Positions 1 through 64,000 of a DNA stretch of 64,000 nucleotides are shown here, piece after piece. The DNA comes from Loxodes magnus. Lineage: Eukaryota; Ciliophora; Karyorelictea; Loxodida; Loxodidae. The notes under the pieces were generated by a model. That model saw only the letters and a list, made by a program, of their open reading frames with translations, did not search any database and was not told the origin of the DNA. Numbering within the stretch: the stretch's first letter is position 1; every line of letters starts with the position of its first letter. The stretch spans positions 62,001-126,000 of the forward strand of contig CAMPDV010001037.1 of assembly GCA_946699065.1 (NCBI GenBank), read 5' to 3'. Made by a program: the position numbers and the translations under genes.

Positions 1-3000
1 TTTCTTTATATTTCATCCTAAAAAAGCAAAAATAATCAGAGAAAAGAGATTTTTACTGATAAAATTGACTAAACTTGGTATTAAATTAACTTGCTAAATA
101 TTAAGTTTATAGGAAAATATAAGTATCTGTTGGTTTAATGATGAAGAGACTGATTTTATAGAAAAATTACCTTAAAATGAGAAAGAGAAATTAAATTAAT
201 GGATAATATTTTAATATAAATTATTCAAGTATTTTGCTCAAATGTTATCCCCTGAAACTTTTTCTTCATCTTAATAAATTTTTGATGCTTTTTCTATCTT
301 ATATTTAAAATCTTTAGTGTAATATCACACTTCTACTTCTTACTATCTTTTTGATTCTCATTGTTTTCCTCCATATTTTATATGTTTTCCTCGAATATTT
401 AAAATGAAGCAGATTATATAGATTAACTAAGAGGTTTGTGCTTTATTTCTTAAGGAAACTAAGTTTCTTCCAAAATGCTTATTTGTTTTTCTTCTTTTAA
501 ATAACTTTCCTATTATTTTACTCCTATCTATATAAATTAAATTCATACCATATAATCAAGCTAATCATTTTACTCTTGTTCCTTTTACTAATTTTTTAAT
601 GCAAACCTTGAACTTGATAAGTAGAATGAGGATTAATCTTCAAAGTTAAGGATTTAATCCCTCTAACTTGACTATTACTATTCCCTCTTTTGACTATTTG
701 AAATTTCTTCTAAATCTTCAAATTTAAGATTGTTTTATTAGATTGAATGCCTTTCTTAGCAGATTGGCTTATCTTATTTTTATCTTTCCCTTAATTTTTA
801 ATTTTTCCTTTCCTTTATTTGCTTTACTAAATCCTTAATGGTCACTATTATAATAAAAGCCATAAATACATAAGTTATTATACTTGATATTGTAATTATT
901 ATAATACTACATCTCTTTGAAGTTTGAGATTGTATTGAAGAAAGCATTCTAAGAGATTTAGCATGATCAATAGTATAAAATTAGAAATTAAAGGATAATA
1001 AAGTGATTAATCATAATTCTTGCAAAGTTTGAACTAAATTTAGTAAAATGGATTTAAAAGGTCTAAATTTTAGGATATATACAAGCATTGATATACTTAA
1101 GATAATGCATAAAACTATTTAAGTAAGTGGCTAATCTTTAAAGCCTATTAAAGCAACAGAAAGTAGCTATCTTCTTAATAAAAATAAGGGGTAGAATATT
1201 AATGATGCCTTCTCATGTTTCAGTTCATCAAACAATGGGAAGTATTTTTAAGTGTATTTTTCAAGAAGTTCTACTTAGTCTGAAGTTTCAGAACTAAGTT
1301 TACTTTTTAAAGAAAAATAGTTCTTTATTATTCAGAAAAATCGAACTATCAAGCCAACTTGTAACATCTAAATATAAAATAAATTACCAATGAAGTATAT
1401 GAAGCTAGTGTATTTAATATGCTTAATCAATCATCAAATTTTGAATAAACTATCTGGAGGATACAAGATAATGATATCTAAAAATAAAATAGCAAATAAA
1501 AAGTCAAAGCGAACCGATAATGTAAATACTTTAATCTAATATAAGAAAGGATGTTAGTCATGCAAAATCTTTGTAATTAGCCAAGTAATATATCAAGAAA
1601 AGGAATAATGCAAATAAAAATGATTTATACTATTGAGTTATCGAAAAAGGCATAACTTTTGTATCCTAGATATAATCATTTAATGTCATCAACTTTTTAC
1701 TTCTCATTGCCAATAATAAAGCTTTCCTATAGCTTTTTGATGAAACTTTGACTTTGCAAATAATAATAAGCATGCAAAATGTCTGGCTTATTAATTTATA
1801 TATATGCATTAGAGTAAAATAATTCAGTCATTAGCATAAATTGAAATCAGTAACCTAATGAGCTACCTTATGGTAAAGCTAAACTAACTGTTGAAACTAA
1901 TCCAACTCCAATTGTACCTGCATTTTGCCCTTATTACATTTATTAAATTACTTATTTTTCACTATCTGAGATATCAAAGTTTTCTATTGTTATTTCTTAC
2001 GATATTTTATCAGATTCTTCTTCAATAATCTCTTAAAATATCATTTCTTATTGCTATATATTTTGCTCTTCTTATGATTCTTAATCTTTTTCTGTAAATT
2101 CGCAAGTTTTAACTTCAGAAATTAGAAAAGGTTAAAAGCATTTTTAGCAAGCTAATCCATCTTCTGAGCATTCTTCACAATTTTTTATTGCCATACTACA
2201 AGGCTCACATATTCCTATTTTTTAATTATCTTATTCTGTTATTGGACACCAGTTTATGCATGTACTTTGGGATAATTTCTGGTTTTCGCATTTTAAACAT
2301 TAAAATTAATCCGAACACTAACTACAATTCTAATGAATCATTCTACATGATTAGCAGTTGCTTTATGCATCTAAAAAATATCCTTTTTAGCACTATTTAC
2401 ACTGCTTTTTTAATTGATCACATTTGAGGCATTATGGTATTTCTTCACTGCAAGGTTTACAAATTCTATCTCAATCGAAATCTTGTTCTGTCTCAGCACA
2501 CTAATGTTTGCATGTATTTTCAGAGAGAAATAAACTATTACACAACTTACAAATTCCTTTTTCTTTGCAAAAAACACAGTCCGAGTGTATCTAACTGCAA
2601 GAAAGGCACTAGTTTTCAGATAGAAAATTATTAGCAAAGCAAGAATCACAATAAAGTTCTTAATTTTTTTCTGAGCATTACTAACAGTTTTCTATTATTT
2701 TGCTACATGGTTAACATATACCATTCTTATCAATATCTTACTCGTTTTGAGGGCATGATTAAACACAGCTATTTTAAGACATCTTTTGATCACAATATAA
2801 GCAAACATTTCTTTAATCAAAATATCAGTTTACTTTACAACTATCTAGACATTCATTATCTTATAGCTTTAAATCATTCTTACATCTGTAGCATATATTT
2901 CCATCATAAGAACACATACTACAATTTTTAATAAGAGTACATGTATGATTCCTTGAATCAAAATTACAAAAACGAAAAGAAGCTAATTTATATTAGGAGT

Positions 3001-6000
3001 TATCAGTTCCAAAAACAATTTAGCTTTTGTTAGAGTGCTATAGATAATTTGGCTAATTGTCAAAAGACTTTTATTGGCAAGTTTCTTGATATTACGATGA
3101 ATTTATACACCAATACAAAATGTAGGAAAAGTCTTTTTTGCTTATAACTTCAAATCCTATAAACATTTAGATAATCTAATTAAATTCAAAATATTCTGCA
3201 TTATTGACAGTTAAAATAAATCCATTACTATCCAAAATAAAACTATTACTTTAAACAGATAGAGAAAGCCAAAGATTAGGTTATTATGCATTCATTATTT
3301 AGAATATGCGATAGGTAGTTTAGGTTTAAGTAAGGTTAATCCAAAATACGTATGAGATAAAGCTCTACGTAAAGAGATCACCATAGAACATATCATTACC
3401 TCCAGTAATCAGTAAAGAACTTCCATTACCTAAAGTTTAATAAGAGTCAGTAAACAAAATTGCCGAGCTATATCAATTGCAACTACTTAATTGAATTTTA
3501 ACATTATCTTTGCATAATCCTTTACATGATCTCCAGCATGGAGTTCTTAAACTCCAGCAATCTATTTTTGATTCTGTTATTTCTAACTAAGAATATGTTT
3601 TAGCTAATAATATCAATCCTACTATTTCTCCTTCAAATTCTTCCGTAAAATTATCAAAAGCAGTTCCCTTACCTATTGTTAAGATATCATCTTCCTCTAC
3701 ATTCTAAAGGAGTAAAATCATCTTTTTCAAAAAACAAATTGAAGGAAACTTATAATTTCCTACACAATATTAAGATTATCAGCTCTAGAAAGATACTACT
3801 ACTAGATGCCATTCTATTTTATAGTAATAAGGTCCATTTAAACCTTAAACTGATCCTACTTCTGTTCTAAAGGCGAATACTTTACTATTTGTATTAACAG
3901 CTGCCTATAAGAAGATTCTAGATGGATTTCTTATTTCAAAAATGAGATAATTACTATAGGTATTATGTAATTTTATTCAGAAAGAGATTGTAAACCCACT
4001 GGATCCTGAGATAACGGAACTGACTAAATTATTGAAATTAAAGGAATCTTCATCCTCTTCTATTGAATAAAATTTAAGAGAGTTATTTTGATTAACAACT
4101 AAAGGAGTATAAGTATCAAGAGTAGAAACATCTTCACATACAGTAACAGGATATCTTGAAGTTCCAACTATAGTATCTATATCCTAATTAATACATATCA
4201 ACTCACTATTTTTATACTAATTAAAAGGTTAAAATCCTAAGGTGCATTTACATTTTCCAGGATTAGGTCAATAAGGATTGTATGTATTAAAAGCATTACA
4301 TTATTTTAAGGTATTTAAAAAATTACTAACTTTTATTCAATTTACTTAAAATGTAAAATTAGAAATACCAAAAATAATTTAACTATTGCAGGAATGAATT
4401 AATCTGCATTATTTTTTAACCATTTCCTTAGAAGTACATTAGGAATATTAATTATCAACTATTACGCAAACTTAAAATTAAATCTAGTTATCATTCTAGT
4501 CTTCATCAAAAAATTAAATTTAAAATTCTATTTCATTATTATCACTACAATAAAATTAAAATGCAAGTATAATTTCTTAAGAGTCAAATTTAAATATCAA
4601 AGTATTTTTATCTATAGATATTTATGTCAAGCATTCAATATTTCCTATCTCTACTAAATTTACCTTCTAACAAGCTGTTAAAATAATTGTTCCGAATTCT
4701 ATTACTTATCACTGTTCTGTTAAATGATCTCCTTAGAATATTGAATTGTTACATCCTTAGTAAGAAAGCTAGTTTTAAATATTAACTTTTTAAGGTGTTA
4801 GAAGTAATTTAAAAGGTTCATATCATGCACATTAACTAAGTTAAGGATCATTTTACGTTAAGTCAGCATTATCATAACAAATACCTTCACAATATGATCA
4901 GCAAGGAGATCTCATCGCCCAACAATCTATCAATTCTGTATCAAATTTAAGTACTTCTACAAATAATTTTGGTGCTAATAGCTTTCCTTTAAACTAATCA
5001 TATCCTTATCAACTTCCTCCTCCTATTTTCAATTATTCATTTACATCTACTGAAGATAAATCTAGAAGGAAATGATTTCTATTATAGCAGAATGAGGGAT
5101 ATTTATAGTTAGCATAGCAATAAATAGAACCAGTAAAAGAAAATTTAACAGCAGCGAAATGCCATAAGATATGATGATTGAAAGGACCTTACATTTTATT
5201 TTCTCCATTAACTTCTGTTCTGAACTGAATAGTTTTAGCGTTATTATTAACAGCTATTTATAAGAAAACTCTCGCTCCATTAGTGATTTCTAGAATTTGC
5301 ATATCATTAGCATCATTATCAAGTGAGAATCAGAATGATATCTAAAAGTAATTACTTTAATTGATATATGAAGAGACTAAAGGATAAAAGTCTACTATCT
5401 ATATTATAGAAGTTGAAGTAAAATCATCTGCATAACATTAATAATTAGTTAATTCCTTATAACTTGCTAGAGTTTATGGATCTTCACATATAGTGTATGG
5501 TCATCTTTAACCTACTAGTATATTACTCATTGTATATTATGCACAATTTATTTAATTACTCGGAGTTGATAACTATGATTAATAAGATAAAGTACATATA
5601 CATAATCCATTTTATAAATCATAATTTGGGTTGTAAGAATATTGTATAGAATCACAATTAGGGAGTGAGAAGTAAATATTTAGATACGCATAATTATAAC
5701 TTGGTAATGCAGATGGAAATGAAATATAACCATTTGTATGATAGAGACCACATACAGTAGTAACCGTTTAAGTTGTATAATATAAAGGTTCAAGATGCAA
5801 CTAAGGTTAAGCACTAAATGTTATGATATACTTGCTAGTCGAAACTAATTAAATCTCTTATTGTATGTTAATTAATTAATTAGTTCATGCAGGTATAGTT
5901 ACTTGTAAGTTATAATTGGTTGTTGCTGATGTAACTTATAAAGTAAATTGATTATTAGTAACACTTATTGAAGATGAGCAGGAATTCCCTTATTAATGAT

Positions 6001-9000
6001 ATATAATTCTAGTTGATGTACTATAAGTTACCTCTACCCAGAAGTTTATTCTAGTATACTAATGTTAAGTGAATAAGTCATAGTAAAAGATAGTTTAGTC
6101 TTATAAGTAGTAAACTTAATTATTTGCAGTAACTAGAACAGAATCTTTTAAGTTAATTGCTTGTTCAACACAATTAATACCTGATAAAAATTAAACATCA
6201 AGAACATCTGTACATACTCCATTACAATTTAACCAACATGGCGTAAATGCTGTTCAACAGTCTGCTACCTCTTGATTTAAATTGAATGATGTGTAAAGAT
6301 CATCGATTATTTTAAGAGCAAGTACTTTACCATTATAAAAGGAATAAGTTGCATAAGTTCCATCTCCTATATAAATTGTGTCTTAAGAATCAAGATCATT
6401 TAATGATAGGTAAAATTGTCTTTCAAAACAGTAAGATGGCTTTGTATAGCTTGAATAGCAGTAAAGAGAACCTGAAGAAGTAAAACCAGTAACAATATAG
6501 TGTCAGATATTTGTATTGTCATAAGGTACTTAAAATTATTATGATGTTACTCTTTGAGAATAATAAAGTAAAGTAGATGAAATTGAATCAACATTAATAC
6601 TTAGAAAAACAACTCCACCGCTATTTCTTATTTCAATCATTCGCATTTTAGAAATAAGTTCTGTAGTTGAGAACCAAAATGATAAAATAAATCCATTAGA
6701 AAATGGCTATTAGCTTGAAACTAAGTTATAAACGTTAGTACTTATAACATCTCCTGATTACGTAAAATATTTTTAATTCATTTAATTTAATTCGCTAAAA
6801 TCTATATTTACTCAATTAATCGGATAGATGCAAGTAGTTAAAGGCCATCTATCAGTACTACTTATAGTTTAAATTGACTCAGGTGTACAAGTTATTAAAT
6901 TAGATCCTCCTCCTTACAAATCCATTTAATATCCAAGAGAGCAGACGCATTCTCCTACAGATGGGAATAAAGGATTATATTAGTTAGGTGCATTACAACT
7001 ACTACTAGTAGGAGAGAAATTTTAAATTGTGACTAACGCTACTTGATAGCTGGAAACTCCGATTGGTGTGGAAGGAAACTTAATATAACTTGTATCAGAA
7101 TGCTAAATATTGCAAACACTTTATTAAATTGCACTTCTACATATACTTAATTCATTTTTATCTATGTTATCATAGAAAATACACCAAGAAAAATTATAAT
7201 TACTACCTGTAAATGTATTTTCAATAATCATTTTAAACTCCATTATCCCAGTAAATTTTGAAAGAGTAATTGAATAATCATACTTTTAAGTGGATTAAAC
7301 AACTAGAGCAAAAATATTATCAGTAACTGCTAGAGTCATAGAACATAGAGAGTTATGTCCTATTATTTAGAAGATATTATAGCTTTAAGTTGTACGATTT
7401 AGTTTAGTTCAAAACTAATATCTAAGAGTATTATACTAAAACATATCATAATAAAACTTCGTCTCATCACTTCCTTTTATTAAGATACTGATAATGTTGT
7501 CACAAGTAAAGTAACTATCAGATTATATTTAGTAAGTGGAATATAAACTGCATTAAGGATTCGCATATTGAGGATCATTAGATGAAGTGCAAATACCTTG
7601 ACAATTTAGACGACAGGGAGTAAATGTCGTTCAACAATCAACTAAACTTTAAGATAAGCCTAAAGTATTGAAATCTTCGTCTAATATTTTAACTGCTAGT
7701 AGATACCCAACATATTCCGTAAAGTCTGGGTAGGTTCCACTACCAATATAAATTGCATCATCTAATTAAATATCATTTAGTGATAGTATGAGAGTTCTGG
7801 AAAAGCAGTATGAAGGTTTAGCTATACTTGAGTAACAATATTTAGTACCAGAAACTGAAAATGCAATAACTACATAGTGCCAAGAATTAGAAGCATCATA
7901 AGGAACTTTAAACTTTTGTTCACGATTTCTTTATGTTCAGAAGAGTAAAATTTCTTAATTAGTATCTATATTAACGCTTATAAATATATTCCCAATTCTT
8001 CTTATTTCAAATATTGCCATTTATGCATTTTATTGAGAAGTTGAAAACCAAAAAGTTAAAATAAAGCCTGAGCTGAAAGGAATTTGTACAGAAACCATGG
8101 AGTAAAAATGAGTATTTCCTTCGTCTGTTCCAGAAGTGAATGAATATGAAGTTATCTAGTTAATTTTATTAGTTATGTCAATATTTATTCATTTAGAAGG
8201 ATAATTACACATATTAATGGGATATCTACCAGTATATGATGAGTCAGTTATAGGTAATATAGATTTAATGCTACATTCAATGTCATCAGTACCAAACAAA
8301 GTCATAGAATAACCCAGCGAGCAGACACAAGATCCTTAAGAAGGCCAAAAAGGATTGTATTTATGTGTTCCATCACATGTAGGAAGAGTAAAAGAATACA
8401 CATAGAGTCCTCTAAATTAGTACTAAACGTTAGAAACAGGAAAATAAATAGCACTTTAAGAAAAGTATGAAAGCTTACATACATCTTTCAGAGTTTTAAA
8501 AACGCAGGTTTATTCAAAAGTAGTTTTAGTTACACAAAACGAGACATTATAAAATGAAGAGTTATAATTGTATATTAATTCTATTCGAAACTCTTAGTTA
8601 CTTATTCACTCATTTAATGTAATAGAAAAGTTAGTTGTTATATTAGCTTTAATTTGTAAGATAAAAGATTATTAACTAATATATAATTTAGCATAGCAGA
8701 AAGAGTTTGCACCATTTATAAACTTAGAAAGATATTATGTTAGGTTTGGAGTTGCTTTTATTCAGAACTTATACACTGAAACGTCTTAAAAGAATGTATT
8801 ATAGTTAAATATACTCTAATTACTCCCTTAATAAGTATAGTTAGTTTAAGAATCTACATCTTACCAAGTAGTAGTAATTAAATCATGAGGCTAGCCAATC
8901 GTACATGTTACTGTTCGGATATTTTATGGATCTTATGTTAAACATGCTCCTTAGCAGTAAGTTCAGCAAGGAGTTCTCATTGATCAGCAATCAACAGTTT

Positions 9001-10492
9001 TTTCGTTCAAATTTAGAGAAGAATTTGTTTAGCCTGTTATTTTAAAATTCAACAATTATCCCTCAAATTCTACAAATTCAAATTCACTACTATTAAAAGT
9101 ACCATTTCCAAATATTATTTCATCATCAGAAGTTGCCTAAGTAAGAGTAAGAGCAAAGGAATAATCAAAGCAGTACGAAGCTGAGTTAATATAAGTTGAG
9201 ACACAAAATCTTGTCCCTAAGTTTGTAAATCCTACAACAACATAATGCCAAATGTTTCCATCGTAATAAGGAGCTTTTAAAGCCTATTAAGAAGTAGATC
9301 TATTTTAAAAAAGTAGAAACGCTCTTTGATCCATTATACTCTAAAATGACAAAAATACAGAGTTATTTCCTTGAGTATTTAAGATTTCAAACACTCTGGT
9401 ATTTTTGATAGTATTGCTCTATTTAATTCACAAAGAAATTGTAAATCCTTAATTATTAATTATAGAGGAAATTGCTTAATAAAAATTAGTTTATAAAGTT
9501 GGTCCTTCTGTAGTAAAGTTGTCACCAACTTATTTATTTATTAGAATTTATATAAAATCACTAGGATAATTACAACTTTAGAGTGGTCATCTTCCACTAG
9601 TTTCTTAAAGAGCGGGTAAAGAAGATTTTACACAAGTATTTTTAAAACTTCCTGAGCCAACCATTTTAGTTATATATCCTAAACTACATATGCAAGCTCC
9701 AATAGAATCATAATTAGGATTGTATTATTTAGTATTACTTCCAACACACTCAATGTTATTATTGGCATAATTAAATATGTCAAACCAAGCTATTTTAAAA
9801 TCTCCATTGTATGAAATTGTTAATTTAATATAACTTTATGAGCTTTGCTCTAAGTTACAAATTGAAGGAATATTGTAATGATATTAGCATTATATTGGAA
9901 ATTTATGGAAATCAGGAATAACACATCATCTTATTGTGTAACTATATGTTTATGGATTATAATTTTATTAATATTAAATTCGAAATTCCATTGTACCAGA
10001 ACTAAATTCTTATATCGTAATAGATTTAGTAGGTAAAGACGATATTTTTAAATAAAAATTGCTTTCCATTGTTTACATATATAATGTGCATTAACCTCTA
10101 TTGTTATTTATCTCGAAAAAGTTGTATAAACCTTAATTATATGCGACTGATACCCAAAATTCATATCTCAAAGAATTTTACATAAAGATATCATTATAAA
10201 ATAAACTTTCATTATTTCCATAGAACTTTTCCCAATCAGAGCCTTGAGGAGTATAAGTATCAGCTATAAGATTTATAGCTCCTTAATGGCAAGTACTTCC
10301 AACTATATATTAAGGGTCAGTTGTCTTACATTATCCTTGGCAATTTCTTCAGCAAGGAGAATTACTGGAATAGCAATCAATTATATTTTCGTTTAGTGAT
10401 AGTAAAGTATGATATTTTCCTGAAAATTTTAAATCCATAATTTATCCTATAAATTAAGAATAGCCAAACACTGTACCAGCACCAACTATCAA
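1..10492. repeat. Long direct repeat, left copy (partner 53509-64000)
   Basis: Position n here matches n+53,508 for the whole stretch, with scattered substitutions and a cluster near 2430-2650; I saw no length change. It includes the 3' flank and the C-terminal two thirds of giant copy A. Both ends are cut by the window, so the true repeat is longer. Confidence 0.95.
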
Positions 10493-13400
10493 AGTATCAT
10501 TTGCTGTTAACTCGTTTAAAGTCAAAGCGAATGAATAAGTCTTACAATCAGAGGGAAATAAATAAGATGAATAGCAATAATATGTTTCATTACTAGTAAA
10601 ACTTACAACAATATGATGTCATGTATTTTACTAGCAGTAAGAATAGTTAAATTATTAAATATAATTTCTTTCTTTATAGAAAATGAGAACTTTCTATACT
10701 TAGTCAATTAATATGGACAAAAAAATGTCTGAATTATCTTTAATTTCCAAAACATTCATATTTTAATTTCCTTTTATTTGCATCCAAAAATCTAACATAA
10801 ATCCATCAGTGTTTCTAATTGCTTAAACAGTATTTAAAAATAGTGGATTTTCTAAAATATCAGCACTAGAACTGAAATTTTATCCTTAGTAACTGCTTAT
10901 TCCCTATATTAAAATATAATCATTAGGAATTTTACATTTTTAAACTGGTTATCTTAAAGCAAAATTAGAATCAAAACATTTTAATGGTTAATCAAGATAT
11001 CATACTACACCTTAGCATGGTTTACATTAGCAAAGTGCAAAATCTGGTGAATATTTATTATATTAATTGGATTAACAAGTGGCTTATAATGGTGAATTTT
11101 ATTCTAAAATATTTAAATTACTAATGTAATATCATACATTTAAAGAGCCAAATTAAATAAAGCTACCTATTTTGTAATATAGTTTTGGAATACAGTTACT
11201 ACCATTAACTTAATAATCATTTATGCAATACGTATCAAAACTTAATAAAATGCATACTTACAAATCATATGTACGATTTCCATGATCGTTAATATAAATA
11301 CTAACTTTTCCTTTCATTTGGGAATAATAAGGTATAACTATTTAATACTGCTTATCTTCACTGTCTACTTTTGAATCTAAAATTATTTTAAATTTATAAT
11401 TCTCATAAGTAATTTCTAATGAACATGTTCCACTATTTTCAAGCTTAAAAATATTGTTTAAACCATACATATTTGGCAATCAAAATTAAAATTAATAATT
11501 TGAATATTACTTGTTTTAAAGTGAATTCTTAAAATTATTAATATAAGCATATATTTAAAAAAATCATTCATTCGACATCTTAAATTCTTAATTGGCAAAA
11601 ATATAGTTAGAAGTTCATGGTAAGCATCCTGTTTTATATGTAGGATCTGCCTCATAGCAAATTCCATTACAATTTTGCTCACATGGTGTTTATAAAGTCA
11701 AACAGTTAACGAAAGATGAATTTATGTTAAGATTTTAATAATTGTCATTATATAATCTCAAAGCTAAAATTTAACCAGTAAAATTGGAATATCCATTTGC
11801 TGTTCCTCCTCCTATGGTTAAAATATCATTAGCACTATTGGTTTTTGGGTCTATTTTAAATTAGTTAGAAGTAGTACAATAACTTGGGAAATAAAAAGTG
11901 GAATAGCAGTACTAAATATCTATTGCTGTAAGACTTAACAAAAAGTGATGCCATTTTGCTTAATCATAATATGAAAATTATATTTTCTAGCCAGAGTATA
12001 AATCTGAAATCAATACAAGGGTATAAATAGTATTATTTACTCCTAACTACAAAAAAATCCTTTAATTGTCTTTTATTTATAAGAATATCATTTAAGATGA
12101 TGAACCAGGATATAATCAAAAGTCTAAAGTAAATCCATTTATATTTAATTAATTTCCAATAGTTGCTTAAAAATTATAAGTATTTCCTCCAGTTCCATTA
12201 AAAATATAAGCATCTGCTTAATCCGTTGTAAGAGGTATAAATTAGGGAATATCACAATTAGATAGTGGAAGGAGAATATCAGAATTAATTTCTTTTAAAT
12301 CGCATTATCCTCTCTAGTTACTAATTTCTTCATATCCAAGAGAGCAAATGCATTATCCTTTACTTGGTCAATTAGGATTAAATTTATGTACCTCAGAACA
12401 ACTATAGCAATCATTCCTTGTAAAGCCTTAGCATTTAGAGCAAGTATAATGACATTAATTAGAAGGAGTTTAGCAAAAATCATTTTCACACAAAATGCAT
12501 TTTGATCCATTTACATAATAAGAATCAGGACATACGGGTAAGCATTATCCATTTAATAAATAAAATCCATTTTTACAAGAAGTAGCTGAAATATAATCTG
12601 GGGAGGAACAAGTTGCATGATTTCAAAAGCATGAATAGCATTAATCATTGCTTAATGCAGATCCATTGAAGCAAGTACAATTTGCATTAGGATCTTTATG
12701 ATAGTTAGGGTGATCACAAGTTTAATTTCAGATATTACTGCAACCTTATTCTGTCATAAAAAAGCAATCTGTTCTTGTTTGGCAATTTTCTGAGCAAGTT
12801 TTAAATTTATTTAAATATCACTTGATAAAATAATAATCTAGTTCGTCCAGTGATATAATTTTATTGGGAAACATTTTCATATCATAAATATATTGCACAC
12901 TAGATCCTTAATAAAAAGTAATAGTGAATGTTGAAGGTGAAATATTAATAAAATCATAGTTTGGAATAATGCATGTTATGCTTTCTTAGTAATTAGAAAG
13001 GCTACTAAGTTTATTGAATGAATTACCAGTGAATTCATAAAGATACCCTATTCTGTAAAGTTTATAATCATCTTCATTATAGTAGTATCATACTATTAAA
13101 AGAAGTTAGGCCTTTAAATTTCATTAGCTATCACTTAGCTCTAAAAAGCAGGTTTAATTACTATTATTTCCATAATCATAAATTTTTAATTTTTAGTTTT
13201 CCTCACACAATTTTAAGATGTAATCTCTTGAACTTGGAATATTTATTTAAGCGAAACAATTTTCTCCATTAATTAAGTCAGAAGTTTTTCACGCAACTAT
13301 AAAAGCAAAAGAACTTAAAGATGAATAATTCTTTTCGTTTAATCTATTTACATCGAAACTAGGAAGAGTTGAAAACGATTATGCGTAATCAGGATCAGAA

Positions 13401-15409
13401 AGTTATAAATACTCTAATGCATCATATTGGCAATCTTCACTCTGGGGTCCATAACATCCAAATTATCCACAAGATGGATGACAAATATCAGCAAAAAGTT
13501 ATTTGATCTAACTTGAAGTTAATAAAGATTTTGGGTAAAATTTAAAATAACTGATATCCATTAGAGAACTTTAAGAACTTGTATAGTTATCACTTCCTAT
13601 TATTAATTTAAAGGTGGTATTATCTTAACTAATAGGAATAGATTAATTGGTTGCTTATTCATTTATTATAGACGAGCCTCATTCTTTTGATCACATGTAA
13701 ATGAATTAATTTTAATTTTTAATTCCTATTGCAATTCATTTATATCTGAAGTTATTTTAAAGGCTAATCTTAAAATCTTCTTAGTTAATTCTGTATCTTC
13801 CAGTGATTGAGTCGAATTATAATTATCATCCACATTAATTTTATTTAGAATCTTCACCTTGCAAGTTGAAAATGCCTGATAAATTCGTTTTATCAACATG
13901 TCTAATCAGAAAAACGAAAGTTAAACTGTAACAGTCATATTAATAGTCTCATGAACCAAAGATAGAACTTTTATTATCAAACATCAATGCATCTGAAGAA
14001 AATAATCTTGCATGTTCAACTATTTAGAAATACATAAGTTCAATAGAGATATCTGAACATCCCGATTAACCTCCAATGTAACTAATATATGCATTGCAAT
14101 CAGTTTCTGCTATAATTATTTATTTTAACTTATCTTCTGAAAATCCAACGTGTGGATAAAACTTTAGTCTTTTAAAATTAAGAGCCAATTAAGTACCACT
14201 TCAGATTTCACTAGGAGCTCCTCCTATGTATATTGCTTAGCTTGAATCTCATTGGAGAGAGCAGAAAGACCTAGTTGCTTATGTTTATGTAGAGCATAAT
14301 TATACATTAGAAGTAACATCATATATGCATAGTGAGTGAGTATATCCACTAATTTGCTTATTAACTGTAATGCCTACTATATATTAAGAATTTGCTAAAG
14401 TTTGTATTTAATTACTGTTAAAGGTGTTATCAGTTGATAATAGATAAGAGTAGAATTTGTTATTTTATTAATAGCTTTTTACAGTAACTCTTAAAATATT
14501 CTAATTTGAACATTAACTTTAAGAAGGGCCTTTTATTAAAAATACTACTCCTTCACTTAGTTCAACAGTACCAAGTTTTAAGAGAAAAGTAATTGTATAG
14601 GGTCTTTAAAAGTGCTCGTAATTAAATATTGTAACGTTGCTAACAGCTCATTTATAAAATCCTTTATTTTCAGTTGTTGAATTGTCAACTTACACTCAAT
14701 TAAATTAATCATTCAGTTCATAATATAAGATTTCTGAGCATCCTGACATATCAGGAATATTTCCAGGAAGGCATAAGTAGTCACAATATTTATGACATGG
14801 AGTAAATCATATATATGGAGAAGGAAGTTTAAGATGTCAATTAAATTAAATAAAATCTGAAGTTGCAAAACTAATGTAATAAGAAGCTCCAACTAAATTA
14901 TATCCAACTGTTATTTTTTAAAGCATAAATAAAAAATAATTTCAAAATTATATGTCAAAGCAAGTTGTTTAAGTTACATTGAAGGTAAATTAGCAAACTT
15001 GACATGTTTTATAATATCAATTTCCTGAGCAAGCAATGCTAACATAGCCTATATATTATGAGTCTTAAATTCCTCAAGAGGAATTGAAATTTACACATTT
15101 AGGCTAATCACCACTAGCAATTAACGTCATTTAAAATTTTCCAGGATTATAATAAACCTCTATATATCCATTACTTCCTTCTACTTTAAAAATAGACTAA
15201 TTTTGTGTAGAACTCAAATAGAAATATCCTCCTAGTTATCAACTTCTTTATTAATAAGTATCATAAAACTTATTAAACAAGTTAGACATAGAAATCAAAG
15301 TGGGATTGCTACCATTATGAATGGTTTTTGTATGAGGATTAGTCAGTAACCATGATAGGCATCAGTTTATTTAGATGAGGAGTACTAGAGACTAGGCGAA
15401 ATACTTCAT
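225..15409 (-). CDS. Giant LamG-repeat surface membrane protein, copy A
   Basis: Read with UAA/UAG=Gln and UGA=Trp, one frame stays protein-like from ATG 15409 to a UGA at 227-225. Removing the 20-nt intron (1387-1368) leaves exactly 5,055 codons. Order seen: signal peptide (MKYFAQSLVLL...); N-terminal lectin-like part; Cys-rich stretch near residues 870-1030; seven modules of about 450 residues, each with a LamG/ConA-like domain (G-F-x-L-x-F-W, then W-H-[HY]-x-[LV]) and a closing D-C-W-x4-P-C-W-x2-C-x-G-x-C; a CxxC-rich region near residues 4150-4400; several membrane helices from about 4500 to 4850; a Gln/Glu-rich tail. The LamG fold commonly binds glycans or proteins, so adhesion or recognition at the cell surface is inferred. 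I know no named orthologue. Further undetected micro-introns of length divisible by 3 are possible. UGA is absent from the last 105 codons before the proposed stop. Confidence 0.88.
1368..1387 (-). other. 20-nt micro-intron in copy A
   Basis: On the minus strand the segment reads GTAATTTATTTTATATTTAG. Upstream the frame runs ...LASYTSL; removing the 20 nt continues as MLQVGLIVRFFWII..., a good membrane helix that then stays in frame to the stop. Without removal the frame turns non-protein-like. Copies B and C have an intron at the same codon boundary, B with a different length and sequence. The phase is 0. Tiny introns are typical of ciliates, especially heterotrichs and relatives. Confidence 0.85.
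3000..12350 (-). repeat. Seven tandem LamG/Cys modules within copy A
   Basis: Protein-level tandem repeat with a period of about 1.35 kb (about 450 residues). The LamG F-W motifs fall near 12135, 10829, 9447, 8068, 6694, 5350 and 3996. Between them recur a Cys linker of the type C-x-H-x-[FY]-N-P-x-W-P-S-x-G-x-C-x-C-S-L-G-Y and the D-C-W...P-C-W...C-x-G-x-C motif. Modules are clearly homologous but not identical within one protein, whereas the same module is nearly identical between copies A, B and C. Confidence 0.8.
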
Positions 15410-16250
15410 TTATAAAAATGTAAATTGAAATAAAGCCTAAAGACATATTTAGTTATCTAATTGGAGAGCACTCTTAACTATAAATCGAATAATTTCAAAG
15501 CATTTTATCAAAAGAAACAGAAAGATATTATAAGAATGATAAAGCTTGGATGTATCTTTCCCTAGCTACAAGTTTTAGACTAAGATGGTAATTAGAAAAC
15601 TTAAAATTTAAAAAGAAGGTTAGGATTGCTAGATGGGATTAAATGATTCAGCAAAGACTTGGAGGGATTTTCTTGTTCTTGAAGAGAGAGCAACATATAT
15701 TTAAAGGAGTTAATCATGAGATTAATTAATTAAGCTTTATTTAGGTTTTCCTAAATTTTCAAGTTTATCTAGCATAGGCAGTTCCATTTTCAAGGTAATT
15801 TAAGTAGCAATAATCAAGAAATACTGCAAGAGGAAGCTTATAATTTAGATTTAGAAAAGCAGAAATGCTGGGAATTTGAGATATACAGTTTGGCATTTGA
15901 AGATAGCATTCAATTGATAACTTTATAAATCCATTTTAAGTTATTCTATTAATTGATTTTATTTTAAATGAATAAATGAAACTAATAATTATTAGATACA
16001 AATACTAAGAACTCATCTAATAACTCACATTTAATCCAAATTTATAAAACAAATTTAAGCTAATCTAGAACTAATCAATGTAAAAGCTCACTTATCAAAT
16101 AACGAGAAAAATAGTCAAGGATATGAGAAATTTTAAATCTGCCTTTTAGTCAATCGGCCTAAGGACAGTTTAAATTTGAAATCTAAGAGAATAAAATGCT
16201 GGAATTAGATTGATGAATATCTATTATACTTAGGGATAATATCAATTAAT
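15410..16250. repeat. 5' flank of copy A, homologous to the flank of copy B
   Basis: The first 500 bp or so outward from the copy A start match, at moderate identity and inverted, the stretch outward from the copy B start (about 36870-37342). Shared landmarks include a TTAGTTATCTAATT-like string and a TTTCAAAG string at the same distance from each start. The duplication unit therefore includes promoter DNA. An ATG at 15643 lies 234 bp from the A start, like the ATG 236 bp from the B start, but its reading does not match the 78-residue B-side protein well. I call it a relic. Beyond about 15.95 kb the stretch is featureless AT-rich DNA. Confidence 0.55.
15643..15900 (+). pseudogene. Likely relic of the divergent small gene seen beside copy B
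   Basis: The position relative to the giant-gene start (ATG 234 bp away, divergent) equals that of the 78-residue ORF beside copy B (236 bp). Nucleotide similarity continues for roughly 200 bp, including the strings around CTTTATTTA and TTTTCAAGG. The translated sequence shares only scattered residues with the B-side protein, and the similarity ends before the conserved-looking basic C-terminal part. A decayed copy fits best. It could instead be conserved promoter DNA with no gene on either side. Confidence 0.25.
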
Positions 16251-18300
16251 AATAATTTTTCTTTTTTCTATCTTTCTTTATCTCTATTCATTTAAATTTG
16301 GTAAGTAAACTTATATAGAAAATAGGCTTTAGATACTCTTTGCTTAACTCTGTAATAGAATGATATAAATAGACTTAACTTTAAGCAATCTACTTTAAAT
16401 CTCATTTCAATTATTTTAATTCAGTTTAATACATTATAAGATATAAGTCATTCAATCTTCTTTTTGGGATATTTAAAAGATGATAACTCTAAATATAAAT
16501 AAAGCACATTAACAAAGTAAAGCATCAAAGCACAAAACGATATGAGGAGAAAAAAGAGCCTACATCATTAAATCTAATTAATCGAAGATAAGTTCAGTAA
16601 GATTAGCTAATATATTGAAAGAGAAGTACAATTAAAGATAAAAGAACTGGTTAAAAATTACTTTTTATGGTAAGTGTGGGTACAATTTTATTAATAACGA
16701 TTTTTAAGAAACTTATCTATCTTCTGTTGCAATAAAAAAAGACTAAATATCCAATAAAATGTTTCAAAATAAAGAATAGACTGAAGATAAATACCTTACT
16801 TATATATAAAAATTATTTGAGACTTGAAACATCATTCCAGACTTTCAATTAATATGAATTATTTATTAGGAGTATTCGTAAGTAATAATAATGATGAACT
16901 ATATTATATCTTGCATACATGTTATCTGTGCACTTACTAAGCAATCCAAATTAGTTATAAATCATTTGCATAGCGGATATTACACTTTCAGCTTTTGCTC
17001 ATTTAAAAATAAGAAACCTTTAAGTAAATTCCTTAAATATGAAATAATCTTCCAATTTAAAGCTCTTAGTTCTCCTCTGTTATTCTCAATTCATAAAGTA
17101 TCTTTAGACATAAAAGAGAAATTAAAGAAATATAAATTTATTTGCTTTAAGATAAATTCAAATTTAATAATAAATCATAAGCAAAATCTTTAAACATCTA
17201 AATATATAAATTAAATTAACAAACTTGCAAATGTTTAAGTTTTAATTTTAAAACTATTTTGCCTAAATTAGTAAAGCTGTTGCTAAAAGTCTGTATTACT
17301 AGTTTCTCTATAATCTCTTCCTTTTGCTTAAATATAAATCTTTTTTTGTTTTATCTTTATTTTGCGATTCGCCGTATTTCTTACACAGAATCTGCTTAAG
17401 TCTTTCCAAAGCATTTGGCTTTACATATTTCACCTATATATAGATTTTAATCTTCATAATTTTCTATTTTATACTCTATTTTGCTATTATTTTATATTTT
17501 AGGGTTTATGTTAAGGGTATTTTTCAGATGAACATTTTCACTCTCTATTTATTTCCGCGTGCTGGAATTTTCTGGCAATAGTAATTAGTAGTATCATTTA
17601 TAAAATTCAAATACTTTCTTAAGCATTAATGAGTTTCTTTTGGTATAATATTTCTTTACTATTTGCACGTATTATAATTAAGTATTTCTTCAGCATATTT
17701 TAATTTAACTAAAACCAGAAAAACTTTGCTACAATAAACTAATTTTCTTTTCCATTACTACCCTTCTTTCATCTTTTTTTTATTTCTGTAGAGATGAAGT
17801 AAAGTTTTAATCAGTACTCATTTAATATTCATTTTTTCACTTTGAACAATACTTCTTTAATTCTTTAAGTTTGCATGTTTGTAAAATGTCAAAGGCGTGT
17901 AAAATTAGCTCAGTAATGTAAAAAAATTTGTTATTTTCCCTTAGCAATAAAAAAGTTGCTGCCCAATTTAGTTATTTTAACAATCTTAATCTTCTTGAAA
18001 TAAATGACTCTAATTATGATTAATATAATTCTGAAGCTACTTTTGATTTTATCTATGTTATTATGGTTTAAGTTATTTCCATTCTATTTCTACTTTACTA
18101 ATCTTCAGTTAATTATTATTACAACCACAACATAAGCATATTAACTTTCTCTCTTTAAATTAGTAAAATTAAATAATCATTTGTTTATATTAAACTCTTA
18201 GAGTGAATGTTCAATTTAAAGTAAACATTTCGTTTATCCTCTACATATTCTCTTTATTTTAAAATCAACTTAATTTTACTTTTAAAAACAATTTATAAAA
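16250..18300. other. AT-rich stretch, nothing supported
   Basis: I see no domain, RNA gene or paralog support. A 100-codon standard-code ORF at 16891-17193 has low-complexity composition typical of chance. Part of 17.9-18.3 kb could hold 5' exons of the membrane-protein gene that follows, for example a reading that includes SNYDQYNSEATFDF near 18.0 kb, but I cannot fix exon borders. Confidence 0.4.
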
Positions 18301-20170
18301 GATTAAAGTCTATGCTATATAAGACAGGTAAGTGCCTCTTATTTTTAATGTAGTTTTCTTTTTAAATTTGGTTTGTTAATAAGAGTGAAATATATAAATG
18401 AATATAAAGCTTATTGCTATACCATATACTTAATAATAATGCTTATTTATATATAAGTATAGCTAACCCTTTTTTAAAAGACTCTAGTTTATTTAATTAG
18501 AATATATCAGCTTTCAGACTTTAATACATCATTCTTATTAATTACTTTATTTCCCTTAAGACATTTTCAATACAATATTTTGCTTATCTACTTTCTAATC
18601 TGTCTATCTAGCTAATATTTCTATTTTTCACAGTTTACTGAAGATAAGAGATTAATTTATGGGCTGATTGAAGTAATTACCTTTAAACTTAATGCTTGCT
18701 ATTATTCTAATTATGATGCATCATTAGTATTTGAAGCTACAGTTGATAATGGCAAGGCTTTTAAACCGGAAAATATTACTTATTATTAAATTCACAGAAA
18801 AAGAAAGAGAAGATAAAAACTCTTTTAACCTCAAGTTATATAGTATCAGCCCATTTTCTGTATTAGTTGTTCTGATAGACTTCACTATTTAGTTGTAATT
18901 ATTTTAAATCTTCCTTTTAGGGTGAACTTCTCAAAAGAATTTTAGATCTTGATTTTAGCGTGAAATGTAATTTATTAATATTGAAGTATAATCAATTCAA
19001 AAACCTCTTTATGACTACTTTTGTTTTCAATTTGTTGCAACTATTTCATCGGAGACTCAAAAAGGCTTTATTATTGTAGCATCAATGACTTAACTCATTA
19101 GATTAATTTTTTGCCTCATATTTTATAAATGTAGGATTACTTTCCCCAGATTGTTTAATGGCTCATAATAAATGCTAACTTCTAAATTTTAATTTAATTT
19201 AATGCTTTAATGAGTTTTTCTTCGTTCTGATTACTACAGGTTTCTATTATTGCGTTAATCTCTTATTCAAAAGTCTACTTTAAATATTAAAAATTAGGGA
19301 AATATAAGTCACTTTGTTATTTTCTCTCCAAATTAAGATAGAAAGGTAATCATCTATTAACTTGATTAATAAGGTAGAATAGTAACTCTTAGCTTATCTT
19401 AAATATCTATTTTGTCCTATAAAATATATTTTTAATTATTCTTCTATTCCTTTATTTATCTTCATTTATCTATAGCAACCCTTTGTCTTAGCGTTTAAAT
19501 AAATTCTTTTATTGGCTAACTTCGATATCTTTGACTTAATTCTTTTTTTGAGCAGAGAGCTTTAAATAGACGCAAAAATCAATCTAAGAAGCTTATTAAT
19601 TCCAGCAGCTTTTCTTATTGGATCTTCATACAAATAAACGAACTGGATTAAGTTATTTTTGACATCTGGATTGATTATTTACAGTATTCTACTTACCTTT
19701 TGCTTTGTTAGTTTTCCTTCTTCTATATAAATTTATTCTATATAAAGGTTTATCATAAGCATTGCATCTTTTACTCTTTTGTATATAAATATAATAAAAT
19801 CACTCTTTATCTTTAAGAAAGGAGATTTGTTTAGTTCTTTTTATGTTCTTTAACTAAAATTTAAATTACCAAAACATCAAATTAATAAAATGAAGATTAA
19901 ACTAGGAAAAGTAGAGCCAAAGAATGAATCATTTAGATCATAATAAGGACCAATAAACTTGAGCAGGTTAAATAAGCAGAAAGAAGTAAATGAAGAAATA
20001 GTGATAAAGCTTGGAATTTAGAGAAAGGTAATTTTAATAGCATTATGCCTCTAAGAAGATTCTCAGGCCTTGGATATACTAATTAAGAAGTTTAAATGTA
20101 TAATTCTTAAAGGAATTGAAGGATAAATGATATACCAAAAAGCTGAAGATTTCAATATAATATCTAAACA
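18300..20170 (+). CDS. Candidate multi-exon membrane protein, function unknown
   Basis: Several stretches read as convincing protein. Near 18640-18900 is an ectodomain-like segment including LVFEATVDNGKAFKPEN and CISCSDRLHYLV. Near 18955-19100 is another (QKPLYDYFCFQFVATISSE, KGFIIVASMTQ) in a different frame. From about 19510 one frame runs through membrane helices (LIPAAFLIG, FLTSGLIIYSILLTFCFVSF, then IISIASFTLLYINII) into a basic tail that continues past ATG 19890 (MKIKLGKVEPKNESF...). The frame changes between segments fit micro-introns, one candidate being the 26 nt from GTAATTATTTT to CCTTTTAG just after HYLV. Exon borders, start and stop are not established; the tail may run to about 20.7 kb. 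A decayed inverted paralog lies at about 32.1-33.1 kb. No family recognised. Confidence 0.42.
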
Positions 20171-22518
20171 ATTATGAATATATCAAATCAATAACTCTAC
20201 ATCCTAATAAACAATGCAATTTACCAGAAAATTATGTAAACCAATATGCTAAGTAAGCATTTCTACTAAATAATGTAGTTAAATATCCAAAACTTTTCTC
20301 GAAATTTTTAACATAGAAAAATGAGAATTAACAAATAAAATTTAAGTAAAGCAGGTAAAACTTTGTGTACTTATTAAATAAGATAGAATAACAGAACAAG
20401 CAAGAAATTAATAAAAGGAATTTATCTGACCAAGAAATTAAGGGATTAAATCAGATGCAATTTAGAAGTTACGAACTTGATTGAAACTGATAAACTTATA
20501 TGAAAATTGGAGAATAAGGATATAGATTGATACTTAAAAGAATATATGCAAAGCCTCTAAAAGAAGATCTCTAGGTTTAGATTATTTTATTTAAGAGCTT
20601 GAGATAATGATTCATAAAATAATTGAAGGGTATTTTATATAGTAAAGATCAGATTATTTCATTATAATGCTAACATATTTAGAGAATATTATATCAAGAA
20701 TTTTTATAATTATCCTTATAATTATAATTCAAGATCACAAGAACAGATTAAGTAAGCTACTATAGAAAAAAGTTTTAATAAGCATCTTTTAAAGAGAATA
20801 TAAGTAATGCATATAGCAGAAATAAAGAGCTAAGGAGAAGGTTAAGAAAATAATATAGAATTCATACAATCAGTTAATAAATTAAATTATCAACAGCTCT
20901 ATTAAAAACTTTAAAGATCATAAGCAAGAAAATAGCTTAATGCAACTAATAATTGGATATTCATTTTTCTGATTTGTAAAATAAAGCAAAATGAAACAAT
21001 CTACATTTCAAAAACCTAATAAAAAATTTAAAAGATTAATAGTATAATGTAGCTATATAATAAGGCTATAAAATTTAGGATAAACATAAAGATTATATTT
21101 TATAATACTTCATTATCTTAATAAATTTAAGAGATCTAATAAAAGCAGATAGCAAGGATAGGCTAATCGCTCTATAAGATTAAATTTCATAAGAATGCAA
21201 ATAAATATAAAGCAAAATAAAATTAAAATAGCATCATCTTTAATAAATTATAAGCAACTAATTTAATTAAAAAAGTCTATAATTTAAGAGAATTAAATGA
21301 TAAATCTAATTCTTCTTTCATTTTTTAAAGGCTGCTTATAGATTAAATGTAGAAGGATATAAAGTTTCGTATGTAAGTGGTTTAAATAAGATAAGTAGCT
21401 ACTGTAAATAGTAAGGATAATTAATAAAGTCTGAATTAATTATACTATACTTATAAAAAGATATTTTGCTATATATTAATAGATTAATTAAGTTATAATT
21501 GAAACACCACTAAATTAGAGGGAAATTCTAAAGAAATTAGATAAAAAGAACATAAATAGATTAGTTAAAAAATAATTAAAGGGTAAGATAAATCTATAAC
21601 TGAGAGATAAAGTCCAATCTAAAATATTTGAAATATATTTAAATAAGAAAAATATTAAACTAAAGCAATCTAACAATTTAAGCTATAGAATAAGTTAGAT
21701 TTATTAACTAAATCTATTAGAATTATCTAACTCTTGGTTATGTATTGTAATATTAAATATTTAAATTTGAGGAAATATATTAAAAAGGCTATGTATAATG
21801 TAGAATGTAAAAGTTAAAAATAAAAACTAAAATCAAAAATCAAAATTTAAAATTTAAAAGAACCATCAATAGATATTTAATTTTTTCGAGATTTAAAATA
21901 CTTGCTAGCAATAAATTTTAGGCTGAATAATCAAATAATCAACAATATTATAATAAAGTGAAATGAACTAATTGTTTGAGTTGCTTAACTATCTATATAA
22001 GGAGAAGATTAATACTGAGTAGATTTAGTATTCATAGAAACTAAAAGCTCTCCAACTTGAGATTTCAGGTAACTTATTTTGTAATTTTATCTTAAGAAAT
22101 TTGAATATAAAATTTGTAAAAAGACAAGAAGTACTTCATAAGGGAACAGTTTATGTGATATTATCATTTTGATATTAAATATTAAATCGCAATAGAATAA
22201 TAAATTTTATGGTTTATCTTTTAAGTAAGTTATTATATTAAGTAAAAATATATCCTGAAGGTACGGAATTAGATTCGTCTGTTATCCTTTATATGCAATT
22301 TAGTTTCTAGCAGGGTTAAATTGATGCTTTCAATGCATTTTGTTAGATAATTTTGAAATAAGATTTTCTAATTATTACTGAAGATAAATGCTTACTTATT
22401 CAAAACAATGTCTATAAAAAGATTTTCCCGCTTAATGTCAGAGTTAAATTTAAGAACAGAAAAGATATTTTAAAAGTAAAATGAGTGCATTATTGTAATT
22501 ATTAGTAAGTCAACACGG
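20170..22518. other. AT-rich stretch; the first 0.6 kb has an inverted homologue
   Basis: About 20400-20750 is homologous, inverted, to about 32100-32450. The pair shares a reading H-K-I-I-E-x-Y (near 20612 and 32248) followed by similar residues, so this part may be the tail of the preceding gene. From about 20.8 kb to the microsatellite I see only purine-rich low-complexity DNA with no supportable gene. Confidence 0.35.
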
Positions 22519-22546
22519 AAAATAAATAAATAAATAAATAAATAAA
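22519..22546. repeat. (AAAT)n microsatellite
   Basis: About seven perfect tandem AAAT units follow the string CAACACGG. A short imperfect AAGGAATAT tandem lies 200 bp further on, near 22740-22765. Confidence 0.85.
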
Positions 22547-22854
22547 CCTACAAAATGTGTATTGAAGCAATGTTTAATCTAAAAAACAAGAATCTAACTG
22601 ATTAATGAAGTAGCATTATAAACTATGAAAATAACTATACTATTAATGATTCTATTTACTTATTTAGAGTATCTATTCTAATTCTAAGTAGTTTAATATA
22701 CATTTGGAATAGGTCTAGAGATTTAAAGATAAGATATAGAATTATAAAGGAATATAAAGGAATATAAAGGTTATAGTTTAGAGTTAAATTATTCTTCTTT
22801 GATCTTTTTTAAATTAAACTAAATTAAAATTTGTTTAATGATAGGACTATGCTA

Positions 22855-23702
22855 GCTTGAGGTCCTACCTCCTTTGCCGGCTTTTCCTCCAAAGGTCCCT
22901 AAAATCCCCTTTCGGCTCACGTTTTGGGATATGAGATGGGGTTGGTTCTTTCTTCCATCTAAGGTCGGATAGAACGTTGTTAAATTTAGTCATATTTTCC
23001 TTCTTATTTAATTTAAGTATTCACAATTTTACCATAGAAGTCTCTAACTTTAGCATAAGTAGCATCTCTTGATTCTTTTCTTGGGTTGTGATCATATTAT
23101 CTTTTCATTTCCATTTTAACTTAATTTTTGTTTTCTGTTAATTAGTTTTTAATTTGTCCTTGCTTTTCCAGTTTCACAATCTTTGCATTTGTTTACTTTA
23201 GTCTATTATTAAGTATTTCATAGGCTTCTCAATAGTTTTAATCTTGCAGAATATAGTCAGCTTCCATTTCTTCAATACGTTCTAAGAGCTTCTTCTAAGT
23301 TCCAATGTGATAATCCGGGTGTGCTTCATTGTCTTCAATATGTGAGTCGAGATCTTTTTAGATCTCCATCGTGTAGAATTCAAATACTTTGATCTTATCA
23401 ATCAAAGTTAGGATGAGCTTAATCAGTTTCTCCTCGTCCATTACTATGAGGTCTTCTTACTCAGTTCATCAATTCCTTTGATGACTTCAAAAATTTGCAA
23501 AACCCGTTTTTAAGCTGTTTTAACTCTTTGTTTCTTGGCTGGGGCTTCAATAACCCCTGGGGTGTGTTCCTGCCTTTTCTTTAGTTAGTAGGGAGGCGAA
23601 GAATGCTCAATTGTTCCTTTTTGTTTCTTAATAAGTTTCTATTCTTCCCTCTAGAGAAGAAAACCTTTTGGTAGACTTTCTATATATTTTTTCTTTGATC
23701 AT
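22855..23702 (-). pseudogene. Coiled-coil, RGG-tail protein, tandem copy 1 (indels)
   Basis: Reads leftward. The N-terminal part is basic, with SPPYQ and APAKKQR (nuclear-localisation-like), then an IFEVIKGIDEL helix, MDEEKLIKLILTLIDKI, a long Lys/Glu/Gln coiled coil (LLERIEEMEADYILQD...), and a Gly-rich AGKGGR tail. The neighbouring copy aligns throughout. Compared with it, this copy has a 1-nt deletion near 23435 and a 1-nt insertion in an A run near 22924. The ATG at 23702 is out of frame with the conserved PPYQ reading. GC content is above the surroundings. Function unknown; an RGG-like tail and basic N-terminus would suit nucleic-acid binding, but that is inference. It may be a broken gene or hold assembly errors. 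Confidence 0.5.
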
Positions 23703-23867
23703 TATAATTAAAATTTATACTTTGATTGCAAGCATAATACATATTTCAACCAAAATCTACATAATTAATTAAAAAAAAATCGGTATTAACTTTATAAGAT
23801 TCTTATTATACATATCTGTACTTATAGCTATTAAATTAAATTAACATTAGTTTATATATAGGAATAA

Positions 23868-24707
23868 GTTCCTTGCTTAAGGGCCTACCTCCTCTGCCAG
23901 CCTGGTTTCCAGATTCCCGATACTCCCCTCTCGATTCACCATAGTAATTTACAATGGTATTTGGCCTTCTCCCTCTAAATTTTTCAATTGAAGGTCGGAT
24001 AATATTGGGTTATGTTTCTTCATATTTTTCTTCTTATTTTTAAATTTCTTGAGCGTTTTTTTCCCTAAATGATTCAGATTTTGGCAAATTCAGCATTTTT
24101 TAAATATTCTCTTTGGTTTCGTCATTTGAATTTTTCTATCTCCATTTAGTCTTAGTTATTAAATCTTATCTAGTTATTAATTAATCTTTAGTTTGCCAGT
24201 TTTTCAATTTTAGCATCTGTTTGTACCAATTTTTTATTTAGCTTTTCGTAAGCTTCGCCCTAGACTTCATCTTGCAGCAAATAATCAGCTTCCAATTCTT
24301 CTAACCATCCTAATAACTTCTATATCCCAATTTGATCATCTGGACTAGTTTAATTTTCCTCGATAGGAAGATCTAAATCTTTTTGAGTCTCAATCATGAA
24401 ATTTTCCAAATCCTTAATTTTATCTATTAATATTAAAATTAATTTAACTAGCTTCTCTTCGTCCACAGCCATGAGGTCTCCTTTACAGTATTTCTCTATT
24501 CCTTTAATAATTTAGAATGGTCTCATCACTAGTTCCAAAGCATTGCTTAATCTTTATTTCTTTGCTGGTGCTTCTGTTGCTTCTTGGGTATGTTCCAGCA
24601 GTTTTTCTGGTTAATACGGAGGTTAAAATTACTCTTTATTTCCTTTTTTTCTTAAGCAATTTTTATTCTTCCCTCCCAAGAAGAAATCCGCTGGTAAGAC
24701 GTTTCAT
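23868..24707 (-). pseudogene. Coiled-coil, RGG-tail protein, tandem copy 2 (one indel)
   Basis: Paralog of the preceding copy, same strand, about 170 bp away. Likely start ATG 24707 (MKRLTSGFLLGREEQ); copy 1 has the equivalent FLLQREEQKLIKK. Then PPYQ, APAKKQR, IIKGIEKYCKGDL, AVDEEKLVKLILILIDKI, a coiled coil (LLGWLEELEADYLLQDE), an IIRPSIEKFRGRR segment and an AGRGGR tail. Relative to copy 1 it lacks 2 nt near 24640, which puts the first 25 or so residues out of frame with the rest; from PPYQ on, the central coding frame looks intact. UAA/UAG are used as Gln throughout. The product and the true stop are uncertain. Confidence 0.5.
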
Positions 24708-25559
24708 TTTTTTACTTATAGCTATAATTGATAATATTTTGGTTTATTAGACAAAGAGCTTAATAAATTAATTGCTACAAATTAAGAAATCTCATATTTA
24801 ATCATTTACTAGTAATTATCAAATCTTATCTTTTAATATCATCTCTTAATGCTTTAATTTATTTTCTGTGTGTCATATAAATATACTTCTGTCTAATTAA
24901 GTTTAACAATTTTTTTCCATTGTATTAAGATTAAGCAGCTAATAGATAAATGGCATTATTTATTACTGCTATCATACGGTTATTACTGTTTTTTAAGTAG
25001 TATCTTGATTATTATCTACTTAATTTTTATCAGCTTAAATGATTTAAAAAGTTAGTTTGTTTATACATTTCAATTTCTTATTTTCTGCTGGACTCTTTAT
25101 TCCTGTAACAAATTTCCTATTTTGCAATGCATCATCTTCAATACCTATTTCAAATAATTAGAGATAAAGCACACTCAAAAGTTATTATAGTTAGCTTTAT
25201 TATTAAAGCTTTAAAAGGTAGATTAATTAAAAGAAATATTATTATAGCTATAAAGGTCAAAATGCTAATAGTTCAAATATTTTTTAAAGGTTGATACTCT
25301 TAAATTAATTAATTAGAAAAGTTTTAAAATTAAATGACATAAAGAAGAGTAAATTATGATTACACTTATTTAATAAAATCAAATTTTGGTTATTCATTGA
25401 CTTCTTAGTAAATTTATAGCTTTTTATTTACCTTTAACTTATTTGGCTATATTATCATTAATAAATTACCAAGTTGCTTTCCTTGAAGGATCTAAACTAA
25501 TTTTTTATGGAATAATATTAAGATTATTTTTATATATTTTCTTTTCTAATAATGCATCC
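24708..25559. other. AT-rich gap between the coiled-coil pair and the LINE
   Basis: No paralog or motif support. The last 200 bp may belong to the 5' part of the LINE, but no clear endonuclease motif is visible there. Confidence 0.4.
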
Positions 25560-28500
25560 TTACTCGACCTCTCTTTAGTCTCTTTAATTAAATTTCTCCT
25601 TAATAGACTTAACTTATTTTCATTTATTTTAATTCAAATGTTTCCACAATGTTTCTCAAAGTTCCATTGACTTAATAATCAGACAACTTCTATTAATTTT
25701 CTAAATAGTGAAAACTCTTACCTCTTAAGGTACTAATATCTAGTAATTCCTAGGTAGCTTAGGTAATGATGATTGCATAAATTTAATCTTGCTTGTTTTA
25801 TTTTTTGGCATCTTGTTTTAATTCAGTTTGGGTAAAAGATTAAAGAACACAATAAAAGTTTAATCCAATTTAAATAGAATATTATCTAACCTATTATTAA
25901 AATGCAAATATATATGCTGGTGGGGTATTTCTTTTGGCTAAAAATAAACTTGATTCCTACTTAAATGAACTAGATTTCTCAAATCTTCCTTAGACTTTAT
26001 AAGCGTAAGAGTTTAAAATATAATAATAGCATAATGTTACTTACCTACAAATGAAAAATCATATAAAAGGATATTATATATGAATACCTTAATAAAATAA
26101 TATACTCTAATGGTTAGAACCCTACTATTCCTTGTGGTGATTTTAATGCTTTAATTCCTAATTTTGGTACAAAACTAAGAAATTAATAATAACACATAAA
26201 TAATATTGGACTTTGGAACTGCCAATGAATTAATAATAGTAAATAATTAAGAACTTAATACTTTTATTCATAGAGCTAATAATTAATCCTATTGTAATTA
26301 CTACTTATTAGCAACTTCTCATTTTAATTCTGATTATTTAAAAGCTTTAAAGTTATCTAAGATTCTAGTTTACATTCAAATTATTTTCCATTATTAAAAT
26401 CTGCTTGTAGGATATTTAGAGCAGTTACATTAACTTTATTAAAATAGTGCTGAAAGTTAGTATCAATTTATTTGCAAACTTACTAATTACAATGCTAAAA
26501 CTGCCCTAAGTTAATAACATTTTAAGATCAATTACTATAAATTGCCTAATTATCTAACCAACTTATTCACTAAGCGAAAAGAGATAGTATTTCATATTAG
26601 AGTGCCTTTACTATGTATGGATGTTATATTAAGAAGTTACCAAACTTTAGTAAATATAAAGTAATCAATATAAGTGATATCTTTACAAAGTCTGAAAATT
26701 AAACAAATAAAAAGCTAAAGAAAAGCATCAAAATATCAGCAAAAGTACCTTAGTAATGTATAAGTAAGGGAAAAACATAATTAATCCTAAAACTCGTAAG
26801 GAAATGAATTTTAACTCTTTATCGCAGCAATAGCATATTGATAATTGAAATACTAGTGTTTTTAGCAAGCACTCGAATTTAAGTTAAGAAAAACTTGATT
26901 TTTCGAATAAGAAAATGAATGGAATATATAAAAATAAATCTTTCATTTAGAATTAGGAATTAAGTTTTCTTTAAAACATGTCTCTTTTCAAAAATTGGAA
27001 ATTTAAATAATGATCACTGAACTTGCAAGCAACAAAGTTTCCGGTAATGATGGTATTAAAACTGAACTTATAAAATATGGAGGAAAAATTTGCATCAGAT
27101 AAATAAATAATAAATATAAATGATTATAGAGCACGTAGCACCTCATTGGAGTGCAGCTTTTTCAATATTAATATTTAATATTAAGAAAAATGTTCTCATG
27201 TTTCTTGTTAAAACTCTTGAAGTCCAATGAGTCATGTCAGCTTCTCCAAATGAGGAATCTTCTTATTAAAATTGTTCTTAAATCTCGAGTAAAATGCTTC
27301 AGTCTTCTTGAGTAAGGTCCAAAAAGAATTAGTTATTAAATCATTAATAAGAAGGCCTGTCAGTCAAACTTTCATACTGCTAGAGAGAAACCTCGGGGTA
27401 AGTTAGGCATGTCTCAACAGAGCTTATCCACCCTTCCCCGTGGTGGCATCTAGTGCGAGATTACTTGCAATGCAGTATACACTGCACAAGATTACATACT
27501 AATTTTTCTGACGGGGCCAACATCCATTTTGTATTATATATATAATAATTAAATTTTTGAATATCATGCTTAGAATATTTACTATATCAAGTGCAATGAA
27601 AAGAATAAGCATTCTTCCTATTTTCAAACAGGGTGTTAAAATTGCCTGACGAATTGAAGACCTATTGCTTTATTAAATTGCTTACACAAAATTTATGACA
27701 AAGTCATAACTAAACGACTTTGTGATTACATTTATAAACGAAATATTTTGCATCCAGCATAATTTAGATGTATACTTAAAGGCTAAACAATTTAACAAAT
27801 TTGAACTTTGAAGTAAATTATTGACTCACATCGCAGATGATTACGTAAAAAATAATTAATAGCTACTCTAATTGATGTTGAAAGGATGTTTGATAGTATG
27901 TCTTAAAATTACTTTTGGATAATTTGAGAAGAATAAGATTATCTCTAGATTTAATATTGGCTTAGAATCTTTTTTGAAAATATTAATGCTAAATTTATTA
28001 AAGATTATATATTACAAGAACAATCAAGCAAACAAAGGAGTTCTTCAAGGATGTAGACATGGTCCTATACTGGCTATTTTATACTATGATATTATCATAA
28101 GGTATCTAGAAGAAAATTAAAACAAATTTGGGCTTTAAATTTGCTCTAAAACATTTGCAGTGCGTGGTTTTGCTGATGACTTAATAGAGCTTTCAAGTTC
28201 TTAATAAAAGGCATAGAAATTGGTATAAGTCACACTTGAAATTTTCTCTGAGTAAAACTTACCACTAATGAGAAGAAATGTAAAGTGATTGAATTTTTTA
28301 GAAAAAATGAAAAAGAAAGCAAGATAATTTAAAAATTTTTCGGAAGTACAATTGAATAAAAATACTCAATCCCTTATTTGGGATATAAATTGAGCAATAA
28401 GTTAAATTATAAGCTTCAATACAAAGAAAAAAATTCTGAATATAGAAGAGCTATTTTGAAAGTAATAACCGTGCTTTCAAAATATGGTATAGTATCTCCA

Positions 28501-29190
28501 TCTAGCTTCAAGACCCTACGTAGAACCTTTATATTACCTTAAGTAGAATATGGAAGAGATATTACTCCTTGGGCAGTAATGTCAGGAGTCAAAGTAATAA
28601 TAGATTAAATAACTACATCATAAAGAATTATATCTAGATTAGCTTTTAAATCTCCTTAATCTTTGATTAATGAGTCTTGCTTTATAAACTGTAATTGACT
28701 TCCTTTTACCCATTCTTCAACATTAAATCTCATGGGATTTTATCAAAAATAGTTAAACTTAGTAAGTAAAATCCTAATTTTGATATAGCCTTCTTATTTA
28801 AAAAGTGCATATAATTTAGCTTACATTATATTAAATATATAAGCAAAAGTGTAAAATTATATAATTTAGATATTTTAATTTTAAAGATATTGATAGGCAT
28901 CTTAAGACGCAAATCAAGAAGAAATTCTTTTTGAATGTCTCTAAAGAAACATTCTAATGACAATAGCGAAAAGATTTATAGAATAAATAGAAAGTAATAA
29001 AAAGACATTCCCTAAAATAACATACACCAAATTTAATAAGCATATGATTTAGGAAACTATTAATATATATCAAATTAGAACTTATTCATGTAACTGCTAA
29101 GTCAACGTCACAATGAGGCTTAATTCAATGCTTTCTGCTTGTGTGGCTATGATTTTTACGAATTTAAGTATATTTTAAATTGTTTCTCTA
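25560..29190 (+). mobile_element. Degraded non-LTR retrotransposon (APE endonuclease + RT)
   Basis: Endonuclease part: WLNNQTTSIN near 25668, CYLPTNEKSYK near 26035, GDFNA at 26136-26150 followed by GTKLRN. Reverse transcriptase: NKVSGNDGIKTELIKYGG near 27030, ILPIFKQG near 27610, NWRPIALLN at 27652 (its Trp is UGA), ATLIDVERMFDS near 27860, GVLQGCRHGP near 28037 and the catalytic FADD at 28169-28180. Downstream are YLGYKLSNKLNYK and a thumb-like stretch, then CLCG at 29136 followed by EFKYILNC, a terminal Cys/His motif usual in LINEs. Motifs fall in different frames (GDFNA, NWRPI, FADD and CLCG do not share one), so at least four indels are present. A foreign 400-bp island splits the RT. The element uses the host code. 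Ends, poly-A and target duplication were not resolved, and the clade is not assigned. Confidence 0.85.
27126..27530. ncRNA. GC-richer structured island inserted in the LINE RT
   Basis: The RT reading is continuous to KYGGKICIRQ (about 27095) and resumes near 27560, so this block interrupts it. Its base composition is clearly richer in GC than the surroundings. Complementary segments: CTTCTTATTAA 27259-27269 with TTAATAAGAAG 27344-27354 (11 bp); GGCCTGTCAG 27354-27363 with CTGACGGGGCC 27508-27518 (10 pairs, one bulge), directly adjoining the first; inside it CCTCGGGG 27391-27398 with CCCCGTGG 27436-27443, and CTTG/TGCAG 27464-27475 with CTGCA/CAAG 27482-27490. These nest without conflict. It resembles a folded RNA, possibly a SINE-like or ncRNA-derived insertion. 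It matches no RNA family I can recall. The strand is unknown. Confidence 0.4.
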
Positions 29191-32100
29191 TTAAGATATT
29201 CTTTAGGAATTAAATAGAAATAAAAAGTAATTTAAAAGGATAAAAAGAGATTAATTTTATATGACTAAAGGTACATAAATAGAAGCTTTACCAAAGCTCA
29301 AATATCTAAAGGTTTATAAAAAGGCTTTATAAAATTACTAAGCAGTTAATGAATAATTAATAGTTTCATTTATTAAATAAGTGAAATAGTTCAGAATGTG
29401 CTTTTATTTATTAAATTATTTAAGAACAGCAAGCTTTAAGTTGTATTTATATAGATAGCATTTTAGCCTATAAAATTGTATGCTTCTTCTTATTATTAAA
29501 TCTTCCATTTTATGGTTTAATATTAAAGCTGATATTAATAATTTGAGAGTATCGTTTTCAGTTATTCGAGGAAGGTACAGAAGATGTTTAATTACAAATA
29601 AAGAAATTTAAAGGTGATATAGAGTTCTAACTGGTAAAAAGATATAAGAAATACATAGAACAGTTTAAATCCGTAAACTATCTAAACAAGTGAAATTGAA
29701 AGAGATTATTATTTTAGATATTAATCTGATCTAATAAAGAAGAAACAAAATTATAGAAGGTTATTAAGCATGCTAATTATCTATTAACTGCAAAATCTTA
29801 ATGTGAAAGAGATTGGAATTCGAGCTTTTTAATCTTAGAAAAATAGAAGCAAATTCATCAGACACTAAAAGAATAAATTGAAACATCAAGTAGGTATATT
29901 AGAAGGTCGGATTTGATAATTATTAATAATTGAAAACGCAGAAGTTTGCTTTTTTTATAGATCCAAATATTTTGCATTACAACTACAATTTTTAAATATT
30001 GAATAAGAGTCTTGAAGAAAATAGCAAATTTTATTTAATTTTATTATATAGAATTAGTCTAAATATATCTAATACTCTACTATCATTCAAAGTCAAATTT
30101 AAATCATCATGATTAAAGAAAACCAGTATAAACCTTATTTATACCCTTTTCGTTGTTTGATAGTTTATAATTTATTATTTAAATGCTAGATCTTTTCCAG
30201 ACGTACATCTGAATATTTATTAAAAAAATAGAGATTTAAACTATGTAGCCACGAATTATTAAATAGCAAATTAAGTTCAATAGTTTGTTATATTATTTCG
30301 CCAATCAGTTAGACCGTTGTTTCTTAGTTTAAACGTTTCTTTATACAAATATCTAAGATATATTAATTAATTCTCATCCATGCATATATTTTAATTATTC
30401 CAATGCTACATTCATTTCTTTATTAATATCTTTTCTGCTTTTATACTCAAATCACTAGCAGAGTGTTTTAAATTCTCAGTGTAAATATAGTAATAAAACT
30501 TTCTTATGGAGATAAAATAACAACTCAAACCATCAGCAAATTTCACTCTATTTAGTATTGCTATTTACTAGCTTATCAACTTAAAAAGCGAATATTACCA
30601 AACTTTTGAAACCTAAATATTCAAAAGTTTATTTCTTTTCTGGATCTTATAAATTCTATAATGAAAGCTTCTTTATATATTGTATCTACTAGTCTAACCA
30701 TATAGATAACTTTGTAATCATAATACTTCAAAGATATATTTTTAAAGTATAAATATATAAACAGCCAAGAGTTATTTGATGATAGCAAGATAAGATACTA
30801 TACCAAACTTTTTTTTCAAGGGTTGAATCTATAATGGTTACTTTATATAAATATTGTTATCTATTTAAAATGCATCTATATTTATAAAATTTTAGATTGA
30901 TTATTAAAATCGCAGATACAGATCTTATTTTTTTAATTATTGCTTAAATAATCCATTACGCTCTTTTAATCTAGTATTTTAGGATTTCCCGCTTAATTTT
31001 GTGATACTATAATTATTGTTTTTTAATATTTGAATAAATATAATAAAATTTCATTTTATTAGCATAGATAATCCATTAAGATTTTATTAATTATCAAAAC
31101 TTATTATAGAAGATATTTATCTCCATTGTTCTCATTTTATGTTTTTTCCTAATTATCTATTCTAGATTAAATGACTAAGAATTTTGTATTTATACTCAGT
31201 TATTATGCGCTAAATTATTAAAAAGGTTTAAACTGTTTATATGCTTTTACGTTTTTTCGTTATTTTTCCTTTAATTTTAAAATAGCTTTATTATGGTTAT
31301 TATTTAAACTACCTAATGCAAAACTTTATACTCTTATGCATCTAATTTATAAATGACACTTTCCAAAATGAAAGAAACTTAGAATTACCATTTATTTATT
31401 TTTAATAATAGACAATTTTATTTTTATCTTGCATTTGATAATTTATTAAAGATATATTTAAATATAATCCTTATCTAGTTTGATTTACCTTATCATTTAT
31501 TTAGGTATTTAATTAACTAAATCTTCAAAATTATTATCTTTAGCATCTTTTCTACTTTCGAATTTTCTTAAACTATTGCTAAAATGATAGAAGATTATAA
31601 AATTATATCTTTATAATTGAGCTGCTTGCTTATATCCTTTTTAATATCAACTGTTCATATTATTTAATCCTTTAACATTTTTGTTTATTCATTATTTAGA
31701 ATTATATTGATCTTTATCAAATTTTCCTTTATTTTAAAGGCTTGAAATTAGATATATACAGTTGATGAAATTATGCCATTTTATCAGCTTATAACCTATA
31801 AAAGCTTCTAATTTTGCAAATGGTATTTTAATTTTATCTCATTGTATGAATTCATTTAATTCAAGATAGTTTTCTTATTTTCAAGCCTTCTTCTTAACTC
31901 TATATTTCCGTTAAATGCAGAATCTTGTATATTGTAATTCCTTCGTTATGTCAATAATAATGAATATCTTATACCTGACTTCAATATTAAGTTTTTAGCT
32001 TTCTTCATTTATAGAAATGAAGCATTTAATCTTTGCTTTTTAGAACTTTACTAGCTTAAATAATTAGCTCACTAAACTTTTGGATTTATTTATATTCTCT
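29191..32100. other. AT-rich stretch without a supported gene
   Basis: T-rich on the plus strand from about 30.1 kb. The right end may hold further decayed sequence of the inverted membrane-protein paralog. I found no domain, RNA gene or tandem repeat. Confidence 0.4.
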
Positions 32101-33120
32101 GTTTAAGTTGCTTACTTAAAAGCTACTTTGCATCCTTTTATTCTTTATAAATATTGTTGAAAATATTGATTTAATATGCTCAAAAATTTAAGCATTATTA
32201 TAAGTTAATCTGATTCTTGCTATCTCTATACTCTTCAATTATTTTATGAACTGTTGTCTTAATTTCTTAATTATTACTAGTAAAGCTTGCAAATCTTCTT
32301 TAACTTAGGACAGATAGAATTCCATTTTTCTAATTATCACACCTTTTCTGATTTTTCTTAATTTTATCTTTTATCTTTTCTAGACTAGATAAGATTTATT
32401 AATTCTAATTTAATTCTGATCTTAATGCCAACTTTTCTAGGATCAGATGAACTCTTTCCTTGAATATATCTCTTCCTTGTTATGCTTTTCTTTCATATTT
32501 TACAAAGAATTAACGTTTTATCTGTTTCATTTAAGTTTTTACTATCCTTGCTTGTCTTTCTAAGTTAAAATATTCCTAAATATTTTTGAGCTCAACTGTA
32601 CTATCTGTTATAAATGCTTAGTAAGATCGCTACTTTATATATCTTTATACTACTTGATGTTGTAGATTTGCTTATTTAATTTATTAGTGACTATTTTAGC
32701 ATTATCATGAAAGCTTAAAATTAATGGCAAACATACCATTTAACTAGTTTGCAAATTACAAATCTCAAGCATGCTAAGTTAATATCTAAAGCTAGTGAAC
32801 CTCTTAAGAGGGATTGTCTTATTTGAATTAAGTTTCACTAAATAGCTAATTTATCATCATTTCTTCAGTTTCTTTCTGTTTAATACCTGCTCAAGTTTGT
32901 TTCCTCTTATTGCTTTAGTTGACTCTTTCTTTGACTCTATTTCTCCTCAATTGACTCTTATTTGTCTATTTTAGTGCCTGATAAGCTTGTTTCTTGTGGC
33001 TTTTAAATATAATTTAATAAATAGGAGAAATATCTTAAGAAATGTCTTTTATAATAGATAGGAAGATTTTAATTAATTGTCTAAGTAGGAACAAATAAGG
33101 CCATGCTTGAATTACAGAAA
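32100..33120 (-). pseudogene. Decayed inverted paralog of the 18.3-20.2 kb gene tail
   Basis: On the minus strand the stretch leftward from about 33050 is homologous to 19.85-20.75 kb. Shared points are AAACTTGAGCAGG (32898-32886 versus 19955-19967; reading NLSR in both), a later ALDI, and TTCATAAAATAATTGAAG (near 32248 versus 20612; reading HKIIE). NLSR, ALDI and HKIIE are in one frame in the plus-strand copy, but their spacing and frame differ here, so it appears broken. The coordinates of matched points sum to about 52,855, close to the value for the giant genes (52,752-52,773). Confidence 0.4.
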
Positions 33121-35520
33121 AGGTAAAGTGATTAAGTTTAAAGAATAAAAGATTACTTAATAGGCAAGTTGAGTACTTCAAAATAACTAATACAGATTAA
33201 AAAAGAAAGACATTCATATCCGTTTACTTTTATGGAAGTTAGATAATTAAATGGGTTAGAATGAGGAAATGCATAGATTGATTATGTACATCTGTTCTAT
33301 TTTATTATCTGCTCAATAAGGATAATAAGTCAGGGATATTAAATAAGAAGCTAAGATAAAGAATATAATTAAAAACTTAAGAAAAACTGGTTAAGGCCAA
33401 GTAGGTAAGCTTAAAGATAAATAAGGGAATAGATAGAACAAATGAAGAAATTTAGTTTTAGAAGACAAAATATATTCTAAAATGAACTAAGAGATATTAT
33501 ATCTGCTTTTATTAATCAATTTAATAGTTGATGGAGCTTTCCTTATTTAGAGAGAAAATTTCAAGCTAAATAACATTTTTCAAGTTTAGAAGTTTAAAGT
33601 AGATTTTAAAATACGAAATTAGTATAAGCAAAGAAAAGTTAAATGACAAAGGAAGAGATAATTTATAAAGTATCAGAATGAGCTTAAAGTTATAATCTAA
33701 TTTTTTTCCTAAATATTGAGCAATCTGCTAAATAAAATTTTGATAGATAATATTTGAAACAAGCTAAGAGAGCTAATAAGATTTATCTAGGTATAAAAGA
33801 AAAAGAGTTTTTGAGTCTCAATGTCTAAAAATTAAAACAAACTATAAATGAAAATAAATACCTAAAGAGCTTTTAAATTAATTTGCCTAAATATAAGTAA
33901 ACTATATTCAAGAGAAAGATCTAAATTTAGTTTGAGGAATTTAGTCCAAAAAAGCAGAAAATAATTATAATTAAACAAAAAAGTGATAAATATCATAAAG
34001 TCAAATCCAGAAAGCAAACTGATGCTATAAAATTCGCACATAAAAAAGAAATTTTATATTCTTCTGGGAATTAAATTAAGTTATATTTTTTGCTTTCAAG
34101 CTTCTCAAATCTCAGCTACAGCTTCCAGCATCAATACTTAAGGAGAAATTGAAACAAACGAAAGAAAACTCTAACAATTAAAATTTTAAGATTGGTAAAG
34201 AGTCTAACACATAATCATTGATCTCTTTAATCTCTTTTCGTCAACAATCTCTTCGAGCTAAAAATACTAGCTATATAAAAGATAGGAAAGTAGGCAAGAA
34301 AAGTATTTTATAAAAAAGTCTTAAGGTGGAAAAGAAATAATTAGAATGATCTATTAAAGATAGAAAATTAGATATCTCAATTAATTTAAAAAGAGTCTTT
34401 TAAGTAAAAGTCTATTTATATATATTCCATTAAGCACTTTTATTATATAAAGAAAAAGGTTAACAATAATTCCTCTAAATTTCATAAAATTAAACTTATT
34501 TAGGAAAGTTAATTAAAACTTTTACCTTTTTGTAAAAAAAGGAAGATATCATTTAATAAAATACTGGCTGAAGATTAAAAATTGAAAAATTTAGCAGATT
34601 TGATAATAAAGAGAATGAAGCCAAAGGATAAGTAACCTCTGCCTTATATTTTGGACATTCTTACTAAAGAGTATAAATCTTTCTATATGGTTTGTAATTT
34701 TATAGATTATAAAGAGAAACTTCAAATTATCGAAAGAAAATAAAGCTAACTTAAAACTTATAATATAGATAGGAGCAAAAGGAACTTAAAAATGTAATAA
34801 ACTTAAATCGAAAATGTAGAAATACCTTATTTTTGTAAAAAGTATGATGAGATTAAATAAATTGGTTACTAATGTCGCTAATAGTTAGAGAATATTAGCT
34901 AGGTCTTTTTCTTTCTGATTCCTCTTTTCATCATGAAAAGACTTTCAAATTTTATATTTCAAGAGGGAAGCAGACTCTGATTCAAATGGAAAAACGGTAT
35001 ATTTTCAAAGTTGGTAATTTTAAACTTTATAATATGTCCGCAAAAATAAAAGAGATTGAAAAAGATAGAAAAGAGTAAAGAAAATAGAGGTCCTAGTATA
35101 TGCTGGCAAAGATCTTGCAAGGATTATTTTAATTAGTGAATAATTAAAAAAAAGATAGATCTAAGACACATGAAATAGTAACTAAATATAGAAACCAAAA
35201 GATAATCTTTAATATTAACGGAGAATTCCACCATAGAGATATAAAGAAGAGAATGAAGATCTTATTTGCAAAGTATGTCTAAACTAAAAGAATTTAGCAC
35301 AAAAAACTGTAACGAAAAATAGAATATACAAGAAGAAAATTCATGAGATGGAAAATCAAGACAAAGGGACTGATTTAATACTAAAATCGTAGGAAAGTTA
35401 TTTTTACAAGACTTTGTAAAAGAAATATATAACAATATATAAAATGATAAAGAATGATAAAGAATGAAAAAATGTATATATTAAGAAAAGAAAGAGACTA
35501 TTAAAAATGATAGTTATATC
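33120..35520 (+). other. Purine-rich stretch, possible hydrophilic coding region
   Basis: From about 33.3 to 35.5 kb the plus strand is rich in A and G, which in this genome would read as Lys/Glu/Gln-rich protein. One reading near 34610-34860 is fairly protein-like (LPYILDILTKEYKSFYMVC, IPYFCKKYDEIKQIGYQC), and other frames near 35.1-35.4 kb are also acceptable. With no stop codons to discriminate, no paralog and no domain, I cannot fix a gene. It could be an old coding relic or biased intergenic DNA. Confidence 0.2.
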
Positions 35521-36870
35521 GAATAAACATAACATTTTTTTTGTTAAATCCATTATTTAATAATCTGGACTTAATAAATGTAAATCCATTTATTAGTATG
35601 ATCTTACTAATGATTTATGCTTTTATTTGAATTTTACCACAAAACAATATAATTTAATTATTTATTTAATTATTTTTTATATTTAAAACTTCTTTATTAG
35701 AATAAGCATAATAAAGAAGGCTGAATTCTTTTAATTAAAAACTATCTTGTTTTTTAGAAATTAACTTTAGGATTGCTTACTTCTATAACTACAAAAATTA
35801 TACTGAAAGTGTAATACCCACTATAAAAAAGATTTATTACCTAAGTTTGGATTGATTTCTAAATTGAATAGTTAATATTTATAAAAGATATCATATCATT
35901 TTACATTATTAATGCTTAGTATCATACCCAATATACCATAATGCATAGAATACCCGGAAATTTATGCTTCAATTTTCAAATATTTAGATATCATTAATAA
36001 GTGCAATTCTTCCACTTTTCTTCTAAGCCATTGAAAAGATTGTAACTTTATAATTAATTTTTCGATTTAGCTACAAATAAAGGAAGGAAATAAGCCATTC
36101 ATTTTCAATTTCTTTATGCTTTTGCTTCATTTTAAAGGCATTTGTTGAGAAAATTATTTTTTCTTGAATTGCGCTCCTCTTTCAATAAATGCGTTAATAC
36201 TACTGCAGCTTATCTTAATCTTGTTTTGTATCTTTGTTGTTAAATGTTCTTAACTTATATTTAGAATTATCCATCTTATAACTATCTAAAATAAATTGCA
36301 TTAATACTTTAGACTGATGCATTAAGTTTATTTCAGATAATTGAAACTAATTAAAAAAGATTTATTCAATTTAATTAGGTTTACACAGCATAGAACTGAA
36401 TTAAATACAAGAGTGTCTAAAACTTATTTTCTATTTAAATTATCTTATAAGCTAAGTGATTAAAGTTAAATATAGATAGAGGAAAGAAAACTAATCTAAA
36501 TATTAATTATCTTCCTGCTTAATAGATAGTTATTAATCTATTGTTAGGAATTTAATCTACAAATTCAAAATTCTGGGTGTTTTTATGAGGATTGCTAAAG
36601 CAAAATATGTATTATCTTATTTCTGAATCATTTTTTCTAGCTTTTTGATAAATTAGTTTAAAAGGCTTTTAGTGCTGGATTAGCTTAAGCTTATCTTAAA
36701 ATTTGCTATTTTAGCAAGCATTTAGAATAATTTCTTGGTGCTTATAGCTGTTTTAAGATATTTCTAAATTTCATTTATTTATTTTAAATAAATTAATTAA
36801 AAGATCAACTTAAAATGCAATACATCAAATCATCAATCGATTGCTAATTTATAAAAGCAAAGTGCAATTT
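35520..36870. other. AT-rich stretch, nothing supported
   Basis: Homopolymer and AT-rich sequence only. No RNA gene, repeat array or conserved protein reading was recognised. Confidence 0.4.
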
Positions 36871-37107
36871 TCAACCTCTCCATCTAGTTTGTCCTTCTAA
36901 GTCTACGATTTCTTTCTCTGAAACAGGTCTCGGATGATGCTCTCTAAAGTGCCTTGAAAGTTTAATCTACTGATGTATGTCGAGTCTACGTTAGATTAAG
37001 GAGGATTTAAATACAGCATAATTAGCTAATCTTATGATATCTTTTATATCTTAACTATTTCCTCTTGAAGACCAAGAGATAGTCCCTTCTAATATTTTCT
37101 TAAACAT
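36871..37107 (-). CDS. Candidate 78-residue basic protein divergent from copy B
   Basis: ATG 37107 to UGA 36873-36871 gives 78 residues, starting MFKKILEGTISWSSRGNSQD. The C-terminal half has balanced, clearly non-low-complexity composition (LSRHFREHHPRPVSEKEIVD, then LEGQTRWRG) and higher GC than its flanks. UAA/UAG occur as Gln. It starts 236 bp from the copy B start and points away from it, so both could share a promoter region. The copy A flank has a poorly conserved counterpart. No family recognised. It could also be the last exon of a longer gene. Confidence 0.42.
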
Positions 37108-37342
37108 TGAATCCAATAAAAGCAATCTGAGACTATTAAATTAATTCTTAGCTTTATAATTTATAATCTATGCTAAAATATTGCAGCTAAGATAAGCCAA
37201 GATCTATAAATATTGCATTCTCTTTGTATTTATTTTGATGAAGCTCTTTGAAATAATAAAATATTAGATGTATTGCTTTAATGTTCCCTAATTAGATAAC
37301 TTAATCTACTTTTATATTTTATTTTAATTGGCATTTATTAAA
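37108..37342. promoter_or_regulatory. Divergent intergenic region upstream of copy B
   Basis: 235 bp between two divergent start codons, AT-rich, and moderately conserved with the equivalent stretch beside copy A (15410-15642). Conservation at the same distance from both giant-gene starts makes it the natural place for their promoter. No specific element can be named. Confidence 0.3.
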
Positions 37343-40300
37343 ATGAAAAACCTTGCTTAGACTCTAGTACTTCTAGTTTCTATAAATGAATGTCTATCTT
37401 GATTACTCACTGATCCCTATACAAAAACTATTCATAATGGAACTAGCCCAACTTAAATTTCTTTATCTAGCTCGATCTATAAGTACCTAGATATTGAATA
37501 TAGGAGAAGCTGATAATTGGGAGGATATATATATATGAACTCTACCCAAAACTAGTCTATTTTAAAAGTAGAAGGAAGTAATGGGTATATAGAGCTTTAT
37601 TATAATCCTGGAAACTTAAAAATTACTTGAATTGTTTAAACTTAGGTTTTTTAGAGTGGAAATTTTGATTGCTTATGAGGAATTTAAGATTCATAATATC
37701 TTGGTTATGTTAGTATTTAGTACTGATATGATTATAATTAACATTGCCAATTTTGCTGATTTACCTTCACATCAACTAAAGCTATTTGCAATTGACTCCC
37801 ATATTAAATTTAATCATTATTACTTCCCTTAAAAATAACAGTAGGGAAGAATTTAGTAGGAGCTTCTTATTACATAAGCTTTATAACCTCAAATTCTAAT
37901 TATATAAATGTTCAAACTTAAATTGCTATGACATAAATTTGAAATACTCCATGTAATAGATATTGTGATTATTTATGTATCCCTGGAAATATTCCCGATA
38001 TGTAAGCATGCTCAAAAACTTAGTATTATGAGTTAAATGATTAAATTAATTGAGTATGAGTTGATAATTCAAAAACTGAAAATATAGGGTTTTATTAATG
38101 AGATACTAGCAACTTTTCTTTATTTAACTATGAATACTTTTAAAGACCCTATACAATTACTTTTCTTTTAAAACTTGATATTGTCTAACCAAGTGAAGGA
38201 TTAATATTTTTAATAAAGGGTCCTTATTTAGGAGTTTGCTCAGAATTAAATTTTCTAAGATTTACTGTAAAAGCCAATTCAACCAATAACATATTCTATT
38301 CTTATCTATATTCAACTGATGAAAGTGTTACCTAAAATTCAATAGCAATGCAAATGTTCTCTGAATACAAAGTAGGAATTACAGTTAATAAGCAAATTAG
38401 TGGATATACTCACTCACTATGCATATATGATGATACATCTAGTGTATAATTATGTTCAACAAAAACATTAGCAAAAAAATCTTTCTGCTCACTCAAATGA
38501 AATTCAAACGAAGCTATATATATAGGAGGAGCTCCTAGTGAAATCTGAAGTGGTACTTAATTGGCTCTTAATTTTAAAAGACTAAAGTTTTATCCACACG
38601 TTGGATTTTCAGAAGATAAGTTAAAATAAATAATTATAGCAGAAAATGATTGCAGAGCATATATTAGTTACGTTGGAGGTTAATCGGGATGTTCAGGTAT
38701 CTCTATTGAACTTATGTATTTCTAAATAGTTGAATATGCAAGATTATTTTCTTCGGATGCATTGATGTTTGATAATAAAAGTTCTATCTTTGGTTCATGG
38801 GACTATTAATATGACTGTTACAGTTTAACTTTCGTTTTTTTGATTAGACATATTGATAAAACGAATTTATCAGGTATTTTCAACTTGCAAGGTGAAGATT
38901 CTAAATAAAATTAATGTGGATGATAATTATAATTCGACTCAATCACTGGAAGATACAGAATTAACTAAGAAGATTTTAAGATTAGCCTTTAAAATAACTT
39001 CAGATATAAATGAATTGCAATAGGAATTAAAAATTAAAATTAATTCATTTACATGTGATCAAAAGAATGAGGCTCGTCTATAATAAATGAATAAACAACC
39101 ATTTCATCTATTCCTATTAGTTAAGATAATACCACCTTTAAATTAATAATAGGAAGTGATAACTATACAAGTTCTTAAAGTTCTCTAATGGATATCAGTT
39201 ATTTTAAATTTTACCCAAAATCTTTATTAACTTCAAGTTAGATCAAATAACTTTTTGTTGATATTTGTCATCCATCTTGTGGATAATTTGGATGTTATGG
39301 ACCCCAGAGTGAAGATTGCCAATATGATGCATTAGAGTATTTATAACTTTCTGATCCTGATTATGCGTGATCGTTTTCAACTCTTCCTAGTTTCGATGTA
39401 AACAGATTAAACGGAAAGAATTATTCATCTATAAGTTCTTTTACTTTTTTAGTTGCGTGAAAAACTTCTGACTTAATTAATGGAGAAAATTGTTTCGCTT
39501 AAATAAATATTCCAAGTTCAAGAGATTACATCTTAAAATTGTGTGAGGAAAACTAAAAATTAAAAATTTATGATTATGGAAATAATAGTAATTAAACCTG
39601 CTTTTTAGAGCTAAGTGATAGCTAATGAAATTTAAAGGCCTAACTTCTTTTAATAGTATGATACTACTATAATGAAGATGATTATAAACTTTACAGAATA
39701 GGGTATCTTTATGAATTCACTGGTAATTCATTCAATAAACTTAGCAGCCTTTCTAATTACTAAGAAAGCATAACATGCATTATTCCAAACTATGATTTTA
39801 TTAATATTTCACCTTCAACATTCACTATTACTTTTTATTAAGGATCTAGTGTGCAATATATTTATGATATGAAAATGTTTCCCAATAAAATTATATCACT
39901 GGACGAACTAGATTATTATTTTATCAAGTGATATTTAAATAAATTTAAAACTTGCTCCGAAAATTGTCAATCAAGTACAGATTGCTCTTTTATGACAGAA
40001 TAAGGTTGCAGTAATACCTGAAATTAAACTTGCGATCCCCCTAACTATCATAAAGATCCTAATGCAAATTGTACTTGCTTCAATGGATCTGCATTAAGCA
40101 ATGATTAATGCTATTCATGCTTTTGAAATCATGCAACTTGTTCCTCCCCAGATTATATTTCAGCTACTTCTTGTAAAAATGGATTTTATTTATTAAATGG
40201 ATAATGCTTACCCGTATGTCCTGATTCTTATTATGTAAATGGATCAAAATGCATTTTGTGTGAAAAAGATTTTTGCTAAACTCCTTCTAATTAATGTCAT

Positions 40301-43300
40301 TATACTTGCTCTAAATGCTATGGCTTTACAAGAAATGATTGTTATACTTGTTCTGAATTACATAAATTTAATCCTAATTGACCAAGTAAAGGATAATGCA
40401 TTTGCTCTCTTGGATATGAGTTTGGAACAAGTGATTAGACAGGAGACTGTGGTTTAAAAGAAATTAATTCTGATATACTCCTTCCACTATCTAATTGTGA
40501 TATTCCCTAATTTATACCTCTTACAACGGATTAAGCAGATGCTTATATTTTTAGTGGAGCTGGAGGAAATACATATAATTTTTAAGCAACTATTGGAAAT
40601 TAATTAAATATAAATGGATTTACTTTAGACTTTTGATTATATCCTGGTTCATCATCTTAAATGATATTCTTATAAATAAAAGACAATTAAAGGATTTTTT
40701 TGTAGTTAGGAGTAAATAATACTATTTATACCCTTGTATTGATTTCAGATTTATACTCTGGCTAGAAAATATAATTTTCATATTATGATTAAGCAAAATG
40801 GCATCACTTTTTGTTAAGTCTTACAGCAATAGATATTTAGTACTGCTATTCCACTTTTTATTTCCCAAGTTATTGTACTACTTCTAACTAATTTAAAATA
40901 GACCCAAAAACCAATAGTGCTAATGATATTTTAACCATAGGAGGAGGAACAGCAAATGGATATTCTTAATTTACTGGTTAAATTTTAGCTTTGAGATTAT
41001 ATAACGAAAATTATTAAAATCTTAACATAAATTCATCTTTCGTTAACTGTTTGACTTTATAAACACCATGTGAGCAAAATTGTAATGGAATTTGCTATGA
41101 GGCAGACCCTACATATATAACAGGATGTAAACCAGAAGCTCCTATCTCTATTTTTAGCAATTATTGATATTCTATAAACATAAATGCAGTTTATAAAATA
41201 TATGGATATAGTTATACGTTTAAGAAAACTCTTTAAAACAAGTAATATTCAATTTATTAGTTTTGAACGTATTTAGAAGAAAGCTAAACACCCTACAATA
41301 TTTTTAAGCTTGAAAATAGTAGAAATTGTTCACTAACAATTTCTTATGTGAATTACTAATTTAACATAAATATAAACTCCTCAGACAGTGAAAATAAGTA
41401 ATTTAAAGTAATAATACCTTATTATTCTTAAATATAGACATAAGTAAGTATCTATATTAATGATTATGGAAATAAAACATATGATATGTAAGTATGCTTT
41501 TTACTAAGTTATGATTCCTATTGCATAAATGATTATTAAATTAATGGTAGTTATTTTATTCCAAAGTTATAATTCTCATTAGATAGTTATATTCAATTTG
41601 GCTCTTTAAATCTATTATAAAGAATTAGTAATTTTAATATTTATGAATAAGATTCGCCAATATAACTCATATGCTAATCTAATTAATTTAATAAATACTC
41701 ACCAAATTTCGGATTTTGCTAATGTTAGCCATGTTATAGTGGTACATATTATTTAAATTAATCATTTTAGTGTAGTTAGTCAAATTTCGAATTAAGATTT
41801 CCAGTTAGTAAATGCTAAATTCCTAATGATTATATTTTAATATAGGGAATAAGCAGTTACTAAGGATAAAATTTCAGTTCTAGTTCGGATATTTTAGAAT
41901 ATCCTATATTTTTAAATACTGTTGAAGCAATTAGAAACACTGATGGATTCATGTTAGATTTTTGGATGCAAATAAAAGGAAATTAAAATATGAATGTTTT
42001 GGAAATTAAAGATAATTCAGACATTTTTTTGTCCATATTAATTGACTAAGTATAGAAAGTTCTCCTTTTCTATAAAGAAAGAAATTATATTTAATAATTT
42101 AACTATTCTTACTGCTAGTAAAATACATGACATCATATTGTTGTAAGTTTTACTAGTAATGAAACATATTATTGCTATTCATCTTATTTATTTCCCTCTG
42201 CTTGCAAAACTTATCCATTCACATTGACTTTAAATGAGTTAACAGTACATGATACTTTGATAGTTGGTACTGGTACAAAAACTGGATACTCTCAATTTTT
42301 AGGATAAATTATGGATTTAAAATTTTCAGGAAAGCATCATAATTTACTATTACTGAACGAAAATATAATAGATTGCTATTCAAGCAATTCTCCCTGCTGG
42401 AAAAATTGTAAAGGGTAATGTAAAACTAATGACCCTTAATATATAGTTGGAACTACTTGCACTTAAGGAGCTATAAAAATTAAAAATGATACTTATATTA
42501 CTTATGGCTCTAGTTGATAATAACTCTAAGGAAACAATCCTAATTTATTTTATTATGATATCTTTATGCAAAATTCTTTGAGATATGAGTTTTGGGTATT
42601 GATCACATATAATTAGAGTTAATTATAATTCTTTTTAATATAAAACAATAAACCTTAATGCTGAATATAAATGACAATAGTAGGAAATAATTTTAAGTTA
42701 TATACTTCATTTGGATATGCTTAATTTATTACAATATAAGAGTTTATTTCTGGTATGACGCAATTTCGAATTTAATATTAATCAACTTTAAACCCAGAAA
42801 CCAATAAATACACAATAAGATGATGTGTTATTCCTGATTTTCATAAAAACCCTATGTAATGCTAATATAATTACAACATTTCCTAAATATGTTACTTAGA
42901 ATAAAGTTAAAATAGTCTTATTTTATTTCCTATAAATATCCTTTACTAAGCTAGCAGTACTTACATTATAAATTATTAAATAGCTTGATTAGATATGTTC
43001 AATTATGCCTATAATAACATTGAGTGTGTTGGAAGTAATACTAAATAATACAATCCTAATTATGATTCTATTGGAGCTTGCATATGTAGTTTAGGATATA
43101 TAACTAGAATGGTTGGCTCAGGAAGTTATAGTATTACTTGTGAAGAATCACCTTTACCCACTCTTTAAGAAACTAGTGGAAGATGACCACTCTAAAGTTG
43201 TAATTATCCTAGTGATTTTATATAAATTCTAATAAATAAATAAGTTGGTGACAACTTTACTACAGAAGGACCAACTTTATAAACTAATTTTTATTAAGCA

Positions 43301-46300
43301 ATTTCCTCTATAATTAATACATAAGGATTTACAATTTCATTGTGAATTAAATTAAGTGATACTATTAAAAATACCAGAGTCTTTGAAATTTAAAATACTT
43401 AAATAAATAACTCTGTATTTTTATCATTTTAGAGTATAATGGATCAAAGAGCGTTTCTACTTTTTTCAAATAGATCTACTTCTTAATAGGCTTTAAAAGC
43501 TCCTTATTACGATGGAAACATTTGGCATTATGTCGTTGTAGGATTTACAAACTTAGGGACAAGATTTTGCGTCTCAACTTATATTAACTCAGCTTCGTAC
43601 TGCTTTGATTATTCCTTTGCTCTTACTCTTACTTAGGCAACTTCTGATGATGAAATAATATTTGGAAATGGTACTTTTAATAGTAGTGAATTTGAATTTG
43701 TAGAATTTGAGGGATAATTGTTGAATTTTAAAATAACAGGCTAAACAAATTCTTCTCTAAATTTGAACGAAAAAACTGTTGATTGCTGATCAATGAGAAC
43801 TCCTTGCTGAACTTACTGCTAAGGAGCATGTTTAACATAAGATCCATAAAATATCCGAACAGTAACATGTACGATTGGCTAGCCTCATGATTTAATTACT
43901 ACTACTTGGTAAGATGTAGATTCTTAAACTAACTATACTTATTAAGGGAGTAATTAGAGTATATTTAACTATAATACATTCTTTTAAGACGTTTCAGTGT
44001 ATAAGTTCTGAATAAAAGCAACTCCAAACCTAACATAATATCTTTCTAAGTTTATAAATGGTGCAAACTCTTTCTGCTATGCTAAATTATATATTAGTTA
44101 ATAATCTTTTATCTTACAAATTAAAGCTAATATAACAACTAACTTTTCTATTACATTAAATGAGTGAATAAGTAACTAAGAGTTTCGAATAGAATTAATA
44201 TACAATTATAACTCTTCATTTTATAATGTCTCGTTTTGTGTAACTAAAACTACTTTTGAATAAACCTGCGTTTTTAAAACTCTGAAAGATGTATGTAAGC
44301 TTTCATACTTTTCTTAAAGTGCTATTTATTTTCCTGTTTCTAACGTTTAGTACTAATTTAGAGGACTCTATGTGTATTCTTTTACTCTTCCTACATGTGA
44401 TGGAACACATAAATACAATCCTTTTTGGCCTTCTTAAGGATCTTGTGTCTGCTCGCTGGGTTATTCTATGACTTTGTTTGGTACTGATGACATTGAATGT
44501 AGCATTAAATCTATATTACCTATAACTGACTCATCATATACTGGTAGATATCCCATTAATATGTGTAATTATCCTTCTAAATGAATAAATATTGACATAA
44601 CTAATAAAATTAACTAGATAACTTCATATTCATTCACTTCTGGAACAGACGAAGGAAATACTCATTTTTACTCCATGGTTTCTGTACAAATTCCTTTCAG
44701 CTCAGGCTTTATTTTAACTTTTTGGTTTTCAACTTCTCAATAAAATGCATAAATGGCAATATTTGAAATAAGAAGAATTGGGAATATATTTATAAGCGTT
44801 AATATAGATACTAATTAAGAAATTTTACTCTTCTGAACATAAAGAAATCGTGAACAAAAGTTTAAAGTTCCTTATGATGCTTCTAATTCTTGGCACTATG
44901 TAGTTATTGCATTTTCAGTTTCTGGTACTAAATATTGTTACTCAAGTATAGCTAAACCTTCATACTGCTTTTCCAGAACTCTCATACTATCACTAAATGA
45001 TATTTAATTAGATGATGCAATTTATATTGGTAGTGGAACCTACCCAGACTTTACGGAATATGTTGGGTATCTACTAGCAGTTAAAATATTAGACGAAGAT
45101 TTCAATACTTTAGGCTTATCTTAAAGTTTAGTTGATTGTTGAACGACATTTACTCCCTGTCGTCTAAATTGTCAAGGTATTTGCACTTCATCTAATGATC
45201 CTCAATATGCGAATCCTTAATGCAGTTTATTTTCCACTTACTAAATATCATCTGATAGTTACTTTACTTGTGACAACATTATCAGTATCTTAATAAAAGG
45301 AAGTGATGAGACGAAGTTTTATTATGATATGTTTTAGTATAATACTCTTAGATATTAGTTTTGAACTAAACTAAATCGTACAACTTAAAGCTATAATATC
45401 TTCTAAATAATAGGACATAACTCTCTATGTTCTATGACTCTAGCAGTTACTGATAATATTTTTGCTCTAGTTGTTTAATCCACTTAAAAGTATGATTATT
45501 CAATTACTCTTTCAAAATTTACTGGGATAATGGAGTTTAAAATGATTATTGAAAATACATTTACAGGTAGTAATTATAATTTTTCTTGGTGTATTTTCTA
45601 TGATAACATAGATAAAAATGAATTAAGTATATGTAGAAGTGCAATTTAATAAAGTGTTTGCAATATTTAGCATTCTGATACAAGTTATATTAAGTTTCCT
45701 TCCACACCAATCGGAGTTTCCAGCTATCAAGTAGCGTTAGTCACAATTTAAAACTTCTCTCCTACTAGTAGTAGTTGTAATGCACCTAACTAATATAATC
45801 CTTTATTCCCATCTGTAGGAGAATGCGTCTGCTCTCTTGGATATTAAATGGATTTGTAAGGAGGAGGATCTAATTTAATAACTTGTACACCTGAGTCAAT
45901 TTAAACTATAAGTAGTACTGATAGATGGCCTTTAACTACTTGCATCTATCCGATTAATTGAGTAAATATAGATTTTAGCGAATTAAATTAAATGAATTAA
46001 AAATATTTTACGTAATCAGGAGATGTTATAAGTACTAACGTTTATAACTTAGTTTCAAGCTAATAGCCATTTTCTAATGGATTTATTTTATCATTTTGGT
46101 TCTCAACTACAGAACTTATTTCTAAAATGCGAATGATTGAAATAAGAAATAGCGGTGGAGTTGTTTTTCTAAGTATTAATGTTGATTCAATTTCATCTAC
46201 TTTACTTTATTATTCTCAAAGAGTAACATCATAATAATTTTAAGTACCTTATGACAATACAAATATCTGACACTATATTGTTACTGGTTTTACTTCTTCA

Positions 46301-49300
46301 GGTTCTCTTTACTGCTATTCAAGCCATACAAAGCCATCTTACTGTTTTGAAAGACAATTTTACCTATCATTAAATGATCTTGATTCTTAAGACACAATTT
46401 ATATAGGAGATGGAACTTATGCAACTTATTCCTTTTATAATGGTAAAGTACTTGCTCTTAAAATAATCGATGATCTTTACACATCATTCAATTTAAATCA
46501 AGAGGTAGCAGACTGTTGAACAGCATTTACGCCATGTTGGTTAAATTGTAATGGAGTATGTACAGATGTTCTTGATGTTTAATTTTTATCAGGTATTAAT
46601 TGTGTTGAACAAGCAATTAACTTAAAAGATTCTGTTCTAGTTACTGCAAATAATTAAGTTTACTACTTATAAGACTAAACTATCTTTTACTATGACTTAT
46701 TCACTTAACATTAGTATACTAGAATAAACTTCTGGGTAGAGGTAACTTATAGTACATCAACTAGAATTATATATCATTAATAAGGAAACTCTTGCTCAAC
46801 TTCAATAAGTGTTACTAATAATCAATTTACTTTATAAGTTAAATCAGCAACAACCAATTATAACTTACAAGTAACTATACCTGCATGAACTAATTAATTA
46901 ATTAACATACAATAAGAGATTTAATTAGTTTCGACTAGCAAGTATATCATAACATTTAGTGCTTAACCTTAGTTCCATCTTGAACCTTTATATTATACAA
47001 CTTAAACGGTTACTACTGTATGTGGTCTCTATCATACAAATGGTTATATTTCATTTCCATCTGCATTACCAAGTTATAATTATGCGTATCTAAATATTTA
47101 CTTCTCACTCCCTAATTGTGATTCTATACAATATTCTTACAACCCAAATTATGATTTATAAAATGGATTATGTATATGTACTTTATCTTATTAATTAGAA
47201 TTATCAACTCCGAGTAATTAAATAAATTGTGTAGAATATACAATGAGTAATATTCTAGTAGGTTAAAGATGGCCATACACTATATGTGAAGATCCATAAA
47301 CTCTAGCAAGTTATAAGGAATTAACTAATTATTAATGTTATGCAGATGATTTTACTTCAACTTCTATAATATAGATAGTAGACTTTTATCCTTTAGTCTC
47401 TTCATATATCAATTAAAGTCATTACTTTTAGATATCATTCTGATTCTCACTTGATAATGATGCTAATGATATGCAAATTCTAGAAATCACTAATGGAGCG
47501 AGAGTTTTCTTATAAATAGCTGTTAATAATAACGCTAAAACTATTCAGTTCAGAACAGAAGTTAATGGAGAAAATAAAATGTAAGGTCCTTTCAATCATC
47601 ATATCTTATGGCATTTCGCTGCTGTTAAATTTTCTTTTACTGGTTCTATTTATTGCTATGCTAACTATAAATATCCCTCATTCTGCTATAATAGAAATCA
47701 TTTCCTTCTAGATTTATCTTCAGTAGATGTAAATGAATAATTGAAAATAGGAGGAGGAAGTTGATAAGGATATGATTAGTTTAAAGGAAAGCTATTAGCA
47801 CCAAAATTATTTGTAGAAGTACTTAAATTTGATACAGAATTGATAGATTGTTGGGCGATGAGATCTCCTTGCTGATCATATTGTGAAGGTATTTGTTATG
47901 ATAATGCTGACTTAACGTAAAATGATCCTTAACTTAGTTAATGTGCATGATATGAACCTTTTAAATTACTTCTAACACCTTAAAAAGTTAATATTTAAAA
48001 CTAGCTTTCTTACTAAGGATGTAACAATTCAATATTCTAAGGAGATCATTTAACAGAACAGTGATAAGTAATAGAATTCGGAACAATTATTTTAACAGCT
48101 TGTTAGAAGGTAAATTTAGTAGAGATAAGAAATATTGAATGCTTGACATAAATATCTATAGATAAAAATACTTTGATATTTAAATTTGACTCTTAAGAAA
48201 TTATACTTGCATTTTAATTTTATTGTAGTGATAATAATGAAATAGAATTTTAACTTCTATTTTTTGATGAAGACTAGAATGATAACTAGATTTAATTTTA
48301 AGTTTGCGTAATAGTTGATAATTAATATTCCTAATGTACTTCTAAGGAAATGGTTAAAAAATAATGCAGATTAATTCATTCCTGCAATAGTTAAATTATT
48401 TTTGGTATTTCTAATTTTACATTTTAAGTAAATTGAATAAAAGTTAGTAATTTTTTAAATACCTTAAAATAATGTAATGCTTTTAATACATACAATCCTT
48501 ATTGACCTAATCCTGGAAAATGTAAATGCACCTTAGGATTTTAACCTTTTAATTAGTATAAAAATAGTGAGTTGATATGTATTAATTAGGATATAGATAC
48601 TATAGTTGGAACTTCAAGATATCCTGTTACCGTATGTGAAGATGTTTCTACTCTTGATACTTATACTCCTTTAGTTGTTAATCAAAATAACTCTCTTAAA
48701 TTTTATTCTATAGAAGAGGATGAAGATTCCTTTAATTTCTATAATTTAGTCAGTTCTGTTATCTCAGGATCCAGTGGGTTTACAATCTCTTTCTGAATAA
48801 AATTACATAATACCTATAGTAATTATCTCATTTTTGAAATAAGAAATCCATCTAGAATCTTCTTATAGGCAGCTGTTAATACAAATAGTAAAGTATTCGC
48901 CTTTAGAACAGAAGTAGGATCAGTTTAAGGTTTAAATGGACCTTATTACTATAAAATAGAATGGCATCTAGTAGTAGTATCTTTCTAGAGCTGATTATCT
49001 TAATATTGTGTAGGAAATTATAAGTTTCCTTCATTTTGCTTTTTGAGAAAAATGATTTTACTCCTTTAGAATGTAGAGGAAGATGATATCTTAACAATAG
49101 GAAATGGAACTGCTTTTGATAATTTTACGGAAGAATTTGAAGGAGAAATAGTAGGATTGATATTATTAGCTAAAACATATTCTTAGTTAGAAATAACAGA
49201 ATCAAAAATAGATTGTTGGAGTTTAAGAACTCCATGCTGGAGATCATGTAAAGGATTATGCAAAGATAATGTTAAAATTCAATTAAGTAGTTGCAATTGA

Positions 49301-52300
49301 TATAGCTCGGCAATTTTGTTTACTGACTCTTATTAAACTTTAGGTAATGGAAGTTCTTTACTGATTACTGGAGGTAATGATATGTTCTATGGTGATCTCT
49401 TTACGTAGAGCTTTATCTCATACGTATTTTGGATTAACCTTACTTAAACCTAAACTACCTATCGCATATTTTAAATAATGAATACGTAATAACCTAATCT
49501 TTGGCTTTCTCTATCTGTTTAAAGTAATAGTTTTATTTTGGATAGTAATGGATTTATTTTAACTGTCAATAATGCAGAATATTTTGAATTTAATTAGATT
49601 ATCTAAATGTTTATAGGATTTGAAGTTATAAACAAAAAAGACTTTTCCTACATTTTGTATTGGTGTATCTATTCATCGTAATATCAAGAAACTTGCCAAT
49701 AAAAGTCTTTTGACAATTAGCCAAATTATCTATAGCACTCTAATTAGAGCTAAATTGTTTTTGGAACTGATAACTCCTAATATAAATTAGCTTCTTTTCG
49801 TTTTTGTAATTTTGATTCAAGGAATTATACATGTACTCTTATTAAAAATTGTAGTATGTGTTCTTATGATGGAAATATATGCTACAGATGTAAGAATGAT
49901 TTAAAGCTATAAGATAATGAATGTCTAGATAGTTGTAAAGTAAACTGATATTTTGATTAAAGAAATGTTTGCTTATATTGTGATTAAAAGATGTCTTAAA
50001 ATAGCTGTGTTTAATCATGCCCTCAAAACGAGTAAGATATTGATAAGAATGGTATATGTTAACCATGTACCAAAATAATAGAAAATTGCTAGTAATGCTC
50101 AGAAAAAAATTAAGAACTTTATTGTTGATCTTGTTTTGATAATCATTATCTAGCTGAAAATTAATGCCATCATTGTAGTAAGATACACTCAGATTGTGTT
50201 ATTTGCCAAGAAAAAGGAATTTGTAAGATGTGCAATAGTTTATTTCTCTCTGAAAATACATGCAAAACTTAGTGTGCTGAGACTGAGCAAGATTTCGATT
50301 AAGATTCAATTTTTAAACCTTGTAGTGAAGAAATTCCATAGTGTAATAAGTGTGACTCTAATTATAGACAGTGCAAAGAGTGCTAAAAGGGATACTTTTT
50401 AGATATGCAAGGTAGTTGTTTATCTTGCAAACTGATACATTAGAATTGTAGTTAATGCTAAGATTAGAATATTTGTATTGACTGTAAAAATTAGAAGTTA
50501 TCTTAAAATACTTGTGTAATACTTGTCCTTCTTATGAATAACATATGTTAAATGAGGTATATGTGAGTCTTGCAATAAAGCAGTACTAAATTGCATGAAT
50601 TGCTCAGAAGATGGAAGCTTATGTTATTAATGGTAAGACCAATATATTTTTATTAATAGCAAATGTTAATAAATATCAGATATTGAGAAATAAGATTAAG
50701 AATAAGATTAAGATTAATACTTATTAGAGGAAGGAGAATATACTAAAGAAAAGAAGGAACAATTATCATAGAAAGAGAGAAAAAGTCTTGATAGTTACAA
50801 TATTTCAGAAAGCTAGAAGTAGTTTATTAAAAAAAACCGATAAGTTTAGAATATTTTATATCTTACTGATATATCTTCTTCAACTACTTTAGTCTTAATG
50901 TCTTCATCCTTAGGATAATCAGGAAATATTTTTACTATAATGCTAGCTAATGAGTTATTTAATACAAAATTGTATAATTTAGTTAACAAACCTGAATTAT
51001 AAAAGCTTATTACTTCAACTAGAACCAGAATATACTAAATCAGTTAATAAAATCGCTAGATTTTAGTGAGAATGGAAAATTGTAGACTTCAATAAAGTTA
51101 ATCTTCTTAGAAATGACCATAGCAACTTCATATAAAGTATTTAAATTAATTTCTTAATTATTGCAGTGATTCCAATTTTAGATGGTTTAGTATATTTAAT
51201 AAACAGGATAATAAAACTAAAATTCCTAGAAGATTTAGATAAACTTATTTACATTACCGATTAATGATCAGACTTTATATACTATTTGCCCCTAAAATAT
51301 GAGATTCAACTTTTAGTTAAATAAATAATCTAGCTTTGATAATGCTATATGCATTATAAACTCAACAGCTGCTTTAATCTGTCTATTAATTTTTTAATTT
51401 TAGGTTCTATAAACTTTTGCTATTTTTTATTTTTTTATAATCATATTCAAGTTTTTCAAATTACTTGGTGCAGCTAGTCCATAAGGATTAAGTTAAGAAG
51501 AGACCTCTAAAGCATATATCATTAAATATTTTCCAGTTTTTTATTAATAAAGCCGGGAAAAGGAGCTTTAATGTTCTATCCTTTATTCCTTGTGAGAAAA
51601 TTTTTACTATCAATTATTCTAATTACTGTATAGAACAGTTTAGCTTAAATCATAATCTGCTTAGTTTTAAGCTTGATTTAGCTTATTTATATAATTAAAG
51701 TTAGGCCTATTTAAATTAAATGCATCTAAATGCTATACAAATTTTCTATGAGTTATGAATGACAATTCTTTATACCTTCTACTTTTACCTTTATACTTTA
51801 GAAAATGTTTCAGCTTTTTAAATTTATAATAATACATTTAACTGTTCATTTCTTTTATCGAAATACTTACCGAAAAACCTTATAGTTGTTTTCCTTAAAA
51901 ATGAGTAAGATTTATGAAAATTTAGTTCTTTTTATCTCCCTTTGAGTTTTTCTCCTATTTTTTCGATTGACTTTACTATGCTAGATTGCTTTAATTTTTT
52001 CGCCTAAATTGAACGACTTTAGTTTTTCTTATGAATTAAAATCCTTAGTATTACAACCCAATTTTTATTAGCATCAAGATTCATTAAAAGCTTAATATCA
52101 GGTTCTTTTTTTTAATTATGTGTGATGTTAGTATTACTTAGATTTCTTAGTTTCTCTTTTGTGTTTTGTGTACTAAGATTATTTACCTTTTTATTTTTAA
52201 TTTTAAATAAAGCAATTTTTAGATTAATCAAGATTAGAAAGAAATAGAAATGCATGATTCTAGTAAATAGTAATGATGCTAAAGAGGTATTAAATAAGTG

Positions 52301-52349
52301 GTTGAAATTGCATTGTGATATTAGAATCCCAATTTAAAATATAAAATGA
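37343..52349 (+). CDS. Giant LamG-repeat surface membrane protein, copy B
   Basis: ATG 37343 opens a signal peptide (MKNLAQTLVLLVSINECLSW). The frame stays protein-like without net shift to about 50,490 (about 4,380 codons): lectin-like N-terminus, Cys-rich stretch at residues 866-1030, and LamG domains with F-W motifs near 40617, 41946, 43326, 44705, 46079, 47425 and 48777. Closing Cys motifs lie near 41063, 42377, 43781, 45131, 46510, 47845 and 49207, with CxxC repeats from about 49.8 kb. UGA stands for Trp at positions where sister modules have UGG. The last 1.9 kb still resembles the membrane domain of A (AVIPILDGLVYLI, FYPLFLVRKFLL, IQIFYELWMTIL, with an intron at 51381-51403), but these pieces sit in different frames. 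I count about five or six small indels, so the C-terminus may be non-functional. The end at the UGA 52347-52349 is tentative. Confidence 0.8.
40430..49800 (+). repeat. Seven tandem LamG/Cys modules within copy B
   Basis: Same modular period (about 1.35 kb) and motif order as in copy A, inverted. Typical unit: a beta-rich segment of about 140 residues, the N-P-x-W-P-S-x-G-x-C-x-C-S-L-G-Y linker, a T-G-R-[YW]-P-x-x-x-C segment, a LamG domain, then D-C-W-x4-P-C-x3-C-x-G-x-C. The first half of module 1 (41095-41820) is much more diverged from copy A than the rest. Confidence 0.8.
51381..51403 (+). other. 23-nt micro-intron in copy B
   Basis: Begins GTCTATTAATTT and ends AATTTTAG. Removal joins ...ALQTQQLLQS to VLQTFAIFYFFIII, which aligns with LASYTSL | MLQVGLIVRFF in copy A, so the intron position is conserved although length (23 versus 20 nt) and sequence differ. 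This holds despite the indels in this part of copy B, and argues that the intron predates the duplication. Confidence 0.75.
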
Positions 52350-53508
52350 CCTAAAGAAAAATAAACCCATTGATAATGAGTTCAAATATTTAGTATATTA
52401 AAATACTTTGTCTTCATCATAGTTTAACTGGAATATTAAATTGCTGATAAAGTAATTAAACAAGTAATTAGAAATATAAATAAATATATGATTCAGACTA
52501 GAAATTACTAGTATTTTCAGTTATGAATAAACCCTCAAATTGTTCAATCATTAAACAATTTATTAGCAAGCATTTCTAGTTAAAATTTTAATAGATGAGA
52601 TCAGCAGAGATATAGAATTTTTGATGATAGCTTTAATTTTTTTGTCTAAAAGAGTAAATTAAATGGAGAAAATTATTGTATTTAACGAATTATTTTCAAT
52701 TTTTAAACTAATTTGCTTGAAGTTATATATTCAAAAATTTAACCACTTTAAATATGATGATTTAGAAGATTTAGATTTGTTTATTTTATTTATCTTAATC
52801 TCTTTAATCTTTTTCCATTTTCTTTAAGAGTAATAAATCCTTATTTATGATAGTTCTTATTTAATTTCTTCTATTTATCTATAACTTTCCCAATTCTCAA
52901 TTATAGTATACTTTATAAAAGATTCAATAGAGGAAATAATATAAAGCGGAGTAAATTTATCTCCTTTCATATTTCTAATTGATCAGTAAAGCTTAAAGGC
53001 TTAACCTAAGTTTTTCCTTTTCTATGATAAACTAGAAATGATTAGATTTGATTTTTTAGACTGTTCTAAAATCCACTCTTTTATAATAAAAGATTATCAC
53101 TTTTTATTTTAAGTTTGAATCAGAGGTGAAAGTTAATTTTCTTCTATGAACATTTGAATTCCTCAATGAAATAATTGTTTTGATAAGAATAAGTTTACCT
53201 TAGTATTGTATAAGCAATTATATTCATATTAAATCTTTTAGTTATGAATAAGATAAAGTGAATGTCACATATCTTAGAAGTCTAGTTACTTTGCTCTTAA
53301 TTACGGTAAAATAAGATTATAATAGCATCTAAAGTCCAAATTTTTATTTATAATTTCTATAATTAATTTCAAAGTTTTTTGACTGGATGTCTTTAAGCTT
53401 ATTTTTTATAGACTTTGGAATATGAAATTAAATAATGCTTACTTTATATAATCTAATTACTTTAACTCTTACTTATGTCAATTAACTAAACTTTGATTTA
53501 AAAAGTTT
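52350..53508. other. AT-rich gap between the converging copies B and C
   Basis: Lies between the tentative end of B and the start of the block repeated from the left end of the window. The first few hundred bases could still be B tail. No terminator structure, RNA gene or other repeat was seen. Confidence 0.35.
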
Positions 53509-53732
53509 TTTCTTTATATTTCATCCTAAAAAAGCAAAAATAATCAGAGAAAAGAGATTTTTACTGATAAGATTGACTAAACTTGGTATTAAATTAACTT
53601 GCTAAATATTAAGTTTATAGGAAAATATAAGTATCTGTTGGTTTAATGATGAAGAGACTGATTTTATAGAAAAATTACCTTAAAATGAGAAAGAGAAATT
53701 AAATTAATGGATAATATTTTAATATAAATTAT

Positions 53733-56700
53733 TCAAGTATTTTGCTCAAATGTTATCCCCTGAAACTTTTTCTTCATCTTAATAAATTTTTGATGCTTTT
53801 TCTATCTTATATTTAAAATCTTTAGTGTAATATCACACTTCTACTTCTTACTATCTTTTTGATTCTCATTGTTTTCCTCCATATTTTATATGTTTTCCTC
53901 GAATATTTAAAATGAAGCAGATTATATAGATTAACTAAGAGGTTTGTGCTTTATTTCTTAAGGAAACTAAGTTTCTTCCAAAATGCTTATTTGTTTTTCT
54001 TCTTTTAAATAACTTTCCTATTATTTTACTCCTATCTATATAAATTAAATTCATACCATATAATCAAGCTAATCATTTTACTCTTGTTCCTTTTACTAAT
54101 TTTTTAATGCAAACCTTGAACTTGATAAGTAGAATGAGGATTAATCTTCAAAGTTAAGGATTTAATCCCTCTAACTTGACTATTACTATTCCCTCTTTTG
54201 ACTATTTGAAATTTCTTCTAAATCTTCAAATTTAAGATTGTTTTATTAGATTGAATGCCTTTCTTAGCAGATTGGCTTATCTTATTTTTATCTTTCCCTT
54301 AATTTTTAATTTTTCCTTTCCTTTATTTGCTTTACTAAATCCTTAATGGTCACTATTATAATAAAAGCCATAAATACATAAGTTACTATACTTGATATTG
54401 TAATTATTATAATACTACATCTCTTTGAAGTTTGAGATTGTATTGAAGAAAGCATTCTAAGAGATTTAGCATGATCAATAGTATAAAATTAGAAATTAAA
54501 GGATAATAAAGTGATTAATCATAATTCTTGCAAAGTTTGAACTAAATTTAGTAAAATGGATTTAAAAGGTCTAAATTTTAGGATATATACAAGCATTGAT
54601 ATACTTAAGATAATGCATAAAACTATTTAAGTAAGTGGCTAATCTTTAAAGCCTATTAAAGCAACAGAAAGTAGCTATCTTCTTAATAAAAATAAGGGGT
54701 AGAATATTAATGATGCCTTCTCATGTTTCAGTTCATCAAACAATGGGAAGTATTTTTAAGTGTATTTTTCAAGAAGTTCTACTTAGTCTGAAGTTTCAGA
54801 ACTAAGTTTACTTTTTAAAGAAAAATAGTTCTTTATGATTCAGAAAAATCGAACTATCAAGCCAACTTGTAACATCTAAATATAAAATAAATTACCAATG
54901 AAGTATATGAAGCTAGTGTATTTAATATGCTTAACCAATCATCAAATTTTGAATACACTATCTGGAGGATACAAGATAATGATATCTAAAAATAAAATAG
55001 CAAATAAAAAGTCAAAGCGAACCGATAATGTAAATACTTTAATCTAATATAAGAAAGGATGTTAGTCATGCAAAATCTTTGTAATTAGCCAAGTAATATA
55101 TCAAGAAAAGGAATAATGCAAATAAAAATGATTTATACTATTGAGTTATCGAAAAAGGCATAACTTTTGTATCCTAGATATAATCATTTAATGTCATCAA
55201 CTTTTTACTTCTCATTGCCAATAATAAAGCTTTCCTATAGTTTTTTGATGTAACTTTGACTTTGCAAATAATAATAAGCATGCAAAATGTCTGGCTTATT
55301 AATTTATATATATGCATTAGAGTAAAATAATTCAGTCATTAGCATAAATTGAAATCAGTAACCTAATGAGCTACCTTATGGTAAAGCTAAACTAACTGTT
55401 GAAACTAATCCAACTCCAATTGTACCTGCATTTTGCGCTTATTACATTTATTAAATTACTTATTTTTCACTATCTAAGATATCAAAGTTTTCTATTGTTA
55501 TTTCTTACGATATTTTATCAGATTCTTCTTCAATAATCTCTTAAAATATCATTTCTTATTGCTATATATTTTGCTCTTCTTATGATTCTTAATCTTTTTC
55601 TGTAAATTCGCAAGTTTTAACTTCAGAAATTAGAAAAGGTTAAAAGCATTTTTAGCAAGCTAATCCATCTTCTGAGCATTCTTCACAATTTTTTATTGCC
55701 ATACTACAAGGCTCACATATTCCTATTTTTTAATTATCTTATTCTGTTATTGGACACTAGTTTATGCATGTACTTTGGGATAATTTCTGGTTTTCGCATT
55801 TTAAACATTAAAATTAATCCGAACACTAACTACAATTCTAATGAATCATTCTACATGATTAGCAGTTGCTTTATGCATCTAAAAAATATCCTTTTTAGCA
55901 CTATTTACACTGCTTTTTTAATTGATCACATTTGAGGCATTATGGTATTTCTTCGCTACAAGGTTTACAAATTGAATCTCAATCGAAATCTTGCTCAGTC
56001 TCAGCACACTAAGTTTTGCATGTATTTTCAGAGAGAAATAAACTATTGCACATCTTACAAATTCCTTTTTCTTGGCAAATAACACAATCTGAGTGTATCT
56101 TACTACAATGATGGCATTTATTTTCAGCTAGATAATGATTATCAAAACAAGATCAACAATAAAGTTCTTAATTTTTTTCTGAGCATTACTAGCAATTTTC
56201 TATTATTTTGGTACATGGTTAACATATACCATTCTTATCAATATCTTACTAGTTTTGAGGGCATGATTAAACACAGCTATTTTAAGACATCTTTTAATCA
56301 CAATATAAGCAAACATTTCTTTAATCAAAATATCAGTTTACTTTACAACTATCTAGACATTCATTATCTTATAGCTTTAAATCATTCTTACATCTGTAGC
56401 ATATATTTCCATCATAAGAACACATACTACAATTTTTAATAAGAGTACATGTATAATTCCTTGAATCAAAATTACTAAAACGAAAAGAAGCTAATTTATA
56501 TTAGGAGTTATCAGTTCCAAAAATGATTTAGCTCTAATTAGAGTGCTATAGATAATTTGGTTAATTGTCAAAAGACTTTTATTGGCAAGTTTCTTGATAT
56601 TACGATGAATAGATACACCAATGCAAAATGTAGGAAAAGTCTTTTTTGTTTATAACTTCAAATCCTATAAACATTTAGATAATCTAATTAAATTCAAAAT

Positions 56701-59700
56701 ATTCTGCATTATTGACAGTTAAAATAAATCCATTACTATCCAAAATAAAACTATTACTTTAAACAGATAGAGAAAGCCAAAGATTAGGTTATTATGCATT
56801 CATTATTTAAAATATGCGATAGGTAGTTTAGGTTTAAGTAAGGTTAATCCAAAATACGTATGAGATAAAGCTCTACGTAAAGAGATCACCATAAAACATA
56901 TCATTACCTCCAGTAATCAGTAAAGAACTTCCATTACCTAAAGTTTAATAAGAGTCAGTAAACAAAATAGCTGAACTATATCAATTACAACTGCTTAATT
57001 GAATGTTAACATTATCTTTGCATAATCCTTTACATGATCTCCAGCATGGAGTTCTTAAACTCCAACAATCTATTTTTGATTCTGTTATTTCTAACTAAGA
57101 ATATGTTTTAGCTAATAATATCAATCCTACTATTTCTCCTTCAAATTCTTCCGTAAAATTATCAAAAGCAGTTCCCTTACCTATTGTTAAGATATCATCT
57201 TCCTCTACATTCTAAAGGAGTAAACTCATCTTTTTCAAAAAGCAAATTGAAGGAAACTTATAATTTCCTACACAATATTAAGATTATCAGCTCTAGAAAG
57301 ATACTACTACTAGATGCCATTCTATTTTATAGTAATAAGGTCCATTTAAACCTTAAACTGATCCTACTTCTGTTCTAAAGGCGAATACTTTACTATTTGT
57401 ATTAACAGCTGCCTATAAGAAGATTCTAGATGGATTTCTTATTTCAAAAATGAGATAATTACTATAGGTATTATGTAATTTTATTCAGAAAGAGATTGTA
57501 AACCCACTGGATCCTGAGATAACAGAACTGACTAAATTATTGAAATTAAAGGAATCTTCATCCTCTTCTATAGAATAAAATTTAAGAGAGTTATTTTGAT
57601 TAACAACTAAAGGAGTATAAGTATCAAGAGTAGAAACATCTTCACATACGGTAACAGGATATCTTGAAGTTCCAACTATAGTATCTATATCCTAATTAAT
57701 ACATATCAACTCACTATTTTTATACTAATTAAAAGGTTAAAATCCTAAGGTGCATTTACATTTTCCAGGATTAGGTCAATAAGGATTGTATGTATTAAAA
57801 GCATTACATTATTTTAAGGTATTTAAAAAATTACTAACTTTTATTCAATTTACTTAAAATGTAAAATTAGAAATACCAAAAATAATTTAACTATTGCAGG
57901 AATGAATTAATCTGCATTATTTTTTAACCATTTCCTTAGAAGTACATTAGGAATATTAATTATCAACTATTACGCAAACTTAAAATTAAATCTAGTTATC
58001 ATTCTAGTCTTCATCAAAAAATAGAAGTTAAAATTCTATTTCATTATTATCACTACAATAAAATTAAAATGCAAGTATAATTTCTTAAGAGTCAAATTTA
58101 AATATCAAAGTATTTTTATCTATAGATATTTATGTCAAGCATTCAATATTTCTTATCTCTACTAAATTTACCTTCTAACAAGCTGTTAAAATAATTGTTC
58201 CGAATTCTATTACTTATCACTGTTCTGTTAAATGATCTCCTTAGAATATTGAATTGTTACATCCTTAGTAAGAAAGCTAGTTTTAAATATTAACTTTTTA
58301 AGGTGTTAGAAGTAATTTAAAAGGTTCATATCATGCACATTAACTAAGTTAAGGATCATTTTACGTTAAGTCAGCATTATCATAACAAATACCTTCACAA
58401 TATGATCAGCAAGGAGATCTCATCGCCCAACAATCTATCAATTCTGTATCAAATTTAAGTACTTCTACAAATAATTTTGGTGCTAATAGCTTTCCTTTAA
58501 ACTAATCATATCCTTATCAACTTCCTCCTCCTATTTTCAATTATTCATTTACATCTACTGAAGATAAATCTAGAAGGAAATGATTTCTATTATAGCAGAA
58601 TGAGGGATATTTATAGTTAGCATAGCAATAAATAGAACCAGTAAAAGAAAATTTAACAGCAGCGAAATGCCATAAGATATGATGATTGAAAGGACCTTAC
58701 ATTTTATTTTCTCCATTAACTTCTGTTCTGAACTGAATAGTTTTAGCGTTATTATTAACAGCTATTTATAAGAAAACTCTCGCTCCATTAGTGATTTCTA
58801 GAATTTGCATATCATTAGCATCATTATCAAGTGAGAATCAGAATGATATCTAAAAGTAATTACTTTAATTGATATATGAAGAGACTAAAGGATAAAAGTC
58901 TACTATCTATATTATAGAAGTTGAAGTAAAATCATCTGCATAACATTAATAATTAGTTAATTCCTTATAACTTGCTAGAGTTTATGGATCTTCACATATA
59001 GTGTATGGTCATCTTTAACCTACTAGTATATTACTCATTGTATATTATGCACAATTTATTTAATTACTCGGAGTTGATAACTATGATTAATAAGATAAAG
59101 TACATATACATAATCCATTTTATAAATCATAATTTGGGTTGTAAGAATATTGTATAGAATCACAATTAGGGAGTGAGAAGTAAATATTTAGATACGCATA
59201 ATTATAACTTGGTAATGCAGATGGAAATGAAATATAACCATTTGTATGATAGAGACCACATACAGTAGTAACCGTTTAAGTTGTATAATATAAAGGTTCA
59301 AGATGGAACTAAGGTTAAGCACTAAATGTTATGATATACTTGCTAGTCTAAACTAATTAAATCTCTTATTGTATGTTAATTAATTAATTAGTTCATGCAG
59401 GTATAGTTACTTGTAAGTTATAATTGGTTGTTGCTGATGTAACTTATAAAGTAAATTGATTATTAGTAACACTTATTGAAGTTGAGCAAGAGTTTCCTTA
59501 TTAATGATATATAATTCTAGTTGATGTACTATAAGTTACCTCTACCCAGAAGTTTATTCTAGTATACTAATGTTAAGTGAATAAGTCATAGTAAAAGATA
59601 GTTTAGTCTTATAAGTAGTAAACTTAATTATTTGCAGTAACTAGAACAGAATCTTTTAAGTTAATTGCTTGTTCAGCACAATTAATACCTGATAAAAATT

Positions 59701-62700
59701 AAACATCAAGAACATCTGTACATACTCCATTACAATTTAACCAACATGGCGTAAATGCTGTTCAACAGTCTGCTACCTCTTGATTTAAATTGAATGATGT
59801 GTAAAGATCATCGATTATTTTAAGAGCAAGTACTTTACCATTATAAAAGGAATAAGTTGCATAAGTTCCATTTCCTATATAAATTGTGTCTTAAGAATCA
59901 AGATCATTTAATGATAGGTAAAATTGTCTTTCAAAACAGTAAGATGGCTTTGTATGGCTTGAATAGCAGTAAAGAGAACCTGAAGAAGTAAAACCAGTAA
60001 CAATATAGTGTCAGATATTTGTATTGTCATAAGGTACTTAAAATTATTATGATGTTACTCTTTGAGAATAATAAAGTAAAGTAGATGAAATTGAATCAAC
60101 ATTAATACTTAGAAAAACAACTCCACCGCTATTTCTTATTTCAATCATTCGCATTTTAGAAATAAGTTCTGTAGTTGAGAACCAAAATGATAAAATAAAT
60201 CCATTAGAAAATGGCTATTAGCTTGAAACTAAGTTATAAACGTTAGTACTTATAACATCTCCTGATTACGTAAAATATTTTTAAGTCATTTAATTTAATT
60301 CGCTAAAATCTATATTTACTCAATTAATCGGATAGATGCAAGTAGTTAAAGGCCATCTATCAGTACTACTTATAGTTTAAATTGACTCAGGTGTACAAGT
60401 TATTAAATTAGATCCTCCTCCTTACAAATCCATTTAATATCCAAGAGAGCAGACGCATTCTCCTACAGATGGGAATAAAGGATTATATTAGTTAGGTGCA
60501 TTACAACTACTACTAGTAGGAGAGAAGTTTTAAATTGTGACTAACGCTACTTGATAGCTGGAAAATCCGATTGGTGTGGAAGGAAACTTAATATAACTTG
60601 TATCAGAATGCTAAATATTGCAAACACTTTATTAAATTGCACTTCTACATATACTTAATTCATTTTTATCTATGTTATCATAGAAAATACACCAAGAAAA
60701 ATTATAATTACTACCTGTAAATGTATTTTAAATAATCATTTTAAACTCCATTATCCCAGTAAATTTTGAAAGAGTAATTGAATAATCATACTTTTAAGTG
60801 GATTAAACAACTAGAGCAAAAATATTATCAGTAACTGCTAGAGTCATAGAACATAGAGAGTTATGTCCTATTATTTAGAAGATATTATAGCTTTAAGTTG
60901 TACGATTTAGTTTAGTTCAAAACTAATATCTAAGAGTATTATACTAAAACATATCATAATAAAACTTCGTCTCATCACTTCCTTTTATTAAGATACTGAT
61001 AATGTTGTCACAAGTAAAGTAACTATCAGATGATATTTAGTAAGTGGAATATAAACTGCATTAAGGATTCGCATATTGAGGATCATTAGATGAAGTGCAA
61101 ATACCTTGACAATTTAGACGACAGGGAGTAAATGTCGTTCAACAATCAACTAAACTTTAAGATAAGCCTAAAGTATTGAAATCTTCGTCTAATATTTTAA
61201 CTGCTAGTAGATACCCAACATATTCCGTAAAGTCTGGGTAGGTTCCACTACCAATATAAATTGCATCATCTAATTAAATATCATTTAGTGATAGTATGAG
61301 AGTTCTGGAAAAGCAGTATGAAGGTTTAGCTATACTTGAGTAACAATATTTAGTACCAGAAACTGAAAATGCAATAACTACATAGTGCCAAGAATTAGAA
61401 GCATCATAAGGAACTTTAAACTTTTGTTCACGATTTCTTTATGTTCAGAAGAGTAAAATTTCTTAATTAGTATCTATATTAACGCTTATAAATATATTCC
61501 CAATTCTTCTTATTTCAAATATTGCCATTTATGCATTTTATTGAGAAGTTGAAAACCAAAAAGTTAAAATAAAGCCTGAGCTGAAAGGAATTTGTACAGA
61601 AACCATGGAGTAAAAATGAGTATTTCCTTCGTCTGTTCCAGAAGTGAATGAATATGAAGTTATCTAGTTAATTTTATTAGTTATGTCAATATTTATTCAT
61701 TTAGAAGGATAATTACACATATTAATGGGATATCTACCAGTATATGATGAGTCAGTTATAGGTAATATAGATTTAATGCTACATTCAATGTCATCAGTAC
61801 CAAACAAAGTCATAGAATAACCCAGCGAGCAGACACAAGATCCTTAAGAAGGCCAAAAAGGATTGTATTTATGTGTTCCATCACATGTAGGAAGAGTAAA
61901 AGAATACACATAGAGTCCTCTAAATTAGTACTAAACGTTAGAAACAGGAAAATAAATAGCACTTTAAGAAAAGTATGAAAGCTTACATACATCTTTCAGA
62001 GTTTTAAAAACGCAGGTTTATTCAAAAGTAGTTTTAGTTACACAAAACGAGACATTATAAAATGAAGAGTTATAATTGTATATTAATTCTATTCGAAACT
62101 CTTAGTTACTTATTCACTCATTTAATGTAATAGAAAAGTTAGTTGTTATATTAGCTTTAATTTGTAAGATAAAAGATTATTAACTAATATATAATTTAGC
62201 ATAGCAGAAAGAGTTTGCACCATTTATAAACTTAGAAAGATATTATGTTAGGTTTGGAGTTGCTTTTATTCAGAACTTATACACTGAAACGTCTTAAAAG
62301 AATGTATTATAGTTAAATATACTCTAATTACTCCCTTAATAAGTATAGTTAGTTTAAGAATCTACATCTTACCAAGTAGTAGTAATTAAATCATGAGGTT
62401 AGCCAATCGTACATGTTACTGTTCGGATATTTTATGGATCTTATGTTAAACATTCTCCTTAGCAGTAAGTTCAGCAAGGAGTTCTCATTGATCAGCAATC
62501 AACAGTTTTTTCGTTCAAATTTAGAGAAGAATTTGTTTAGCCTGTTATTTTAAAATTCAACAATTATCCCTCAAATTCTACAAATTCAAATTCACTACTA
62601 TTAAAAGTACCATTTCCAAATATTATTTCATCATCAGAAGTTGCCTAAGTAAGAGTAAGAGCAAAGGAATAATCAAAGCAGTACGAAGCTGAGTTAATAT

Positions 62701-64000
62701 AAGTTGAGACGCAAAATCTTGTCCCTAAGTTTGTAAATCCTACAACGACATAATGCCAAATGTTTCCATCGTAATAAGGAGCTTTTAAAGCCTATTAAGA
62801 AGTAGATCTATTTGAAAAAAGTAGAAACGCTCTTTGATCCATTATACTCTAAAATGACAAAAACACAGAGTTATTTCCTTGAGTATTTAAGATTTCAAAC
62901 ACTCTGGTATTTTTGATAGTATTGCTCTATTTAATTCACAAAGAAATTGTAAATCCTTAATTATTAATTATAGAGGAAATTGCTTAATAAAAATTAGTTT
63001 ATAAAGTTGGTCCTTCTGTAGTAAAGTTGTCACCAACTTATTTATTTATTAGAATTTATATAAAATCACTAGGATAATTACAACTTTAGAGTGGTCATCT
63101 TCCACTAGTTTCTTAAAGAGCGGGTAAAGAAGATTTTACACAAGTATTTTTAAAACTTCTTGAGCCAACCATTTTAGTTATATATCCTAAACTACATATG
63201 CAAGCTCCAATAGAATCATAATTAGGATTGTATTATTTAGTATTACTTCCAATACATTCAATGCTATTATTGGCATTATTAAATATGTCAAACCAAGCTA
63301 TTTTAAAATCTCCATTGTATGAAATTGTAAATTTAATATAACTTTATGAGCTTTGCTCTAAGTTACAAATTGAAGGAATATTGTAATGATATTAGCATTA
63401 TATTGGAAATTTATGGAAATCAGGAATAACACATCATCTTATTGTGTAACTATATGTTTATGGGTTATAATTTTATTAATATAAAATTCGAAATTCCATT
63501 GTATCAGAACTAAATTCTTATATCGTAATAGATTTAGTAGGTAAAGACGTTATTATTAAATAAAAATTGCTTTTCATTGTTTACATATATAATGTGCATT
63601 AACCTCTATTGTTATTTATCTCGAAAAAGTTTTATGAACTTATACTATATCCGACTGATACCCAAAATTCATATCTCAAAGAATTTTACATAAAGATATC
63701 ATTATAAAATAAACTTTCATTATTTCCATAGAACTTTTCCCAATCAGAGCCTTGAGGAGTATAAGTATCAGCTATAAGATTTATAGCTCCTTAATGGCAA
63801 GTAGTTCCAACTATATATTAAGGGTCAATTGTCTTACATTATCCTTGGCAATTTCTTCAGCAAGGAGAATTACTGGAATAGCAATCAATTATATTTTCGT
63901 TTAGTGATAGTAAAGTATGATATCTTCCTGAAAATTTTAAATCCATAATTTATCCTATAAATTAAGAATAGCCAAACACTGTACCAGCACCAACTATCAA
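53733..64000 (-). CDS. Giant LamG-repeat surface membrane protein, copy C (5' cut off)
   Basis: Equivalent to residues 1640 to the end of copy A (3,415 residues plus stop in the window). It holds the last part of module 2, modules 3-7 (LamG F-W motifs near 62955, 61576, 60202, 58858 and 57504), the CxxC region, the membrane domain, the 20-nt intron at 54895-54876 and the Gln/Glu-rich tail to the UGA at 53735-53733. The frame is kept throughout as far as checked. It is almost identical to A except at 55930-56220, where it follows copy B (CFDNHYLAENQCHHC type) and not A. The gene converges on copy B. The start lies beyond the window. Confidence 0.87.
54876..54895 (-). other. 20-nt micro-intron in copy C
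   Basis: Identical in sequence and position to the intron of copy A (offset 53,508). Its removal is needed to keep the membrane domain in frame. Confidence 0.85.

Follow-up and report, generated by a model that had tools for sequence, protein, structure and literature searches.

The 64,000-nucleotide stretch of DNA analysed here (the window; bases 62001–126000 of contig C1037 in a genome of 705,730,643 bases) is almost certainly karyorelict ciliate nuclear DNA decoded by NCBI table 27, in which UAA and UAG encode glutamine and UGA means either tryptophan or stop. The code seen in the three giant genes of the window is correct, but it is already published and catalogued (NCBI table 27). For Loxodes, with a Loxodes magnus macronuclear assembly given as 706 Mbp, the relevant passages of PMC11441545 describe UAA and UAG as Gln, UGA as Trp inside the gene and as stop at the gene end, and name UGA the sole stop, its meaning being set by its position near the mRNA end; they also report short 3' UTRs and a depletion of UGA and UAA, not of UAG, ahead of the stop. 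Likewise, passages of PMC4967479 already state three readings of UGA for Condylostoma and Parduczia, and state that in the Condylostoma magnum code all three stop codons can be sense. Our genome resembles table 27 as these passages describe it for Parduczia sp. and Loxodes magnus in the codon meanings themselves, in the short A+T-rich 3' ends, and in the loss of UGA and UAA, with UAG retained, just before the stop.

Read with table 11, the whole 64 kb contains no stop-to-stop frame of 300 aa, and with no codon counted as a stop all frames are open, openness in itself being no proof of coding. Giant gene A (225–15400, minus strand) encodes LamG and Cys-rich modules and a C-terminal part resembling several membrane segments; its 5' end is approximate, being set by homology to gene B, its 3' part shows a frame change near 1.3 kb (a short intron or an indel), and its tail, hydrophobic in places, is shared with B at low identity. 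Giant gene B (37343–50516, plus strand) opens at 37343 with the signal-peptide-like start MKNLAQTLVLLVSINECLS, continues through seven LamG-type modules and a Cys-rich tail to about 50.5 kb, and beyond this point its 3' end is broken across frames. Giant gene C (53733–64000, minus strand, with its UGA stop at 53735–53733) is a near-copy of A cut off by the window end. Positions 2149–16515 of the A region are 90.9% identical to the B region (36237–50620), and positions 53509–64000 of the C region are 98.9% identical to positions 1–10492, without a gap.

We take each of these genes to have one coding frame because several lines of evidence agree: UGA plus UGG is in excess in a single frame at 36–50 kb on the plus strand and at 2–15 kb and 54–64 kb on the minus strand, the A/B gaps, in a list sorted by eye, are divisible by three in four of four cases inside the gene vs. 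3 of 27 outside, the A/B dN/dS is 0.50 in frame and rises to 0.96 and 0.87 when the frame is shifted, and the LamG profile matches. This dN/dS is only moderate, which makes some relaxation of constraint possible, and together with the broken frames of the B 3' end and of the LINE discussed below it is what speaks for the giant genes being pseudogenes whose internal stops are real. That explanation is extremely improbable, given that the frame is held over 13 kb with all four gaps in threes, that in-frame UAA, UAG, and UGA also occur in intact conserved genes elsewhere in this genome, and that UGA falls in tryptophan columns, a placement by which the column test refutes it. The view of the original prediction that all three stop codons are sense codons in the giant genes is thus supported, and it extends to these conserved genes.

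Apart from the question of the code, the A/B dS is about 0.01–0.02 across 43000–48500 of the window and 0.15–0.23 on both flanks, which suggests gene conversion between A and B. The window also contains large direct and inverted copies, and a 1-kb query was found again, inverted and at about 100% identity, at C1037:31965–32965; the contig may be a palindrome or an assembly error.

With regard to UGA, tryptophan positions had been proposed on the basis of two module-closing motifs, DC-UGG...PC-UGG and DC-UGA...PC-UGA, and both are present as reported on the plus strand, the former at 49211–49261 (C at 49214) and the latter at 43781–43831 (C at 43784). Over the seven modules, the first place of this motif is UGA in three, UGG in two, and another codon in two, and the second place is UGA in two, UGG in three, and another codon in two. 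In an alignment of the seven gene B modules that treated the three stops as unknown, 19 of their 36 UGAs fell in the nine columns holding UGG, whereas 20,000 shuffles averaged 0.47 and never exceeded 4; the placement of UGA relative to the conserved Trp columns is not random. The residue opposite UGA is Trp in 46 of 169 cases, a 40-fold enrichment, and opposite UGG in 38 of 72, a 78-fold enrichment. The other 17 module UGAs sit in columns that lack UGG, and the UGA columns show a 2.2-fold enrichment for Tyr as well. Between A and B, all six UGG changes are to UGA, and among 25 UGA changes only six are to UGG and another six to UAA.

The LamG profile (PF13385), searched against a 1267-aa stretch with three matches (40100–43900, plus strand), scored best, at 43.1 bits, with UGA read as Trp; the Arg reading gave 20.1 bits, short of the 27.6 cut-off, and the family was not listed when UGA was set to Cys, Ser, Leu, Gly, or Gln. 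A Euplotes-like code (table 10), in which UGA would be cysteine, could appeal to the Cys-rich character of the protein, and yet the chance of its applying here is negligible, since the LamG match is lost under that reading, which refutes it, and Cys is outside the six most enriched residues of the UGA columns. The original prediction also pointed to a LINE in which UGA replaces the conserved Trp of NWRPIALL. The motif N-UGA-RPIALL does exist, at 27652, within a reverse transcriptase piece (27646–27975, plus strand) whose downstream frames are broken; the RVT_1 match covers profile positions 6–106 of 205 only, at 30.0 bits for a cut-off of 29.6, and the FADD box lies in a different frame. By its sequence this LINE is a decayed copy, and because of the broken RT frames it is weak evidence for the code.

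The 4387 codons of gene B comprise 59 UGA and 24 UGG, besides 240 UAA, 57 UAG, 40 CAA, and 4 CAG, so that UGA makes up 1.3% of its codons (59/4387), in contrast with 0.120% for Parduczia sp. overall as given in a passage of PMC4967479. The giant-gene UGA share of 71% also differs from the 6 of 16 found in conserved genes (p 0.019), a comparison with five genes only that we do not press. Outside the window, alignment with solved structures places four of five UGAs of three proteins opposite Trp: one of two in a kynurenine aminotransferase-like protein, where the other faces Ser or a gap, two of two in a glutathione peroxidase (GPx), aligned in the three cases shown with designed variants of GPX4, and one of one in SepSecS. 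Pelota carries a UGA as well.

As for UAA and UAG, which had been assigned to Gln-like positions, Gln is indeed the most enriched residue in the UAA and UAG columns of the gene B modules (3.2-fold and 2.8-fold), where Lys and Glu are enriched as well, and in the eRF1 gene 9 of 19 UAR codons align by eye with Gln of human eRF1. The enrichment of Glu, 1.9 to 2.2-fold in these same columns, is what could be said for a code of the Blastocrithidia type (table 31) with glutamate at UAA and UAG; considering that Gln is enriched more strongly and that only two of the 19 eRF1 positions are Glu by eye, such a code is very unlikely, and we keep glutamine as the meaning of both codons.

At the gene ends, UGA is found at the expected place in 36 of the 38 cases examined, namely 17 histones, 19 dyneins, and genes A and C. 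Gene A, which was said to end cleanly at a UGA, does so at 225–227 on the minus strand (read 227–225): going upstream in frame, the first UGA is met at 106 codons, the first UAA at 51, and the first UAG at 23, and G+C falls from 25% in the 300 nt before the stop to 13% in the 60 nt after it. Among 31 histone matches 17 were fetched, and 15 of these end with UGA; by the types that we assigned, these are five H3 (GERT-UGA), one H2B-like, five H2A-like, and four of six H3 variants, the other two variants having UAA. The dyneins were the 19 of 46 Dynein_C matches extending as far as profile position 308 or 309, and all 19 meet a UGA 3–10 codons past the domain, the stop being defined as the first UGA after the domain end so that these 3–10 codons are UGA-free by construction; G+C is 40% before these stops and 19% after them. 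The last 20 codons of the dyneins (380 in total) contain 0 UGA, 19 UGG, 0 UAA, 10 UAG, and 9 CAA or CAG, with the counted Trp codons lying ahead of the domain end and hence outside the constructed UGA-free part. Compared with five conserved genes, UGA vs. UGG is 0 vs. 19 in the dynein ends and 6 vs. 10 in the conserved genes (p 0.005), and UAA vs. UAG, CAA, and CAG is 0 vs. 19 and 48 vs. 46 (p 1.3e-5), while UAG, with 10 of the 19 Gln codons, is not depleted near the stop. The UGA that ends gene A lies in a like setting. The proposal that the meaning of UGA depends on context fits this near-stop depletion, and it coincides with the reading given for Loxodes in the passages of PMC11441545 mentioned above.

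Within the window nothing differs from table 27; outside it, UAA takes the stop position in the two H3-variant genes mentioned above. One of them, L108 (C327:221600–222700), ends in GEKHLTDM-UAA-UAA-UAA, with the next in-frame UGA only after 168 codons and a G+C of 35.5% before the UAA triplet and 17% after it. Its paralog L109 (C34:504250–505000) has the same UAA and then a UGA five codons on. The dN/dS between both is 0.03 over 105 codons, with dS near saturation, and by this comparison the L108 protein is under strong constraint. When the genome was searched with L108, no other copy close to identity came up, the next best match being 83% identical. A 2022 paper on karyorelict codes in Peer Community Journal reportedly noted that UAA may act as the stop in a small proportion of transcripts.

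These data bear on a Condylostoma-type code (table 28), in which not UGA alone but also UAA, and perhaps UAG, would be stops near mRNA ends. We regard it as a tentative alternative and an unlikely one on balance. The conserved L108 gene, with its triple UAA, its distant UGA, and its G+C drop, fits such a code, as do the absence of UAA from the last 20 codons of the 19 dyneins and the UAA depletion before the stop in the published Loxodes data (in the passages of PMC11441545 concerned). Against it, UGA stands at the expected place in 36 of 38 ends, UAG is as frequent near the stop as 10 in 19 Gln codons, the same passages name UGA the sole stop, and L108 is a single assembled copy. Thus our genome is like that of Condylostoma magnum (table 28), as described in PMC4967479 in part, in that all three stops can be sense and in that a UAA gene end looks possible, and it is unlike it in that 36 of the 38 ends examined stop with UGA. 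We retain table 27, and we propose, because L108 ends in UAA-UAA-UAA without a near UGA and because UAA, not UAG, is absent from the dynein ends, that both UAA and UGA somewhat probably keep a position-dependent stop function; with tRNA-Sec(UCA) and SepSecS in the same genome, this would make three readings for UGA and two for UAA.

Of the two anticodons considered for a tRNA-Trp that would read UGA, one was found. A sequence pattern for tRNA-Trp(CCA) gave 138 matches in the genome vs. 17 for the reversed control, most of them in tandem arrays among the 100 matches listed of these 138, and ARAGORN called eight tRNA-Trp(cca) in one locus (L044). Their anticodon stem has an A opposite a C at the top (27–43 in our standard numbering) and four standard pairs below, a 4-bp stem that rests on ARAGORN plus a hand layout, as the RNAfold minimum by itself is not a tRNA-Trp cloverleaf. 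A 4-bp-stem tRNA-Trp(CCA) was already reported for Loxodes, according to a passage of PMC13092985 that cites Swart et al. 2024 in eLife, and ours resembles the tRNA-Trp(CCA) of Blastocrithidia nonstop and Condylostoma in that same passage by its CCA anticodon and by a stem reduced to 4 bp through loss of the top pair, the broken pair being A-C here and C-U there. In contrast, tRNA-Trp(UCA) was not found, with 26 pattern matches vs. 59 in the reversed control under a pattern that other T-loop forms would escape, and with no tRNA called by ARAGORN in the 20 of these 26 loci that were fetched. Patterns were used instead of the Rfam RF00005 model, whose search was swamped by tRNA-Lys and similar copies, with 63 scored of 42,786 candidates. 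The long tandem arrays of tRNA-Trp(CCA) (L044, C67, and C148) have units of about 190 and about 240 bases. Separately, a tRNA-like sequence containing CTTCAGA recurs on L080, L081, and other contigs; it is not called by ARAGORN and is perhaps a tRNA-derived repeat.

As for the eRF1 changes that were to be looked for, eRF1 (L040) keeps NIKS, its residues after NIKS are unlike those of human eRF1, and its YxCxxxF box reads F-L-C-E-N-T-F, with Phe for Tyr. The eRF1 gene itself ends UGA-VG-UGA-V-UGA. For selenocysteine, three places in the genome score above the family cut-off for tRNA-Sec(UCA), and SepSecS is present once; this Sec synthase gene (L129) itself carries an in-frame UGA at a conserved Trp. 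A selenoprotein UGA in GPx was considered and rejected, as only one of four GPx matches holds UGA, and in that one the UGAs occupy Trp positions and Cys is the catalytic residue; near GPx no SECIS-like element was found, all seven Rfam matches being under the cut-off.

The codon meanings, the UGA stops, the near-stop depletion, the tRNA, and the eRF1 gene were all shown here, and from them a mechanism can be outlined. Inside a gene UGA is read as Trp. The most likely reader is the tRNA-Trp(CCA) in which the A27-C43 mismatch leaves an anticodon stem of 4 bp, a role for this tRNA that is suggested by the literature. The last UGA, near the end of a very short 3' UTR, would be read as stop through eRF1, and nearness to the poly(A) tail would, again following the literature, choose between Trp and stop. 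The avoidance of UGA and UAA directly ahead of the true stop would keep the two readings apart.

In summary, the giant genes confirm that a single reading frame can use one codon as sense some 60 times and as stop at its end. With the 59 UGAs of gene B, stopping at each of them in 1% of cases would allow only about 55% of ribosomes to finish, as a matter of arithmetic and not of measurement. L108, for its part, offers a clean place to test whether translation still stops at UAA.
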